DNA from: Rhodococcus pseudokoreensis
Lineage (GTDB): Bacteria; Actinomycetota; Actinomycetes; Mycobacteriales; Mycobacteriaceae
Assembly (NCBI RefSeq): GCF_017068395.1
Contig: NZ_CP070618.1
Coordinates: 1-64,000 of the forward strand
Direction of reading: 5' to 3'
Length of the DNA stretch: 64,000 bases
Positions 1 through 64,000 of this stretch are shown here, piece by piece. The translations under genes and the position numbers were made by a program. The notes below the pieces were generated by a model. That model worked only from the letters and a program-made list of their open reading frames with translations, was not told the origin of the DNA and ran no database searches. Each line of letters opens with the position of its first letter. Within the stretch, counting starts at the first letter, position 1.

Positions 1-118
1 AGAAGCGCGGTGAGGAGGTGAGAGCGATGCTGACCCACACATTGTTTTCGGGTCTGACGACGAAGAGGTCGATCTGATCGTGGCGGAGGAACTGCATCTG
101 CTCGACGCCGCCGCATGA
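1..118 (+). other. Possible broken 3' end of a gene entering from the left
   Basis: The reading frame open at the left edge stops at 77. A second frame, open from 14 to a TGA at 116-118, encodes an acidic tail (about ...GSDDEEVDLIVAEELHLL...) that reads like protein. One indel near position 40 would join them, as in several other genes of this window. No start codon or family can be recognised, so this is only a possible remnant. Confidence 0.15.
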
Positions 119-173
119 GCGCCGTCGCCGCCGCACCGGGCGTATCCGCTGACCACAGCACTCTCCTAGCCCT

Positions 174-194
174 TACCCCCTCTGTATTGGGGTA
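174..194. promoter_or_regulatory. Inverted repeat TACCCC-N9-GGGGTA
   Basis: TACCCC at 174-179 and GGGGTA at 189-194 form a perfect 6-bp dyad with a 9-bp spacer. G/C-tract dyads of this kind are typical of CsoR/RcnR-type metal sensor operators, but no downstream plus-strand gene is convincing here, so the assignment is tentative. Confidence 0.25.
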
Positions 195-241
195 GGGGCC
201 GGAAAGAGTGCCCGAGCCAGACGGACAGCACACACAGAAGA

Positions 242-276
242 ACCCGCCCCATCCTTCGGTGAAGGACGGGGCGGGT
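242..276 (-). terminator. Rho-independent terminator of the drrAB-like operon
   Basis: A strong hairpin pairs ACCCGCCCC (242-250) with GGGGCGGGT (268-276), and inside it TCCTTC (252-257) with GAAGGA (261-266), leaving one mismatch and a GGT loop. On the minus strand it is followed by a T-rich stretch (TTCTTCTGTG). It sits just downstream of the stop of the minus-strand ABC permease, so it most likely ends that transcript. Confidence 0.75.
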
Positions 277-285
277 GTGTCGCGG

Positions 286-1108
286 TCAGCGGGTGCGTAC
301 GACCGCACCAGACGGGTGAGGACGGGGACGGCGGTGACCACCGCCCACAACCCGATCGCCCGCGACAGGGCCGCGGCTGGTGTCACCAGCGGTGGCGGTG
401 CCGAGCACGTGCCCGCGCAGGGCGTCGGTGGCGTGCGCGACCGGATTCACCGTCGCCATGGCCTGCATCCACGGGCATGGTCTCGATCGGCGCGAACGCA
501 CTCGAGACGAACATCAGCGGCATCATCACCATCATCCCGGCGAACTGCACCACGTCCGGCCGCCGCAGCCGGTCCCCGATCAGCCCGAACAGCGCGCTCA
601 TCGCCCCCGCGAGCACCACCAGCACCACGACCGCGGCGACGGCATCGACGGCGGTGCCGTGGAACTCGAAACCCAAAGCGACGGCCGCGATCCCGAGCAA
701 CGCAGCCCGGGCCAGGGTGAACGCGGCCTCGTTGATCGTGCGGGCCACCCCCGGCAACGCCGCCCGCATCGGCAGGGCCGCGAATCGGTCGTGCAGGCCG
801 TTGGTGTGATCGATGGCGGCGGAGACGCCGGCGTTGGTGCCGGCCATCACCGTGGAGACGGCGAGCATGGCCGGGGTGAGGAAGACGATGTAGCTGACCC
901 CGGCCGGGAAACCGGGTCCGGCGGCGACGCTGCGGAAGACCTGGCTGAACAGCACCAACATGGCCATCGGCATGGTCAGCGAGAACATCAGCAACTGCGG
1001 GACGCGGGCACTGGTGCGCAGGTTCCGGACGGTGAGGGCGGCGAGCTGGTCCACGGCCGAGGGACGCCCGACCTGGGCGGTGGTGGTGGTGGTGCGGATG
1101 GTGGTCAT
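286..1108 (-). pseudogene. DrrB-like ABC-2 type permease, frameshifted
   Basis: Membrane subunit of a DrrAB-type ABC exporter. The first about 208 residues, starting at the ATG at 1106-1108, are a normal ABC-2 permease with several hydrophobic segments and the motif SSAFAPIETMP near the end of the core. Just after this motif the frame is lost: the expected continuation WMQAMATVNPVAHATDALR is encoded one base out of frame, beginning at the GGG run at 473-475. A second shift near 370-380 is needed to continue into a last hydrophobic segment (AIGLWAVVTAV...). The annotated end is the stop at 286-288. At least two indels are needed, so this is either a decayed gene or a region of sequence error. 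Its start overlaps the stop of the ATP-binding gene (ATGA), so the two were co-translated. Confidence 0.75.
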
Positions 1109-2034
1109 CGGTGGGCTCCGGGGGTGTGGGCGAGGTGGGTGAAGACGTCGTCGAGGCTCGGGGAGGTCACGTCCAGGTCAGTGACCTCGATGCCGCCGCG
1201 GTGCAGGTGAGCGACCAGTTCGGTCGCGGTGGGGGCGTCGTCGACGGTGACCGACACCCGAACCCGGTCGGCGTCGACCCGGTCGGCGTCCGGGATGAAC
1301 GGCAGCGCGGCGAGCTGACCGGCGGGGACGGTCGCGCTGACGACCTTGCCGCCGACGATCCGTTTCAGCTCGGCGGGGGTGCCGCGGGCGGCGACCCGGC
1401 CCCGACTCAGGACCACGATGTGGTCGGCGAGCCGGTCGGCTTCCTCGAGGTACTGGGTGGTGAGCACGACCGTGGTGCCCGCGTCGGTGAGCTCGTCGAC
1501 GACGTCCCACAGCCCGGTGCGGGCGATCGGGTCCAGGCCGGTGGTCGGCTCGTCGAGGAACAGCACCGACGGAGAGCCGGCGAGGCTGGCGGCCAGATCG
1601 ATCCGGCGGCGCGAGCCGCCGGAGAGTTCCCCGACCCGCCGGGTGGCGTACTCGTCCAATCCGAGCCGGTCGATCAGCGCGTCGGCCCGTACGCGGGCGG
1701 CGGTGCGGCGCAGCCCGGTCAGGCGGCCGATCAGTTCCAGATTTTCCCGGGCGGTGAGGAATTCGTCGAGCCCGGCGTATTGGCCGGTCACCCCGATCCG
1801 GCGGCGCACCTGGTCGGCGGCGGCGACGACGTCGAGACCCTCGATCTGCACGCGGCCGACGGTGGGCCGCACCAGGGTGGTCAACGTGCGGATCAGGGTG
1901 GTCTTGCCGGCACCGTTGTGGCCGAGGACCCCGAGGGTGGTCCCGGCGGCAGCCTCCAGGTCGACGCCGTCGAGAGCCCAGGTTGTGCCATAGGCGACGT
2001 GCAGGTCCTCGACGAGGACGGCAGGGGCGGTCAT
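1105..2034 (-). CDS. DrrA-like ABC transporter ATP-binding protein
   Basis: Cytoplasmic ATPase subunit of a daunorubicin-resistance-type (DrrA) exporter, 309 residues, normal for the family. Walker A is GHNGAGKTT at residues 38-46, the signature is LSGGSRRR near 137, and Walker B is VLFLDEPTTGLDP. A C-terminal about 90-residue domain follows, as in DrrA proteins (TSPSLDDVFTHL near the end). It is the upstream gene of a two-gene operon with the frameshifted permease, with stop and start overlapping by 4 bp. Its substrate cannot be read from the sequence. The position at the edge of an arsenic island may be coincidental. If the permease is really broken, the ATPase has no partner here. Confidence 0.9.
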   Translation of the reverse strand: MTAPAVLVEDLHVAYGTTWALDGVDLEAAAGTTLGVLGHNGAGKTTLIRTLTTLVRPTVGRVQIEGLDVVAAADQVRRRIGVTGQYAGLDEFLTARENLELIGRLTGLRRTAARVRADALIDRLGLDEYATRRVGELSGGSRRRIDLAASLAGSPSVLFLDEPTTGLDPIARTGLWDVVDELTDAGTTVVLTTQYLEEADRLADHIVVLSRGRVAARGTPAELKRIVGGKVVSATVPAGQLAALPFIPDADRVDADRVRVSVTVDDAPTATELVAHLHRGGIEVTDLDVTSPSLDDVFTHLAHTPGAHR

Positions 2035-2302
2035 CTCGCACCCCCGCGGTGGTCTCCGGCCGGGCGGGTAGTCGGGTGCGTGGTCATCGCAGGGTTCCTC
2101 TCGAAGAAGGGTGTGCTCTCACCCGGTTCTGGATGAGAGTCCGCTTCCTCAGACGAAGCAACTTCGCGTTGGACGCGCCCACCGCCGAATCAGCTCTCTA
2201 TCGGACGCCGGCGAGCCTGCTCACCAGGTGGTGGGCGTCGCGGTCCACCCCGCGCAGCGACGCCGACGACAGCGTCCGTTGCCACTCCAATCCCAGGTGG
2301 TG

Positions 2303-3529
2303 TCAGGCGGCGATGTCGGCCTTGCGGTGATGCGGGATGCTGGCGGCCCCGATCAGGGCCGCGACCACGGCGAGGGCGGCGAGGATCAGGTAGGTGCGGG
2401 CGTAGCTGCCGGTCCACGCCGACAGGACGGTTCCGGCCCACGGGGCCAGGGCCATGACGATGACGACCGGGGCGGACATCAGCCCGTTCAGGCGTCCGTA
2501 GTGGGTGGCGCCCCATCGGTCGGTGATCGCGGTGGCCTGGATCAGGGTGAAGATCCCGCGGATCAGCCCGGCCCCGATGGCCACCGAAATCAACGCGATG
2601 GTGGTGGAGGCGATCCCGAGCAATGCGGTGCTGGCGGCGGTGGCGGCGAGGATGACCACGATCCGGGTGCGGGCGGTGGTGCGGGCGGCGATCGGAAGGT
2701 AGCCGAGGCGGCCGAGGACCTGCCCGGCACCGCCCAACCCTAGGGTGAGGGCCGCCAGCGACGGGGAGAAGCCCTGCTCGATCAGCAACGGGACCAGGTT
2801 GAACACCCCGGCGAACGCGGCGAACGCCCCGAGACTCAGTGCGATGACGAGGGCGAGGAACGCGCGGCTGCGAGAGGCATCCCGGTGATCGACCGGATGG
2901 TCCCCCACTGGGGTGGGTGGGCGCGGCCACCGCCCACGCAACCCCAGCAGGTGCCCAGGCACGGTGACGACGGCAAGGACGGCGGCGAGGACGAGATAGG
3001 TTGTGCGCCAGTCATACCGGTCGACCAGCGCGGCGGTGAGCGGGGCGAAGACGGTGCTGGCCAGCCCGGCGGCCAGGGTCAGGATCATCAGCGCTTTGAC
3101 GTAGCCGCCGCCGTACCAGCGGGTCAGCGCCGCGAACGCCGGCGGATACAGCACGCCGCCCATCGCGATCCCGGCCGCGATCCAGCCGGCGTAGAAGATC
3201 GGCAGACTCGGGGCCGCCGCCACCACCAGCAGGGACGGAACGGCCAGGACGGAGCCGGCGGTCATCACCGTCCGTGGGCCGATCCGGTCGATGATCCGCC
3301 CCACCGGAATGCCCGTGAGTGCTGCGGCGAGCTGGGAGATCGAGAACGCGGCGGTGATCTGCGGCAGCGACCACCCGGTATCGGCCGAGATGGATACCGA
3401 GAGCACCGGAAACGCGTAGTAGAGGATGCCCCAGCTGGTGATCTCGGTCAGGCACAGCACCGCCAGGACCCGCCGCAGACCGGTCCCGTCGAGAGACGCG
3501 GTCTGCGGCAGGGTCCTGGTGTCCGTCAT
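2303..3529 (-). CDS. Major facilitator superfamily transporter
   Basis: A 408-residue MFS protein with about 12 hydrophobic segments and a loop motif GRIIDRIGPRTVM after the second segment, the usual MFS signature. It lies 3 bp downstream of the FAD oxidoreductase stop on the same strand, so the two form one transcript read away from the ArsR-acetyltransferase fusion. That context points to export of an arsenical or related compound, but the substrate is inference. After its TGA the frame stays open for 34 more codons to a TAG at 2198-2200 with protein-like composition (HHLGLEWQRTLSS...), which may be a lost C-terminal extension or chance. Confidence 0.85.
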   Translation of the reverse strand: MTDTRTLPQTASLDGTGLRRVLAVLCLTEITSWGILYYAFPVLSVSISADTGWSLPQITAAFSISQLAAALTGIPVGRIIDRIGPRTVMTAGSVLAVPSLLVVAAAPSLPIFYAGWIAAGIAMGGVLYPPAFAALTRWYGGGYVKALMILTLAAGLASTVFAPLTAALVDRYDWRTTYLVLAAVLAVVTVPGHLLGLRGRWPRPPTPVGDHPVDHRDASRSRAFLALVIALSLGAFAAFAGVFNLVPLLIEQGFSPSLAALTLGLGGAGQVLGRLGYLPIAARTTARTRIVVILAATAASTALLGIASTTIALISVAIGAGLIRGIFTLIQATAITDRWGATHYGRLNGLMSAPVVIVMALAPWAGTVLSAWTGSYARTYLILAALAVVAALIGAASIPHHRKADIAA

Positions 3530-3532
3530 CGG

Positions 3533-4888
3533 TTATCGGCCCGCGCGGGTGGCGAGACTGATCAGCGCCAGGTCCGGTGCGGGGCAGCACCCAGCGGGTG
3601 CTTCCTCGGCGTCGACGGTGTCGGCAGGGGTGTCGGCGTCGTCGAACACCCCGGCGCCGCCGCACACTCCGGTCTCCGGCAACGTGAGTTCGACCCGGGC
3701 GGCGGCGTCGTGGTCCCCGGCCAGGGCGGCCGCGATGCTGCGGACCTGCTCGTACCCGGTCATCGCCAGGAACGTCGGGGCGCGGCCGTAGCTCTTCATC
3801 CCGACCAGGAACACATTCGGCTCCGGATGCGACAGTTCGGCGACCCCGTGCGGGTAGACAGTGCCGCAGGAATGCACGTTCGGATCGATCAACGGCGCCA
3901 ACTGGGTCGGGGCCTGCAGCACCGGATCCAGGCCCAGGCGAATCTCCGAGAGCCAGGACAAATCGGGCCGGAACCCGGTAAGCACCACCACCCGATCGAC
4001 GTCCTCGATCCGGGCGCCGGTGTCGGACACCAACACCACCCGCTCACCGTGGGACTCGATGGCTGCGGTGCGGAATCCGGGAACCACCTGCAACAGCCCG
4101 TCGTCGACCGCCGCCTTGGCGCGCAATCCGAGGGCGCCGCGGGCGGGCAGCTGATCGTCCTCGCCGCCGCCGAAGGCGGAGCCGGCGTCGCCGCGGCGCA
4201 GCACCCAGCTGATCCGGGTACCCGGCGCCTGCTTCTCCAGATCGGCCAACGCGACGATGGCGGTCAGCGCCGAGTGCCCACTGCCGGCGATCACGATGTG
4301 CTTGCCCGCGTACCGATCCCGCACCTTCGGGTCGTCGATGTTCGGCACCCGGTACTCGATCCGGTCGGCCGCGGACTTCTCGCCGAGTGCGGGCAGACCT
4401 TCACCGCCGAGCGGATTGGGGGTGGTCCAGGTGCCGGAGGCGTCGATGACGGCCTGCGCGAGGATGCGGTCCGCGGTGCCGTCGGCGCGGCGCAGGTGCA
4501 CCGAGAGCGGTTCGGTGTCGCGGCCGGCGTCGACGACCCGGTCCCGGCCGCGGCGGGCCACGCCGACCACCTCGGTGCCCAGCTGCACGATGTCGCCAAG
4601 GGCGGCGGCCAGCGGCGAAAGGTAGTCGCGGGTCCAGTCCTGGCCGGTTGGGTACGCCTCGTCGTCCGGGGCCACCCAGCCGGTGGCGACGAGCAGGCGG
4701 CGGGCGGCGGGGTCGATCAGCTCACCCCAGCGGGAGAACAGCCGCACGTGGTTCCACTCGGAGATCGCCGCACCGGCCACCGGGCCGCGTTCGAAGACCA
4801 GCGGGGTCAGGCCGCGCTCACGCAATTGTGCCGCGGCTGCGAGGCCGATCGGGCCGGCGCCTACGACGACTACGGGCAAGGTGTTCAT
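3533..4888 (-). CDS. FAD-dependent NAD(P) oxidoreductase of the arsenic island
   Basis: A 451-residue flavoprotein of the two-dinucleotide-binding-domain type. The FAD motif VVGAGPIG lies at residues 8-15 and a second Rossmann motif (IVIAGSGHSA) lies near 215, as in flavin monooxygenases and thioredoxin-reductase-like proteins. The C-terminus is cysteine-rich (ETGVCGGAG, then GCCPAPD), which suggests thiol chemistry or arsenite contact. The start is the ATG at 4886-4888: upstream in-frame codons run into the divergent operator region and its AT-rich promoter. Flavoproteins of this general type (ArsO and relatives) are repeatedly found in ars operons. The precise reaction is not established here. 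It is transcribed together with the MFS gene and divergently from the ArsR fusion. Confidence 0.8.
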   Translation of the reverse strand: MNTLPVVVVGAGPIGLAAAAQLRERGLTPLVFERGPVAGAAISEWNHVRLFSRWGELIDPAARRLLVATGWVAPDDEAYPTGQDWTRDYLSPLAAALGDIVQLGTEVVGVARRGRDRVVDAGRDTEPLSVHLRRADGTADRILAQAVIDASGTWTTPNPLGGEGLPALGEKSAADRIEYRVPNIDDPKVRDRYAGKHIVIAGSGHSALTAIVALADLEKQAPGTRISWVLRRGDAGSAFGGGEDDQLPARGALGLRAKAAVDDGLLQVVPGFRTAAIESHGERVVLVSDTGARIEDVDRVVVLTGFRPDLSWLSEIRLGLDPVLQAPTQLAPLIDPNVHSCGTVYPHGVAELSHPEPNVFLVGMKSYGRAPTFLAMTGYEQVRSIAAALAGDHDAAARVELTLPETGVCGGAGVFDDADTPADTVDAEEAPAGCCPAPDLALISLATRAGR

Positions 4889-4900
4889 CTGGATAATCCT

Positions 4901-4985
4901 TTCATCGACGTTCATCGATCCATTGAGATCGAAGAGTATCGATGTGCGTCGATTAATGCAACCATCGATGGATATCGATATAGTG
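4901..4985. promoter_or_regulatory. Divergent promoter with repeated ArsR-type half-sites
   Basis: The 103-bp gap between the divergent FAD gene and the ArsR fusion carries a run of ATCGA(T/C) half-sites in both orientations: ATCGACGTTCATCGAT near 4904-4919, TATCGATGTGCGTCGATTA near 4937-4955, and ATCGATGGATATCGATAT near 4964-4981. Such dyads are what ArsR/SmtB dimers bind. The likely regulator is the fusion protein starting at 4992, repressing both directions. Confidence 0.6.
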
Positions 4986-4991
4986 AAGGGC

Positions 4992-5861
4992 ATGACTTCC
5001 CTGGACATGCCGGTCGTCCGCGCCCCCGGTGCCGAGCAGGTGGATGCGTTGGCGCCGGAGGACGCGGTCACCTACGCCGGCTGGTTCGCCTGCCTGGCCG
5101 ACCCGACCCGGGTGCGGCTGCTGCACCACGTCGCCTCCCGCCCGGCCGGGATCACGGTCGGCGATCTCGCCTCGGCGCTGGAGATCGGTCAGCCCACCGT
5201 CTCCCATCACGTCCGCAAGCTCGCCGACGTCGGGTTCGTCTCGGTACACAAGAACGGCACCAGCACCGTCGTCACGGTCAACCCGTCCTGCTGCACCGGT
5301 CTCCCGCACGCCGCCGACGCGGTGATGGGTGTGCTCACCCCGCGCCCGTGCTGCCCGGACGACCTCCCCGACGACGTCGTGGTTCGCGCCATGACCGAGC
5401 AGGATTGGGACGATGTGCGCCGAATCTACGGCGAGGGAATCGCCACCCGCATCGCCACCTTCACCACCGAGGTCCCCGCCCACGAGGTGTTGGACACCCA
5501 GTGGCTCGACGGGCATCGGTGGGTCGCCGAAATCGACGGCGTCGTGGTCGGCTGGGCCGCCCTGTCCTCGGTGTCCGGGCGGGACTGCTACGCCGGGGTG
5601 GCCGAGAACTCGATCTACGTCGCCGACGGGATGCGCGGGCGCGGGGTCGGGAAGACTTTGCTGCGCACCCAGGTGATCGCCGCCGACGAGGCCGGGCTGT
5701 GGACGTTGCAGACCTCGATCTTCCCGGAGAACCGGGCTTCCATCGCTCTGCACCACTCCGCCGGGTTCCGCACCCTCGGGGTGCGCGAGCGCATCGCCCA
5801 GCTCGACGGGATCTGGCGCGACGCCGTCTTCCTCGAACGCCGCAGCCCCGTCGCCGGGTAA
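4992..5861 (+). CDS. ArsR regulator fused to a GNAT acetyltransferase
   Basis: A 289-residue fusion. Residues about 25-97 are an ArsR-type winged helix (CLADPTRVRLL, then recognition helix QPTVSHHVRKLADVGF). Residues about 130-289 are a GNAT domain of the phosphinothricin/ArsN-like kind (VRAMTEQDWDDVRRIYGEG...) with the acetyl-CoA loop GMRGRGVGKTLL at 213-224. Between them are two cysteine pairs, Cys100-Cys101 and Cys120-Cys121, well placed to bind As(III) or an organoarsenical. The start is the ATG at 4992 because the upstream frame runs through the operator region. It probably represses the divergent FAD-MFS pair and itself, and the enzyme half may N-acetylate an arsenical or amino-acid-like toxin. 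The function of each half follows from family knowledge; their coupling is inference. Confidence 0.85.
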   Translation: MTSLDMPVVRAPGAEQVDALAPEDAVTYAGWFACLADPTRVRLLHHVASRPAGITVGDLASALEIGQPTVSHHVRKLADVGFVSVHKNGTSTVVTVNPSCCTGLPHAADAVMGVLTPRPCCPDDLPDDVVVRAMTEQDWDDVRRIYGEGIATRIATFTTEVPAHEVLDTQWLDGHRWVAEIDGVVVGWAALSSVSGRDCYAGVAENSIYVADGMRGRGVGKTLLRTQVIAADEAGLWTLQTSIFPENRASIALHHSAGFRTLGVRERIAQLDGIWRDAVFLERRSPVAG

Positions 5862-5884
5862 CCCGGAACCGACTGAGGCGCATC

Positions 5885-6415
5885 ATGTCCGAGCCGCCAC
5901 CCGTCGACCGCCAGGAGATCGCCGCCGACCTCGAACGCGCCCGCCGAACGCTGCACGAAATCCTCGGCCGCGCCACCGCAGCGGATTTCGATCGACGCTC
6001 CGCCGGCACCCGCTGGACCAATGAACAACTGCTGTTCCACATGGTTTTCGGCTACATGGTGGTGCGCCGACTGCTGATCCTGGTCCGGGTGTTCTCCCGG
6101 TTGCCGGACCGGGTCGGCCGAGGATTCGCCCGCGGACTGGACGCCGCCACGCCGGCGTTCCACGAGGTCAATTACCTCGGCTCGTGCGCGGCGGCCACCG
6201 TCTTCGATCGCCGCCGGATGGGCCGCCAGTGCGACCGCGTCATCGCGAATCTGCAACGCTCCCTCGCCCGGGAAACGGAGGCGAACCTGCTGCGCAGCAT
6301 GGCTTTTCCGGTGCGCTGGGATCCGCTGTTCACCGAGACCATGACCCTCGAACAGGTCTACCGGTATCCGGGTAAGCACTTCGACTTCCACCGCGCCCAG
6401 CTCACTCTCGGCTGA
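5885..6415 (+). CDS. DinB-superfamily protein
   Basis: A 176-residue protein of the DinB/YfiT-like four-helix fold. The N-terminal helix (EIAADLERARRTLHEIL) is followed by RWTNEQLLFHMVFGYMVV, which carries the first metal-ligand-type histidine, and the C-terminal YRYPGKHFDFHRAQL supplies two more. This H...H..H pattern is typical of thiol (bacillithiol/mycothiol)-dependent DinB enzymes, so a mycothiol-linked detoxification role is possible but unproven. It starts 23 bp after the ArsR fusion with ATG at 5885 and is probably co-transcribed with it. Confidence 0.75.
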   Translation: MSEPPPVDRQEIAADLERARRTLHEILGRATAADFDRRSAGTRWTNEQLLFHMVFGYMVVRRLLILVRVFSRLPDRVGRGFARGLDAATPAFHEVNYLGSCAAATVFDRRRMGRQCDRVIANLQRSLARETEANLLRSMAFPVRWDPLFTETMTLEQVYRYPGKHFDFHRAQLTLG

Positions 6416-6571
6416 CGCCGCACCGTCGGAACTCCGGTGCCTTCGACTGGCCCGGTACGCACCGACGGGCGCCGGCCCCGCCGACATCAGCTCGGGTGCG
6501 TCCTTCCGGACCGGCCGGCGTCTATAGGTGTGCCGACATCCCGGCTATCCATCGAGGACGAGGAAACTTTC

Positions 6572-7420
6572 ATGACCACCATTCCCACCGATACCCACAT
6601 CGACATCGACCGCGCGCTCAAGGCCAAGCACCGGGCGCTGTGGGCCTCCGGCGATTACCCGGCCGTTGCCGCCGAGCTGATCCCGACCCTCGGCGAGGTG
6701 CTCGTGGAAGCAGTCGATATCCGCTCCGGCCAGCGGGTGCTCGACGTGGCCGCCGGCAGCGGCAACGCCGCGATCCCGGCTGCCGCGCGCGGCGCCACCG
6801 TCGTCGCGTCGGACCTGACACCGGAACTGTTCGTCGCCGGGCGAGCGATCGCCGACCAGCGCGGCGTCGAGCTGGACTGGGTCGAGGCCGACGCAGAGGC
6901 GTTGGCGTTCGACGACGACAGCTTCGACGCCGTCATCTCGGTCGTCGGAGCAATGTTCGCGCCGCACCATCAGCGGACAGCCGACGAGATGCTGCGAGTC
7001 TGCCGGCCCGGCGGCACCATCGCGATGATCAACTGGACACCGCAGGGCCTGATCGGCAACCTGTTCAAGACCATGGGACCCTACGCACCGCCCCCGCCGC
7101 CCGGTGCGAACCCGCCGCCGCTGTGGGGCGACGAGCAACACATCCGCGACCTGTTCGGCGACCGGGTGACCGCCCTCGACGCGCACCGCCAGTCGCTCGT
7201 GATCGACCGCTTCGCCAACCCGACCGAATTCCGGGAGTTCTGGAAACGCAACTACGGCCCGACGATCGCCGTCTACCGCCACAACGCCGCGGACCCGGAT
7301 CGGATCGCGCACCTCGAACAGGATTTCCTGCAGTTCCTCACCGCATGGAATCGGGCCGATGCGCCCGGTCGGACACACTACGAAGCCGAATACCTTCTCG
7401 TCACCGCACGCAAACGGTAG
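6572..7420 (+). CDS. Class I SAM-dependent methyltransferase
   Basis: A 282-residue methyltransferase of the UbiE/COQ5-like type. Motif I is VLDVAAGSGNAAIPAA near residues 53-68, an acidic residue ends the second strand (VVASDLTPEL), and the post-motif VEADAEALAFDDDSFDAVISVVGAMF is typical. The start is the ATG at 6572, preceded by a GAGGA-type ribosome site. It lacks the conserved cysteines of ArsM arsenite methyltransferases (the only cysteine is in LRVCRPGG), so arsenic methylation should not be assumed. It lies between the two ArsR genes, 156 bp after the DinB gene. Confidence 0.8.
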   Translation: MTTIPTDTHIDIDRALKAKHRALWASGDYPAVAAELIPTLGEVLVEAVDIRSGQRVLDVAAGSGNAAIPAAARGATVVASDLTPELFVAGRAIADQRGVELDWVEADAEALAFDDDSFDAVISVVGAMFAPHHQRTADEMLRVCRPGGTIAMINWTPQGLIGNLFKTMGPYAPPPPPGANPPPLWGDEQHIRDLFGDRVTALDAHRQSLVIDRFANPTEFREFWKRNYGPTIAVYRHNAADPDRIAHLEQDFLQFLTAWNRADAPGRTHYEAEYLLVTARKR

Positions 7421-7603
7421 TCCGCATCGGTCCTCGGTCACCGGCAGCGCACCGGGAGGATCGCGGAACACTCCGCCAGCTGTGAGATGCGGAAAGAACC
7501 CCATACGCCGACGGCAAACCATCGACTCGACTCGAAGGTCAAGCCGGGATCGTCGACTCCCTACCCGGACACAGGTCCACCGACTACCGATTTGCGGCCT
7601 GAT

Positions 7604-7617
7604 TTGATTCCTGTCAA
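7604..7617 (+). promoter_or_regulatory. ArsR operator TTGA-N6-TCAA
   Basis: TTGATTCCTGTCAA forms a dyad 9 bp before the arsR start codon, a layout typical of an autoregulated ArsR promoter. The surrounding sequence is locally AT-rich. Confidence 0.5.
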
Positions 7618-7626
7618 TATCGAAGC

Positions 7627-8016
7627 ATGTCGAAACAAGAGGTGTCGGAGAGCGGTGCCTGCTGCTCACCCCTGGCACGCGAACCCTTGACCGAGGACTG
7701 GGCCGGGGATCTGGCCCGAATGTTCAAGGCCCTCGGCGACCCGGTCCGGCTGCGCCTGCTCAGCCTCGTCGCCTCCCACGCGGGCGGCGAGGCGTGCGTG
7801 TGCGACATCTCCGCCACGATCGAGTTGTCCCAGCCGACGATCTCGCACCACCTGAAGGTGCTGCGCCACGCCGGATTACTGGACTGCGAACGCCGCGGCA
7901 CCTGGGTGTACTACTGGGTGATCCCCTCCGCCCTGCAGCAACTGTCGGCGGTGCTGCTCACCGAGGGCGGACCCGTCGTCCCGTCCGAAGCGTGCGCCAC
8001 GGAGGTGCCGGCATGA
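7627..8016 (+). CDS. arsR: ArsR-family arsenite-responsive repressor
   Basis: A 129-residue winged-helix repressor that opens the acr3-arsC-arsD-arsA operon. The core contains MFKALGDPVRLRLLSLV, the cysteine motif EACVCDI in the recognition-helix region (equivalent to the ELCVCDL As(III)-binding motif) and the DNA-reading helix QPTISHHLKVLRHAGL. An extra Cys-Cys pair lies at residues 12-13 (ACCSPL), as in actinobacterial ArsR with N-terminal thiols. Its stop overlaps the acr3 start (ATGA), so translation is coupled. Release from DNA on As(III) or Sb(III) binding is expected from the family. Confidence 0.9.
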   Translation: MSKQEVSESGACCSPLAREPLTEDWAGDLARMFKALGDPVRLRLLSLVASHAGGEACVCDISATIELSQPTISHHLKVLRHAGLLDCERRGTWVYYWVIPSALQQLSAVLLTEGGPVVPSEACATEVPA

Positions 8017-9119
8017 GTGAGACCGCCACCGAACACCCGGCCGTCGTCGGGAAACTCTCCACCCTCGACCGGTTCCTGCCGGTGTGGATCGGCGTCGCCA
8101 TGGTCGCCGGACTACTGCTGGGCCGGATGATTCCCGGCCTCGGGGACGCCGTGTCCGCGGTGGAGATCGACGGCATCTCGTTGCCGATCGCGCTCGGACT
8201 GCTGATCATGATGTACCCGGTGCTCGCCAAGGTCCGCTACGACCGGCTCGACACCGTCACCGGCGACCGCAAACTCCTCGTCGGCTCGTTGGTCCTGAAC
8301 TGGGTGCTCGGGCCCGCGCTGATGTTCGCCCTCGCCTGGCTGCTGCTGCCGGACCTGCCCGAGTACCGCACCGGCCTAATCATCGTCGGCCTGGCCCGCT
8401 GCATCGCCATGGTGATCATCTGGAACGACCTCGCCTGCGGTGACCGCGAGGCCGCCGCCGTGCTGGTCGCAATCAACTCGGTGTTCCAGGTGCTCATGTT
8501 CGCCGTCCTCGGCTGGTTCTACCTCTCGGTCCTTCCCGGCTGGCTGGGTCTCGAACAGACCACCATCGACACCTCGCCGTGGCAGATCGCCAAATCGGTA
8601 CTGATCTTCCTGGGCATCCCCCTGCTCGCCGGCTACCTGACCCGCCGTTTCGGCGAAAAGGCCAAGGGCCGTGAGTGGTACGAGTCCACGTTCATCCCGA
8701 AGATCGGGCCCTGGGCGCTGTACGGGCTGTTGTTCACGATCGTGATCCTCTTCGCCCTTCAAGGTGAGCAGATCACCTCCCAGCCGTGGGACGTCGTCCG
8801 CATCGCCATTCCGTTGCTGGCGTATTTCGCGATCATGTGGGGCGGCGGCTACGCCCTCGGCGCGGCCATGGGTCTGGGTTACGAGCGCACCACCACCCTG
8901 GCGTTCACCGCCGCGGGCAACAACTTCGAACTCGCCATCGCCGTGGCCATCGCCACCTACGGCGCCACCTCCGGTCAGGCGTTGGCCGGTGTCGTCGGAC
9001 CGCTGATCGAGGTCCCCGTCCTCGTCGCCCTGGTCTACGTGTCCCTGGCGCTCCGTAACCGCTTCACCCACTCGACTGGTTTCACCCCCGAATCTGCATC
9101 TGTGACGAAGGAGTCCTGA
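8013..9119 (+). CDS. acr3: Acr3 arsenite efflux permease
   Basis: Inner-membrane arsenite/proton antiporter of the Acr3 (BASS) family, 368 residues with about ten hydrophobic segments, the family's usual size. Hallmarks include LPIALGLLIMMYPVLAKV, the conserved cysteine segment GLARCIAMVIIWNDLACGD (the essential thiol of Acr3) and FTAAGNNFELAIAVAIATYG near the C-terminus. It starts at the ATG overlapping the arsR stop and ends with TGATG overlapping the first arsC start, so arsR, acr3 and arsC1 form one translationally coupled unit. It is the export step of the pathway and the likely partner of the ArsA ATPase encoded downstream. Confidence 0.95.
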   Translation: MSETATEHPAVVGKLSTLDRFLPVWIGVAMVAGLLLGRMIPGLGDAVSAVEIDGISLPIALGLLIMMYPVLAKVRYDRLDTVTGDRKLLVGSLVLNWVLGPALMFALAWLLLPDLPEYRTGLIIVGLARCIAMVIIWNDLACGDREAAAVLVAINSVFQVLMFAVLGWFYLSVLPGWLGLEQTTIDTSPWQIAKSVLIFLGIPLLAGYLTRRFGEKAKGREWYESTFIPKIGPWALYGLLFTIVILFALQGEQITSQPWDVVRIAIPLLAYFAIMWGGGYALGAAMGLGYERTTTLAFTAAGNNFELAIAVAIATYGATSGQALAGVVGPLIEVPVLVALVYVSLALRNRFTHSTGFTPESASVTKES

Positions 9120-9801
9120 TGTCCGACAGCCCGCTCGAGAAGGAACTGTTCCCCTCGCTCCACCGGGCAGGGCCGGAACTGCTGATGCCCCAGGCGGTCC
9201 TCTCGCGCACCGCCGCAGACCTGGCCGAACCTACACCGGCGTCTTCTCCCCGCAGACGGTGGAGCGGTACGTCTTCGAGTCCTACACCGCGCTGCGGCGC
9301 ACCTCCAAGGTGCACACCCACCTGACCACCTTGGCCGGGCGGTTCGCCGCCGACCGGCTCACCGCCCTGGCCCAATCACAGGGTGCGGCACCGAAGGACG
9401 TCCCGGAGGTGCTGTTCGTGTGCGTGCACAACGCCGGGCGTTCCCAGATGGCCGCCGCCCTGCTCGACCACCACGCCCGCGGGCGGGTGCATGTCCGTTC
9501 CGCCGGGTCCGCCCCCATCCACGCGATCAACCCCACCGTTACCCTGGCGATGACCGAGGTCGGGATCGACCTGGGCGCCGAGTACCCGAAGCCGCTGACC
9601 GACGACGTCGTCGCCGCCGCCGACGTGGTGGTGTCGATGGGCTGCGGCGACGCCTGTGCGATCTACCCGGGCAAGCGGTACCTGGACTGGGCCCTCGCCG
9701 ACCCCGACGCGCAACCGCTCGACGTCGTGCGGGTCATCCGCAACGACCTCGACACCCGAGTCCGGGCTCTGCTGCGCGAACTCACCACCGTCCCGGCCTG
9801 A
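9119..9801 (+). pseudogene. arsC: Arsenate reductase ArsC with N-terminal helical domain, frameshifted
   Basis: Mycobacterial-type ArsC, in which an N-terminal three-helix domain precedes a low-molecular-weight-phosphatase catalytic domain. The N-terminal part starts at the ATG overlapping the acr3 stop and reads MSDSPLEKELFPSL...AADLAE. Near 9226-9232 a one-base change shifts the frame; the expected TYTGVFSPQTVERYVFESY follows in another frame, which stays open to the stop at 9799-9801. The catalytic loop CVHNAGRSQ is intact. A GTG at 9259 could start a truncated catalytic-domain product. Either the helical domain is lost, or the base is a sequencing error. Confidence 0.75.
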
Positions 9802-9846
9802 CCCGGACCAGACGTCCCCGACCCGTTTTTCGAAAGGACTTCCCTC

Positions 9847-10254
9847 ATGTCCAAGCCCTCCGTGTTGTTCGTCTGCGTCCACAACGCCGGCCGCTCCCAG
9901 ATGGCCGCCGGATTCCTCACTCATCTCGCCGGTGACCGGGTCGAGGTCCGCTCCGCCGGGTCCGCCCCCGCGAAGACCATCAACTCCGCCGCCGTCGAGG
10001 CGATGGCCGAGATCGGCATCGACATCTCCGCCCAGTCCCCGAAGATCCTCACCCCAGACACTGTCCAGACCTCCGACGTGGTCATCACCATGGGCTGCGG
10101 CGACGCCTGCCCCGTCTTCCCCGGGATCAGCTACCGGGACTGGGCCCTCGAGGACCCGGCCGGTAAGGGCGTCGACGCGGTCCGCCCGATCCGCGACCAG
10201 ATCAAGTCCAAGGTCGAAGCGCTGATCGCCGAACTCGTCCCCGCCACCGCCTGA
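9847..10254 (+). CDS. arsC: Mycothiol-type arsenate reductase
   Basis: A 135-residue low-molecular-weight-phosphatase-fold arsenate reductase. The nucleophile is Cys10 in CVHNAGRS with the phosphate-loop Arg16, and MGCGDACPVFPG and the acidic DWALEDPAG complete the site. This is the arrangement of actinobacterial arsenate-mycothiol transferases, which form an arseno-mycothiol adduct that mycoredoxin then reduces. Start ATG at 9847 lies after a GAAAGGA ribosome site. It is about 65 % similar by eye to the catalytic domain of the gene before it, a tandem duplication. Confidence 0.9.
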   Translation: MSKPSVLFVCVHNAGRSQMAAGFLTHLAGDRVEVRSAGSAPAKTINSAAVEAMAEIGIDISAQSPKILTPDTVQTSDVVITMGCGDACPVFPGISYRDWALEDPAGKGVDAVRPIRDQIKSKVEALIAELVPATA

Positions 10255-10269
10255 ACCCGGGTGACCATC

Positions 10270-10686
10270 GTGAGTAAGCCCTCCGTGTTGTTCGTGTGCG
10301 TGAAGAACGGCGGCAAGTCCCAGATGGCCGCCGGCCTGATGCGCAAGGCCGCCGGCGATGCCGTTGACGTGTACTCCGCCGGCACCACACCCGGCGCCGC
10401 CGTCAACGCCCTCTCCGCCGAATCCTTGCTGGAGGTCGGCGTCGACATCACCGGGCAGACCCCGACGCTGATCGACCCGCAGCTGGTCCGCGACGTCGAT
10501 CTGGTGGTCACCCTCGGCCGCGAAGCCCGCGTCGACCCGGTGGACGGCACCCGGTTCGAGAACTGGGACACCATTGAGCCGTCCGAGCGCGGTATCGACG
10601 GCATCGAGCGGATGCGCCTGGTGCGTGACGACATCGCCACCCGCATCGACGAGCTCGCCGCCCAGCTCCGCACCACCCAGCCCTGA
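10270..10686 (+). CDS. ArsC-like phosphatase-fold protein with altered active site
   Basis: A 138-residue paralogue of the preceding arsenate reductase. It begins MSKPSVLFVC like its neighbour, which favours the GTG at 10270 over the GTG at 10261. The catalytic loop reads CVKNGGKS instead of CVHNAGRS, so the C-X5-R arginine is a lysine. The MGCGDAC segment is replaced by VTLGREARVD and the catalytic Asp-Pro by IEPSERG. These changes affect residues that hold and protonate arsenate. It may use another oxyanion or thiol partner, or act without arsenate reduction. Position in the operon links it to arsenic, but the reaction is unknown. Confidence 0.75.
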   Translation: MSKPSVLFVCVKNGGKSQMAAGLMRKAAGDAVDVYSAGTTPGAAVNALSAESLLEVGVDITGQTPTLIDPQLVRDVDLVVTLGREARVDPVDGTRFENWDTIEPSERGIDGIERMRLVRDDIATRIDELAAQLRTTQP

Positions 10687-10706
10687 TACCCGAGGAGAAC
10701 CCGCTC

Positions 10707-11126
10707 GTGAGCACCATCGAAATTTTCGAACCCGCCCTGTGCTGCAACACCGGCGTCTGCGGCGACGACGTCGACCAGGCGCTGGTCACCTTCTCCGCCG
10801 ACATGGACTGGGTCCGCTCGAAGGGCGGGAACATCGCCCGATTCAACCTGGCCAGCGAACCGCTCGCCTTCGCCGAGCGTGAACCCGTCACCGCGTTCCT
10901 GCAGGTCTCCGGATCCGAGGGCCTGCCCCTGGTGCTCGTCGATGGTGTCACCGCGATCACCGGCCGCTACCCCGACCGGACCCAGCTCGCCAAGTGGGCC
11001 GGCATCATCACCGACACCCCGGACCCGGTCGTACCGGCCGCGACCGCGATGCTCGGGGTCACCGACACCACCGACGCCGGATCCTGCTGCGCCCCCACCG
11101 ACACCACCGGAACCAGCTGCTGCTGA
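10707..11126 (+). CDS. arsD: ArsD arsenite metallochaperone
   Basis: A 139-residue ArsD with the three arsenite-binding cysteines at Cys12, Cys13 and Cys18 (CCNTGVC), exactly the positions of the E. coli plasmid protein. Two further Cys pairs lie near the C-terminus (SCCAPTD and the final SCC). ArsD passes As(III) to ArsA and weakly represses ars promoters. GTG start at 10707 lies after a GAGGAGAA ribosome site. The next gene, arsA, begins 15 bp after the stop, matching the functional arsDA pairing. Confidence 0.9.
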   Translation: MSTIEIFEPALCCNTGVCGDDVDQALVTFSADMDWVRSKGGNIARFNLASEPLAFAEREPVTAFLQVSGSEGLPLVLVDGVTAITGRYPDRTQLAKWAGIITDTPDPVVPAATAMLGVTDTTDAGSCCAPTDTTGTSCC

Positions 11127-11141
11127 AAGGCTTTGCCTGTC

Positions 11142-12911
11142 ATGAAGTTTCTCGACGCCCCGCCCCGCTTCCTGTTCTTCACCGGTAAGGGCGGGGTCGG
11201 GAAGACCTCGATCGCCTGCGCCGCAGCGATTCACCTCGCCCGCGCCGGCCGCACAGTGCTGCTGGTCAGTACCGACCCGGCCTCGAACGTCGGGCAGGTC
11301 TTCGGGCTGACCATCGGCAACACCATCACCGACGTTGCCGCCGCGCCCGGGCTCTCGGCCCTCGAGATCGACCCGGAGCAGGCCGCCGACGCCTACCGTG
11401 AACGGATCGTCGGACCGGTGCGCGGGCTGCTGCCGGAGAAGGAACTGGCGTCGATCACCGAGCAGCTGTCCAGGTCGTGCACCACCGAGATCGCCTCGTT
11501 CAACGAGTTCACCGCCCTGCTCACCGACCACGACACCGTCGCAGGGTTCGACCACGTGCTCTTCGACACCGCCCCGACCGGGCACACCATCCGGTTGCTG
11601 CAACTGCCCGGCTCGTGGACCGACTTCCTCAATGATGGCAAGGGCGACGCCTCCTGCCTGGGCCCGATGTCCGGGCTCGAGAAACAGCGCAGCATCTACG
11701 CCGACGCGGTCGCCGCCCTTGCCGATCCGCAGCGCACCCGGCGAGTCCTCGTCGCCAGGGCGCAGCGGGCGGCGCTCGCCGAGATCGCCCGCACCCACAC
11801 CGAACTCGCCGACATCGGCCTGAGCCACCAGCACCTCGTCATCAACGGCCTGCTCCCCGAACCGGAGGACGGTGACGAACTCGCCGCCGCGATCCACCGA
11901 CGCGAACAGGCCGCCCTCGCAGAATTGCCCGCAGCCCTGACCGGCCTGCCGCTCGATCGGGTGCAGCTCAAGGCCACCAACATGGTCGGCATCCGCGCAC
12001 TCGAGAGCCTCTTCACCCACGCCGACTCCATTGCCGCGCCGGCCACCACAGCCCCCATGTCCGAGGTGCCGAACGCGTCCCTGTCCGCCCTGATCGACGA
12101 ACTCGCCGACGCCGATCACGGGCTGATCATGTGCATGGGCAAGGGCGGGGTCGGCAAGACCACCCTCGCCGCCGCGATCGCCGTCGCCCTCACTCAGCGT
12201 GGCCACCAGGTGCATTTGACCACCACCGACCCGGCCGCCCACCTGACCGACACCCTCGCCGGAAACCTCGACGGCCTGCAGGTCTCCCGCATCGATCCGG
12301 CCGTCGCCACCGCGCAGTACCGGGACCGGGTGCTGGCCACCAAGGGCGCCGCCCTCGACGAACAAGGCCGCGCCACCCTCGCCGAGGACCTGGCCTCCCC
12401 GTGCACCGAGGAAGTCGCTGTGTTCCAGGCCTTCTCCCGGGTCATTCACGAATCCCGGCGGAAGTTCGTCGTCGTCGACACCGCCCCCACCGGGCACACC
12501 CTGCTCCTCCTCGATGCGACCGGGTCGTATCACCGGGAGATCGCCCGGCAGATGGGTGACAACACGAATTTCACCACCCCGTTGATGCGGCTGCAGAACC
12601 CTCATGAGACGAAGGTCCTGCTGGTCACGCTCGCCGAAACCACCCCCCGCCTCGAAGCCGAAGGCTTGCAGGCCGACCTGCAGCGCGCCGGCATCGAGCC
12701 GTGGGCGTGGGTGGTCAACAACTCCCTCACCGTCGCCCACCCCACCTCGCAGCTGCTCCGGCGGCGGGCCGCAACCGAACACAGTGAGATCGACGCCATC
12801 ACCGCCGCGCACCACCGGATCGCAGTGGTACCGATGCTGGCCACCGAACCGGTCGGAGTCGATGCCCTGGCCGCGATAGTCGAACCCGCTCGGACCGTCC
12901 CGGTGAACTGA
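11142..12911 (+). CDS. arsA: ArsA arsenite-stimulated ATPase
   Basis: A 589-residue cytoplasmic pump ATPase with two homologous halves, the normal ArsA length. P-loops are TGKGGVGKT at residues 14-22 and MGKGGVGKTT near 330. The signature switch segments (FDTAPTGHTIRLL and VDTAPTGHTLLLL) occur in both halves. The arsenite-site cysteines are visible in LSRSCTTEIASF, GDASCLGPMSG and LASPCTEEVAVF. The start is the ATG at 11142 rather than the TTG 9 bp upstream. It is the last gene of the operon and would drive Acr3-mediated export using arsenite delivered by ArsD. Confidence 0.95.
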   Translation: MKFLDAPPRFLFFTGKGGVGKTSIACAAAIHLARAGRTVLLVSTDPASNVGQVFGLTIGNTITDVAAAPGLSALEIDPEQAADAYRERIVGPVRGLLPEKELASITEQLSRSCTTEIASFNEFTALLTDHDTVAGFDHVLFDTAPTGHTIRLLQLPGSWTDFLNDGKGDASCLGPMSGLEKQRSIYADAVAALADPQRTRRVLVARAQRAALAEIARTHTELADIGLSHQHLVINGLLPEPEDGDELAAAIHRREQAALAELPAALTGLPLDRVQLKATNMVGIRALESLFTHADSIAAPATTAPMSEVPNASLSALIDELADADHGLIMCMGKGGVGKTTLAAAIAVALTQRGHQVHLTTTDPAAHLTDTLAGNLDGLQVSRIDPAVATAQYRDRVLATKGAALDEQGRATLAEDLASPCTEEVAVFQAFSRVIHESRRKFVVVDTAPTGHTLLLLDATGSYHREIARQMGDNTNFTTPLMRLQNPHETKVLLVTLAETTPRLEAEGLQADLQRAGIEPWAWVVNNSLTVAHPTSQLLRRRAATEHSEIDAITAAHHRIAVVPMLATEPVGVDALAAIVEPARTVPVN

Positions 12912-13428
12912 CGCGTCGTCGGCGGGGTCGCCGCCGTGTGAATGCCCGCGTTCGCCGACCCGGTTGTGCCCATCCGCCGAGACCGAGGGCGCCGGCAGCC
13001 CACTGGGCGAGTGCTGGTCAGCAGCAGGGGGTCGTGGTGACGGGCTGCTGCTCACCGACCTGGGCGGCGGACTCGCCGGAACGCAGATCCAGCACGCTGG
13101 CGTCCCGCCCTCAGCCGGAGGTCAAAGGCAGCAGCGCTGGGGCTGGATTCAGCGCCTACTTCGGGGGTGAGTCGATAGCCGCTGACATGGCCCCCACCAG
13201 AGACTGCGCCTCCCGTCGCGAAACACCACCGGACCGCCATACGGCAGCCAGGTGAACCGTGGACCCGGGCAATACGGGGCCGCCACCCGACTCACCACCG
13301 GGTCGGCCACGCATATGCCCTCGTCGCCGCGCCACATATCAGGCCAAGGCCCCCAGCCGCACGACATCGAAGCTCGGCAGCCCAGCGCCACGCGCAAGGC
13401 CGCGCCAACACCCCGACTCCGCAGCACG
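12912..13428. other. Intergenic, with a possible thiol-tail gene remnant
   Basis: No intact gene is seen. A GGCG-rich hairpin just after arsA (near 12922-12940) could end the ars transcript. On the minus strand, codons just above a TGA at 13018-13020 read GRDASVLDLRSGESAAQVGE and end in TTTPCC, resembling the cysteine-pair tails of arsenic-island proteins. It has no start and an in-frame stop just upstream, so it may be a remnant. Confidence 0.2.
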
Positions 13429-13957
13429 TTATGACTTTGAACTGGAGAGACCGATGTTGCGGTCCAACCGCCTGGGCCTGAGACGCTTGGGTACCGACAT
13501 CACGGCATCTCTCGCGGCTCCGTCAGAACCGCAGACAACCAGCAACGGAGTGCGCTCGGGGATCGGTAAGGCGCGGAACTTCTGGTCGGCTACTCGACCG
13601 ACAACCACGTCCAGGGCGTACTCGGTGATGCGCTTGTTGATTCTGTCTGCCAGCTCGTCGGCTTCGGCTCCGACGACTCGCTCTCTCTCCACAACACCAT
13701 CCCAGCCCGTTGCAGGCCCGAACCACATCACGGTGCGAGGACTGATAGGCATCACGATCTCGAGGGCTGTCGCAATGCTTCGTGGCTGCGTCGGGTAGAC
13801 ATGCACGAGTCGGCGGATCTCGCGTCGCCGACGGCCCTTCCGCGTGGCGGCGCGTTTGAGTTTCTGCTCGAACTCTTCCTCGCTCATCGAGCAGTCAGGC
13901 GAGTGATGGACATCGTCATCGGCGGTGATCACCACGACCGGCTCGTCACCGATCAGG
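13429..13957 (-). pseudogene. DUF4238 gene, 3' part cut off by the IS21 element
   Basis: The C-terminal about 174 residues of a DUF4238-family protein. The visible text LIGDEPVVVI and ALEIVMPISPRTVMWFGPA matches the family's ITSDNPVV...PLSP block. Joined to the 5' part at 16730-17328 after removing the element and one copy of ATCAGG, the reading frame is continuous (…DRPLFLIGDEPVVV…) and gives a protein of about 373 residues. As it stands this half has no promoter of its own and would be translated only from internal starts such as the ATG at 13888-13890. Confidence 0.75.
13952..13957. repeat. Target-site duplication ATCAGG, left copy
   Basis: ATCAGG directly abuts the left end of the IS21-family element and is repeated at 16730-16735 on the other side. 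Removing the element and one copy restores the DUF4238 reading frame. Confidence 0.85.
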
Positions 13958-14018
13958 TGTCGCTTGCCAGGGTGATGGGACCACCTCGTTGCCACGAGCA
14001 TGGGACCACCCGAAGGTG

Positions 14019-14831
14019 TCATCGAGCATCGACCTCGCCTTCTGAACTGTCAACCGCGCCATGCCCCGGACGGGTGCGTTGCCGGTAGGACGGGCCCTCG
14101 ATGACGAGGGTGTGCGCCGCGGAGGTGAGCCGGTCGATCGCCGACTGCGCCAGCAGGGCATCGGTGGTCATCGACAGCCACTCATCAGGGGACCTATTCG
14201 AGGAGACGATCGTCGCCTTGCGGCGATGCCGCTCCACGACCAACTCGTAGAAGTCGTTGGTCTCGGTCGCGTCCAGGGGCCGAAGCGCAAAATCGTCGAG
14301 GACCAGGAGATCGACGGTGGCGATGCGCCGCATCTCCGCCTCGACCGAGTTGTCCAGCCGGGCGGCGCGCAGCCGGGCGAACAGCTTGTCCGCCCGCGCG
14401 CAGAGCACCGTCATCCGGCGCCGGATCGCGACGTGCCCGAGGGCGGTCGCCAGGTGCGTTTTTCCGACCCCCACCGGACCCAGAACCAGGACCGAGTGGC
14501 CGGCCTCGGCGAACCGCAACGACACCAGATCCGAGAGCAGGGATCGGTCGTAACGGAGGTCGTCGAGAGCGTTCCAGGTGTCGATCCGCATCGACTGATC
14601 CAGACCGGCCTTCGCCGACCGCAAAGTGGCCGAACGTGATTCCCGCCGGGACACCTCATCGGCGAGGAGCAGTTCCAGGAACGCGACGTGGCTGAGTTGG
14701 TGCTGGCGGGCCAGCGCCAGTCGCTCGGGCAGGGTGTCCTTGAGGGCGCCGAGCTTGAGGGCCTTGAGAAGGGCGATCAGGTCGGCGCCGATCGGATCGA
14801 CCGGCCCCGCGGGTGTGTGTGGGGTGGTCAT
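14019..14831 (-). CDS. istB: IS21 helper ATPase IstB
   Basis: A 270-residue AAA+ ATPase that loads on DNA and directs IstA to its target. Walker A is VLGPVGVGKTHLA, Walker B is VDLLVLDDFAL, and the C-terminal region TDALLAQSAIDRLTSAAHTLVIEGPSYR is typical of IstB. The start is the ATG overlapping the istA stop (ATGA), so it is translationally coupled to istA. Length and motifs look complete, so the element may still be active. Confidence 0.92.
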   Translation of the reverse strand: MTTPHTPAGPVDPIGADLIALLKALKLGALKDTLPERLALARQHQLSHVAFLELLLADEVSRRESRSATLRSAKAGLDQSMRIDTWNALDDLRYDRSLLSDLVSLRFAEAGHSVLVLGPVGVGKTHLATALGHVAIRRRMTVLCARADKLFARLRAARLDNSVEAEMRRIATVDLLVLDDFALRPLDATETNDFYELVVERHRRKATIVSSNRSPDEWLSMTTDALLAQSAIDRLTSAAHTLVIEGPSYRQRTRPGHGAVDSSEGEVDAR

Positions 14832-16564
14832 CGTGTCTCCTTCGTGTCGGTGTTGCCCCCGGCGATCACCGTCAGATGCCCGGTCCTCTCGGTGGCGACG
14901 CCGGTCCCGGCAGTGGCGACGGTGGTCCTCTCGGTGGCAACACCGGTCCCGGCAGTGGCAACACCGGTCCCAGAGGTGGCGGGGGTGGTCCTGTCGGTGG
15001 CGAACTCGGCGGGGTCGCGGGTGAACCGGGACGGTGCCGCCGACCCGGCGGCCGGCAGCAGCGGTGCGGTGGTCTCGGTGGCGCGTTCGAGCATCGAGGC
15101 GATCTTGCTCACCGACACCACATCCAGATCCAGCGCCGTGCTGCACGCCGCTTCGACTGGGCCGGGCCCGTAGCGGCGGACCAGCCCGAGCAGCCGGTAG
15201 ACCGCCCGCATCCGGATCCAGGGCAACGGATCGTCGAGCAGTCTTTCGGCGTAGATCCCAACGCAGCGGCCGTGCCCGGCGCAGGTGCCGATCAGCCGGT
15301 CCAGATCTCGCATCGCGTATCCGATCTTCTCGGTGGGCAGATCCTCCGGGTCGGTGCTGCGCCCACCGGCGGGCTGGCGCGGGTGCACCTTCACCAGGTT
15401 TCCGCGGGCGTAGAACTTCACCAGCGCACTGTCCGCCCGCACCTCGAGGATCGAACCGATCCACTGTCCCGGGATCGAATACAACGCCCTGGCGACCTCG
15501 GCATGAAAGTCGCGGTGCACCTTCACCTGTTTGAAGATCGGCACGTCGTAAACCGGCGGAACGGCCAGCAGCATCGGTGCCTCGTCCTCGTCGAACACCT
15601 CGAGCGGGCGGGCGGCGGTGGTGCCGTGCGTCCGCATCCCCGCGGTGTCACGGCACCACGCCTCGGCACGCTGTTGCGCCTCGGCTAGATCAGCGAATTC
15701 CTCACCAGCCCAGTAGTTTCCACGTACATATTGAACTGCTCTTTCGACCCTAGGTTTGTCTTTCGGCGATCGGATCCGGGCCGGATCCGTGACGAACCCG
15801 GTGTGCTGGGCGTAGTCCAGCCACCCCTGCGACAGCCGCGCATTGACCGCGTCCGCGTCGGCCACCACCGGTCTCAGGTTGTCGGGGATCAGGACCTTGA
15901 ACACACCACCGAAGAAGGTCCACGCCGCTTCGCAGCCGGCGATCACCGCCGCCAGGGTCTGCGAGTACGTCAGCCACACGAACATGTGCCGCGAGTACAC
16001 GGCGGTGAAGATCAGCGCGTGCACCTTGCGGCGCCGCCCGGTGTCCGGGTCGGTCAGATAGCCCAGGTAGCCGAAGTCGATCTGGCATTCGCTGCCGGGA
16101 TCGCCGTCGACGATGCGGACGGTGGTGTCCTTGCGGCCGAAACCGCACCGCTCGGTGGCGAATCGGTGCAACGTCCGATACGGCACCACACAGCCCTGAC
16201 GGGCCAGCAGTGTTTCGATCTTGGTGATCGTCAGCGGTGGATGCGGCCCGTCGCCCGCGACCCACGCCCGAATCTGGTCCTCGAACCCCAGCAGCTGGTC
16301 CCAGGCGGCGCCGTGTCCGCTCGGGCGGGCCGGGCGCACCGCCTCGATCACCGCGCCGATCAGCCCATCGTCGAGGGCGTCGACACAGTCGCCGCGCTGC
16401 AGCCCCGCGGCCTGGGCGGCCTCGATGTACCGCCGGGCCGTTTTGCGGTCCACCCCGCAGTGCGCCGCAATCGTGCGCAATCCCGGCGGCCGGGACCCGG
16501 GCACCCCGAGCCAGATCCGGAGCACTTCCTTGACTTCGTTCACATTGACCTCCCGAAACGCCAT
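14828..16564 (-). CDS. istA: IS21 transposase IstA
   Basis: A 578-residue DDE transposase. An N-terminal helix-turn-helix (GLRTIAAHCGVDRKTARRYI) is followed by the integrase core with catalytic residues in CQIDFGYLGYL (Asp), VLIPDNLRPVV (Asp) and KPRVERAVQYVR (Glu). The C-terminus is unusual: five tandem 7-residue units of the kind VATAGTG/VATERTT precede the last 16 residues. The protein appears full length. It overlaps istB by 4 bp. Confidence 0.92.
   Translation of the reverse strand: MAFREVNVNEVKEVLRIWLGVPGSRPPGLRTIAAHCGVDRKTARRYIEAAQAAGLQRGDCVDALDDGLIGAVIEAVRPARPSGHGAAWDQLLGFEDQIRAWVAGDGPHPPLTITKIETLLARQGCVVPYRTLHRFATERCGFGRKDTTVRIVDGDPGSECQIDFGYLGYLTDPDTGRRRKVHALIFTAVYSRHMFVWLTYSQTLAAVIAGCEAAWTFFGGVFKVLIPDNLRPVVADADAVNARLSQGWLDYAQHTGFVTDPARIRSPKDKPRVERAVQYVRGNYWAGEEFADLAEAQQRAEAWCRDTAGMRTHGTTAARPLEVFDEDEAPMLLAVPPVYDVPIFKQVKVHRDFHAEVARALYSIPGQWIGSILEVRADSALVKFYARGNLVKVHPRQPAGGRSTDPEDLPTEKIGYAMRDLDRLIGTCAGHGRCVGIYAERLLDDPLPWIRMRAVYRLLGLVRRYGPGPVEAACSTALDLDVVSVSKIASMLERATETTAPLLPAAGSAAPSRFTRDPAEFATDRTTPATSGTGVATAGTGVATERTTVATAGTGVATERTGHLTVIAGGNTDTKETR
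14879..14983 (-). repeat. Five 21-bp repeats inside the 3' end of istA
   Basis: Five consecutive 21-bp units encode PATSGTG, VATAGTG, VATERTT, VATAGTG and VATERTG. The units are imperfect but in frame, so copy-number change would not break the transposase. Confidence 0.8.
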
Positions 16565-16729
16565 GCCCGTCCGCCTTCGTGACCGGGGATACCGACACGA
16601 CGATCAAACGAGCGATCCGACGGGACTTCGGCGCGACGCGCCGGGTGGTCCCATGACTGGCAATCCGAGTGGTCCCATGAGGGTGGCAGAAATCAGGTCA
16701 AGACGGTCCCATGCTCATGGCAGGCGACA

Positions 16730-16735
16730 ATCAGG
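16730..16735. repeat. Target-site duplication ATCAGG, right copy
   Basis: Second copy of the 6-bp direct repeat next to the right end of the IS21-family element; the first is at 13952-13957. Confidence 0.85.
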
Positions 16736-17328
16736 AACAGCGGACGGTCGATGGTGATCAGACAGAAGGGCCGGTCCATCAGCAGATCGGTCAGTGTGTT
16801 GGCCATCGGGCCGATGGTGCTGATGTGCTCGTTCTGATGTGGTACGAACTCGAGAGTCCGTAGCTCGTCCTCGGTAATATTCGAGGCCAGCTGGCCGGCA
16901 GCCATCGTCTTGCCGTACCAGTCGGCCATCAATTCGTACTCACGTCGCCGACGAGGGCTGCGTGCCATCTGAAACGCAACGAATGTCGCCAGGTGCTCGA
17001 ACTGTTCAGGCGTCAAGGTTGTTGACACCGAGTAGGGGTTGTTCAGGTGCTCGAGCACTCTCGCAGCTTGCCCTTCGACCACGCTCAACAACTCCTCCAT
17101 ACTGGAGTCGAGTTGTCCGTCGGTCGCCAGGAATGTGTAGAAGTCGGTGATCCCGACGTCCCGAATGTTGCGGACACCCTCCTTGAGGTCCTGCTTCTGC
17201 TTCACCCAGATCAACCCATTCGAATCTGCCCACTTCTCGAGCAGGAACTTCGGGATCACGTGGTGACGGGAACCCACCTTCCCGAACCGATCTATCGACC
17301 GCAGCCACGCTTCGCCGACCTCCATCAT
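16730..17328 (-). pseudogene. DUF4238 gene, 5' part cut off by the IS21 element
   Basis: The N-terminal 200 codons of a DUF4238-family protein, starting at ATG 17326-17328. The family's N-terminal pattern is clear: HHVIPKFLLEKWADSNGLIWV, then ITDFYTF and a helical stretch LTPEQFEHLATFVAFQMARSP. After DRPLFLI the frame enters the insertion sequence and ends 11 codons later at 16693. The family has no established function; its members occur in accessory and defence-rich regions. The product, if made, would lack the conserved C-terminal block encoded at 13429-13957. Confidence 0.8.
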
Positions 17329-17671
17329 GGGTCAATTACAGCAATGAGGACCGACAGGATTCCCTTGCGTTGCTGACCAAGTCGCTCGGACGACACAAGT
17401 CCGGAACCGGTCCTCCCAACCATATTCGGTTCTTGACCGCCCCACCGAATCAGCCCCTCAGCCCCACACCCAGGGCTCAAACGAGCACGGAGGTCGGCTG
17501 CCTACCAGCTCAAGACTGAGACCTCCAGCGCGGCGCACGACACCGGACCCGACACAGGTCCGCCGTCCGAGTACTCAGTGCGCCGAGAGTCAGGTCCACG
17601 GTGTCCCGCTGGTCGATGCAGAAAAGACGCACGCCGCCCGGTCATCCGAAGATGCCACCACAATAGGCGAG
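17329..17671. other. Intergenic, no gene seen
   Basis: No convincing coding frame. It probably carries divergent promoters for the DUF4238 gene (minus) and the PIN-domain gene (plus), but no clear -35/-10 pair was found. Confidence 0.4.
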
Positions 17672-19120
17672 GTGAACACCACGATCATCGTTGTTGATAC
17701 GAACATCCTGTCGGCGTCGCCACGGTTGCGATCGCAGCCGTGGCAGCAACTACGCGAGTGGGCGTCGGGGCGGGGTGTGCAGGTAGTGGTGCCCGAGATC
17801 GTGGCGATGGAGACAGTGAATGTGGTGGTCCGAGATTGGCGGGTGCAGGCACAGAAGCTCGAAGCGCTCAAACTCGACCAACTAGGCCTGGCGGACGCCG
17901 TGGGGGCTATGGTCGAGGAGATCCGCCGCCAGTGCGTTGCGTACGCACAGGAGTTGCGCTCATCACTGTCAGATCTCGGGGCGTGTATCGCACCGGTGCC
18001 GACGAGCATCGATCACCTCGAAATCGCGCGGCGTTCGTCGGAGCGGCGAGCCCCGTACGTGGACAACCGATCGGATACGGAGAAGAAGTCCTCCGCGGCG
18101 TCACTGAAAGACGGGTACCGGGACACGCTGATTTGGTTCACGCTTCTGGCAACTGCGGCCGACAATCCGAACGCGGCGGTGTGGTTCGTCAGTGCGAATC
18201 GGCACGACTTCGGGAGACGCCTCAAGGGCAGAGACGACCCGAACGGGCCTACCCTCGACACTTTTCCGTTTCCGTGGCATCGACAGGCTGGAGGGAGAGT
18301 TGAGCGAGGTTGGCCTAATCGATCGGGTGCAGTACGTGCTCGGCTTGGATCGGTTGGTGCAGCATCTCGCGAGTGAGCATGCGCCGGTGCCGGTCGAGGA
18401 GTTCGCTCAGCGGCTAGAGAGGTGCGAGACATCGAATGTGATTTCTGAACAGTTGAGAGACCGTTTGCTGGGTGGCCGAATCGATCCGGAGAGTGGCGGA
18501 TTGCCACTGACGACGGTGTGCTCGCAGATTGTCGATGTCGGTCATCCGGCTGAAGGGTGGCAGTTCAATGATGCGTCCGGCGCACGTGCCAGTGGGCCGT
18601 GGACAGCTCGGTTCCGAGTGGATGTGCCGGTGGTGATCAGTGTGGCCGGTGCGAGGGATATGCCAACGGATGTGTCGAAGCCAGTTCGTGTATCCGGTGG
18701 TCTCACAGTCGCGGAGGATGGTTCAGTCACAGACCTAGTGGTTGATGGGGTGGAGGCCCTGCCGGATGACGTGGGCCGCGCCGCGTGGCAACGGGTTCCT
18801 CGCGACTACACGGACGAGGCTTGGCTCTTCCCGTTCTCGGATGACGCACTCAAGATGATCGATCAGATGCTCCGTGGTGCGGTGAGTCCAGAAGAATCGA
18901 TCGGGCGGATGGCGGACGGGTTTCAGACGCCGCCTGCCTTGATGGATGCGATAACCCGGGAGATGGGAGATGCGGAACCGCCACAAACTTGCGGGACCTT
19001 GCAATCTTCGTGAAGCAGCCTGAGGTTCAGGAAGCGATGGAGCGTGCATGGAGGGCGTGGAATGCGACGCGGCCGACTGAAGGGACGACGGACGGTTCGG
19101 GTACCGACACCAAGGGGTGA
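17672..19120 (+). pseudogene. PIN-domain (DUF4935-like) nuclease gene, frameshifted
   Basis: The N-terminal about 200 residues, from the GTG at 17672, form a PIN domain: IIVVDTNIL (first Asp), VVPEIVAMETVNVV (Glu), YRDTLIWFTLL (Asp) and VWFVSANRHDF (Asp), the four-acid RNase site. Near 18285 the frame shifts and continues as LEGELSEVGLIDRVQYVLGL..., the usual continuation in DUF4935-type proteins, to 19013. Just before that stop a third frame opens (NLRDLAIFVKQPEVQEAMER...) and ends at 19120, so a second shift near 18975-18985 is likely. Restored, the protein would be about 480 residues. Such stand-alone large PIN proteins are suspected RNases in defence or toxin systems. It is either decayed or affected by sequence error. 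Confidence 0.7.
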
Positions 19121-19151
19121 GGGCGCCTGCTCATCCCCACACTGGGTGCAG

Positions 19152-19772
19152 TTATAGGCCAGTTCTACGCTGACTGAGCGACGGGAGGACGCGCTTCGGC
19201 ATACCTCGGAACATTTTGGTCGCAGCTCCGCTGACCCGTCGGGTTGCAGGATCTTCGTGCGCCGACCGATCACGGTGGTGCGAGATCGGCGACCGAGCGG
19301 TCATCTCCAGCTCCCACATACGCGTGACCGTCACGACGCCAACCTCCGGGCGTCGCCGGTCCGGGCGGACGGCATCGGCCACGATCCGGGCCAGCAGAGT
19401 CAATGCGGTCGTTTGGTCGCGCATCACCTGCAGCACCGGCCGCGCCTCACTGGTGAGAAGCATGGCCAGCTCGGAGCGTTGCTCGTCAGTGCGCGGGGCC
19501 GACCCAAGCCGGGCCGCGGAGGCTGTCCACCACTGGTGCAGGTTGATGCTGTTGTAGGTGGCCAACCGGACCCGGGTGGGCAGCGAGTTGTCCCAGTAGT
19601 CGCCGCGGCGGGCCGCCACCCAGTTGTTCTCCGACCAGTCGATCCCATAGTGCAGCAGCAACACCAAGCGCTCCGCCAACTGCGCGGCCGGATCGGCCAA
19701 CGTCGGCAGTGGCGGAACCCCGGCCAGCCAGCGGTCGGTCACCGGAAACCTATGCTCCCCCAGAATTTCCAT
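19152..19772 (-). CDS. Hypothetical protein
   Basis: A 206-residue protein not assigned to a family. The first about 130 residues look well folded (LAERLVLLLHYGIDWSENNW, then YWDNSLPTRVRLATYN, INLHQWWTASAARL), while the last 60 are basic and low in hydrophobics, which may mean the C-terminus is altered. It begins 40 bp from the IS982-like element and may have lost its own promoter to that insertion. No function can be offered. Confidence 0.5.
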   Translation of the reverse strand: MEILGEHRFPVTDRWLAGVPPLPTLADPAAQLAERLVLLLHYGIDWSENNWVAARRGDYWDNSLPTRVRLATYNSINLHQWWTASAARLGSAPRTDEQRSELAMLLTSEARPVLQVMRDQTTALTLLARIVADAVRPDRRRPEVGVVTVTRMWELEMTARSPISHHRDRSAHEDPATRRVSGAATKMFRGMPKRVLPSLSQRRTGL

Positions 19773-19811
19773 CAGCGCAGATCCTAGAGAAGATATGGAG
19801 TTTTCTCGAGT

Positions 19812-20794
19812 CTAGATGATTGATTCCTTGAACGGATCAGTGGTCGTAGGCGATCAGTGATCGCTTGGCAGTGGCGCCGATGTTCCAGTTGTGCCAGATG
19901 CCGGCGGCCATCGCCAGCACACGCTGGGCGACGCGGGCGAACACCCCGTGCGTGGTACGGCCACCGTGTTCCTCCAGGCCAAGCTGCCCTTTCAACGTGT
20001 GGTTGACCGATTCGATCCACTGCCGCACCCCGCCGAGATTGCCGTTCTTGTACGTTTCGTCCTTACGGTCCGGTCGCAGCAGCTGCAGACCCATCGCGGC
20101 GGTGGTATCGGCGAACTGTGCGCCGGAAAAGCCTTTGTCGGCGAGCAAGATCTGCCCCGACCGAATCAGGTGATGATCGCGTTCGAGCAGCGCGGTCACC
20201 ACCTCACGCTCACCGAGCTTCGGATTCGCCAGGCACCACATGATCGGCATCCCGTCGCCCGCACAGACCAGATACAGCTTCAGCCCCCAGTAGAAGCGCG
20301 AATGGGAAGCGCAATAGCCGTACCCGGCGTGCCCGGCCAGGTCCGATCGCTTCACCGTTTCACGAGACATCCCGCAGGGCACCGGGGTGGCGTCGGTGAT
20401 CCACAGGTCGTCGAACCAGGATGGTGAGATCCGCGCCAGCGTCTGAATTGCCTTGCACAGCAACCCTCGTGCCGCCCTGACACGTTTGTTGTAGTCCGAC
20501 TGTCCGGGAATGTAGGGAAACAGGGCACGCAACTCGACGCTGTGGTGGGCGTGCCGGATCCACCGGCGTTCACAATCGAACCCGAGCAGCATCTGTGCCA
20601 CGGCCAGGGTGAGCAGTTCGGCATCGCTGAGCACGGGCCGCCGACCCCGACCGGAGCGGGGTTCGACGACATGATCGTCGATGAGCACATACAGTTCGGT
20701 CAGGAGGGTTTCCAGTTCTTTGGTCACGCTTTGATCTTGGAAACCCTCCGCCTACTCCTCCTCCGCGACACGCTTCAAGGAATCAATCATCTAG
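19812..20794 (-). mobile_element. IS982-family-like insertion sequence, about 0.98 kb
   Basis: Perfect inverted repeats CTAGATGATTGATTCCTTGA(A) at 19812-19832 and its complement at 20774-20794 enclose a single transposase gene on the minus strand. Flanking sequences do not show an obvious target duplication; the CTAG at each tip is itself palindromic, so the exact ends are uncertain by 4 bp. It lies between the hypothetical gene at 19152 and the end of the SEFIR-NACHT gene. Confidence 0.85.
19837..20727 (-). CDS. IS982-family-like transposase
   Basis: A 296-residue DDE transposase. The N-terminal region has the family pattern LLTELYVLIDDHV...RRPVLSDAELLTLAVAQML and LFPYIPGQSDYNKRVR. Candidate acidic catalytic residues lie in DDLWITDATPVPC, LLADKGFSGAQF and RQWIESVNHTLK. 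The length is complete for the family and no stop or frameshift is visible, so it may be active. Confidence 0.88.
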   Translation of the reverse strand: MTKELETLLTELYVLIDDHVVEPRSGRGRRPVLSDAELLTLAVAQMLLGFDCERRWIRHAHHSVELRALFPYIPGQSDYNKRVRAARGLLCKAIQTLARISPSWFDDLWITDATPVPCGMSRETVKRSDLAGHAGYGYCASHSRFYWGLKLYLVCAGDGMPIMWCLANPKLGEREVVTALLERDHHLIRSGQILLADKGFSGAQFADTTAAMGLQLLRPDRKDETYKNGNLGGVRQWIESVNHTLKGQLGLEEHGGRTTHGVFARVAQRVLAMAAGIWHNWNIGATAKRSLIAYDH

Positions 20795-20879
20795 TGAGTC
20801 GCACCTGCTCGCCGAGGGCCGCATTTGCGCGCGGAGTGTGGAGTGTGGAGTTGATCAGGATTTTTCGTCTTCTCGAGGG

Positions 20880-23686
20880 TCAGAGACTCGTCGGAAAGTG
20901 TCCGTCTACCCACCCGAGATCGGTGAGGTCTTTCCACAGCCATGACAATGCGAGTTTGGTCGCTGGTTTGCCGCTCTGCATGTCGAAGCGACCATGAGTG
21001 GGTGGAGAAGTTGGGAGCGAAAGCCTCGTACGGGGGGTATGCCTCGACGTAGGCCCTGAATGAGCCGTAGAGCGTGTCGCGGTCGTCGTCGATCTCCTGG
21101 ACCCGTGCTTCGTCGTTCAAGGTCAGCGACACCGTCTTGACCCCGGGGCGACGTCCGTCCGGGCTCGGGGTGCCGGTCGGTTTGAGCAACCACCGAATTC
21201 CCGGCTCGATCGGTCCCGGAAATTCGAACGCACCGCGCTCACGGTGCGGGTGGTAGGAGATGTTCCCGTAGAACTCTGCGGGCATGAGACCGCGGCGTCC
21301 GAGAGTGTCTCCGAATCGGGGGGTCACGACCTGAGCGAGTTCGAGATAGCAGGTCATCGCCGCAGTGATGATCTGCTGCACGCGGTCAAGCATCCGCTCG
21401 GGTGTGAATGACCCCCAGGGCGTCGCATACGTCGGTGCGATATCGCCCTCCGGGTACAGGGGTGCAGTCGTCTCAGTTTCAGGTTTGAGCTGTCCGGGGA
21501 AGGCGAATTGCGCGCCTAGGATTCTGGTCTCGTCTCGCGCCTCATCCTGCGCGACTCCCGGTTGCTGCTGGCCGATTCGTTGAGCGATCCGAACGAAGCG
21601 GTCCGTCACGTCGCTGGCGAGGTGATCTCGCGAGGTTTCCCATACCCCGTTCAGCCCGGTCGGGACGGCGTGCCCGCGCGAGATCATCGGACGGTCCATC
21701 GGAATGTTGCCTGAAATCACCGGAGGAAGAACGTCGTTCGTTCCAGCATCGGACTCCAGCCAGGTCACCGACAGCTTGGAGTGTTTGATGTTGACTGCCA
21801 CGGTCACCTTGTCGAGGTCCTGTGATCTGATGATCGAGAAGGGGAAGAATCACCCAGGATGCGGCACCTGGATTCCATCGCGCGATCGTCGCCATCACCG
21901 GGTCCACCCGAGTGGGTTCTCCTGCCGCGAGGACCATGGCGAACACATATTTCCAGCGGTCGAAGGCTCGCAGCGACGTCAGCAGCTTATCGACGTGTTC
22001 CTCCTCCTCGAGCAGAGCCTTCGCGGCGAACCACTGCTCGAAGATGGCGAGGGAGAAGGCGCAGTTCCGCCCAGTTGTCGTCACCAGTGACGAGTTCCGA
22101 ATCTGTGCAGCCACGTCGGTTGTGGTGAACCGGGCGGGGTCGACAGCCTTTCCGGTGCGCACGGTCTCGACGGCGAGGCGCCGCAGGCCGGTGTAGAGGT
22201 CGTGGCCTTCGGCAGCGACGGCGTTCTCGACGACGCGATCGATCAGTTCGGGGATCCCGGTCGCGCCCTCGGTGGCACTGGCGTGCAGGGCTACCAGCAG
22301 GGCGAAGAACGACGCTCGATGGCGTCCTCGAGGTGCCGGCCCAGATGGCCGATCCGGTACCCGGCGACCAGTCGCATCAACCGGTCCGCGCTCGTCCTGC
22401 TCAGGGTGGGCACCGGAACGACTCGCTCGGTGACCTTCTCCTGCAATCTCGACGTCAAGATGATCCTCGACTTCGGCCACCTGGCGGCAAATTCGGAGGC
22501 TTGGCGGAGCGCGGTTGCCGCCTCGTCGGTGCGCTCGTCGAGGCCGTCGACCACCACGTCGACACCGAGACCGGGGAGGACGTCGAGGCCGACCTCGCCG
22601 ACGATGAAATCACTGATCTTCCCGTCAACTTCCCTGACCGGCAACCACACCGGCACGGGCGCTGCCGGGTTCTTCGCGGCGTCCTCGATGCGACTCCGGA
22701 ACCATTCTTCGGCGATATCGGACTTCCCCGATCCCAGCGGCCCGACGAGCAGGCGGTAGTCGCCGGCAGAGAGTTCACCGAGTTGCCGCGGAACCTGCAC
22801 CCGCTCGGTGAGGGTCCGAGCGACCTGCTCCGGAGAGAGTCCGGCACCGAGGCGCCGGTGTTCGAGCCGTCCCCGAGAGACCGAGTTCAGACGGTCGAGG
22901 TACACGGGTCGGTCCGAGTTCTCGTACGGCGTGGTGGCTGCCGTGACGACGTGGGTGTTGTGCACGTGGTGGCCGCCGACGGTGACCGTGTTGCCGTCGC
23001 CGATCACACTGACCGTCTCTCGCGGCGTGCTGCCACTGGGCAGCGGATCGGAGTGCTCACTACCTCCGGCTGCTGACCCAAACGGCAGGGGCTCCACACG
23101 GGCCGAAGCCGGGGTGGGTTTCGGCAATAACACTGAAGGTTCTGCAGGCAGATCAGGCACAGGGACCCAACTCCGGGAGGATGTGCCGTGGCCAGTTGAG
23201 CAGCATGCGCAGCAGACGTTGGATGCCGCCGTCGGTATCGGCGAACTCTGTGACGTGAAACCGGTTGAGACGGTGCAGGTCCGCAGGAAGCGCATCCTCG
23301 GAGGAACCCGGAAGTACGACGATCAAGGTTCTCTTCTGAAAGTCGTGCTGGTTCTCGTTGAACCGGCCCTTGAGGGTGTCGGCCTCCACGACCGCGCCGG
23401 CGCCGGCGGTGGGTACGTTCGTCCCCTCCCACCGCTGTTTCCACGCCGTACTGACCGCGACGATGACGAAGTCGCTGTCGCGGACCATCTCCTGCCCCCA
23501 TCGGGTCCAGTCGATCGAAGGGTCGCTCTGGTAGTACAGGTCGATGTGCGCGTCGATCCCGTTCGCGCGCAGACGCTCCACGAGGGACCGGACCGCGGTT
23601 TCCCACTCCTTCTCCTGCTCGCGGCTCCAGTCGGTGTTCTTGTGCGCCCAGCTGACCAGAGCAGTGGGTGGCATCGGCGAAGTCAC
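20880..23686 (-). pseudogene. SEFIR-NACHT STAND NTPase (defence-type), four frameshifts
   Basis: Reads from ATG 23684-23686 to a TGA at 20880-20882, about 935 residues once four shifts are repaired. Residues about 1-175 are a SEFIR (TIR-like) effector domain: TALVSWAHKN, RANGIDAHIDLYYQS and SDFVIVAVSTAW. After a shift near 23165 comes a NACHT-type NTPase with Walker A VGPLGSGKSD and Walker B DVVVDGLDE. Further shifts lie near 22315 (DAIE to ASFFALLVAL), near 21843 (WVILP to SIIRSQDLDKVTV) and near 20995 (FSTHSW to RFDMQSGKPATKLALSWLWK). Two of the four sites are in G or C runs. SEFIR and NACHT proteins are known antiphage systems in bacteria; this pairing suggests the C-terminal half senses a trigger and the SEFIR domain acts. 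The gene is either dead or mis-sequenced. Confidence 0.75.
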
Positions 23687-23712
23687 CGGGCAACCTTACC
23701 GCAAACATGGCG

Positions 23713-23747
23713 TTGACACCATATGGTTTCAGATACATACTGGGTGT
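23713..23747 (+). promoter_or_regulatory. Promoter and palindrome before the HigBA-like pair
   Basis: TTGACA at 23713-23718 and CATACT at 23736-23741 are 17 bp apart, a good sigma-70-type promoter. Transcription should begin about at the GTG at 23748, which suggests a leaderless message. The palindrome ACCATATGGT (23718-23727) lies in the spacer and is a natural operator for the XRE antitoxin. Confidence 0.6.
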
Positions 23748-24149
23748 GTGAACGTCGACGCACCCGAGGACTTCTTCGACTGGCTCGACCGCATCGAAGC
23801 CAAAGCTCGCGGCGGGGACGAGCACGCCCGCAGAACACTCGCCCGCGCCGCCGATGCACTGTCCCAGCTCCGAGACCTCGACGGCCCACCCACCTCGGAA
23901 ACCCCGGACCTCAAACGCGTCCGCCAGTCCCGCAACTACCAGGTATGGCGCACCGCCCACCCCTTCGACCCGTCCATCGCCTTCCGGCTGATCTGCTGGT
24001 TCCCGCCGAACAGCGACACCGTTGTCGTCGCCCTCTTCGCCGCCGACAAAGCACGCATGGGAGACGTGTTCTACAACAGCGTCGGCCCCCGGGCCGACAC
24101 CGCGATCCGCGAATGGCTCCACCAAACCCGAGGAGAGGACCCGTCATGA
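23748..24149 (+). CDS. HigB/RelE-like (Gp49 family) toxin
   Basis: A 133-residue toxin of the phage Gp49/HigB type, ribosome-dependent mRNA interferases in characterised members. The family core is seen in LKRVRQSRNYQVWRTAHPF, followed by FRLICWFPPNSDTVVVALFAADKA and the C-terminal helix ADTAIREWL. The start is the GTG at 23748, placed where the promoter predicts the first transcribed base; no Shine-Dalgarno is needed. The stop overlaps the antitoxin start (ATGA). Toxin-first order is typical of higBA. Confidence 0.8.
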   Translation: MNVDAPEDFFDWLDRIEAKARGGDEHARRTLARAADALSQLRDLDGPPTSETPDLKRVRQSRNYQVWRTAHPFDPSIAFRLICWFPPNSDTVVVALFAADKARMGDVFYNSVGPRADTAIREWLHQTRGEDPS

Positions 24150-24502
24150 CCGAACCCACCCCGCGCACCCGCTTCCGCCGCGCCAACGACCGCATCGACA
24201 AGCTCGTGAGCGACCCGTTGATCGCCGACGAGGTGCGCAGCTACCGCGGCGAGCGTGAGACCGTCAACCGCATCCACGCCGAAGGGCTCGCCGACATCCG
24301 TAAGGCCAGCAATCTCACGCAGCAGCAAGTCGCCGCCGCCCTCGACACCGACCAAGGAACCGTCTCTCGCATCGAACGCCGCGACGACCTGTTGCTGTCG
24401 ACCCTGCGGCAGTATCTCGCCGCGACCGGCGCCGAGCACCCGAAAATCGTCATCGAGAAGGACGGTGTCGAAATCACCCTCGACCTCGACGCCTTCGCCT
24501 GA
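24146..24502 (+). CDS. XRE-family antitoxin (HigA-like)
   Basis: A 118-residue DNA-binding antitoxin. The helix-turn-helix is IRKASNLTQQQVAAALDTDQ followed by GTVSRIERRDDLLLSTLRQYL, and the C-terminus ends with a short beta segment HPKIVIEKDGVEITLDL. Its start overlaps the toxin stop, so it is translated with the toxin. It should neutralise the toxin and repress the shared promoter through the palindrome at 23718-23727. Confidence 0.85.
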   Translation: MTEPTPRTRFRRANDRIDKLVSDPLIADEVRSYRGERETVNRIHAEGLADIRKASNLTQQQVAAALDTDQGTVSRIERRDDLLLSTLRQYLAATGAEHPKIVIEKDGVEITLDLDAFA

Positions 24503-24632
24503 ACATCGCCAGCAAACCCACAGCCCACCTCCAGCCGACGTAGGAAGGCCGCACAGGCGGCCGGCAACCACCATCGCCGGGCAGGCACCATCCACGCCAC
24601 GGTCCGCAGACGGCCCGACAAGGGGCCCTTTG

Positions 24633-24866
24633 TCACGTTCGACTGGCACGGATCCCGACCTGCCACCACGGATCGGCACGGCGCCACGCACTCAACTCTT
24701 CCCAGTCGTCGAAGAACATCGCCCATTGATCCGCGGGAATCCGTTGCAACAGCGCGTAGCTCGGGGAATCGTCGCGGAGCATCGTTTCGGTGAGGCCATG
24801 TGCGCGGAGCCGGCGCATCACCTGCAGCCGAGCGGCATCCGCAGCGAGCGGCGCCGAGATTGTCAC
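24633..24866 (-). CDS. Hypothetical small protein
   Basis: A 77-residue protein of unknown family, with a helical N-terminus (DAARLQVMRRLRAHGLTE) and a tryptophan-rich end (FDDWEELSAWRRADPWW). Its ATG overlaps the stop of the preceding minus-strand gene by 4 bp (ATGA), which supports both as real. It lies tail to tail with the HigA-like gene. Confidence 0.55.
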   Translation of the reverse strand: MTISAPLAADAARLQVMRRLRAHGLTETMLRDDSPSYALLQRIPADQWAMFFDDWEELSAWRRADPWWQVGIRASRT

Positions 24867-25129
24867 GTCGCCGGCGCGCCGCAGCCGGCGGCGTCGAGGT
24901 ACTGCTCGGTGACTTCCCCAGTCTCCCGAGCCATCCAGGTCAACTCCCCCAACCCGTCATCCCCCACCGTCGACAAGTCCACGCACGCGGCCATCGGCCC
25001 GCGCACGCACACCAACGCCAACTCGTTCTCCGACAACGCCTGCCACAGCTGTTCGACCGCGGACGACCCCATACCGCTATTGAACCGCACCAGTGCGGGA
25101 GCCGGATCGGTCGCGTCGCACCTCACCAC
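24863..25129 (-). CDS. Hypothetical small protein
   Basis: An 88-residue acidic protein, unknown family, coupled by a 4-bp overlap to the next gene at 24633-24866. The segment VEQLWQALSENELALVCVRGP reads like a folded helix-strand unit. Codon use is that of the neighbouring high-GC genes. The start could be the GTG or ATG near 25127; no strong ribosome site decides it. Confidence 0.5.
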   Translation of the reverse strand: MVRCDATDPAPALVRFNSGMGSSAVEQLWQALSENELALVCVRGPMAACVDLSTVGDDGLGELTWMARETGEVTEQYLDAAGCGAPAT

Positions 25130-25249
25130 ACCCCGACCGTTGGTGATGCCGGCGCATTACCGCCCATATGGGCTATCAGATCCCCTACCCGGTCCGCTCG
25201 GCCAGCTGGGGTTCAGAGCGGATTCCACCAGGCGACGAAGGCGTTCCAC

Positions 25250-25432
25250 TCAGCGATCAGCGGCCACACACCGGCCCTCGAGGGGATTCGCACCGAACAG
25301 GTCGGGAAGCAATCCGATCATCACCGTCTCCTCAGAACTGGTTCCACCAGGTCGCCACGCGTTCCACCACGTCCACGGCCAGAACGTCACGTCACCGACC
25401 TGATTCGGAACGTCGAACACGATGCCAGTCAT
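25250..25432 (-). CDS. Possible small hypothetical protein
   Basis: A 60-codon frame with a tryptophan-rich middle (VTFWPWTWWNAWRPGG). ATG at 25430-25432 follows GGAGCAATGTC-type sequence. No family is recognised and the opposite strand is also open, so this call is weak. It may belong with the two minus-strand genes downstream. Confidence 0.3.
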   Translation of the reverse strand: MTGIVFDVPNQVGDVTFWPWTWWNAWRPGGTSSEETVMIGLLPDLFGANPLEGRCVAADR

Positions 25433-25548
25433 GACATTGCTCCTTCAGGCTCGGCCCCGACCCATGCTGGACATCGGTACCGCCACTCCCAGCGCTACAC
25501 ACCGCGCCGGCGGCACCGCTTCGGGCAGTGCCCGTAGCCTGGTCAGTT

Positions 25549-25743
25549 GTGGGGAACACACCCGAACCCGGTCTGGACCTGACGGTCCTGCGAAGACTGC
25601 GCACACCCGGCGCCGATACCTACGACCCCGCGATCCCGAGGCGGTCCGCGCCGCCGAAAGTCGCGCGCGGAGCTGCGGAAACGACATGTCCCCACTGCAG
25701 AAGGGAGACCGGCTGCGCCGGCAAGCCCGAAATGGGAAGGTGA
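25549..25743 (+). CDS. Possible small protein with CxxC motif
   Basis: A 64-codon frame from GTG 25549, reading LTVLRRLRTPGADTYDPAIP and ending with TTCPHCRRETGC, a half zinc-ribbon. The opposite strand is equally open and no ribosome site is clear. The rest of 25130-26037 shows no convincing gene. Confidence 0.3.
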   Translation: MGNTPEPGLDLTVLRRLRTPGADTYDPAIPRRSAPPKVARGAAETTCPHCRRETGCAGKPEMGR

Positions 25744-26037
25744 CCGCGCAGTCCAGGATGTGGCCGCGGCGGCCCCACCGTTCCACGGTCTGAATCTCCC
25801 GGTCCGCCCGCTGCACCTTGCGAGCTCATCTTCTCCAACTGCTGCGCATCTGTAGGGCTTGACACTCGCGGCGACCTGGCAGCGACTGACCTGACCGTGT
25901 CCAGTGTGTCTCACGTCCCGTCGGGCCTTGCCCGTCCCACTTCGCTGGCATTTCCGCATGCTACGTCCGTGTACTCGGCCTCCGGCCGCGAATCGCGCCC
26001 CACGCTGGCCGACGACAGCACGAGGCAGGATGAGGTT

Positions 26038-26583
26038 ATGAGCGACGGAGTTCTCTATGACGGCTATTGCGGTGAGCCCATCGCCTGGGCGCGGGTCGGC
26101 GAGCCTGTCATCGGGCATGGAGCCTGTCATCGGGCATGAGTGGACCGAGCACGGTCACGTAGCGATTACCGGGCGTCTGGGCCCGGCCGAAGCGGTACGG
26201 AAATACGGCCCAGTCACAGAGGTGATCCTTGGCCGGAACGGCGGCTTCAAGTCGGTCACCTACGGTGCCACGAGGTTCGTCTCCCGGTTCGTGGACCCAC
26301 GGGGTACCGGGCTCGATGACGACGCTGCCATCGTTGTAGACGACCCCGCCAGACAGGACTACCAGTGCCCGGTCTGCAACGCCCTGCCCGGTGCGGGGTG
26401 CGTGAACAAGAAGGGGCAGCCCTGTGCGACCCACAGTAAACGGTCCCACGGGCGCAGCCGCTGGGAGATCGAGCGAGCACAGGAAGCGGACCGGATCGCC
26501 CGTGAGGAAGCCGAAGCCGCCGAGCAGTGGAAACACGATATGGCTACCCCACCCGTCGTCGGCGCAATGCTAGAGATCAAGCG
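26038..26583 (+). pseudogene. Zinc-finger protein gene broken by a 19-bp tandem duplication
   Basis: The frame from ATG 26038 reads MSDGVLYDGYCGEPIAWARV and reaches GEPVIGH, then meets a 19-bp tandem duplication (26101-26138) that shifts it. Deleting one copy gives GEPVIGHEWTEHGHVAITGR and an open frame to a zinc-finger CPVCNALPGAGCVNKKGQPC...H, a type found in actinobacterial and phage proteins, and a charged helix IERAQEADRIAREEAEAAEQ. The downstream frame could restart at the ATG at 26117 created by the duplication. Past about 26560 its frame becomes unlike protein, while another frame starting at 26584 does look coding, so a second shift or an overlap exists there. Confidence 0.6.
26101..26138 (+). 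repeat. Perfect 19-bp tandem duplication
   Basis: GAGCCTGTCATCGGGCATG occurs twice in a row at 26101-26119 and 26120-26138. Because 19 is not a multiple of three it shifts the reading frame of the zinc-finger gene. Confidence 0.95.
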
Positions 26584-26859
26584 ATGGAAGCCGGCCGGGC
26601 CCCGGCATGGGAGCAGGTTCCCGACATCCCCCACCGCGTCACTGTTGCGCGAACCTACGCCAACCACACGGTTGGCGGTACTACTGAGAGCGGCGAGCAC
26701 ATATTGCTGGCGCGCAACGAATTCACCGGCGATTGGCACGTCATCTGCGGCCAACCAACGTCTATGCGGTTGCCGTGCAAGAACGGCGGCACCGGAGTGC
26801 AATGTCGGATCCGGCACAAGGAAGGACTACACCTGCGCGAGGACACGCCGTGGGATTGA
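26584..26859 (+). CDS. Hypothetical protein
   Basis: A 91-residue frame from ATG 26584 (MEAGRAPAWEQVPDIPHRVT...), with a strand-rich middle (GEHILLARNEFTGDWHVICGQ) and cysteines in VICGQ...LPCKNGGTGVQC. It overlaps the 3' end of the zinc-finger frame and may be its natural C-terminal continuation after a frameshift, or a coupled separate gene. Unknown family. Confidence 0.45.
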   Translation: MEAGRAPAWEQVPDIPHRVTVARTYANHTVGGTTESGEHILLARNEFTGDWHVICGQPTSMRLPCKNGGTGVQCRIRHKEGLHLREDTPWD

Positions 26860-27168
26860 AGCACCGAGGGCGATAAGGTTTCCCGGTTGACCGCCTGCCA
26901 CGCTCGGACGCGACACCGAAGGGGCGGTCAGCCGCGGAAGCGGCTGTACCGCTGATCAAACCAGCGCTCACTCCCACGCGTCTGCGTTGCCGCCGACAGC
27001 ATGAGCTGAATCTGATTCGCGCGCTGTCCGATGTGGATTCGCCGTTGGGGGTGTTGACCGGCGGCGACGGCATGTCCCCCGCAGGACATCGGCTGTGACT
27101 GTCGCACCGCCGAGATTCGTCGCGCCGCCGCCGAACGGGCACTTTTCGACTCGGGGCAGGATTGGATC

Positions 27169-27363
27169 GTGAACCACCGAACCGCAGCAGACCTCGAACG
27201 TGAACTCGCCATGCTCGCCTCCGTCCGCGACCGCCTCCGATCTTCGGAAGGCGACGACTTCCGCATCCCGACCACCGCGGTCGACCACGTTCTCGACGAG
27301 CGCTACAGCTACAGGGATCCAACCGTGACTCCGACCCGAGCACGCCCGGGACGGTCTACGTAG
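27169..27363 (+). CDS. Possible small hypothetical protein
   Basis: A 64-residue frame from GTG 27169 with a heptad-like helix (AADLERELAMLASVRDRLRS) and then DDFRIPTTAVDHVLDE. Unknown family; the opposite strand is also open, but its protein is much less natural. Confidence 0.4.
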   Translation: MNHRTAADLERELAMLASVRDRLRSSEGDDFRIPTTAVDHVLDERYSYRDPTVTPTRARPGRST

Positions 27364-27512
27364 CGGCCACCCGGGGGCGTCCGGGCGAATCCGCAGGCCA
27401 TCACCTTCAAACGCATCGTCGACACCCCGGAACGACATACCCCTGGTGACGTACACGCCACCACCGGTACGGGCTTCGGGCACTCCGGACCGGCGCAACG
27501 AATGCAACGGTG

Positions 27513-27541
27513 TATGATAGTGGTGCAAACGTAGCAAGGAG
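27513..27541 (+). promoter_or_regulatory. -10 box and ribosome site of the RES toxin-antitoxin pair
   Basis: TATGAT at 27513-27518 is a good -10 hexamer, and AAGGAG at 27536-27541 lies 6 bp before the ATG at 27548. TGCA repeats flank the -10 on both sides (27503-27506 and 27523-27526) and may be part of an operator. No clear -35 was seen. Confidence 0.45.
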
Positions 27542-27547
27542 CGCTCG

Positions 27548-28258
27548 ATGTCCACCTACCGATCAACCCCTCCCAGGCGGCACCACAAGCTTGCCGGGCA
27601 CCGCCTGCGCCGAGACACCGTGACCGGCCGCTCCACGTACGTCCTTGACAACCCGCAGACCACTCCATCGCCGGACGAACGGCGGTTGTCCGATCTGTCG
27701 ACGCCCGAACTGATCGACGTCGTCGCCTCCGAACTCGCCGCCCGCCCCGAGATGCACCTGGTCCGCAACCAGGTCACCGCGCTGCTGGCGATGGCACCGA
27801 CCCTGACCGACCGCACCCAGGCCGCCCGGATCGGCGCCGACCTCGTCGACGACGCCATCGAACAAGCCGAAATCGAGCAAGCCGCCCGCCGGCACATCCT
27901 CGACCACCCGATGCTCACCGCCGGCCAGGTCGCCGCCGTCCTGCACCGACCCGCAGCCGATCGCACCGTCGCCTCCCGCCTGCGCACCACCGGCAAGGTC
28001 GTCGCCCTCCCGGTCGGCAACAGCTACCGGTATCCGGCGTTCCAGTTCGACGACGCGACTGCCTCGGTCCGCGAGGCCGTCGCCGCCGTGAATGAGCTCC
28101 TCGGTGCGGCCGCCGACCCGTGGGGGGTGGCGTCGTGGTGGCTGACCCCGTCCACCCGCCTCCCGAAGGGGCAGACCCCGGCCGACCTCGCCGCCGACCC
28201 CGACCCCGCAGCCCGTGGGAAGCTCGAGCGGCTCGCCTCGGCGGTGCTGCCCGACTGA
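27548..28258 (+). CDS. MbcA/ParS-like antitoxin of a RES toxin
   Basis: A 236-residue protein directly upstream of a RES-domain toxin. The middle has a DNA-binding-like segment (ILDHPMLTAGQVAAVLHRPA) and the C-terminal region LLGAAADPWGVASWWLTPST...TPADL is the toxin-binding signature of Xre/DUF2384-type antitoxins. It is longer than MbcA (about 113 residues) because of an N-terminal extension with STPELIDVVASELAARPEMH. Its stop overlaps the toxin start (TGATG). Autorepression is expected. Confidence 0.75.
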   Translation: MSTYRSTPPRRHHKLAGHRLRRDTVTGRSTYVLDNPQTTPSPDERRLSDLSTPELIDVVASELAARPEMHLVRNQVTALLAMAPTLTDRTQAARIGADLVDDAIEQAEIEQAARRHILDHPMLTAGQVAAVLHRPAADRTVASRLRTTGKVVALPVGNSYRYPAFQFDDATASVREAVAAVNELLGAAADPWGVASWWLTPSTRLPKGQTPADLAADPDPAARGKLERLASAVLPD

Positions 28259-28914
28259 TGCCGAATATCGAACCACCGGCCGCAGGTTTACTCCGGCCGG
28301 CGCACCGGACCGTGCTCGACGCCGGAACCGTGGTGTGGCGGGTGCACAGCAGCCACCGTGCCGCACACGTCCCCAACCCGAGCGCGCAGCCCGACGAGCT
28401 CGCGGGCGGGCGGTTCGACTCCCTCGACGGCAGCTACGCCTACCTCTACCTCGCCGACAGCCCCGAGGGGGCGATCGCCGAAACCATTTGCCGGGACCTG
28501 CCCCTCGATCCCACCATCGCCCGGATCGTGCCCGCCAGTGCGGTGGCCGGCCGCACCCTGACTGCCCTGACCGTCACCCGCCCCCTCACCGTCGCCGCAC
28601 TGCACGGCCCCCACCTCTCGGCGGTCGGACAAGATCTCTGGCTCACCAAATGCGAGGCACGGCTTTACGTCACGACCCGCCGGTGGGCGCACGCCATCCT
28701 TGCCGCCGATCCCGATATCGACGGGCTCGCCTACCGGCCCCGGCACAACGAAGACACCCTCGCCTGGGTCCTCACCAGTGATCCGGCGATCACACCCCAC
28801 CCCGCCCTGACCCTCGACCCCACCACCACGCCCTTGCCGCTCGACCGCGGGCCCGGCCGTGACCTGGCCGCCAGGATCGTCGCCGACCACAGCGCCATCC
28901 TCTCCCCCACCTGA
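28258..28914 (+). CDS. RES-domain NAD+-degrading toxin
   Basis: A 218-residue RES-domain protein. VVWRVHSSHR gives the first conserved Arg, GGRFDSLDGSYAYLYLADSPEGAIAET holds the R...Y.A...A..E motif, and WLTKCEARLYVTTRRWAHAI and DGLAYRPRH follow in order. Members such as MbcT degrade NAD+ by phosphorolysis. It is coupled to the antitoxin gene before it by TGATG. Family length is normal. Confidence 0.85.
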   Translation: MPNIEPPAAGLLRPAHRTVLDAGTVVWRVHSSHRAAHVPNPSAQPDELAGGRFDSLDGSYAYLYLADSPEGAIAETICRDLPLDPTIARIVPASAVAGRTLTALTVTRPLTVAALHGPHLSAVGQDLWLTKCEARLYVTTRRWAHAILAADPDIDGLAYRPRHNEDTLAWVLTSDPAITPHPALTLDPTTTPLPLDRGPGRDLAARIVADHSAILSPT

Positions 28915-29277
28915 ACCGGAGCACGGCCCTGGCCGCGGCCGACGCACATGGAGTATGTGCTCTCGCCTACGCACGGACACTTCACACGCGGCCAGATCCG
29001 CAGTCCGACACACGGAACCAAGCACCGACCGCAACGAGTACGTCACCAGGACCTCCAGCGGCATTGATGTGGCCTGCCGCTCCGGATCCGCGGGAATTCG
29101 TGAACACGACCTCGGCGTGACCGAGCCCCAGATGCGCAGCCGTGTCATCGAGTTCGATTCCGGCTCGTTCACGGTCGGGCACACCACAGAATGGTCGCGG
29201 CCGCTTCACCCAGACTCGCGGATTACCGCCCATGGGTGAGGAGAGGTGTGTGCACGCTCACTTATGCCATAAAACTG
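28915..29277. other. Intergenic before the CIRCE element
   Basis: No convincing coding frame on either strand. The last 40 bp are locally AT-rich (ACTTATGCCATAAAACTG) and probably hold the promoter controlled by the CIRCE operator. Confidence 0.4.
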
Positions 29278-29304
29278 TTAGCACTCTCACATGGAGAGTG
29301 CTAA
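29278..29304 (+). promoter_or_regulatory. CIRCE operator (HrcA site)
   Basis: TTAGCACTC at 29278-29286, nine bases, then GAGTGCTAA at 29296-29304 is the exact CIRCE consensus, the HrcA repressor site normally found before groES/groEL or hrcA-dnaK genes. Here it lies 93 bp upstream of a small membrane-protein gene, with no chaperone gene nearby. Confidence 0.9.
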
Positions 29305-29397
29305 ATTCTCCAGAGTCGATCACACACGAAACCGTGAGCGTCCCTCGCACCGAGGTGCACTCACCAGCCCCGACACCACGCCCTCGTAAGGAGGATC

Positions 29398-29727
29398 ATG
29401 ACCGCCCCTGCCGCCCCGTGTGAACCACCTGCCACCAGCGACGGGTGGTCCTCCGCAGACGCACCTCAGCGCCCGAGGCGACGTGCTTCACGGTTACCCA
29501 CCGTGTCGATCGTGCTGGGTGCGTTGTCGATTCCGTCGTTCTGGGTGTTCGGGCTCGGGTTCGCCCTCGGCCTGTGCGCGGTGATGTGCGGGGCCGTCGC
29601 CACCACCCGGACCGCCGTCGCCGACGACGAGGCGGCCTCCCTGCGGGCGTTGCTGGGCATCGTCGCCGGAGTCGCCGGCATCATGATGTCCGCGATCGCA
29701 CTCTTCCCCCTACTCGAATACCTGTGA
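29398..29727 (+). CDS. Small DUF4190-like membrane protein
   Basis: A 109-residue protein: a hydrophilic N-terminal 30 residues, then two hydrophobic segments (VSIVLGALSIPSFWVFGLGF running into ALGLCAVMCG, and LLGIVAGVAGIMMSAIALFP) linked by an alanine-rich loop. This two-helix layout resembles DUF4190 proteins. ATG at 29398 follows a strong AAGGAGG site. It is the first gene after the CIRCE operator, so it should be heat- or stress-induced if HrcA is present. Confidence 0.7.
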   Translation: MTAPAAPCEPPATSDGWSSADAPQRPRRRASRLPTVSIVLGALSIPSFWVFGLGFALGLCAVMCGAVATTRTAVADDEAASLRALLGIVAGVAGIMMSAIALFPLLEYL

Positions 29728-29990
29728 CAGGAGCACCCAACCCTCCTCGATGGGAAGAATCCGTGCCGCCGGTGACCGCCGCCCAGATCCGGCCCGAGAC
29801 CGGCAGCGACGGCGCCACACCGGAGGTCCCGGCCCTGGTCGAGGGCCGGGAAGCTGGCATCGCCATACCCCTCGGCCTGGCGCTGCTGACCATTCTGGTG
29901 TGGGCCGCTGTCCTCGGCTCGTCACCGCTCGCCCTGTTGATACTTGTCGCAGTCGCCGGCATCGCCGCCCTGACCGCCGCCGCACTCTGA
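29724..29990 (+). CDS. Small membrane protein
   Basis: An 88-residue protein from the GTG at 29724, whose GTGA overlaps the stop of the gene before it. The first 45 residues are soluble; then two hydrophobic segments, IAIPLGLALLTILVWAAVLG and ALLILVAVAGIAALTAAAL, fill the C-terminus. It is co-translated with the gene at 29398 and so shares the CIRCE control. Unknown function. Confidence 0.65.
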   Translation: MTGAPNPPRWEESVPPVTAAQIRPETGSDGATPEVPALVEGREAGIAIPLGLALLTILVWAAVLGSSPLALLILVAVAGIAALTAAAL

Positions 29991-30516
29991 CAAGCCTGCG
30001 CCGGACACACCCCGCCCCGAACCGGTCGAAGACGACGCCGGCCGGCCCCGCGCCGGTCACCTCCAGTACCCGCTCGCACTCGGCGCCGTACACCAACCGC
30101 CCCTCGCAGCAATCCGCGGCCCGGGCTGGCCGAAAATAGTGTGATGGTGTGGATCACACTCCCTGGACTTCGATGCCGCCGCTCACGAAAATCAGAAATG
30201 CGCCGCTCGTCATCACGTGCAGGTTGTCCGTGTAGCGCCCCTGCCAGCTGATCTTCATCGTTGGCGGGGGCTGCGCTTGGCTGCGCCACAACACCTCTCG
30301 CAGCCACACCCCGGGCCACGGCTACGTCGCGCCGGTACCGCCGTCACCTTTTCCGGCACCGCTCGCGTCCACCATCGACCTCTCGCGACACTGTTCATAT
30401 CCTGCGCCACGCACCTGCCGTGCGTCACTACGCGGGAACAACGCGGTGCGTGCGCGGTCCCCCCTGGCCACCGGTCACGGGAGGTGGGCTCATACCGCTG
30501 CCTTACTGTGTTCCCG
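29991..30516. other. Intergenic with a possible short minus-strand frame
   Basis: A 34-codon minus-strand frame (30154-30258) starts MKISWQGRYTDNLHVMTSGA and looks protein-like, and codons below it in another frame (GRLVYGAECERVLEVTGAGP) do too. They may be remnants of one broken gene. Nothing else is seen. Confidence 0.25.
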
Positions 30517-30717
30517 GTGGGAATCGAACGAATATCACTGGAGCTGCCGACCGGCTCGGCTCTCGATGAGGTGGAGGCGAAGGCCGCCGCGTCGTTGCGG
30601 GCCCAGGGCATCCGCCCCTTCTCCGATCTGTCCCTCCAGACGACCCTGACCACCGGAAACCCCGACCTCAGCCGGTACACCCTCACCTACTGGGTGGACG
30701 ACCACCCCCGCAACTGA
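30517..30717 (+). CDS. Hypothetical small protein
   Basis: A 66-residue frame from GTG 30517 (VGIERISLELPTGSALDEVE...) predicted as a strand-helix-strand unit (SLQTTLTTGNPDLSRYTLTYWV). Codon use fits its neighbours. No family recognised; other in-frame starts upstream are possible. Confidence 0.45.
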   Translation: MGIERISLELPTGSALDEVEAKAAASLRAQGIRPFSDLSLQTTLTTGNPDLSRYTLTYWVDDHPRN

Positions 30718-31409
30718 TCGTCTCCCGACGACACCGACCACCGCCACGCAGGACGACGATGTGACCGGTCCCCAGGGGTGAGTCGGCCCACCCGCCGCGA
30801 TCAGTTCTGTCGGCCCGCAACCATAGGCCCTGACCTCAACCGACCACCGGGCGATACCTCGCGAGGGCGAGAAGGGACCGCACATACCCCGCCTCCGCAA
30901 CACCCGTCACCTCGTCATGGCGCTATCCGCAGAGCTCTCGGATGGCCTCGAAGGAGACACTCTTGACCCAGAACCCGTTCACGAGTGCCTGAGGGGCGAC
31001 CCCTGACTCACTCCGAGACACCAGCATCTCGCGTGTTACCTGGACGGTAAGCCATGTTGTGTCGGCTGGGTGAGCCGTAGGACGCGCACCGACAAACGCT
31101 GGGATCTCTCTCCGCCAACTCACCTTCGGTCATGTCCGGCAACTTGATGCCGTCGCCTCGCGGTTCCAGGACAGCCCCCAGGCCGCTGCCTGCGCCAATG
31201 CCATCACCGGGGACCAGTCCCGCGGTCGAGATCAGATTGGGTCGCCGAACCTCGCCGCAGCTCCGGGTCGGGTGTGAGATAGCTTCTCCTACGAGATGCC
31301 CTTCGTCGCGGCCGAATTGTTTCTATGACAAGTTACGTTCTTCCACTACGACAGGGCATTTCGCAGTTGCGACCCACCCACGGACTCATCCGAATCGGCA
31401 CACCCAGGT
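30718..31409. other. Intergenic, no gene seen
   Basis: Open frames here are short and unlike protein on both strands. The base composition falls toward the right as the lower-GC catabolic region begins. Confidence 0.4.
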
Positions 31410-32729
31410 TTATCCCGCGAGCGTCCGCACTACCCCGACCAAGCCGTGCGCGGCAATCACTAGTGATACGAGCGCCGCTACTGTCATAATGACCAGCAAT
31501 CCTGACTGCCACCGACGCACAAATTCAGCAGGTAGAAACCGGGTACTACCGGTAAGGCGTATCAGCCCGATAAGCATGAACGGTGTTGCTACCAGTGGAA
31601 TCGTGACAGCAGAGATGGCAAGGACCACCATGTTAGGCGCCCAGGGAGTAGCGCAGAGCAGCGGCAGCAGGAGCCCCAAGATGGTCAGCCACTTAATGAT
31701 TGGGCTCTTTTCCAAATCGACATTGCCTTCGTAACGCGAAGGAAAAGCGTTGTGTAACGCATCGACGACTGCTCTACTGAAGAGGAAGACCGTACCGACT
31801 ATGGATGTGAATGAGGCAAAAAAGATCGCTACCCACAGAAGTGGCGGCCCAACGTCACCAATTGCGAGTTGCATTAGCCTGGCGAGATCATCGGTGTCGC
31901 TTATAGAAAATCCGGTACCGTGCACAGTTTCGGCGGCGACAATCCATATACTGAAATCGATGATGGCGATGGCTACGATCGCTACGAGCAGGTCAAGCAC
32001 CTGCGTGGCACGGTGCCGTGGGGAACGCCAGCCCTTCTCGTAAATCGCATAGTTGTAGACTATCGCCGCGGGGGTGACTCCAGCTACCCCAATCAGCGCC
32101 ACCACGACGAAAAGAGAGCCGAACATACCCTTATCAGATGGCACGCTGAACAGCAGCCCTTTAATTAGCGCCAGCAGTGAGGGTCCTTGGGAAATTGCGG
32201 TATAGACGAATGTGCCCACAAGTAGCAGCACAACTAATCGGCTGACGCTTTCGAAAATTGCATAGGCTCGCTTGGCCCTTAGCATAAACGCTGCAAGCGC
32301 CACCGTTACAACCGAGCCGATGAATACAGCAAACGGTGACTCGAACCCCACGAGTTCGACCAGTGCAGTGCCCGCAGCAGGCACGTAAAATGCACCATAC
32401 GCAAATATGCCGAGCAGGAGACCCATCCCTGCAGCCAAAGGGAATACTTTCCCCAGTTTTCCGAAACCTTGCATAATCGTCAGCCCCTTCCCATTAAGGA
32501 GCTGATACTTCGTCAACATAAACATGAAGAAGAATTTGCTGAGTAGGACTAATGCAAAGCCCCACATCAAGGCGTATCCATAGTTCGCCCCAGCGACCGT
32601 TACATCGATAAGCTCGCCGGCTCCGAGCATGGTCATCGCTGCGACGAACCCGGGTCCAATCTGCCTTACGTTCGATACCCATTTAGGCAATCTCCCGGCT
32701 GGCCGCGCCATTTGCTTGGTCTGTTCCAT
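31410..32729 (-). CDS. Nramp-related membrane transporter, atypical
   Basis: A 439-residue integral membrane protein with about 11 hydrophobic segments, of the Nramp superfamily (QIGPGFVAAMTMLGAGELID in the first segment, then YQLLNGKGLTIMQGFG). The metal-binding DPGN motif of true Nramp proteins is replaced by LGAGE, and the MPH motif of helix 6 is absent (VAGVTPAAIVYNYAIYEKGW). It is therefore unlikely to carry Mn or Fe in the usual way and may transport an organic substrate or Mg. The start is the ATG at 32727-32729 behind GAAGGAGAGAGT. GC content is visibly lower than in the arsenic region, suggesting separate origin. Confidence 0.75.
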   Translation of the reverse strand: MEQTKQMARPAGRLPKWVSNVRQIGPGFVAAMTMLGAGELIDVTVAGANYGYALMWGFALVLLSKFFFMFMLTKYQLLNGKGLTIMQGFGKLGKVFPLAAGMGLLLGIFAYGAFYVPAAGTALVELVGFESPFAVFIGSVVTVALAAFMLRAKRAYAIFESVSRLVVLLLVGTFVYTAISQGPSLLALIKGLLFSVPSDKGMFGSLFVVVALIGVAGVTPAAIVYNYAIYEKGWRSPRHRATQVLDLLVAIVAIAIIDFSIWIVAAETVHGTGFSISDTDDLARLMQLAIGDVGPPLLWVAIFFASFTSIVGTVFLFSRAVVDALHNAFPSRYEGNVDLEKSPIIKWLTILGLLLPLLCATPWAPNMVVLAISAVTIPLVATPFMLIGLIRLTGSTRFLPAEFVRRWQSGLLVIMTVAALVSLVIAAHGLVGVVRTLAG

Positions 32730-33282
32730 ACTCTCTCCTTCATTCCGACGGGGCGAACCCGCAGGCGGTGAAACGCGCAACGCTACTATCGCTGTCCGCA
32801 CGGGCAATCTATAAATGGCGAGCGATAAATCATGATGGGCTCAGTTAAACCAAAGCACTGAACACGCCCCGGTCGCCGGCTAAGAGGTGGCGAGAATAGA
32901 TTCTCTTGAAACCGACCGCCCGGCTTGAGTTCCCGCCTTTAGCGGCAAGACCAAATGGCGGGGTTGACGAATTGTCGCTCTGTCACGCGGCGATATTGCC
33001 GTGGCGGCCTTCGAAGGCCGCCTCCGGCGCTCCCAGGGGCGACACTTGAGCCCGGCTTGCTGCCATAGGTCCGTCATCGTCCTTCCGTTCGATTGACCGA
33101 GCTCCACTTGACGAGAACTGCTGGGGCGCCGCGCCGGGATCGGCAATGTCGCGGCTGCGGTCCTCTCAGCCACCTGATCAGTCCGGAACAGTGGCTATGG
33201 TATGACCGACATCACACCCGCGCAAGGGAATCCCGGAATTCAGAAGATGTTTCACGATACGAAAAATAGGCAATTGTTCGCG
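32730..33282. other. Intergenic, possible promoter of the Nramp-related gene
   Basis: No gene seen. TTTCACGATACGAAAA at 33250-33265 weakly resembles the IclR-type palindrome found elsewhere in the region. Confidence 0.3.
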
Positions 33283-33910
33283 CTAAGCGGTCACCGCCCC
33301 GGATGCGCCTAAGTCTCCTACATCGATCTCAGTTGGTACGCGGTCTAGGTCGAACAGAGCGTCTGAAAGCTTCGGGATGGGCCACGCCGTGCGGGCGAGT
33401 CGGCGTGACATGGTGGCGATCATGGCGATGTAGACCATCGCTTCCTGATGTTCAGGCTGCGTCTCGTAGTCGCGGACGCAACGGCGTGCTTACAGATCCA
33501 GGCGAAGGTTCGCTCGACGACCCAACGCCGGAGAACCACGTTGAACCCTTAACATCACCGGTGCGCTTGACGACCTGATCCGTGAGGGACACAACCCGTT
33601 TCGACCAGTCGATCAGCCGTCTGACGTAGCCACCGTCCGCCCACACCAGGCTGATCGTCGAGAATAGGGGCACGCAGCGCAGCCAGCAGCCGGATGGCGC
33701 GGTCACGGTCCCGGATTCCGACCATGGTTACCACGACCGCCACTAGCAGCCCGTTGACGTCGGCCGCGAAGACGTTTGCGGCCGTTCAGTGCCCGCGTCG
33801 TATCCTCGGCTCGACCGGGCCACCGCGTCGTGCGCCCTGCACCGATTTGGAGTAAACGATCGTGTCGGACGGCAGCGGGTGTCGGCGCCCTGTATCCGCA
33901 CCCGATCACG
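33283..33910 (-). pseudogene. IS5-type transposase remnant
   Basis: Fragments in three frames together spell the C-terminal part of an IS5-type transposase: LVWADGGYVRRLIDWSKRVV with QVVKRTGDVKG, then in another frame RRWVVERTFAWICKHAV and EAMVYIAMIATMSRRLA, ending at the TAG at 33283-33285. Upstream pieces (NGRKRF, VAADVNGLLVAVVVTM) are also out of frame. It has several frameshifts and no N-terminus, so it is an old dead copy. Confidence 0.7.
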
Positions 33911-34691
33911 TTACGCGTCGTGAATCCGCTGCCATACTCCCGTGGACTTCAGCTACTCATTGGGCGCGTGATTTTCGCAGTCGCAGGCCGAGTCACACAT
34001 GCGTCTGTAGGGGAACAGAATCCTCGCCACGCTTACTTGTTGCACCGCGGGCATGGCCAGACCATCAACACGCATCGGAGCGTAGGCGCACAGTGCGATG
34101 AGCTAGCACAACTCAGATTGACCACCTACCCGGCGAGCAGGTGCATTTCCGGTATGCGCACATAACCTGGTCGTCGAACTATTTTGTGGCAGGGCCGCTA
34201 AGAGCTCTTGCCGCTCGACAGGCTGGGTGTCCGAGATCCCAGTGCTCAGCGCCACTTTCACAGTTGGCCACAGCATGACAAGCTGGCGGTGACTTGAAGC
34301 TGGAGACACAGCTTGGCCAACCGCCTCCACTAAGGCCACCGGAGACTCCACCCAGGCTACTTAATTCCGCCATACGGAATTTTTTTCCGTCAAACGAAAT
34401 GAACCCTTGCGATTGACAAACTCATGGCATAACGTTTTCTTCCGACACCATGGCCAGACCAACGCTCGGCCGGTTCTACGTAGAACCATGAGATTGAGAT
34501 TCGCCCACAAACGCTGGCGGTTGTCTCGCCGAGCGTCACACACCGCGATATGAGGAGATCCCGATGGGCCGTGAGCGGCTCGATCGACGGGGTTTCGCCT
34601 CCTGGAACCGAACCATCTCGCCTCCGTTGGCGCGTCCAATTTGGCCCGCCCCGTTTGGGTACCGCCAGGTACCTCTGTCTAGGAAGGAACG
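33911..34691. other. Intergenic upstream of the FAD-linked oxidase gene
   Basis: No gene seen. It holds the paired IclR-type palindromes at 34364-34400 and a TTGACA at 34413-34418 just after them; a matching -10 box is not clear. The 290-bp leader to the oxidase start is long. Confidence 0.4.
34364..34400 (+). promoter_or_regulatory. Paired IclR-type operators
   Basis: ATTCCGCCATACGGAAT (34364-34380) is a perfect 6-bp dyad with a 5-bp spacer. TTTCCGTCAAACGAAAT (34384-34400) is a close second copy, centre to centre 20 bp away, on the same helix face. The same palindrome recurs at 44547-44583, 51897-51934 and 52214-52230. Confidence 0.6.
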
Positions 34692-36326
34692 ATGAACACT
34701 ATGACTGAGGAACACCTCGACAGACGGAAGCGGAAGTTCTGGGGGTGGGGCTATGCAGACACGAGTGTCAGCGACTCGGAGATTCTCGAAATCGGGGGCA
34801 TGCTTCGGGACAAGTTCGGGCTCCGACTCCGCGAGCTGGCCAAGGCCCCCGACATCAGCGAAATCGAACTGCGGGAGCCGCGAGTCCACGCGCCGGAATC
34901 GCTGGCCGGAATCTGTCAGAACGACACGTGGGCGCGAGCCGAGCACACTCTGGGCAAGAATCTGGGCGACTTCGTCCGTGGGTTGGCCAAACAATTCGAC
35001 AACCCACCGGATTTCGTCGCGTTCCCACGTACTGAACACGATGTTGTCTCTGTGCTCGACTGGGCCCACACCAACGACGTCGCAGTCGTTCCGTACGGCG
35101 GGGGGTCCTCCGTAGCCCAGGGCATTGAGCCGATCGTGTCCGATGACTACCGCGGCGCAATCAGCCTCGACCTGCGGCACCTGAACCGAGTGCTGGAGAT
35201 TGACCGGGCTTCGCGGTCGGCGCTGATCCAGGGTGGCGTCCTGGGACCCGACATGGAGAACCAGCTTCGACCACACGGATTGTCGATGCGGTTCTTCTTG
35301 CAGGCCTTTGAATTCTCTACCCTCGGCGGGTGGATTGCGACCAGGGCAGCGGGACACTTCGCCACTGGATTCACCCAGATCGACGACTACGTTCAAGCCA
35401 TGCGTGTAGTGACCCCTTCAGGAACACTGCAAACCGGACGCATTCCTGCCGACGGGGCAGGGGTTTCGCCCGACCGCATGTTTATCGGTTCCGAGGGCAC
35501 GCTTGGCGTCATCACCGAAGCGTGGATGCGGCTGCAGGACAAGCCGACGTTCAAGGTCGCCACATCGGTGCCGTTCAGTGACTTCGACAAGGCCGTAGAC
35601 GCCATCCGTGCTCTTGCTCAATCCGGTCTCGCACCGACCAACTGCCGACTGCTCGACCCAACAGAAAGCCTGCTGTCCGGCGCGTCGGACGGCTCCGACT
35701 CGATCCTGGTCCTCGCCTTCGAGTCGGCCGACCATCCCTTGGATACATGGATGCAACGTGCCGCTCAGATCTGCGCCGACCACGGTGGCCGGGTTAGCGC
35801 TGAAGCGTTACAAGGTCGTTCGGCGCCCGAAGCCGGCCACGCCGGCGCTGCCGGCAAATGGCGAAACTTCTTCGTGCGCGGCCCGCACTACAAGGAGGGC
35901 TACTCCCGCATGGGCGTACTACGAGAAACCTTTGAGACCGCGTGCACATGGAGCGCGTTCCCCGAGCTTCATGCACGGGTGATGCAGGCGACGACCGAGG
36001 CCGTTAAGCGCGAGTGTGGCGACGGCGTCGTCGCGTGCCGTTTCACCCACGTCTATCCCGACGGCCCCGCCCCTTACTACACCGTGGTGGCGTCAGCGAA
36101 GCCGGGCGGCGAACTACAGCAATGGGCCGCGATCAAACAGGCCGCATCTGATGCAGTCCTTGCCACGGGCGGCACCATCACCCACCACCACGCCGTCGGC
36201 CGCTTCCACCGCCCCTGGTATGACCAGCAGCGTCCGGAGCTGTTCACGTCAGCACTGCGTGCGGTGAAGCAGACTGTCGACCCCAACATGGTGATGAACC
36301 CTGGGGTCCTCATTGATCCGAAATAA
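34692..36326 (+). CDS. FAD-binding oxidase of the alkyl-DHAP synthase/GlcD type
   Basis: A 544-residue flavoprotein. The FAD-binding (PCMH) domain shows VPYGGGSSVAQGIEP near residues 137-151 and FSTLGGWIATRAAGHFATGF, and the C-terminal oxidase domain ends with GGTITHHHAVGRFHRPWY. The layout and N-terminal RKRKFWGWGYAD are those of alkyldihydroxyacetonephosphate-synthase-like proteins, but bacterial members usually oxidise 2-hydroxy acids. ATG at 34692 follows AGGAAGGA. It is likely under IclR control through the palindromes upstream. A hairpin terminator follows directly. Exact substrate unknown. Confidence 0.8.
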   Translation: MNTMTEEHLDRRKRKFWGWGYADTSVSDSEILEIGGMLRDKFGLRLRELAKAPDISEIELREPRVHAPESLAGICQNDTWARAEHTLGKNLGDFVRGLAKQFDNPPDFVAFPRTEHDVVSVLDWAHTNDVAVVPYGGGSSVAQGIEPIVSDDYRGAISLDLRHLNRVLEIDRASRSALIQGGVLGPDMENQLRPHGLSMRFFLQAFEFSTLGGWIATRAAGHFATGFTQIDDYVQAMRVVTPSGTLQTGRIPADGAGVSPDRMFIGSEGTLGVITEAWMRLQDKPTFKVATSVPFSDFDKAVDAIRALAQSGLAPTNCRLLDPTESLLSGASDGSDSILVLAFESADHPLDTWMQRAAQICADHGGRVSAEALQGRSAPEAGHAGAAGKWRNFFVRGPHYKEGYSRMGVLRETFETACTWSAFPELHARVMQATTEAVKRECGDGVVACRFTHVYPDGPAPYYTVVASAKPGGELQQWAAIKQAASDAVLATGGTITHHHAVGRFHRPWYDQQRPELFTSALRAVKQTVDPNMVMNPGVLIDPK

Positions 36327-36330
36327 ATAA

Positions 36331-36349
36331 CCGGCCGGGCTTGGGCCGG
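36331..36349 (+). terminator. GC hairpin after the FAD-linked oxidase
   Basis: CCGGCC (36331-36336) pairs with GGCCGG (36344-36349) across a 7-base loop, starting 4 bp after the stop codon. There is no U tract, as is common in actinobacteria. Confidence 0.55.
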
Positions 36350-36937
36350 GGCGCGTCAGCGTCCCGCCCAACTTGGGTGGCACACGCTTCGCAATATTCC
36401 CACGCATCCTGGATAGGTACGCACGAAAGAACTGGTCTAGCAAGGGAAGTCACCATGCCCAGCGGATCTACCCCGACGACCAGTTGGCAACCCCGCATTG
36501 GATGCGCGAAGCATGCGACGCGTCACCCTGGGCGTGCGCAATAGAGGAGCGGAGTACGTGGCGCGTCCCTTTGATGCCGTAGTCAGGCACGGCGTCGAGT
36601 GATTCGACGACGCAATCTAGGGATACCTCGCGCGGTATCGGAGCCGCGTTCCCAATCCCACTGAGGACCGTTCGGTCAACGTGCCTGCGCATACGCAGCA
36701 TTTACCGTGTCATGCATCCGTCTCTCGGGCATATTCTGTTCGGCCATTTCGTTGAAGTGGTCTCCTCGAAAACCGCTGTCGCGCTGTCAGTTGCGGACCG
36801 ACATGGATCACAGCTGGCCAGCTAGACACCCGCAACCGAACCTCGAACGAATTGCCGCGAAACCTCACTACAGCCTCCACAGGTACAGCCGATCACCGCT
36901 CGCGAACCCTCCTGTCTGGCAGTTCTGCCGCACGATG
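36350..36937. other. Intergenic, no gene seen
   Basis: No convincing frame on either strand between the terminator and the short frame at 36938. Confidence 0.35.
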
Positions 36938-37090
36938 GACCATCCTGCCGCCATCGGTTGGATCACCGATTTCGAAGTGCACCGATGGAACGGAGCCGAT
37001 GCTTACCCAGCTCGGTGGCTGCTGCAGCCTCACGAGCAACTGGAGCGGATCGAGGTCATCACGACCTACCCCCGCCCGAATGCGAATTAG
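36938..37090 (+). CDS. Possible small protein or gene remnant
   Basis: A 50-codon frame (MDHPAAIGWITDFEVHRWNG...) with GC-rich third positions and a strand-rich end (LERIEVITTYPRP). It may be the C-terminal piece of a lost gene. No ribosome site is evident. Confidence 0.25.
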   Translation, partial: DHPAAIGWITDFEVHRWNGADAYPARWLLQPHEQLERIEVITTYPRPNAN

Positions 37091-37226
37091 AAACATACTG
37101 AACAGTCACCTATCGCCGTTCAAAGTGAGCCACCGGGCCCGGTGCTTAGCAAGTTACGGCGGCCTCGCAGGCCGTGCAAAACTGAACAGTACAAGCAAAC
37201 TCCTACCGAATTCAGGCGGTGATGAA

Positions 37227-38792
37227 GTGCCATTCTTCGATCTTCTAGTCAATGCGTGTGAGCAGAACCCGGGGCGAATCGCCGTTCGCTGCGACAATGA
37301 GGCCTCCTCATTCTCAGAACACTTTTCCCGGATCAGTCGGGCTGCACACCTCCTTCGCATGACCTTAGGCCTGGCCTCCAATGACCGCTTTGCAATTTTA
37401 TCCCGCAACTCCGTCGACTACTTGGAGCTTATCCACGCCTCACTTCTGGGCGCGGCAATAGTTGTACCCTTGAATGTCCGATCATCTGAACCCGAACTTG
37501 CGGCCGTCCTCCGGGATGCGGGGTGCCGGGCCCTCTTCTTTAGCGATGAATTCTGCGGTGTGGCGCAACGACTCAAAGACGTCACGGAAGTCGAGCACAT
37601 CATCCAGATCGGAGATAGTCAACCCTCCTACACCGCCTATCGCGGCTTAATACAGGAAGCGACGGAATGGCTTCCCAAGCGTCCAGATGGATCCGATACT
37701 GCGTTCATCATGTACACCAGCGGTACAACTGGGAGAGCGAAGGGAGTCGTCATAGAACACGCCGCGATGGCCAACGATATCTATAAAACCGGAATAGTGA
37801 CGACCCTCACCCAAGGCTATACATTTTTACTCCATGCTCCCCTGTTTCATATAGCCTCAATACGGGGCTTCGGTCTCGCCCCTGCCACCGGCTCAACGGT
37901 CGTGCTTTTGCCTCGATTTGATCCGCCGCGCATCATTCAAGAGATCAAAGCGCACGATGTGAATACAACAAGTTTCATCGCTTCTACGGTCAGAAACATG
38001 CTCGAACTTCCTGGATTCCATGGCACGGCATTGCCCAGTCTCACAACGATCGGATACGGCAGCGCTCCGATGCATCCCGCAGTTCTCCGCCGACTGATGA
38101 GCGCTTTTCCCAAGGCAGAGTTTGTCAATTGGTACGGCATGACTGAGACGTGCGGTCACGTGAGCGTCCTCAACGGACTGGACCACAAGCTTGGTGGTCG
38201 CCGGCTCACGTCATGCGGACGCGCCATGCCGGGGATCGGCGTCCGGGTCATCGACGAGGCCGGCTTGCCCGTCAGTCACGGCACCGTCGGTGAGATTACG
38301 GTGTCTGGTGACAACCTGATGCGCGGATACTGGAATCAACCCCCGCTGAAGACAGATCATACGGGCACCTCGTGGTATCCGACTGGAGATGCCGGCTATC
38401 TCGATGATGACGGATACTTGCACTTGGTGGGCAGGATCCGAGACATGATTATCACCGGTGGCGAGAATGTGGCGCCCGGCGAGGTGGAAGCTGCGCTCTG
38501 TAACCACCCTGAGGTCCATCAGGCAGTGGTCTTCGGTATGGACGACCTCAAATGGGGTGAGGCTGTGTACGCCTGCGTGTCCGCTCCGGCAAATGCTCAG
38601 ATAAGTTCTGACCAACTTCGAGCACACTGCCGGACCCAGTTGGCCGGATACAAGGTTCCAAAAACCATCAGTATCCAGCACAATCCATTCCCTATGAGCG
38701 GCTCCAATAAGATTGACCGAAACCTGGTGAAATCTCTTTATACGCAGAGCTATCCCGACAAGACCAACACACACGGTCATCGAGATGACTGA
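37227..38792 (+). CDS. AMP-forming acyl-CoA synthetase
   Basis: A 521-residue adenylate-forming ligase that would activate a carboxylic acid to its CoA ester. Motifs are FIMYTSGTTGRAKGVVIEH (AMP loop), NWYGMTETCG, WYPTGDAGYLDDDGYLHLVG and GRIRDMIITGGENVAPGEVE, with the C-terminal catalytic lysine in MSGSNKIDRNLV. The best start is GTG 37227 (VPFFDLLVNA...); residues upstream in frame are not family-like. GC content is lower than in the gcl block. The acid it activates is unknown; the hydroxy-acid context is suggestive only. Confidence 0.85.
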   Translation: MPFFDLLVNACEQNPGRIAVRCDNEASSFSEHFSRISRAAHLLRMTLGLASNDRFAILSRNSVDYLELIHASLLGAAIVVPLNVRSSEPELAAVLRDAGCRALFFSDEFCGVAQRLKDVTEVEHIIQIGDSQPSYTAYRGLIQEATEWLPKRPDGSDTAFIMYTSGTTGRAKGVVIEHAAMANDIYKTGIVTTLTQGYTFLLHAPLFHIASIRGFGLAPATGSTVVLLPRFDPPRIIQEIKAHDVNTTSFIASTVRNMLELPGFHGTALPSLTTIGYGSAPMHPAVLRRLMSAFPKAEFVNWYGMTETCGHVSVLNGLDHKLGGRRLTSCGRAMPGIGVRVIDEAGLPVSHGTVGEITVSGDNLMRGYWNQPPLKTDHTGTSWYPTGDAGYLDDDGYLHLVGRIRDMIITGGENVAPGEVEAALCNHPEVHQAVVFGMDDLKWGEAVYACVSAPANAQISSDQLRAHCRTQLAGYKVPKTISIQHNPFPMSGSNKIDRNLVKSLYTQSYPDKTNTHGHRDD

Positions 38793-39160
38793 CATCAAGG
38801 CTGTCGAAGCATCGAAATCGGCGGTAGTGCGTGCCCCTACGGCAGGTCCAGACTTCTCACTGGGCCGGGCGCCAAATCCAATCATGGTCGGCCATTGCCG
38901 GACTGTGGGCGCCATTTCGCCTCTGCGGCGGCGCTGAATCTGACGCCATTGCACTCAAGACTCCGTGACCCACCCATTACGATCACCAGCGACGTCGACA
39001 ACCCACTGTGCGGGACGTAACAGTGCCGCAGCGTTACAGCCGCACAACGTGCCACGGCAGCAACGTGGCGCAATGGGATGCGACTTTGAGGCATTGGGCG
39101 GTCGTGGTCGCCCGATCTCGCTGGTCGCGACGCACCCGGTGCACCGGAGCCGAGCCGGCG

Positions 39161-39200
39161 TCTCGTCTCGTCTCGTCTCGTCGCGTCGCGTCGCGTCGCG
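39161..39200 (+). repeat. Pentanucleotide microsatellite (TCTCG)4(TCGCG)4
   Basis: Four TCTCG units (39161-39180) run directly into four TCGCG units (39181-39200), about 155 bp before the iclR-type gene start. Confidence 0.95.
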
Positions 39201-39304
39201 TCCGAGCGTTGCCGAGACGGTGACCAGGGCGTCGTCACCTAGGCTCCAGCCCTTCCCGGATGACACGCCCGAATACTTTCGGCCTATCGTGCAGTGAGTG
39301 TATT

Positions 39305-39321
39305 TTTTCACTAGACGGAAT
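39305..39321 (+). promoter_or_regulatory. Weak IclR-type half-palindrome
   Basis: TTTTCACTAGACGGAAT has a good right half (CGGAAT) and a partial left half, 35 bp before the start of the IclR gene. It suggests autoregulation. Confidence 0.35.
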
Positions 39322-39355
39322 CCGCAGACAGCCGGGCAAGTACGGAGGTGAGAAG

Positions 39356-40126
39356 GTGGCAAGTACGCCAGGTGCGTCAGGCGGCGTCCAATCCGTCGAC
39401 CGGATTTTCGACCTGCTCGAGGCGATGGCGGCTGCCGAGGGATCAGTAGCTCTGAGCGAACTCGCCGACCGCACGAAACTACCCCCTCCGACCGTGCATC
39501 GCTTGATCCGCTCTCTGGTCAGCCGAGGCTACGCTCGGCAGTTGCCTGGCCGCAGATATGCGCTCGGTCCCAAGCTCATTCCGTTAGGTGAATCCGCAAC
39601 AAAGCGGATCGGCGCCTGGGCGGCGTCGCATTTGTCGGACCTCGTGGCCAGCACCGGAGAAACCGCGAACATGGCAGTGCTCGACGGGAGCATGGCCGTA
39701 TACGTGGCCCAGGTGCCATCCCCTCACACAATGCGCATGTTCACTGAGGTAGGTCGGCGCGTGCACTTGCACTGCACTGGCGTGGGCAAAGCACTCCTTT
39801 CTCAGTTGCCGGACGACACCGTCCGGCAGTTGATAGGCCGGGTGGAGATGCTCGCGTACACCCCCAACTCACATACCAATATCGACGCCTTACTCGCCGA
39901 TCTTGCTGAGAGTCGGCGGCGCGGATATTCGGTCGACGAAGGCGAACAGGAGATCGGGGTGCGGTGCTTCTCCGTACCAGTGCTCAATGCTCCGACACCG
40001 ACTGCGCTGTCGATCTCGGGTCCGGCTGCTCGGCTCAGTATCGAGTCGGCGGACCACAACGCTCCCCTGCTACAGCGGATTGCTACGGAGTTGTCCGCGG
40101 AATTCGGCAAGGGCACGGCGCGCTAG
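39356..40126 (+). CDS. IclR-family regulator
   Basis: A 256-residue regulator. The N-terminal winged helix reads GGVQSVDRIFDLLEAM, VALSELADRTKLPPPTVHRL and GYARQLPGRRYALGP. The effector domain follows (GETANMAVLDGSMAVYVAQV, HCTGVGKALL, EGEQEIGVRCFSVPV). GTG start at 39356 has a GGAGGTGAG site; the upstream frame is not protein-like. It is a close paralogue of the regulator at 58000-58776. IclR proteins of this subtype (AllR-like) sense glyoxylate-related molecules, which fits the gcl genes here. A likely target is the CGGAAT palindrome. Confidence 0.88.
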   Translation: MASTPGASGGVQSVDRIFDLLEAMAAAEGSVALSELADRTKLPPPTVHRLIRSLVSRGYARQLPGRRYALGPKLIPLGESATKRIGAWAASHLSDLVASTGETANMAVLDGSMAVYVAQVPSPHTMRMFTEVGRRVHLHCTGVGKALLSQLPDDTVRQLIGRVEMLAYTPNSHTNIDALLADLAESRRRGYSVDEGEQEIGVRCFSVPVLNAPTPTALSISGPAARLSIESADHNAPLLQRIATELSAEFGKGTAR

Positions 40127-40331
40127 CTGTTGCACGGCGGCGGACGGCCCATAAATGCGACCGGGAGGGTGCTATGCCTTGCTCGAGTCGGCCAACTGGA
40201 ACGTCACGGAAACTCGCCTGTCGTTGTACTCGCTGACATCGATCGGGAAGGCACTCGCAAAATTTCCGGAGAGGGCCCGGCCCATCAAGCGGGCCCCGAC
40301 GGGCAAGTCCACGGGATAGATCCCCGCGGGT

Positions 40332-40631
40332 TTACGGGATCGGTGAGGAACCGCGCCGGCGGTGCGGATACGCGTTCAGCAAACTGCGTATCTCGGCTTC
40401 GGAACAGGTCGACTCAGGGATGACCTGCCACAATCTGTCGAGGAACCGGCGCCGCGTCATCCCGAACTGCGTAAGGACTTCCTCCTCGCACGCGCCCCCG
40501 TACGGCGCCCACATGCTGGCGAACCCGATGAGGCGCTCAGCCTCGCCGTCAGGATGGATGTGTTTGCGGTTTGCTTCGATCCAACCGGCGCGGCGCCTCT
40601 GGCGCAATTGACGATACTCACGAGAGTTCAC
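40332..40631 (-). CDS. DUF3263-like small protein
   Basis: A 99-residue protein with the DUF3263 pattern: an N-terminal basic helix (REYRQLRQRRRAGWIEANRK), then LIGFASMWAPYGGACEEEVL and FGMTRRRFLDRLWQVI. These actinobacterial proteins resemble small helix-turn-helix domains but have no known role. A second member lies in the pyk operon at 56162. The C-terminus (NAYPHRRR...) is short and basic. Confidence 0.65.
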   Translation of the reverse strand: MNSREYRQLRQRRRAGWIEANRKHIHPDGEAERLIGFASMWAPYGGACEEEVLTQFGMTRRRFLDRLWQVIPESTCSEAEIRSLLNAYPHRRRGSSPIP

Positions 40632-40764
40632 GGGACTTCACCTCTGATCGTACCGAGCAGGCCCTCGGAATTGGGGTGTCCTCGCCGAAGCGAGGGTATC
40701 TACAGGGAATGCCATTTTGTCCTCGCCCTCACCGTCAAGTCTCTGACCTTGCGCTGCACCAGGG

Positions 40765-41220
40765 TCAGTTCCGCAGGCGTGCGGCGACCTCGGCTGCGAG
40801 CCGCGCGGCGAGCAGTTGTGCCAGGTGGTCACCGCGACGATCGGTCAGGTCCGAGAGCTGCGTTTCGGCAGGAGTAGCCATCCGCCAGGATCGTGGTGTC
40901 CGCGTCCACCCCGGCCACGGCGGATAGGAGTTGCTGTTCGGCGACGGCCGCCGACACCTCGTCGTGCCTTTCTCGATGTCGAAGTTCCGGGCGAGGCCAC
41001 AGCATCCGCCCAACCGCTGCACCTCGGCGCCCGCCATTCTCGAGTAACTGTGCGTCCGGACTCCATCCATCACCAAATGATGAACCCGCAACGGCTTGGA
41101 CGACCGCCTGTCGTCCTGCGCGTGCACGACGACCTGGGCAACCGCGCCGCTCAAGCTTGCCGTCAGAAGTCCGCACCCCGCTCGGCGGCGCCGATCGCGC
41201 TAATGCTTCGGCGATCAACG
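40765..41220 (-). pseudogene. C-terminal remnant of a YdiJ-like FAD/Fe-S oxidoreductase
   Basis: Only the last about 110 residues of a large GlcD-GlcF fusion-type dehydrogenase remain. One frame gives RLGGCCGLARNFDIEKG, a second gives HDEVSAAVAEQQLLSAVAGV and TTILADGYSCR, and the first frame resumes with TQLSDLTDRRGDHLAQLLAA. At least two indels break it and the FAD and first Fe-S parts are gone. It shows the region once held a further hydroxy-acid dehydrogenase. Confidence 0.7.
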
Positions 41221-41452
41221 CCAGCGTCGTCGACGCCGTCGGCGGTGGCGACTGTAAGCACCGCGCAGAACCGGTGCTGGTTGCTCGGGTTCAGTCGCCA
41301 CCGTGATCCCAGCGAGTGACCACTCAAACCAGCCGAATTTAAGTGATTCGTTGCATCACAACCGCTTCAAACACCGACCAGGGGCTGCAGTCGTGTGCAG
41401 AATCATCGCACTGCACAGGAACGGCGGAGGTCGGTCCGGTCGAATTATCCTC

Positions 41453-42751
41453 TTACCATAGATCCAGCGAGCGAGTGAAGATCGAGGCGAGGTCCTCATC
41501 ATGGACCTCGCATGGTGCAGCGGCTAGCACACGTTGCTGCATCAGTGCGCCCTCGACGAGTGCGTCGACGTCGGAGGATTTGTAGCCGACCTCGGCGATC
41601 CCGTTGGGGATGCCAATATCACACATGAGCGCAGTGAGTACGTCCGGCAGGAACGAGCTCAAGTCGTTGGGCTTGTCAGCATCGGGCGCGAGGAGCGAGG
41701 CGGCACGGAGGTGTCGCTCGGGAGCTGTGGAGAAGGTGAACCGGAAAGCCTCGGGCGCGGTCAGGGACACGGCCATGCCGTGCGGCACCATCGGCTTGTC
41801 GGCCGGGTAATCCTTGGCGTTGTAGTCCTTCACTCGTCCAGCGATTGGGTATGCGTTGGCGTGCGGGATGTGTACGCCGGCATTTCCGAAACCGAGGCCG
41901 GCGAAAGTGGCTGCGAGCGCCATCGAAGCGCGTGCGTCCTCATCGTCGCCGTCGAGCACCGCCCGCCTGAACGAGGTGGACATCAGCATGAGGGCCTTTT
42001 CTGCCCACATGTCCGAGATGGGGTTGGAACCGCAGTAGGGAACGCGTTGCTCCGGACGCTTCCGTTCGTAGGCCATGTACGGCCGCGCGGTAAGGCTCTC
42101 CAGTGCATGGCACAAGATGTCCATGCCGGAGGAAGCAGTGACGCCAGACGGCTGGCTAATGGTGAGTTTGGGATCAACCACGGCCAGGGTCGGGCGTAGG
42201 CGAGCGTGACTGATTCCGGTCTTCACCTTCAGATCCAGCACATCGAGCACACAGATTGTGGTGCTCTCGGCGCCGGTACCCGTCGTGGTCGGAACGGCGA
42301 CGAGGGGTTTGAGTGGCTGATCCGGGGAAACGCCCCGGCCTACTGGCGAATTGACGTAGTCCATCAGGTCACCGCCATTGGTGGTGAGTAGGTTAATCAC
42401 CTTGGCTGTATCGATACTCGATCCGCCACCGACTGCAATGAAGGCATCCCACGGACCTGTGTCACGGGCGTATGCGATCGCTTGCTCGAGACTGGCATCG
42501 GTTGGTTCCACGTGGACGCCGTCGTAGACAATCGCATCGATGCCAAACTCGTTGATTCGTTCAGCTACCCGCTGCGGGATCCCGGCAGCGGCGACCCCGG
42601 GGTCAGTAACGACCAGGACGCGCTTCGCGCCTGTCAGGCTGAGGTCGAAGCCAATTTCGTCCGCGGCACCTGGTCCATATTTCAACAGGGGCGCACCATA
42701 GGTGAAGACGCTTTCGGGGTTGGCCGGCAGGATCTGCGATTGGGTTTTCAT
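41453..42751 (-). CDS. Iron-dependent alcohol dehydrogenase, hydroxyacid-oxoacid transhydrogenase type
   Basis: A 432-residue group III (iron-type) dehydrogenase. The NAD-binding motif is AFIAVGGGSSIDTAK, and metal-ligand segments are SSGMDILCHALES, HIPHANAYPIAG and VPHGMAVSL. Overall length and the YERKRPEQRVPYCGSNPISD insertion fit the hydroxyacid-oxoacid transhydrogenase (ADHFE1) branch, which turns 4-hydroxybutyrate plus 2-oxoglutarate into succinate semialdehyde plus D-2-hydroxyglutarate. The MHS transporter before it on the same strand and the semialdehyde dehydrogenase across the intergenic region support this. An ordinary alcohol dehydrogenase role cannot be excluded. Confidence 0.8.
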   Translation of the reverse strand: MKTQSQILPANPESVFTYGAPLLKYGPGAADEIGFDLSLTGAKRVLVVTDPGVAAAGIPQRVAERINEFGIDAIVYDGVHVEPTDASLEQAIAYARDTGPWDAFIAVGGGSSIDTAKVINLLTTNGGDLMDYVNSPVGRGVSPDQPLKPLVAVPTTTGTGAESTTICVLDVLDLKVKTGISHARLRPTLAVVDPKLTISQPSGVTASSGMDILCHALESLTARPYMAYERKRPEQRVPYCGSNPISDMWAEKALMLMSTSFRRAVLDGDDEDARASMALAATFAGLGFGNAGVHIPHANAYPIAGRVKDYNAKDYPADKPMVPHGMAVSLTAPEAFRFTFSTAPERHLRAASLLAPDADKPNDLSSFLPDVLTALMCDIGIPNGIAEVGYKSSDVDALVEGALMQQRVLAAAPCEVHDEDLASIFTRSLDLW

Positions 42752-42818
42752 ACGCTCTCTTTCTCGGTAGATGGGATTTCTCAGTGGGTGCTCATCCAGG
42801 CTGCTGAGGCATCGCGGC

Positions 42819-44165
42819 TCAGGCCTGCGATGGTGTGGTCCGTCCAGGAACCTCCCTCAGGCTGATCCCCGCGGTTTCTCTCGAGACGGCAAGCGCGATC
42901 AGTGACACAACCGCGCCACCGATCAAGTAAAAGGCAGGTGCACTGCCGTTTCCAGTCACTGCGACCAGCCATGTTGCGATGAACGGTGCAGTTCCGCCGG
43001 CTAGCGCAGCTGCCGCGTTGTATCCGATGGCCATCGAGGTGAAGCGGGTCTGCGTCGGGAACATTTCGACCATCATGGCGAACACGCACGCCGAGTACAT
43101 GCCGAAGATGATTCCGAGTATCACCTGACACAACACGACGGCAACCAATCCGCCGGTGTTCATCCAGGCGAAGATCGGGTAGGAAAGAGCCATGTAACCG
43201 ACTGCAGCAAGGGCCATTACAGGCTTACGCCCAAAGCGATCTGAGCTACGAGCGGCGACCGGCGTGACAGCGATTTTCACCAGCAATGCAATCACGACGA
43301 TGAAATACGCGCTCCCTGCAGGTAGCCGACCGCTTTCCTCGAGGTGGTTGGGCAGGTAGGCAAGAATCAAGTAGTACGGCACCATGTGGGTAACCGCGAT
43401 TCCGGTGCAGCGCAGAATTGCGCCACCCTCCTGCCGTACTGCTTCCCGCAGTGGTGACTTCGCTCGTTTTCCGGCAGCCACGACCTCCTGGAAGATCGGA
43501 GATTCGTCGACACGCAGGCGGAGGAACAGACCGACGAGTCCAATCGGCCCCGCGATGAGGAACGGTATGCGCCATGCCCAGTCGTCCATGGCGGTGTCAC
43601 CGAGCGAAGTCGCCAGAAACGCCACCACTGATGCACCGATCAGCGGTCCTGCATTGGCTGCCATCTCACCGAAGCCGACAATGTAATTTCGCTTGCGCAC
43701 GGGGGCGTGCTCAGCAAGGAAAGCAACCGCGCCGGCAAGTTCGCCACCGGCAGACAGGCCTTGCAGTAGGCGTAGCACGAGGAGCAGGACTGGCGCGGCA
43801 ATTCCTATTGCCGCGTACCCCGGTAGGAGTCCGATCAAGCACGTCGAACCACTGATGAGCAAGATAACGACGGCAAGGGTGTTTTTTCGGCCAATTCGGT
43901 CGCCGATGTAACCGAACAGAACACCACCGAGCGGACGGATGAGGAATGACACGGCGAATGCTGCGTATGCCGACAACAGAGCGGCGTTACGGTCTTCGCT
44001 GGGGAAGAACACAGCTCCGACGCTGCCCGCGAGGTAGCCGTAGATTGCATAGTCGTACCATTCGACGCCTTGTCCGATCGCCGCGCCGAAAATGACTCGT
44101 CGCATGCTCTGTGTATCGACTGACTGTGGTGCCGAACGGACAGTCCGGGCGGATTCGCCGGGCAT
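42819..44165 (-). CDS. MHS-family metabolite:H+ symporter
   Basis: A 448-residue MFS permease of the metabolite:H+ symporter group (ShiA/KgtP/ProP-like). Signatures are GVEWYDYAIYGYLAG, YIGDRIGRKNTLAV, RLLQGLSAGGELAGA and RSSDRFGRKPVMAL. ATG at 44163-44165 is preceded by AAAGGAGTCAGC. It lies 67 bp upstream of the dehydrogenase gene and shares its transcript, so it probably imports the organic acid that the dehydrogenase uses. Confidence 0.88.
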   Translation of the reverse strand: MPGESARTVRSAPQSVDTQSMRRVIFGAAIGQGVEWYDYAIYGYLAGSVGAVFFPSEDRNAALLSAYAAFAVSFLIRPLGGVLFGYIGDRIGRKNTLAVVILLISGSTCLIGLLPGYAAIGIAAPVLLLVLRLLQGLSAGGELAGAVAFLAEHAPVRKRNYIVGFGEMAANAGPLIGASVVAFLATSLGDTAMDDWAWRIPFLIAGPIGLVGLFLRLRVDESPIFQEVVAAGKRAKSPLREAVRQEGGAILRCTGIAVTHMVPYYLILAYLPNHLEESGRLPAGSAYFIVVIALLVKIAVTPVAARSSDRFGRKPVMALAAVGYMALSYPIFAWMNTGGLVAVVLCQVILGIIFGMYSACVFAMMVEMFPTQTRFTSMAIGYNAAAALAGGTAPFIATWLVAVTGNGSAPAFYLIGGAVVSLIALAVSRETAGISLREVPGRTTPSQA

Positions 44166-45191
44166 GCTGACTCCTTTAGTAGGCCAATGCTTCTCGTTGC
44201 GAACTTGGCGAGAACGTTGACTTAGATTGCGAAGGGTTTCCCCAGCTGGGGCGGGACGATGACGCAACCCGCCCAAGCACGGCCGACCGGTTGTCTCGAA
44301 TCAACGGGGACCCAGATGTTCATCACCATATGTTCGACAGCATGTGTCACAGCATTCAGCGCTGCCATGAAACAGCGGCGGATGTGGTCGCACCAGCCCA
44401 TGCGCGGCGATACCGCTCGCATAACCCCGCACCTCCTAGTGGCGAAGGAAGAGTAACAAGAACCACACGACCGGCCCGAAGCAGGTCTGGCCATCAGCTG
44501 GTGTTCCACACGCTATGCCATGGATCACATCACCCGCAAGGGTCAATTTCAAATGATGGGAACTCTTTTCCATAATGCGAAAGACCTGTGAAGTGTTCGT
44601 TGCAACCTCTAACTGACAATTGGCGGGTCCTGGTGCGAACCATAAGGACGTCCGCGAGGGCCAACGCGGGCATCCCGCAGGGCCGCCCTGTCCTCGATTC
44701 ACCTCGCATAGTGCAGAAAGTTCCTCAGGTGTCTGTCAGCATGCGTGGCCGCCGCACGGACTACCTATTGCTCAACGTGTATCGCGTCGGTACGCCATGG
44801 ACCTCGGCGAATTGTTTGGGCCGATAGGATTTCGATGCATGTCTGCTGCGATGCCCGATCACAGAGCGCTGCGCCAGCTCGTATCAGTACATCACTCTGT
44901 TCGACCACTAGCTGCGCGTGCTGGTGCCATCTGCTAACGGCTCGCGAGTTTGCCTTGCGTCTTGACGATATGAATCCTAGTCTTCCCATCGAGATGATGG
45001 TCTGGCCATAATGTTGGAACGCGTACGTCCGGATCTGACGACGTCTACGGGGCCAGGACAGCTTCGTGGAGGCCTGCGCCGCAGGCCCACGTGAGCCTTT
45101 GGTCAAGAGGGCTCGGGCTTGAGCTGACTGAAAATACCTCCACCGATTGTGATGGGGGATCCGCCAATAGCACTGCAAAAAAAGGAGAACG
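44166..45191. other. Divergent intergenic region with IclR-type sites
   Basis: No gene seen in 1 kb. It separates the minus-strand transporter operon from the plus-strand aldehyde dehydrogenase and carries the paired palindromes at 44547-44583. Confidence 0.4.
44547..44583 (+). promoter_or_regulatory. Paired IclR-type operators
   Basis: TTTCCATAATGCGAAA (44567-44582) is a good match to the palindrome, and TTTCAAATGATGGGAA (44547-44562) is a weaker one; their centres are 20 bp apart. They could control the transporter operon, the aldehyde dehydrogenase, or both. Confidence 0.45.
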
Positions 45192-46568
45192 ATGGTTATC
45201 GCGACGACCAACCCGGCTACCGGAGAAACGCTAAAGACCTTCCAGCCGGCCGCTGACACCGAGGTAGAGATCGCCATCGGGCGTGCGTACTCCCGATGGA
45301 AGAGCTACCGAACCACCGACTTCACCCAACGTTCGACGTGGATGCGAGCCAGTTCCGATCTGCTGGACACGGAGACTGCAGACGTCGCCCGGTTGATGAC
45401 AACCGAGATGGGCAAGACCGTGGATGCAGCACGCGCGGAGATCAGCAAATGCGTTCGTGCCCTGAACTACTACGCAGACCATGCCGAACAACTTCTGGCC
45501 GACGAGTTGGTCGACGCTCAATCGGTAGGTGCGGATCGTGCGTATGCACGGTATGAGCCGTTGGGCCCGACCCTGGCGGTCATGCCGTGGAATTTTCCCC
45601 TCTGGCAGGTCATCCGGTTTGCCGCGCCCGCGCTGATGGCGGCCAACGTTGTCCTGCTCAAACACGCGTCGAACGTGCCTCAAACCGCGATGTATCTCGA
45701 GGACTTGTTTCGACGCGGTGGATTTCCGGACGGTTGCTTCCAAACTTTGCTAATCACCTCGGCTCAGGTGGAATCGGTGCTGCGTGACCCGCGGATTGCT
45801 GCGGCCACGCTCACCGGCAGTGAACTGGCCGGCCGCTCGGTTGCCGCTATCTGCGGTGATGAGGTCAAGCGCACTGTGCTAGAACTCGGCGGCAGCGATC
45901 CTTTTGTGGTGATGCCCTCAGCAGAACTGGATCGAGCAGTCGACGCTGCGGTCACCTCGCGAGTCCAGAACAACGGTCAGACTTGCATCGCCGCCAAGCG
46001 TTTCATTGTGCACACCGATGTGTACGACGCATTCACCAACGCATTCGTGACCAAGATGCGGGCGTTGCGAGTCGGCGATCCCCTGAACTCGGATACACAA
46101 GTAGGGCCCCTGGCCACCGAGCAAAACCGGCTCGATGTCGACGCACTGGTGACCGACGCAATCGAGCGTGGCGCGCAAGTGCTGTGCGGTGGCGGTCTGC
46201 CCGATGGTCGGGGCTGGTTCTATCCGCCGACTGTGCTCGCTAACATCACGCCGCAAATGCGCGTATACGCCGAGGAGGCGTTCGGTCCTGTAGCGGCCGT
46301 GTACCGCGTCAGAGATATCGATGAGGCGATCGAAGTCGCCAACGCCACGCCGTTTGGTCTAGGTTCAAACGCTTGGACCACCGCTGCCAGCGAGCAGAAG
46401 CGATTCATTCACGAACTCGAGGCGGGGCAGGTGTTCATCAACGGGATGACAGGCTCATACAACGAACTGCCTTTTGGCGGCACAAAGCGGTCCGGGTACG
46501 GACGCGAACTTTCCGGGCACGGCATTCGTGAATTTTGCAATCTCAAAACTGTCTGGATCGGTGCATGA
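45192..46568 (+). CDS. Succinate-semialdehyde-type aldehyde dehydrogenase
   Basis: A 458-residue NAD(P)-dependent aldehyde dehydrogenase of the GabD/Sad group. The PWNFPLWQVIRFAAPALMAA motif, catalytic Glu in LELGGSDPF and nucleophile Cys in NNGQTCIAAKRF are all present, and the C-terminus NELPFGGTKRSGYGRELS is typical. ATG at 45192 follows AAAAAAGGAGAACG. With the transhydrogenase-type enzyme at 41453 it would take 4-hydroxybutyrate to succinate. Other short-chain semialdehydes are possible. Confidence 0.85.
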   Translation: MVIATTNPATGETLKTFQPAADTEVEIAIGRAYSRWKSYRTTDFTQRSTWMRASSDLLDTETADVARLMTTEMGKTVDAARAEISKCVRALNYYADHAEQLLADELVDAQSVGADRAYARYEPLGPTLAVMPWNFPLWQVIRFAAPALMAANVVLLKHASNVPQTAMYLEDLFRRGGFPDGCFQTLLITSAQVESVLRDPRIAAATLTGSELAGRSVAAICGDEVKRTVLELGGSDPFVVMPSAELDRAVDAAVTSRVQNNGQTCIAAKRFIVHTDVYDAFTNAFVTKMRALRVGDPLNSDTQVGPLATEQNRLDVDALVTDAIERGAQVLCGGGLPDGRGWFYPPTVLANITPQMRVYAEEAFGPVAAVYRVRDIDEAIEVANATPFGLGSNAWTTAASEQKRFIHELEAGQVFINGMTGSYNELPFGGTKRSGYGRELSGHGIREFCNLKTVWIGA

Positions 46569-47242
46569 CCATGGCAGGCGGCCCCTCAGGCCCCGGAGGT
46601 GACCCTGCAGCGACAAACCTGACTTAAGCCCCAAGTGGATGGCACTTCCCAATCGCGGTGGCGGCGTGCAGCGCCCAGGAGGCCGCGATACGAAGTCAAC
46701 AGCCAAGTCGCGCTCTACGCAGACTTGCTGGCGGGCGTCCTCAGGCACTCGGCGGCGCACACCACCGCTGCAGCAGTGCGGCATCGAGACCCGTGGGACG
46801 CCTGCCTCCACTTGAACGGGGCACTCCTTCGATTGCATCCTCGCGTCGCCCCCCTGTCGCCGAGGCGGTCGCGGCTGCTGCTGTTGCTGACGCAGACGAA
46901 CACCGAGTGCCGATGATCAGCACGCCACCTGCAGCTGCCGGAATACCTGGTGCGCTCGCGCCGATCGCGATGCCGCTTGCACCATTGGCGACCTGTGCCG
47001 GGACCAGACGATCGGTGCGTCGTTCCGGCGCCGGCAGATCACCACAACATCGCCGTCTGGCCTCCCGCCACTGCGCCGAGGTGTAACTGATGCGCCAACA
47101 TGCGCCGTACTCGTGGCCCAGTTCCCTGCGCGAAGAGGGGCATCGCTGGGCCTCGCGGAGCGATGATCGGTGCAGGTCGAGGTGCCCCCGAGGTGGCACT
47201 GCGAGCCACCGAACGTTCCGATCGATCGTGACGCGACTTTCA
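46569..47242. other. Intergenic, no gene seen
   Basis: Open frames on both strands are of shadow quality. Nothing recognisable lies between the aldehyde dehydrogenase and the GntR promoter. Confidence 0.35.
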
Positions 47243-47285
47243 TTGTCAGTGAGGCAAACTCGTGTTTAGATACTAGTTGTGTCTA
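47243..47285 (+). promoter_or_regulatory. GntR promoter with overlapping operator
   Basis: TTGTCA (47243-47248) and TAGATA (47267-47272) are 18 bp apart. TAGATAC-TAGTT-GTGTCTA (47267-47285) is an imperfect dyad over the -10 and the start codon, well placed for autorepression. The predicted transcript start falls near the GTG at 47279, so the message may be leaderless. Confidence 0.5.
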
Positions 47286-47920
47286 TGCGAACGGTGTCCG
47301 ACCTGGTGTACTCGACTGTCAAGGAACTCATCTTGTCGGCCGAACTTCCGGGCGGCGAGCTGATCAGCGAAGGTGACATCGCCAATCAGGTGGGCACGAG
47401 TCGGACACCGGTTCGTGAAGCATTTCTTCGGCTCGAAGCCGAAGGATGGATGAAGTTGTTTCCGAAGCGCGGCGCATTGGTCGTTCCGATCGCGGACGGC
47501 GAGGCCGAGCACATCGTTGAGGCGCGGCTGCTAGTCGAGGCCGGGAGTTTATGTGCCATTAGATCCGATGCAGGGCGTCGTGAGGACGCCGCGGCGGAAA
47601 TGCGCGCCAGCGTGATTCGCCAGCTTGATCTTGCCAAGTCCGCCGATCGTGCAGCGTTCACAGGAGAGGACGCCGATTTCCATTCGGTGGTAGTGCGGTA
47701 CGGCGCCAACCCCCTGCTCGCGGCGTTCTACATAGGCCTTCGCGACCGACAGCGCCGTATGACGGCATGCTCGGTCGGCAGGGATCCGATGCAGCTCGAT
47801 CGAGTCTTCGCCGATCATGCCCAGCTTGCGAGCTTTGTCGAACACGGGCAGGTCGAGGAGTTCAAGTCTTTGCTCGGTCGCCATATGCGTGAGGTTCATC
47901 AACTGACTGGGGGACGATAG
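47279..47920 (+). CDS. GntR-family (FadR subgroup) regulator
   Basis: A 213-residue repressor. The N-terminal winged helix is seen in LVYSTVKELILSAELPGGEL and VGTSRTPVREAFLRLEAEGW. The FCD effector domain has ARLLVEAGSLCAI, the metal-ligand pair in DADFHSVVVRYG and HAQLASFVEHGQVEEFKSLL. GTG 47279 or ATG 47285 may be the start. Such regulators often sense organic acids; candidate targets are the aldehyde dehydrogenase upstream and the glycerate kinase/oxidase operon. Confidence 0.85.
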   Translation: MSMRTVSDLVYSTVKELILSAELPGGELISEGDIANQVGTSRTPVREAFLRLEAEGWMKLFPKRGALVVPIADGEAEHIVEARLLVEAGSLCAIRSDAGRREDAAAEMRASVIRQLDLAKSADRAAFTGEDADFHSVVVRYGANPLLAAFYIGLRDRQRRMTACSVGRDPMQLDRVFADHAQLASFVEHGQVEEFKSLLGRHMREVHQLTGGR

Positions 47921-49015
47921 TTCTGCAGCAGCTGCCGAAGTACCCTTGTGAGCACGCCGAATCCCAGTCGGTCACCTTTGCTACCGCGGCGATGCTCGGG
48001 TGCGGAATAACGCTAGTCTTCGAGCGCATACAGCGGCACGGCGGATCTCACGGAACCACAGCAGTCTAATCGCTGACACACGTCGGATCCGTGCCGGCAC
48101 CCGCCGCCCGACAATCCAATGTGGCGCTGGCGAAGCGGCTTGAGAGCTGCTATTTGGGACAACATCCTTTTCAACTGTGAAGAACGCTTGTAGGACTCAA
48201 CGGAGTTGACCGCGGTTGCACTTCAGTGAGTGAGTGACTGATCTACATACATAACGCGATGCGTTTCGGCCGGTGCATTTTCGAACTGAAACTCGCTATA
48301 CAACTCGTTTTGTGCTCCCGCTGTCACAGCCAACCATCTCATGTTGACTCGTCCGATGGCGATGCTCGTAACGATTCCGTTGAGCAGAGCCGTGGCGCGA
48401 CGGGGTGCGAACAGACTGATGCACGCAATTGCAGCTTGAATTAAGAGAAACGGCACTTGGAAGACCTCCCGGGTCTGCATCGCGGGACGGGTCGGGTCAT
48501 ACAGGCCCACCGACGCCGGTTGATGTTCGGTTCGGTGTCATCGGTCAGGATCCGGGTCAACAAGGTGGCAAGCTGGATCGAGTCCTACGCGGGAGCCCTC
48601 TGGACACCTCGTGAACGGAGGAATACGACTGGTATCGCCCTGGATCAGAATGAATCTCAGAAGACCTTGAGGATATACTAGTTCCTCGGATTGCCCGATC
48701 ACGTCCATAATTTGCGTTGATGACGTCGGGAGCATTGGTTCTGAATCACGCTCCTTCCGACTGCGCACTCCCCTATTACCGAGATACGAGTTCGGGACCC
48801 ACCTGGCCGACGTAACTGCAGGATTCTGTTTCGCGCGGCACACTCCCCAGGTTGCGGTGGAGTCCATGAGTACCAGGGCCGCTCTAAACCGACGCCAGTG
48901 AGGACACTAGGTTCGATTTTCACAGGGGTAAAGGAACAGATTCCGGGTGAGTGCTCAGATCTGGTGAAGGTGCCGAGCTGATGGGAATCTTGGTTCGGAG
49001 AACTCCCGACAATTC
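47921..49015. other. Intergenic, no gene seen
   Basis: About 1.1 kb of lower-GC sequence between convergent genes (GntR and the glycerate kinase). Short frames on both strands have no ribosome sites or recognisable products; it may be decayed mobile DNA. Confidence 0.35.
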
Positions 49016-50155
49016 TCACGATCGATCGAGCGCGAGCAGATAGTTGGCCGCCAAATCTTCGGCGGCTGAGGCGATCAGATCTGCAGCGTCCGCCATCGAC
49101 CGTGTTACGTCCGGTTCGCGGTCCTGTAGGGAGTAGATCGCGGAAAATTCGGAAGCCGCCTGCTCTTCTGGGGAAAGGCGTGACACTCCCACAATGGCGT
49201 ATGTCGGAACGTCATGAGCAGTGGCATGAAGGCGCACCCCAATCGGGGCTTTGCCGTGCAAGGACTGGTGATCGAGGGAGCCCTCACCAGTGATGACAGC
49301 GCACGCGCCGTCGAGGTGCTGATCGATGTCCACCAGGTCGAGAATAAGCTCAATTCCGGAGCGGAACTCCGCTTGCAACACGGTCATTGCAGCGAATCCT
49401 ACTCCACCGGCCGCCCCTGCCCCCGGGTTGTCGCGGGCATCGCGCCCTGTGGCCGCTGCAACTCGGTCGGCCCAATGTGCTAATGCGGCATCGAGTTCGG
49501 CAACCTGGGTGGGGGTGGCGCCTTTTTGTGGTCCGTAGACTGCGGCGGCACCAGTGGGGCCACACAGTGGGTTGTCCACGTCACTTGCAAGGATGATTTT
49601 CGCGTGTCCGAGTCCCGGGTGCAACCAGGACACATCCAGCATCGTCGCTTGAGACAGGGCGCCACCTCCGTCTGGGATCGGGCTCCCGTGAACGTTGACG
49701 ACTTCGGCGCCAAGTGCACGCAGAAAGCCGGCTCCGCCGTCGGTGCAGGCACTGCCACCGATACCGAGCACTATCTCCCGGCATCCGTCGTCGAGGGCAC
49801 GGGCGACGACCGTGCCCAGACCACGGCTTGAGGCGGTCAGAGGACGCAGTACCCCGCCGGAAAGGCGGTGCAGGCCAGAGATGTCTGCCATTTCGACGAC
49901 GGCGAGTGTGCCTTTCCGCGCGTAGGCAGTCAGCGTCCTCTGTCCGGTTGGCCCGGGCGCAGCCACAGGGATCCTCTCAAAGCCTGCCGCCAGAGCAGCG
50001 GCGAGGGTTCCCTCGCCTCCGTCCGCGATCGGGCACTCGATAGTCCGGATCGTCGGATCGCACCGCTGAATGCCTCGACTGATCTGCGCCGCGGCGTCTG
50101 CCGCAGAGATCGACCCCTTGAATTTGTCGGGAGCGACGACGACATGACCGGGCAT
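49016..50155 (-). CDS. glxK: Glycerate 2-kinase
   Basis: A 379-residue type II glycerate kinase (GlxK/GarK family), making 2-phosphoglycerate from glycerate. Signatures are VVAPDKFKGSISAADAA, PIADGGEGTLAAAL, VLGIGGSACTDGGAGFLRAL and ITGEGSLDHQSLHGKAPIGV. Length is normal. It is 99 bp downstream of the GlcD-like oxidase on the same strand. It supplies the step between tartronate semialdehyde reductase (53217) and enolase/pyruvate kinase (56434) in the glycolate route. Confidence 0.93.
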   Translation of the reverse strand: MPGHVVVAPDKFKGSISAADAAAQISRGIQRCDPTIRTIECPIADGGEGTLAAALAAGFERIPVAAPGPTGQRTLTAYARKGTLAVVEMADISGLHRLSGGVLRPLTASSRGLGTVVARALDDGCREIVLGIGGSACTDGGAGFLRALGAEVVNVHGSPIPDGGGALSQATMLDVSWLHPGLGHAKIILASDVDNPLCGPTGAAAVYGPQKGATPTQVAELDAALAHWADRVAAATGRDARDNPGAGAAGGVGFAAMTVLQAEFRSGIELILDLVDIDQHLDGACAVITGEGSLDHQSLHGKAPIGVRLHATAHDVPTYAIVGVSRLSPEEQAASEFSAIYSLQDREPDVTRSMADAADLIASAAEDLAANYLLALDRS

Positions 50156-50254
50156 CTCAGATCACCATCCAGTTCAACATTCGGCGAGGCGGGACGCAGC
50201 GATCATCGCTCCAGATGAGCGATCCCTTAACTGAAGCGGAGTCAGAGCGAAACA

Positions 50255-51628
50255 TCAGATCACGGCTCCCGGGTTCAGGATGTGCTGCGGGTCCAGCGCG
50301 GACTTGATGCGCCGGGTCAGCTCCATGACGTCCTCGCCGATCTGGTTGGGAAGCCATCCCTTTTTCAGCCGGCCAACGCCGTGCTCACCGGTGATGGTGC
50401 CACCGAGCGAGATCGCAAGATCCATGATTTCGCCGAAGGCGAGGTTCGCACGTGCGGTCTCATCTTCGTTGGTGGGGTCGTGCACGATCAGCGGATGGGT
50501 GTTGCCGTCGCCGGCATGGGCGATGACGGCCACGAGCAGCTTGTGTCGGGCCGCAATGTCCTCTATGCCGTGGATGAGCGCGGGTAGAGCGGGGAGCGGG
50601 ACACCTACATCTTCGAGGAGAAGGTTGCCCAACCGCTCGACGGCTGGGATCGCGAACCGTCGCGCTGCGGTGAAGGCTTCGCCCTCTTTCGGGTCGTCGG
50701 TTGTAAAAACGTCGGAGGCGTTGTTGTCGTGGAACACCTTGGCCATGAACTCGGTTGCCCGGATTCGGTCTTCACCGGGTGAGTCGGACTGGGCAATAAG
50801 CATGCCGTGTGCGTTGAGGTCGAGGCCCATGTTCATGCCACTCTCGACGGCGCCGATGGAGGCCCGGTCCATGAACTCGAGCATGGCCGGACGCATCACC
50901 CTGGTGATGTCCAAGATCGCGTTCGTCGCGTCCTGCACGGTGGCGAAGGATCCGACCACGGTGCTTGCCGGCGCCTGTTCAGGTAGAAGTCGGATTGTGA
51001 TCTCGGTGATGATGCCAAGAGTGCCTTCGCTGCCCACGAATAGCTTGGTCAGCGACAGACCCGCCGAGTCCTTGAGACGTGGGCCTCCGAGTCGGACGGC
51101 CGTGCCGTCGGCCAGAACGACCTGCAGGCCGAGGATGTAGTCGGTGGTCACTCCGTATTTCACGCAACACAATCCGCCGGCGTTGGTGGCGGCATTGCCA
51201 CCGATCGAGCACATCTCGAATGACGAGGGGTCCGGCGGGTACCACAGTCCGTGTTCGGCTACTGCGCGCTTTACCTCGACGTTGATCAGCCCAGGCTGCA
51301 CAACGGCCATCCGCGTCACCGGATTGACCTCGATGTTGCGCATCAACTCGGTTGTCAGGACGATTCCGCCATCGACAGCTGTCGCGCCTCCCGACAGACC
51401 CGATCCAGCGCCGCGCGGAACGACGGGGATGTTATGCGCGGTTGCCCATCGCATAACCGCTTGGACGTCCTCAGTGGACGTGGCACGAACGACGGCCAGT
51501 GGACGGCCGGCGTCGGGATCGCGTGCCCAGTCCCGCCGGTAGCTCTCGGTCACATCGGGGTCGGTGATGATGGACGCGTTGGGTATCTGTGTCTGCAGGT
51601 CGCCCAGTCGCTCATCTGTCACAGTCAT
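50255..51628 (-). CDS. FAD-linked glycolate/2-hydroxyacid oxidase, GlcD-like
   Basis: A 457-residue FAD-binding oxidase. FAD motifs are VVPRGAGSGLSGGATAVDGG and CSIGGNAATNAGGLCCVKYG, and the C-terminal FAD-linked oxidase domain has IAHAGDGNTHPLIVHDP and GTITGEHGVGRLKKGWL. It matches GlcD and D-2-hydroxyacid dehydrogenases. The start is the ATG at 51626-51628 behind CAAGGAGATCCG; codons upstream do not look coding. It forms an operon with glycerate kinase and is transcribed away from hyi-glxR-gcl. It likely makes glyoxylate from glycolate, perhaps without GlcE/GlcF partners. It is separate from the glcD at 61894. Confidence 0.88.
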   Translation of the reverse strand: MTVTDERLGDLQTQIPNASIITDPDVTESYRRDWARDPDAGRPLAVVRATSTEDVQAVMRWATAHNIPVVPRGAGSGLSGGATAVDGGIVLTTELMRNIEVNPVTRMAVVQPGLINVEVKRAVAEHGLWYPPDPSSFEMCSIGGNAATNAGGLCCVKYGVTTDYILGLQVVLADGTAVRLGGPRLKDSAGLSLTKLFVGSEGTLGIITEITIRLLPEQAPASTVVGSFATVQDATNAILDITRVMRPAMLEFMDRASIGAVESGMNMGLDLNAHGMLIAQSDSPGEDRIRATEFMAKVFHDNNASDVFTTDDPKEGEAFTAARRFAIPAVERLGNLLLEDVGVPLPALPALIHGIEDIAARHKLLVAVIAHAGDGNTHPLIVHDPTNEDETARANLAFGEIMDLAISLGGTITGEHGVGRLKKGWLPNQIGEDVMELTRRIKSALDPQHILNPGAVI

Positions 51629-51896
51629 CGGATCTCCTTGATCAAGGTGGTGCCAGCCGGGCCGGAGGACGCATTTCGGACGGGTTTGCTTTCGGGGCGG
51701 GTGCTTCCGGTATGGAGCCACCTCAAAGGACTGGTGATCAGCGACGGTCGGCAGGCATCTAGCGCATTCTGCGGCTCGATCCTGGGAGTACCGACGCACT
51801 TGTGTGCCATCGTCCGAACCTCGATTTCATCGAGATTCATCTTTGAGAGTGCTGGCGAAAGCTGCGGCGATTTCGTCAGCTACCCCATACCACGAG

Positions 51897-51934
51897 TTTC
51901 CGTAATTCGAGAATATACTTTCGCATTACGAGAC
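51897..51934. promoter_or_regulatory. Paired IclR-type operators between divergent glycolate operons
   Basis: TTTCCGTAATTCGAGAA (51897-51913) and CTTTCGCATTACGAGAC (51918-51934) have spacers centred 21 bp apart. They lie about 270 bp upstream of the oxidase-kinase operon start. The rest of 51629-52360 contains no gene. Confidence 0.5.
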
Positions 51935-52213
51935 TGGCAGCGTTTCTCTCCGATGTCAATACCCGCGGTTCTTCGCCCGGCTACGACGAAGTTCAAGCCC
52001 GCCGCTCACGATTGCCTTGCAACGCAGGTGTTTCAGGATTCCGTCGAGGTGCCTTGAGAGTGCAACTCCAGCGCGCCTCGACAACGTGGACGTTGAACCG
52101 CGACGGGGTCCTCAATGTTGCCCGACATCCTCGGTCGCGATGCTTCGCACCCAAAACCGGGTCTTGACAGACACTCCGGACCCGAGTTGACTCGAACACA
52201 TAACGGAAAAATT

Positions 52214-52230
52214 ATTCCGCATTACGGAAT
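52214..52230. promoter_or_regulatory. IclR-type operator before hyi
   Basis: ATTCCGCATTACGGAAT is a perfect 6-bp dyad with a 5-bp spacer, 130 bp upstream of hyi. A lone right half (CGGAAA at 52204-52209) lies just upstream. Its arms match the dyad at 34364 exactly. Confidence 0.6.
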
Positions 52231-52360
52231 GAAAGCCTTCGCTAGTCGGCGAGCGTGCCGCAGAAGGCTCAGTTGTCTTGGCAGCTGCCGTTGCCCACCG
52301 CGCCTGACTTCGATGACAACCAGAACCTCACCCCTCGTCCTCCGAAAGGAACGTCCCCGG

Positions 52361-53182
52361 ATGGTTAGCCCTACATACGCCGTCAATTGCTCAATCCTGC
52401 TAACCGATCTACCCCTACTCAAGCGACCGCAGGCGGCACGTGATGCCGGATTCGACGCGGTCGAGTTCTGGTGGCCTTTCTCCACGCCCGTCCCCTCCGA
52501 CGAGGAGGTCGACTCCTTCGTTCGTGCGATTCAGGACGCCGACGTGCAGCTAACCGGCCTGAACTTCGCTGCAGGTGACATGCCCGCCGGCGACCGGGGA
52601 ATCTTGTCCGACGCGGGGCACGTCTCCGCCTTCCGCGATAACGTCGACGTCGCGATCGGCATTGCGGAATCGCTTGGCACCAAGGCATTCAATGCTCTCT
52701 ACGGCAACCGGCTGGACGCGATCGAGGGAGATCGCCAAGACGCGATCGCGGCCGAGAACCTGGCGATTGCCGGGCGAGCGGCAGAGAAGATCGGTGCGTT
52801 CGTGCTCATCGAACCGGTCAGCGGCACACCGGCGTACCCGCTGAAGACCGCGGCCGAGGCGATCGCCGTGATCGACCGGGTGAAGGCCGAGCACGGTGTC
52901 GACTCGCTCCGGCTCCTCGCCGACCTCTACCACCTCGAGGTCAACGGCGACGACGTCGGCGCCGCGATCGACACCTACGCCGCCCGGATCGGGCACGTGC
53001 AGATCGCGGATGCTCCGGGACGCGGCGAACCCGGCACCGGAACCCTCGACATCGACGGTTACCTGAAGCGGCTCGCCGGACACGGCTACCGCGGGTACGT
53101 CGGGCTCGAATACAAGGCGACGCGGCCGGACACCTTCGACTGGCTTCCCCGCGAACACCGCGCGACCCGCGCCGCCCACTGA
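52361..53182 (+). CDS. hyi: Hydroxypyruvate isomerase
   Basis: A 273-residue TIM-barrel isomerase interconverting hydroxypyruvate and tartronate semialdehyde. Visible are YAVNCSILLTDLPLLKRPQA, FDAVEFWWPF (active-site Glu region), FVLIEPVSG (second Glu), LLADLYHLEVNGDDVG and GHVQIADAPGRGEPGTGTLD. ATG at 52361 follows AAAGGAAC. It is the first gene of hyi-glxR-gcl, which usually forms one operon, with 34 bp to the next gene. Confidence 0.93.
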   Translation: MVSPTYAVNCSILLTDLPLLKRPQAARDAGFDAVEFWWPFSTPVPSDEEVDSFVRAIQDADVQLTGLNFAAGDMPAGDRGILSDAGHVSAFRDNVDVAIGIAESLGTKAFNALYGNRLDAIEGDRQDAIAAENLAIAGRAAEKIGAFVLIEPVSGTPAYPLKTAAEAIAVIDRVKAEHGVDSLRLLADLYHLEVNGDDVGAAIDTYAARIGHVQIADAPGRGEPGTGTLDIDGYLKRLAGHGYRGYVGLEYKATRPDTFDWLPREHRATRAAH

Positions 53183-53216
53183 TACACCACGACTTTCGAC
53201 GGAATCGAGGACACTC

Positions 53217-54101
53217 GTGAGCACTATCGCATTCATCGGACTCGGAATCATGGGCAGCCCCATGGCAGTCAATCTCACCAAGGCCGGCCACCAGGTGGTC
53301 GGATACAACCTCTCACCCGAGCGCACCGCGGCACTCGTGGAGGCCGGCGGCACCGCCGCCGACTCCATTGCCAAGGCCGTCGCCGGCGCCGACGTCGTGG
53401 CCGTCATGGTCCCCGACTCGCCGGACGTCCAGGCCGTACTCGCCGGTGAGGACGGTGTGTTCGCGCACGCCCCGGCCGGTGCCCTGATCATCGACTTCTC
53501 CAGTATCCGGCCCGACGTCACCACCGCCCTCGCTGCGCAGGCGGCCGAGCGTGGCTTCCGGCTGATCGACGCCCCGGTCTCGGGCGGTGAGGCAGGCGCG
53601 AAGAACGCGGCCCTGTCGATCATGGTCGGCGGTGCCGACGAGGACTTCGCCGCCGCGAAGCCGATCCTCGACACCGTCGGGAAGACCGTGGTGCACGTTG
53701 GCCCGAACGGCTCCGGACAGACGGTCAAGGCCGCGAACCAGTTGATCGTCGCCGGCAACATCCAACTCCTCGCCGAGGCGATCATCTTCCTCGAGGCCTA
53801 CGGTGTCGACACCGCGGCCGCCGTGGAGGTACTCGGTGGCGGGCTGGCCGGATCGGCCGTTCTGAACCAGAAGGCGCAGAAGATGCTGGACCGGTCGTTC
53901 GAACCCGGATTCCGCATCGACCTGCACCACAAGGACCTCGGCATCGTGACCAGCGCCGCCCGTGAAGCCGGCGTCGTGACACCCCTCGGCGCCGTCGTCG
54001 CCCAGCTGATGGTCTCCGCCCGTGCGAACGGTGATGGCGGCCTGGACCATTCGGGACTGCTGCGTGGAGTGGAGCGGCTGTCCGGCCGCCCCACCCAGTG
54101 A
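53217..54101 (+). CDS. glxR: Tartronate semialdehyde reductase
   Basis: A 294-residue beta-hydroxyacid dehydrogenase (2-hydroxy-3-oxopropionate reductase). The N-terminal NAD(P) motif is FIGLGIMGSPMAVNLTKAGH, the substrate loop is DAPVSGGEAGAKNAALSIMV, and the catalytic Lys is in QTVKAANQLIVAGNI. GTG start at 53217. It reduces the Gcl product to D-glycerate. Gene order between hyi and gcl supports the role over 3-hydroxyisobutyrate dehydrogenase. Confidence 0.93.
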   Translation: MSTIAFIGLGIMGSPMAVNLTKAGHQVVGYNLSPERTAALVEAGGTAADSIAKAVAGADVVAVMVPDSPDVQAVLAGEDGVFAHAPAGALIIDFSSIRPDVTTALAAQAAERGFRLIDAPVSGGEAGAKNAALSIMVGGADEDFAAAKPILDTVGKTVVHVGPNGSGQTVKAANQLIVAGNIQLLAEAIIFLEAYGVDTAAAVEVLGGGLAGSAVLNQKAQKMLDRSFEPGFRIDLHHKDLGIVTSAAREAGVVTPLGAVVAQLMVSARANGDGGLDHSGLLRGVERLSGRPTQ

Positions 54102-54137
54102 CCCGTTTCAACTCGTAATCCTCGATGGAGAAGTGAT

Positions 54138-55940
<1,803 letters not shown>

Positions 55941-56032
55941 CACACTCAACAAGCCGCTAAGCACGGACATCAAATGCTCAGCGTCCGGGAGCCAACCCTC
56001 AAATGTCATCTCCCGGGCTCCATCGGTAGCAA

Positions 56033-56052
56033 GGTACGAAGAGATTCGTACC
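56033..56052. promoter_or_regulatory. 8-bp palindrome between gcl and the DUF3263-pyk pair
   Basis: GGTACGAA-GAGA-TTCGTACC is a perfect inverted repeat in the 221-bp gap after gcl. No T tract follows, so it is either an operator or an mRNA hairpin that separates gcl and pyk expression. Confidence 0.5.
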
Positions 56053-56161
56053 GCCGAATTGATCCCCGGCACACCCCTTCTTAGGTCGATCATCTTCGGA
56101 CGCTACCGACCGCGGTTCAGCACTCCAACCGCATACGTACGTCCCCATCCGAGGAGGAGTA

Positions 56162-56437
56162 ATGATCGACACCACCACTGCAATAGTGGACTTCGCACAG
56201 AAGTGGCGACACTGGGGCGGCGGATCCGACGCCGACATCTTTGTCGAATTCGGTCTCACGCCCGCCCAATACTTCCGCCGATTGCAGCAGATCCTGGAGA
56301 AGAAGTGGTTCATGCACAGTCTCGCGATCACCCCTGCGGTCTCGGCTCAGCTTCAGCTGATCTGCCAAGTCCGGCTTGCCTCGCACTCGGCCAGGAACAC
56401 AATGGCACACGCCAACATCCTGCCGCGTACGCGATGA
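56162..56437 (+). CDS. DUF3263-like small protein
   Basis: A 91-residue protein with the DUF3263 core (IVDFAQKWRHWGGGSDADIF, then EFGLTPAQYFRRLQQIL). ATG at 56162 has GAGGAG immediately before. Its stop overlaps the pyruvate kinase start (ATGA), so the two are co-translated. It is related to the protein at 40332-40631. Its winged-helix-like shape might make it a regulator, but this is inference. Confidence 0.75.
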   Translation: MIDTTTAIVDFAQKWRHWGGGSDADIFVEFGLTPAQYFRRLQQILEKKWFMHSLAITPAVSAQLQLICQVRLASHSARNTMAHANILPRTR

Positions 56438-57942
56438 CCGAGTCAGTCACGATCACCGCACCCCACCTAGGACACGTAGGCGAGTGGGCGGCCACCCCAC
56501 CCCACTCCAACAACAGCGCTAACCCACTGCATCGCACGAAGATCGTGTGCACACTTGGACCTGCTACCGCCACCGGTGACCGTATTCGCGAGCTCGTCGA
56601 GAGCGGTATGGACGTGGCGCGGCTGAATTTCAGCCACGGCGAGCACGCCGACCACGAGGAGAACTACAAACGGGTGAGGGCGGCCTCGGACGCGACGGGG
56701 AAGGCGGTCGGTGTCCTGGCCGACCTGCAGGGCCCGAAGATCCGGCTCGGCCGGTTCGCGGAGGGGCGGACCACGTGGGCCAACGGTGAGGAGGTGCGGA
56801 TCACCGTCGACGAGTGCGAGGGCACCCACGACCGGGTCTCGACCACCTACAAGCAGTTGGCGGAGGACGCCAAGCCGGGTGACCGGTTGCTGGTGGACGA
56901 CGGCAAGGTCGGTCTGGTGGTCTCCGGGGTGGAGGGCAACGACGTGATCTGCCGGGTCACCGAGGGTGGCCCGGTGTCGAACAACAAGGGTGTGTCGCTG
57001 CCGGGGATGAATGTGTCGGTGCCGGCGCTGTCGGAGAAGGACATCGCGGACCTCGAGTTCGCGCTCGGGTTGGGTGTCGATTTCATCGCGTTGTCGTTCG
57101 TGCGGTCGCCGGCGGACATCGAACTGGTGCACGAGGTGATGGACCGGGTGGGTCGCCGGATTCCGGTGATCGCGAAGCTGGAGAAGCCGGAGGCGATCGA
57201 CAACCTCGAGGCGATCGTGCTGGCGTTCGACGCGGTGATGGTCGCGCGCGGTGATCTGGGTGTGGAGTTGCCGCTCGAGCAGGTGCCGCTACTGCAGAAG
57301 CGGGCGATTCAGATCGCCCGGGAGAACGCGAAGCCGGTGATCGTGGCGACGCAGATGCTGGAGTCGATGATCGAGAACTCCCGGCCGACCCGCGCGGAGG
57401 CCTCGGATGTCGCGAACGCGGTCCTCGACGGTGCGGACGCGGTGATGCTGTCCGCTGAGACGTCGGTGGGTAAGTATGTGATGGAGACGGTGCGCACGAT
57501 GGCGCGGATCGTGGAGGCGGTGGAGAACGAGTCGACGCAGGTGCCGCCGCTGACGCATGTGCCGCGGACCAAGCGGGGGGTGATCTCGTACGCGGCCCGG
57601 GATATCGGGGAGCGGTTGGATGCGAAGGCGTTGGTGGCGTTCACGCAGTCCGGGGACACGGTGCGCCGGTTGGCGCGGTTGCATACGCCGTTGCCGTTGC
57701 TGGCGTTCACGCCGTTGCCGGAGGTGCGCAGCCAGTTGTCGTTGACGTGGGGGACGGAGACGTTCATCGTCGATCCGGTCGACAGCACGGATGCGATGGT
57801 GCGGCAGGTCGACAACGCGTTGCTCGGGTTGGGCCGGTATCAGAAGGGTGAACTCGTCGTGATCGTGGCGGGGTCGCCGCCCGGCACCGTAGGCTCGACC
57901 AACCTGATCCACGTCCACAGAATCGGCGAAGACGACCACTAA
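56434..57942 (+). CDS. pyk: Pyruvate kinase
   Basis: A 502-residue pyruvate kinase, with about 30 extra N-terminal residues before the usual start (RTKIVCTLGPAT). Family motifs include RLNFSHGEHADHEENY, GVLADLQGPKIRLGRF, IPVIAKLEKPEAIDNLEAIV and VMVARGDLGVELP. It overlaps the DUF3263 gene by 4 bp. Placed after gcl it would turn the PEP made from glycerate into pyruvate. It is probably a second, pathway-specific enzyme beside a housekeeping pyk. The gene body has strong G-ending codon preference. Confidence 0.95.
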   Translation: MTESVTITAPHLGHVGEWAATPPHSNNSANPLHRTKIVCTLGPATATGDRIRELVESGMDVARLNFSHGEHADHEENYKRVRAASDATGKAVGVLADLQGPKIRLGRFAEGRTTWANGEEVRITVDECEGTHDRVSTTYKQLAEDAKPGDRLLVDDGKVGLVVSGVEGNDVICRVTEGGPVSNNKGVSLPGMNVSVPALSEKDIADLEFALGLGVDFIALSFVRSPADIELVHEVMDRVGRRIPVIAKLEKPEAIDNLEAIVLAFDAVMVARGDLGVELPLEQVPLLQKRAIQIARENAKPVIVATQMLESMIENSRPTRAEASDVANAVLDGADAVMLSAETSVGKYVMETVRTMARIVEAVENESTQVPPLTHVPRTKRGVISYAARDIGERLDAKALVAFTQSGDTVRRLARLHTPLPLLAFTPLPEVRSQLSLTWGTETFIVDPVDSTDAMVRQVDNALLGLGRYQKGELVVIVAGSPPGTVGSTNLIHVHRIGEDDH

Positions 57943-57999
57943 TTAGCCTGAACAGGACGAATTGGCGCACAACCTAAAGCGTGAACTCCCTCCCATTCA

Positions 58000-58776
58000 T
58001 CACAGCGCAGCGTCTTTCTCGAACTCGGTCGCCAGCTCTTGAGCCACCCGCTGGAGCAGGGGACCAATCTGATCGGCGGATTCGACGGTTACCCGCGTCG
58101 CCGGTCCCGAGATCGAAACAGCAGTCGGGGTAGGCGCATTGGGCACCGGCACCGCAAAGCACCGGACGCCGATCTCCTGCTCCCCCTCATCGAGGGCGTA
58201 TCCGCGTCTTCGAGACACTTCGAGATCGGCGATGAGCGTCTCGGGATCGGTGAGGGAATTCTCGGTGTAAGACGGCATACCCGTCCTGGTGACCAAGGAG
58301 CGAACCGCCTCGTTGGACAGCTGCAGAAGCAGTGCTTTTCCGACTCCGGTGCAGTGCAGGAAAACGCGCCGACCGACCTCCGTGAACATTCGCATCGAAT
58401 GCGGGGACGGAACTTGCGCCACATAAACCGCCATATTCCCATCGAGCACTGCCATGTTCGCTGTCTCCCCGGATTGTTGGACCAGACTCGACAGGTGAGG
58501 ACCCGACCAGGACCCGATGAGCTGAGTTGCACTGTCACCGAGGCGAACCAACTTCGGCCCCAAAGCGTATCGTCGGGACGGCACCTGACGCACATACCCC
58601 CGATTCACGAGTGTGCGAACGAGCCGATGAATGGTCGGAAGAGGAAGCGCTGCCAGGTCGGCAAGCTCAGTGACTCCGATCGGTCCGCGGGCCGAAGCCA
58701 TCATCTCGAGGATGTCGAAGACTCGCTCGACCGACTGGACTCCACCGCCGGCGTTAGCTCCGGTTTCTGCGGTCAT
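58000..58776 (-). CDS. IclR-family regulator, paralogue of the one at 39356
   Basis: A 258-residue regulator convergent with pyk. Winged helix: GGGVQSVERVFDILEMMASA, VTELADLAALPLPTIHRLVR and GYVRQVPSRRYALGPKLV. The effector domain (GETANMAVLDGNMAVYVAQV, HCTGVGKALLLQL, EGEQEIGVRCFAVPVPNAPT) is nearly identical in key segments to the regulator at 39356-40126. It probably controls the gcl block or the neighbouring glcDEF operon. Both regulators may read the same CGGAAT palindrome. Confidence 0.9.
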   Translation of the reverse strand: MTAETGANAGGGVQSVERVFDILEMMASARGPIGVTELADLAALPLPTIHRLVRTLVNRGYVRQVPSRRYALGPKLVRLGDSATQLIGSWSGPHLSSLVQQSGETANMAVLDGNMAVYVAQVPSPHSMRMFTEVGRRVFLHCTGVGKALLLQLSNEAVRSLVTRTGMPSYTENSLTDPETLIADLEVSRRRGYALDEGEQEIGVRCFAVPVPNAPTPTAVSISGPATRVTVESADQIGPLLQRVAQELATEFEKDAAL

Positions 58777-59324
58777 CTCTGACCTCCATTCCTTCAGTCA
58801 CCGGCTCCTCAGAGGATCCACGAAGCGGAAGACATCGTCGAAGTGCCAGCAGCATGGCTCGCGCACCTGACGCGATCACGCACGCGGTCAATATTCGGAT
58901 GGGGACTAGATCGCGAAGCTGGGATTCCCGCGCCCTATCGGCGCGGACATGTTGGACCTGTTGATGCTGCCGGACGAAGCGACGGCGGTTCTGGCGACGG
59001 CGGGCAGTCTGTTCGACGGCGCAGGTGTTGACTCGGCGCGAACCGGAGTACCGGTAGTCAATTCCGCCACAGTCGGCGCTCAGGGTGGTCGCCGATCTCT
59101 TGTCGCTGTTCGACCGGGCAATCTCTGGTGGGATTGCAAAGGTCGCGAAACCAGGTGAACTACGCACTGGCCGAGTGCGCCCGGCCGGCGAGGATCGCCA
59201 GGTCTTGTTGGATTCGGTCCCTGGCGCCGTCGCCGACCGGGCAGCGCCGGACGTGCAGGACGATGGGCTGATCTAGGGGCGAGGGCGACAGCGGTCCACG
59301 CAGTCGGTTGCCTCGCCCCGGAGA
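58777..59324. other. Intergenic, no gene seen
   Basis: No convincing frame. A short plus-strand stretch near 58948 (MLDLLMLPDEATAVLATAGS) looks helical but has no proper start or family. Confidence 0.35.
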
Positions 59325-60683
59325 TCAATTGCCACAATCACACTGTGAGTCACACATTGGTTTCTGCGCTCGTGGTGTCTGAGTTCGCGGTTCTGACGAG
59401 GTCAGGGGGTTCAGGCCGCGGATGGAGGCATCAATGAGTTCGATCGGGTGGAAGAGTGGAACACCGTCAAGGTAGCGTGCGATTTGAAGTAGGCACCCCG
59501 GATTTCCGGTTGTCACCGCGTCGGGTTGTACGCTAAGGATGTTCGCGACCTTGCGATTTCCGAGTTCTTCACCGGCTTCTGGTTGGACCATGTTGTATAT
59601 GCCGGCAGAACCGCAGCACAGTTCCGACTCGGGTACCTCCAGCACTTCGAGTTGGGGAATTGTCCGCAGAACGTCGCGGGGCTGTCGACGGATCTGTTGG
59701 CCGTGCGCGAGATGGCACGCATCGTGATAAGCGATGCGTGCGGCAATGGGGTGCCGGGGGGCCTGCGGTTCGAGACTTGCGAGCACTTCAGTGATGTCGC
59801 GGATTTTCGCACTGAACTCTGCTGCACGTCCGGCATATTCGGTGTCGTCAGCAAGCAGATGGCCATACTCCTTGAGTGTTGATCCGCAGCCAGCGACGTT
59901 GACCACGATATCGTCGACATCCAGGTCCTCGAACGATTCAATCATTTTACGCGCCCGATCGAGGCCCTCTTCTTCGCGTCCGGCATGGACACTGAGCGCT
60001 CCGCAACACCCTTGCTTGGGAACCACGACCTCGCATCCCTCGGCGATCAGCACGCGGACCGTTGCCTGGTTCACTTGGGCGAAGAACACTTGCTGGACAC
60101 AGCCCGAAATGAGGGCCACACGGCGACGAGCCGCCCCTACCGGGCGGTTGATTTCACGTTGTCGACTCGCGATATTGCGCAGTATCACGCGTGGCATCAG
60201 TGCCTCCAGCGCCTGCATCCGCGCCGGCAACATGCTCATCATCCCGGTCCTGTGCAGTAATGACCGGATCCCCGAACGCTGGTACAGCCACGCGCCGAGC
60301 GCTACCACCCGGAGTCGGGCAGGATAGGGGAAAATGGCGAAGATCAAGGCTCGGAACAGCCGATCGGCCACAGTGCGGGGAACTGCCCGCTCGATCTGCG
60401 GACGCACCGCTTCGATCAGTTGGTCGTACTGCACCCCCGACGGGCATGACGATACGCACGCCATGCATCCCAGACACGCGTCGAAGTGGCTAGCGAAGGA
60501 TTCGTCAATAGGAACCTGGCCCTCGGTGGCCAGATTCATCAAATGAATCCGCCCCCTTGGGGAGTCCATCTCCTCGCCCCATAGTTGGTATGTGGGACAG
60601 GTTGGTAGGCAGAATCCGCAGTGGACGCAGTCCGCCAACAGTTCTGGCTTGGGTGGGTTGTGGTCATCGAAGGAACTGGACAT
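59325..60683 (-). CDS. glcF: Glycolate oxidase iron-sulfur subunit GlcF
   Basis: A 452-residue protein with two 4Fe-4S motifs (CVHCGFCLPTCP and CLGCMACVSSCP) and two CCG domains (GCVQQVFF..., PKQGCCGALSVHAG; HDACHLAHGQ, ELCCGSAGIYNM). The start is the ATG at 60681-60683 with AAGGAG about 10 bp upstream, preferred to the ATG eight codons earlier that lies before this site. It passes electrons from GlcD/GlcE to the quinone pool. The C-terminus has an extra 35-residue tail ending in CDSQCDCGN. Confidence 0.93.
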   Translation of the reverse strand: MSSSFDDHNPPKPELLADCVHCGFCLPTCPTYQLWGEEMDSPRGRIHLMNLATEGQVPIDESFASHFDACLGCMACVSSCPSGVQYDQLIEAVRPQIERAVPRTVADRLFRALIFAIFPYPARLRVVALGAWLYQRSGIRSLLHRTGMMSMLPARMQALEALMPRVILRNIASRQREINRPVGAARRRVALISGCVQQVFFAQVNQATVRVLIAEGCEVVVPKQGCCGALSVHAGREEEGLDRARKMIESFEDLDVDDIVVNVAGCGSTLKEYGHLLADDTEYAGRAAEFSAKIRDITEVLASLEPQAPRHPIAARIAYHDACHLAHGQQIRRQPRDVLRTIPQLEVLEVPESELCCGSAGIYNMVQPEAGEELGNRKVANILSVQPDAVTTGNPGCLLQIARYLDGVPLFHPIELIDASIRGLNPLTSSEPRTQTPRAQKPMCDSQCDCGN

Positions 60684-60707
60684 GAACGTAGATCTCCTTG
60701 AAAGCAA

Positions 60708-61913
60708 TCAGAACCACGGATGGAATCGACCGGGGCCGAGCAGATCGCCGGGGTCGTAGGCCGCTTTGACAGCGCGCAAGGCTGCGACCGCCGACGGCGG
60801 TTCCCCCCACGCATCGATCAGATCGGTGAGACCTTCGGGCCGGTCACGCAGAGTTACGGTGCCATCATGGCTTTCGATGTCCTGGCGCCATTGGTCGACG
60901 GTCGCGGCGTGTGCCGAGAGGGTCGCGGCGTCGATCCTCAAGTCAACTCGCCCAGTGAGCAATCCTGCCCCGATAGTCGGCACTGCTCCGTGTTCGAGGC
61001 ATGATCGCTCGGCTGCGTGAACAATTGATGACACGTCGGAGGGCCGGGCTAGCCCGTGCAGGGTGGTTGTGTCCTGGGCGCTGTGGCCGTTGCGACTGCT
61101 GACCGCTGCCTGCTGCGCCCAGGCCTGCGTAGCCTCGTCGTCGTCCAGGATGCTGGTACCCACGCCAGTGATGTGAGCGGCGGCGTCAAGACGTTCGTGT
61201 ACGCCGGAGCGTGTGCCCTCGAAGCGGATCAGCAGTCTGCCGGAAATCCACTCGGCGGCCACGGGTTCTAGGGCTGTCTCGGCGATTGCCTCGGCGTAGG
61301 TGACCGCCTCGTCGATGCCGGTCTCGATACTTAGTGTTCCTGTCGCTGCCGGTATCGGGTGGAGGCGAAAGGTGAGGTCGGTGATCGCCGCCAGGGTGCC
61401 CAGCGAGCCCGAGACCAGCCGCGCCAGGTCGTAGCCGGCGACATTCTTGATGACGTGGCCGCCTGACCGTGCGATCTCACCGTCCGATAGGACCAGCGTG
61501 GCTCCGATCACCAGGTCGCGGGGACCGCCGAACGCTAACTGTGCCGGGCCTTGATCGGCGGTGGCGAGCATTCCGCCGACGGTGGCACCGCGATCGATGC
61601 GGGCTGCGTCGAGGGCCAGACGCTGGCCGTGATCGGCAACGACCGACTGCAGATCGGCGACCGCCATCCCCGCTTCGACCTGAATCGTCATATCACCGGG
61701 CTCGTAGCGAAGGACTGAGTCCAGCTTGTGTATCCGCAAGGTGGTGGATGCCCGGATATCGCCGCCCCAGTACTGCGCGGTGCCGGCGCCGACAATGTTG
61801 AGTGCACGGTGCTCCTGCGCGGCGTCGCGTAGGCACTCGGCAACCTCGCGGGCGTTGTCGGGTTCCCACACCGGCCGGGCAGCTTGCTGGGCCTTAGAAG
61901 CGTTCGATATCAC
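60708..61913 (-). CDS. glcE: Glycolate oxidase FAD-binding subunit GlcE
   Basis: A 401-residue FAD-binding subunit. Motifs are LNIVGAGTAQYWGG, RYEPGDMTIQVEAGMAVADL, GATVGGMLATADQGPAQLAF and GHVIKNVAGYDLARLVSGSL, with the FAD-oxidase C-terminus AVKAAYDPGDLLGPGRFHP. GTG 61911-61913 is chosen because GGAGG lies just upstream; it overlaps the end of glcD by 20 bp. Middle gene of the glcD-glcE-glcF operon. Confidence 0.92.
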   Translation of the reverse strand: MISNASKAQQAARPVWEPDNAREVAECLRDAAQEHRALNIVGAGTAQYWGGDIRASTTLRIHKLDSVLRYEPGDMTIQVEAGMAVADLQSVVADHGQRLALDAARIDRGATVGGMLATADQGPAQLAFGGPRDLVIGATLVLSDGEIARSGGHVIKNVAGYDLARLVSGSLGTLAAITDLTFRLHPIPAATGTLSIETGIDEAVTYAEAIAETALEPVAAEWISGRLLIRFEGTRSGVHERLDAAAHITGVGTSILDDDEATQAWAQQAAVSSRNGHSAQDTTTLHGLARPSDVSSIVHAAERSCLEHGAVPTIGAGLLTGRVDLRIDAATLSAHAATVDQWRQDIESHDGTVTLRDRPEGLTDLIDAWGEPPSAVAALRAVKAAYDPGDLLGPGRFHPWF

Positions 61914-63378
61914 CGCTGACCTCCAGAGCGTGGGGAACATAGACGCCCGGCTTTTCGCCACACAGCCGGGGTGTCGGCAGGAGCTTGCCCGGGTTACACA
62001 GCTCTTCGGGATCGAAAGCCCGGCGAAGCCGCCACATCGCAGCGAGATCCGATTCGGTAAACATCCGCGGCATCGAACACGCCTTATCCGTGCCGATTCC
62101 GTGCTCACCGGACAACGATCCACTCATCTCCACGCACAGTTCGGCGATCTCGCGCGAGAGTTCTTCGGCCTGCTCGAGTTGCCCTTCGGCCTCACTGTAG
62201 AGAACAAGCGGGTGCAAGTTTCCATCTCCGGCATGGAACACGTTGGCGACTCGAAGGCCCGATTCGGCGGCCTTCTCCCCGATTCGAGAGAGGATTTCAC
62301 TGAGGCGGGTGCGCGGCACAACGCCGTCCTGAACAATGTAGTCCGGACTGATCCGTCCCACCGCCGCGAACGCGGCCTTGCGTCCCCGCCAGATCATGGC
62401 CCGCTCGGCGGAGTCTTTTGCGATGCGGATCTTCGTGGTGCCGGTGTCTCGGCAAATCTGTTCGACGGCCTCGAATTCTACCTTCGATTCCGCAGCGGGA
62501 CCGTCGTTTTCGACGATCAGGGCGGCCGCTGTGTCCAGACTGTATCCGGCGCCGACCGCGGCCTCGGATGCTTCGATGGCAAGGGCGTCCATCATTTCGA
62601 TGGCCGCGGGCACGATCCCCGCAGCGATGATGCGGGTAACGGCCTCGCTGGCAGCGGTAATGGAGGGGAAGTCCGCGCACAGTGTGTGGACCGTTGCCGG
62701 GTTGCGTACCAGCCGCACAACCACTTGGGTGACGATCCCCAGGGTGCCCTCTGATCCGACGAAGGCCGCCAACAGGTCGTAACCAGGCTGTTCACGATTG
62801 ACTCCGCCCAAACGAACGACCGAGCCGTCGGCAAGGACGACTTCGAGTTCCAGCACGTGATGCACGGTGAAGCCGTATTTGAGACAGTGTGCGCCACCGG
62901 AGTTTTCGGCGACGTTGCCGCCGACGGTACACACTTGCTGACTGGACGGATCGGGGGCGAAATGGAGTCCGAACGGTGCGGCGGCCTTGGTGATGTCGAT
63001 GTTGGTGACGCCCGGTTCGACAACGGCCCGCAGGTTGCGAGGGTCGATTTCCAAGATTGCCCGCATCCGCTGCAGGGAGATGACGATACCGTCGGATGTG
63101 GGCAGCGCCCCTCCGGAGAGTCCGGTTCCTGCGCCGCGCGCAACATAGGGCACACCGAACTCGCGGCAGGTGAGCACCGCTTGGCGGACCTCTTCGGTCG
63201 TGTCAGCCAACACAACCGCGCTGGGCGTTACCCGGAAGCCGGTCAGGCCGTCACATTCGTACGTGCGCAGCGCGGTCGGATCTACGATGACGGCACCAGG
63301 GCGCAGCCGACCGCACAAGGAATCGAGGAATGTGTCGTCGTCGCGCGCAGTGTCCGTGGTGGTCTCGGTCAGTGTCAT
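61894..63378 (-). CDS. glcD: Glycolate oxidase subunit GlcD
   Basis: A 494-residue FAD-linked oxidase subunit. FAD domain: VARGAGTGLSGGALPTSDGI, CTVGGNVAENSGGAHCLKYG. Oxidase domain: NVFHAGDGNLHPLVLY and GSLSGEHGIGTDKACSMP. Its ATG overlaps the stop of the CoA-transferase gene (ATGA), and its 3' end overlaps glcE. It is the catalytic subunit for glycolate to glyoxylate with GlcE and GlcF. Confidence 0.94.
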   Translation of the reverse strand: MTLTETTTDTARDDDTFLDSLCGRLRPGAVIVDPTALRTYECDGLTGFRVTPSAVVLADTTEEVRQAVLTCREFGVPYVARGAGTGLSGGALPTSDGIVISLQRMRAILEIDPRNLRAVVEPGVTNIDITKAAAPFGLHFAPDPSSQQVCTVGGNVAENSGGAHCLKYGFTVHHVLELEVVLADGSVVRLGGVNREQPGYDLLAAFVGSEGTLGIVTQVVVRLVRNPATVHTLCADFPSITAASEAVTRIIAAGIVPAAIEMMDALAIEASEAAVGAGYSLDTAAALIVENDGPAAESKVEFEAVEQICRDTGTTKIRIAKDSAERAMIWRGRKAAFAAVGRISPDYIVQDGVVPRTRLSEILSRIGEKAAESGLRVANVFHAGDGNLHPLVLYSEAEGQLEQAEELSREIAELCVEMSGSLSGEHGIGTDKACSMPRMFTESDLAAMWRLRRAFDPEELCNPGKLLPTPRLCGEKPGVYVPHALEVSGDIERF

Positions 63379-64000
63379 CTCTGCGGAATCTCCTCCTGCG
63401 CTCTGGACCGATCGGGGAGCAGCGGCGGCGGGAGGTCGTATCGCACCGGCGTCACGGAAAGCCGCAGTGGACTGCTTACCTGAGGAACACTTCGATCGCC
63501 GGCACTGACCATCCGGTGCGGCTCGAGTCCGAGTTTCTCGGCAAACTCGAACGCCTCGGCGATGGAGTTGACCGGGCCGGCCGGCACCCCGGCTTGCCGC
63601 AGCCGGTTCAAGAGGTCCTCGACGCTGAGCGCGGTCGAGGCACCTTCCAGCAGCGTGATCAGGTCGTCACGGTGACTGACGCGCTCGGTGTTGGTGACAA
63701 ATCGAGGGTCGCTGGCAAGCTCGACCACACCCAACGCGGCGCACAACTTGTGGAACTGCCGATCATTGCCGCAGGCCAACGCGATCTGACCATCGCGGGC
63801 GTGCAACGTCTGATACGGCGCGATCGAGGGATGCTGGTTACCCATTCTGCCCGGTGACATGCCGGAACCCAGGAAGGCTGTTGCCTGATTGGCCAAACTG
63901 GCGAGCAACGATTGCAGCATGGTGACATCGACGCGCTGGCCGACGCCCGTCGACTCACGGTGCCGCAACGCGGCCAGGACACCGACGGTGGCATGCAACG
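63375..64000 (-). CDS. Family III CoA-transferase (CaiB/BaiF), C-terminal part
   Basis: The last about 208 residues of a CaiB/BaiF-family CoA-transferase; the N-terminus lies beyond the window. TGVGQRVDVTMLQSLLASLA, IAPYQTLHARDGQIALACGN and LLNRLRQAGVPAGPVNSIAE are typical of the family. It heads, or is upstream within, the glcDEF operon and overlaps glcD by 4 bp. It may move CoA between short organic acids; the substrate pair is unknown. Confidence 0.85.
   Translation of the reverse strand, partial: LHATVGVLAALRHRESTGVGQRVDVTMLQSLLASLANQATAFLGSGMSPGRMGNQHPSIAPYQTLHARDGQIALACGNDRQFHKLCAALGVVELASDPRFVTNTERVSHRDDLITLLEGASTALSVEDLLNRLRQAGVPAGPVNSIAEAFEFAEKLGLEPHRMVSAGDRSVPQVSSPLRLSVTPVRYDLPPPLLPDRSRAQEEIPQR

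Follow-up and report, generated by a model that had tools for sequence, protein, structure and literature searches.

A short palindrome recurs between the glyoxylate-related genes of Rhodococcus pseudokoreensis, which raises the question of whether one regulator recognizes all copies and how it acts on the neighboring genes. The window analyzed is the whole 64,000-nucleotide stretch at positions 1 to 64,000 of contig NZ_CP070618.1. A sequence-only reading had proposed that seven palindromes form an IclR regulon. We conclude that they are almost certainly operators of a glyoxylate-type IclR subfamily, as predicted from motif, spacing, and gene linkage.

The palindrome and its class

The core sites and genes, together with the two IclR-family genes of the window, are the following (ranks and scores from the external matrix described below):

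52214..52230, plus strand, operator of the hyi-glxR-gcl promoter (rank 1, score 29.6)
52361..55940, plus strand, hyi (52361-53182; TIGR03234, below cut-off), glxR (53217-54101; TIGR01505), and gcl (54138-55940; TIGR01504)
51897..51913, minus strand, operator of the glcD-glxK promoter (rank 6, score 13.6)
51918..51934, minus strand, second operator box of glcD-glxK, 21 bp from 51897 (rank 20, score 6.7; from the tandem scan, weak alone)
50255..51799, minus strand, GlcD-type oxidase subunit (best NCBIfam match TIGR00387, 418 bits, cut-off 568; likely start ATG 51628)
49016..50155, minus strand, glycerate kinase (TIGR00045)
39305..39321, plus strand, operator preceding the first iclR gene, putatively autoregulatory (rank 5, score 17.1)
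39356..40126, plus strand, IclR-family regulator 1 (IclR1; PF09339, PF01614; GTG 39356 start and ribosome binding site ggaggtgag read from the sequence)
58000..58776, minus strand, IclR-family regulator 2 (IclR2; PF09339 and PF01614 above cut-off)

All seven palindromes were found in the sequence where they had been reported, and all lie outside genes as called in this analysis; 39305 and 52214 are covered by longer mechanical ORFs, but we place the actual gene starts downstream of them (GTG 39356, ATG 52361). The consensus WTTCCGYMWTACGRAAT with up to three mismatches gives 7 rows in the window against 0.77 expected, a number reached by none of 100 shuffles. These rows represent 5 distinct places, as two palindromes are read on both strands, and 51918 and 39305 are not matched at this threshold. 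An external matrix, trained on 20 distinct sites 5′ of hyi from 22 of 80 external loci, places six of the seven sites at window ranks 1-6 and 51918 at rank 20, a ranking that is partly circular because the consensus used to choose the training sites came from the window motif. Permuted palindromic matrices (n = 100) yield at most one site scoring ≥ 16 on the 167-kb contig versus six observed. With a matrix built from this genome, 61 of the 80 external loci show a site no more than 600 bp upstream of hyi, while 40 permuted matrices reach a mean of 0.1 and a maximum of 2 in the same scan; 19 of the 80 loci lack a site of ≥ 14 near hyi, and 10 lack any site of ≥ 12.

A genome scan with the consensus locates seven of the nine best places (up to two mismatches) in glyoxylate or allantoin regions and two at unrelated loci. 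The proposal would have failed if the motif were as frequent in coding DNA as chance predicts, and this check, too, turned out in its favor. A reversed-pattern control returned 18 rows in the genome versus 83, but alters dinucleotide content and is hence imperfect; we rely on the permuted palindromes instead. The predicted pairing at 20-21 bp holds (20 bp for 34364/34384, 21 bp for 51897/51918). On the contig, five tandem pairs have centers 19, 20, 21, 21, and 21 bp apart, and 27 external pairs are spaced by 21 bp (21 pairs), 22 bp (5), or 28 bp (1), while 300 kb of sampled chromosome contain no tandem pair. The weak boxes 51918, 33230, and 65392 each score within background when taken alone.

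The consensus WTTYCRYW3RYGRAAW has been published for IclR-family operators of group 1 subgroup iii, and published IclR operators form tandem sites 18-22 bp apart, with regulators controlling their own gene (Suvorova and Gelfand 2021, PMC8222616). The window motif likewise is a 17-bp palindrome with identical arms and spacing: the centers of all five contig pairs lie within 18-22 bp, and 26 of the 27 external pairs are spaced by 21-22 bp. Counted with the three central bases free, 34364, 34384, 39305, 52214, and 65371 show no deviation from the published pattern, 33249 and 44567 one, 44546, 51897, and 65392 two, 51918 three, and 33230 five. The term gcl is absent from the main text of PMC8222616, and no description of this operator in actinobacteria was recognized in the literature searched.

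IclR paralogues and candidate ligand

Only 4 of the 33 IclR-family matches in the genome form one close subfamily. These four paralogues have the helix LPxPT[IV]HR in common, and each lies at a motif-bearing glyoxylate locus, two in the window and two on the chromosome. IclR1 and IclR2 both carry HTH_IclR and IclR_C (PF09339, PF01614) above cut-off, which places them in the IclR family. The palindrome at 39305 had been located correctly before an IclR gene but described as a weak copy; its rank and score identify a good site. A similar site (L226:47417) precedes a gene homologous to IclR1, and among the 51 external loci holding an IclR relative of > 50% identity, a site precedes the IclR gene by at most 70 bp in 35. 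Together with the published motif class and spacing, the recurrence at hyi-gcl, and the four paralogues, this supports assignment to an IclR regulon. Near IclR2, only a weak operator-like sequence occurs (58815, score 5.5), which we do not count as a self-site. Megablast returned no plasmid match for IclR1 or a G638 stretch.

The IclR-type regulator AllR of Streptomyces coelicolor reportedly controls allantoin and glyoxylate genes, and its role and targets are presumably those of the chromosomal IclR copies here; no operator for it turned up in the literature searched. In Escherichia coli, repression by IclR and AllR is released by glyoxylate. Their oxygen-binding pocket residues G160, D212, S239, and S241 are identical in IclR1 and IclR2 and common to IclR, AllR, and BhcR, whereas the fifth, position 161, is Val in IclR1 and IclR2, Ala in IclR and AllR, and Ile in BhcR, leaving the hydrophobic patch partly changed. 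Of the glyoxylate or allantoin-type ligands suggested earlier, these residues favor glyoxylate, and a glyoxylate-like ligand for the subfamily is quite likely. Among the PDB matches, 2o99 ranks second and 1tf1 fourth. The pathway of the E. coli AllR targets (allantoin, gcl) is the one targeted here, but the E. coli IclR and AllR DNA motifs (TGGAAATNATTTCCA; KTTGGAAWAWTWTTCCAAC) are unlike the window motif, and the respective NCBIfam equivalog cut-offs (380 and 406 bits) are not reached by IclR2 (169/119) or IclR1 (155/94).

The best NCBIfam match of both proteins is BhcR (NF045644), at 189 and 191 bits about half its equivalog cut-off of 350 bits. PMC11323563 describes E. coli IclR and AllR as repressors. 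BhcR of Paracoccus denitrificans (PMC11323563) is an IclR protein that responds to glyoxylate; it is proposed both to repress its own gene and to activate bhc, and it works beside the GntR-type GlcR on glycolate oxidase. It controls the beta-hydroxyaspartate cycle and not gcl.

Two promoter geometries

At the core genes, the operators lie downstream of or over promoter-like elements. TTGACT-17-AATTAT (52187-52215) overlaps the operator 52214..52230; operator 51897 sits downstream of TTGACA (51959-51954), and a promoter-like CTGCCA/TATATT overlaps box 51918..51934. TTGAC is found upstream of the operator at 106 of 170 external sites, 54-60 bp before its center at 96 and 33-37 bp before it at 15. 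A different arrangement is seen at the accessory genes:

31410..32807, minus strand, Nramp-family transporter gene (PF01566, NF037982)
33230..33265, minus strand, tandem pair upstream of the Nramp-type transporter gene (main box 33249-33265, score 12.4; weak box 33230-33246, score 7.1)
34364..34380, plus strand, main (upstream) operator box of the FAD-oxidase promoter (rank 2, score 25.7)
34384..34400, plus strand, second operator box of the same promoter, at 20-bp spacing (rank 3, score 20.5)
34407..34435, plus strand, predicted core promoter TTGCGA-N17-TAACGT, 3′ of the tandem operator
34450..34462, plus strand, palindrome ATGGCCAGACCAA, which we take to be of the GntR/FadR type
34692..36326, plus strand, FAD-linked, GlcD-like oxidase sharing 97% identity with a Mycobacterium dioxanotrophicus plasmid-encoded oxidase
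44567..44583, minus strand, main operator box of the MFS-FeADH promoter (rank 4, score 17.9), 21 bp from 44546
44546..44562, minus strand, second operator box of the MFS-FeADH promoter (score 7.5 with the external and 16.3 with the own matrix; tandem scan)
44484..44539, minus strand, predicted promoter TTGCGG-N18-TAGCGT with a GntR-type palindrome, oriented toward MFS-FeADH
42819..44276, minus strand, MFS metabolite transporter gene, start uncertain (TIGR00883-like, below cut-off; PF00083, PF07690)
41453..42751, minus strand, Fe-dependent alcohol dehydrogenase/hydroxyacid-oxoacid transhydrogenase-like gene (PF00465; counterpart annotation)

The pair 33230/33249, 19 bp apart, is a weaker addition to the sites reported before, and its M. 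dioxanotrophicus counterpart has 20-bp spacing and better scores; 44546, the partner of 44567, had also been missed. The gene for succinic-semialdehyde dehydrogenase (SSADH) was rejected as the target of 44567, because the promoter points the other way, toward the minus-strand MFS-FeADH genes. The earlier link between oxidase, 4-hydroxybutyrate, glycerate kinase, and gcl operons stands as an IclR regulon, with 44567 facing MFS-FeADH.

Twelve accessory promoters of the oxidase/Nramp/MFS module from three genera were compared, with distances measured from the main box. TTGC begins 32-37 bp downstream of the main-box center in all 12, as TTGC[GA] in 11, and at external sites in only 7 of 340 site-orientations. 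The GntR-type palindrome accompanies 11 of the 12 accessory promoters versus none of these 7 external matches. Five of the 12, from Pseudonocardia, were not used in spotting the layout, and all fit. Searched for with the operator left out, the promoter-plus-palindrome pattern occurs at 3 places in the 9.87 Mb of this one genome, every one beside operators. The second box is clear in four promoters (score > 12), weak in four (4.9-9.5), and unrecognizable in four (≤ 0.9). The accessory promoters may derive from one duplicated cassette and would then not be independent events.

The module is common to plasmids of M. dioxanotrophicus and Pseudonocardia. The cluster on the M. dioxanotrophicus PH-06 plasmid (NZ_CP020810.1) contains, as in the window, hyi-glxR-gcl-glxK and genes for Nramp, FAD oxidase, MFS, transhydrogenase, and IclR proteins, with operators at the homologous promoters. 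It differs in gene order, in an FAD/Fe-S fusion replacing separate subunits, and in a tandem pair before hyi, where the window has a single clear site. In loci L230 and L231, an operator was found before Nramp2. In two 60-kb operator-bearing Pseudonocardia stretches, no IclR relative was found, the closest (49-52%) being on another contig. Within 1.5 kb of more distant FAD-oxidase relatives, a range that would miss operators before a preceding, more distant gene, as happened at L230 and L231, no operator was found in 55 of 56 loci; the exception, L162, scores 12.2 with the own matrix only and is placed downstream.

Regulatory model and alternatives

The position of TTGAC upstream and of TTGC downstream of the operator suggests that the same regulator may repress core and activate accessory genes, a dual mode that we moderately favor from promoter layout. 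If the protein were instead a repressor everywhere, the upstream accessory operators would repress via looping or RNA polymerase contact, or the real promoter would lie elsewhere. The core sites do have repressor geometry, and repressor function is what PMC11323563 states for E. coli IclR and AllR; however, the 32-37 bp gap between operator and TTGC, seen in 12/12 accessory promoters versus 7/340 elsewhere, fits polymerase contact at a weak -35, which makes uniform repression unlikely, though far from negligible. Binding by another family (GntR/FCD or TetR) is very improbable: a GntR/FCD regulator gene and a GntR-type palindrome at the same promoters would suit it, but that palindrome is distinct from the motif and keeps a distance of its own, and the motif equals the published subgroup iii consensus and precedes IclR genes (35/51 loci).

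In a terminator scan, 34363-34381 and 52214-52230 come up as hairpins with runs of T. Yet the sites precede genes, keep a fixed register with promoter-like boxes, show sequence conservation between genera, and are often paired, so that intrinsic terminators have hardly any probability left. Chance palindromes in AT-richer intergenic DNA could account for the single weak boxes 51918, 33230, and 65392, which stay within background, but for the whole set, chance is refuted by the shuffle and permutation controls, the 61/80 loci, and the lack of a tandem pair in the 300-kb chromosome sample.

Glyoxylate-type IclR operators with core repression and accessory activation are, as a whole, the probable explanation; a passage of PMC12542641 on sequences upregulated in P. 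was counted in its favor. Each 17-bp site would be occupied by an IclR dimer, and a tetramer would sit on paired sites, which are separated by about two helical turns. At the core promoters, those of hyi-glxR-gcl and glcD-glxK and of the gcl and allantoin genes on the chromosome, the position of the operator downstream of or over the promoter would cause repression until glyoxylate arrives. At the accessory promoters, which serve the FAD oxidase, the Nramp transporters, and MFS-FeADH, the operator lies upstream of a poor -35 (TTGCG), where an activator would bind, and most carry a putative second, GntR-type operator near the transcription start. The module would likely serve to break down ethers or related C2/C4 compounds to glyoxylate. 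For ethers, we lean toward this role; matches to the diiron monooxygenase family PF02332 occur only on the chromosome and none on the window's contig, so that ether use is putative.

About evenly balanced is the wider idea of one subfamily with two geometries and a two-signal gate on Rhodococcus, Mycobacterium, and Pseudonocardia plasmids, with a chromosomal regulator usable in trans. Ancestral gcl and allantoin promoters would be repressed, with operator centers at about +1 and +22 relative to the predicted start. The mobile module would be activated, with the main operator center near -71 and the second box near -50, and a GntR/FCD operator near +10 would provide the second input in most accessory promoters.

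While the motif itself is of an already published IclR type, the two geometries are new, and the accessible text of PMC8222616 gives no description of them. They offer a testable regulatory map for glyoxylate-forming catabolism in actinobacteria, covering glycolate and allantoin and probably also cyclic ethers, for example the groundwater pollutant 1,4-dioxane. Nramp-like transporters, FAD oxidase, MFS carrier, and transhydrogenase-like enzyme, poorly understood partners, are predicted to be members of that pathway, and a mobile module carrying its operators could plug into the host's existing metabolite sensor.

A recurring palindrome and its predicted IclR-type regulators

The sequence-only reading had proposed an IclR regulon from a palindrome recurring at seven positions, and all of its palindrome sequences are present. 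The sites and genes concerned are:

34364, 34384, 39305, 44567, 51897, 51918 and 52214: palindromes, predicted operators
31410..32807 (-): Nramp1, Nramp-type transporter
34692..36326 (+): FAD oxidase
39356..40126 (+): IclR1
58000..58776 (-): IclR2

The palindrome is of the WTTYCRYW3RYGRAAW type, subgroup iii of the group 1 IclR motifs, and is a predicted operator; tandem IclR sites 18-22 bp apart, consistent with tetramer binding, are described in the same source (PMC8222616). At up to three mismatches, the proposed pattern occurs in 7 rows (5 places) versus 0.77 expected, and 0 of 100 shuffles reach 7. A matrix of 20 distinct sites, taken from 22 of 80 hyi loci (the best 80 of 558, from other genomes), places six of the seven sites at ranks 1 to 6 of the window and 51918 only at rank 20; this ranking is not fully blind, since the training sites were picked with a window-derived consensus. 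On the entire 167-kb contig C5, of which the window is bases 1-64000, six sites score at least 16 with this external matrix (mean 0.18, maximum 1 in 100 permutations). No such operator sites occur on C5 beyond 70 kb or in 300 kb of sampled chromosome.

Across the 9.87-Mb genome (six contigs), the motif is found at nine places with at most two mismatches, three of them in the window. Seven of the nine lie in glyoxylate or allantoin regions, and two lie at unrelated loci.

Genome matches outside the window (C6, chromosome)
C5:65371, at most two mismatches
C6:3253310, precedes hyi-glxR-gcl-IclR
C6:5883250, before IclR gene divergent from dctA-hyi-glxR-gcl-glxK gene row
C6:5894806, upstream of allantoin-permease-like and racemase-like genes
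C2:278676, unrelated locus, between pspA-like and ABC genes
C6:8568003, unrelated locus, between lactonase-like and IS21 genes

The genome holds 33 IclR-family matches at E ≤1e-10. A search with IclR2 returns four close paralogues (100, 80, 68, and 68% identity), the fifth match reaching only 36%. These four are 64-81% identical to one another, share the recognition core LPxPT[IV]HR, and are all located at motif-bearing glyoxylate loci, although the IclR2 gene itself is preceded only by a weak site (score 5.5). Over the aligned stretch, a chromosomal IclR protein matches its Rhodococcus koreensis counterpart (locus L037) at 100% identity. Runs of five-base repeats (gtctc, then gtcgc) lie at 39160-39203, upstream of the iclR1 promoter.

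Both IclR1 and IclR2 contain IclR domains. By alignment with E. coli IclR (2o99) and comparison with Table 1 of PMC11323563, the pockets of both proteins keep G160, D212, S239, and S241, while 161 is Val, 143 Thr or Ser, 146 Met, 154 Val, and 220 Val. The retained residues favour glyoxylate as the predicted ligand. Both proteins fall below the equivalog cut-offs of BhcR, IclR, and AllR and are thus assigned to none of them. Streptomyces AllR would be the likely counterpart of the chromosomal copies.

Conservation at hyi loci of other genomes

With a matrix from 11 sites of the R. pseudokoreensis genome (score at least 14, up to 600 bp upstream), hyi has an upstream site in 61 of the 80 external loci, compared to a mean of 0.1 and a maximum of 2 for 40 permuted palindromic matrices; as the loci are mutually related, these 61 cannot be treated as independent cases. 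In total, these loci (1.50 Mb) contain 170 such sites versus 0-10 in 10 permutations.

When sites scoring at least 12 are assigned to genes within 700 bp, so that one site may count for two genes, they precede hyi (73), the AH_C-domain gene upstream of hyi (59), IclR (52), dctA (17), glxK (13), glcD (8), and an NCS1 permease (4). Six scored sites lie inside matched coding stretches, and 10 of the 80 loci have no site of this score. Among 27 site pairs 11-60 bp apart, 21 are spaced by 21 bp, five by 22 bp, and one by 28 bp. The IclR gene has a site within 70 bp upstream in 35 of the 51 loci holding an IclR relative of >50% identity.

A module shared with Mycobacterium dioxanotrophicus and Pseudonocardia

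The FAD oxidase and IclR1 are 97% and 87% identical to proteins from a plasmid of the 1,4-dioxane degrader M. dioxanotrophicus PH-06 (PMC5578833), which carries the same gene set. Homologous promoters there have operators as well: pairs before Nramp (20 bp), FAD oxidase (20 bp), and hyi (21 bp), and single ones before IclR and a second Nramp. The 79.6 kb examined there contain eight sites of at least 12 with the external matrix (permuted mean 0.74, maximum 5).

Among 390 genomes from a different family within the order, four have a FAD oxidase match at E ≤1e-200. From two of these, G666 and G638 (Pseudonocardia), 60 kb each were examined. Both have an Nramp2-FAD oxidase pair adjoining GntR/FCD and CoA-transferase genes, with operators before Nramp2. 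G666 additionally has hyi-glxR-gcl and glcDEF-like genes and further operators, which precede its other FAD oxidase gene and two additional Nramp-type genes (about 1 kb away in one case). The IclR relative of these genomes lies on a different contig, is 49-52% identical to IclR1 (helix LPLPTIHR), and is preceded by a site at ~40 bp in G666 and ~105 bp in G638; a third genome, G664, has only a weak site (score 10) ~110 bp before it.

Outside the window, a second pair of Nramp and FAD oxidase genes follows two operators at C5:65371-65408, of which 65371 is strong and 65392 weak; the promoter and palindrome there are the same as those at 34364. A third FAD oxidase paralogue (C5:76065-77672, 50% identical) has its best nearby operator-like sequence, scoring 12.0, >1 kb away at 78809. 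Because the Nramp-type transporters (31410-32807 and C5:65617-66945) sit in the predicted glyoxylate regulon, their cargo may be an organic acid or a metal that the pathway requires.

PF02332 monooxygenase genes are absent from C5, the only ones found lying at C6:4.415 Mb; ether degradation by the strain is therefore only putative. PMC12542641, citing a 2012 study, describes which genes P. dioxanivorans upregulates on dioxane. Beside the catabolic region lie an ArsK-like arsenite efflux gene (2303-3529, below the family cut-off), an ArsA pump ATPase gene (11133-12911), and an IS21 transposase gene (14828-16564).

Promoter geometry and predicted mode of action

In the core layout, TTGAC lies ahead of the operator. 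Among the 170 external sites, it lies 54-60 bp before the operator centre in 96, 33-37 bp in 15, and at either distance in 106; in R. pseudokoreensis, three of five examined chromosomal sites have it at -59, -60, and -63. The hyi (TTGACT 52187, operator centre 52222) and glcD promoters (TTGACA 51959, centres 51926 and 51905) of the window are of this type.

A different layout, downstream of the operators, was first noticed from aligned promoters of C5 and M. dioxanotrophicus. It was then checked at every scored operator preceding a FAD oxidase, Nramp, or MFS gene within the stretches covered, which gave 12 accessory promoters (four on C5, three in M. dioxanotrophicus, four in G666, one in G638). 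TTGC starts 32-37 bp past the main-box centre in all 12 (TTGC[GA] in 11, TTGCT in one), including the five Pseudonocardia promoters, which played no part in the initial observation. A GntR-type palindrome begins 35-46 bp beyond TTGC in 11 of 12 and was not found at the window Nramp1 promoter. The second box, ~20 bp on, scores >12 in four, 4.9-9.5 in four, and ≤0.9 in four. When the 170 external sites are read in both orientations (340 site-orientations), TTGC[GA] occurs at the accessory distance in seven, none with the palindrome, and TTGAC likewise in seven. The operator-free pattern TTGCG-N16-19-TANNNT-N4-16-TGGMCWGACC has three occurrences in 9.87 Mb, each adjoining an operator on C5. The accessory promoters may be descended from one cassette.

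The FAD oxidase mRNA has a predicted leader of ~250 bases (34436-34691). Further GntR-type palindromes lie at 34053-34065 (ATGGCCAGACCAT) and 44997-45009 (ATGGTCTGGCCAT), the latter ~180 bp upstream of the gene for succinic-semialdehyde dehydrogenase, a hint that this gene might instead be under a GntR regulator.

As a rule, the first base of the -35 element precedes the transcription start by ~35 bp. Relative to the start so predicted, operator centres lie near +1 and +22 at core promoters and near -71 (main box) and -50 (second box) at accessory promoters. From these positions, we infer that the regulator would repress core promoters and activate accessory promoters. BhcR, also an IclR protein, works as an activator for which a dual function is proposed, and in that system a GntR protein represses glycolate oxidase (PMC11323563). 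By this precedent, a two-mode IclR design alongside a GntR-type element is plausible.
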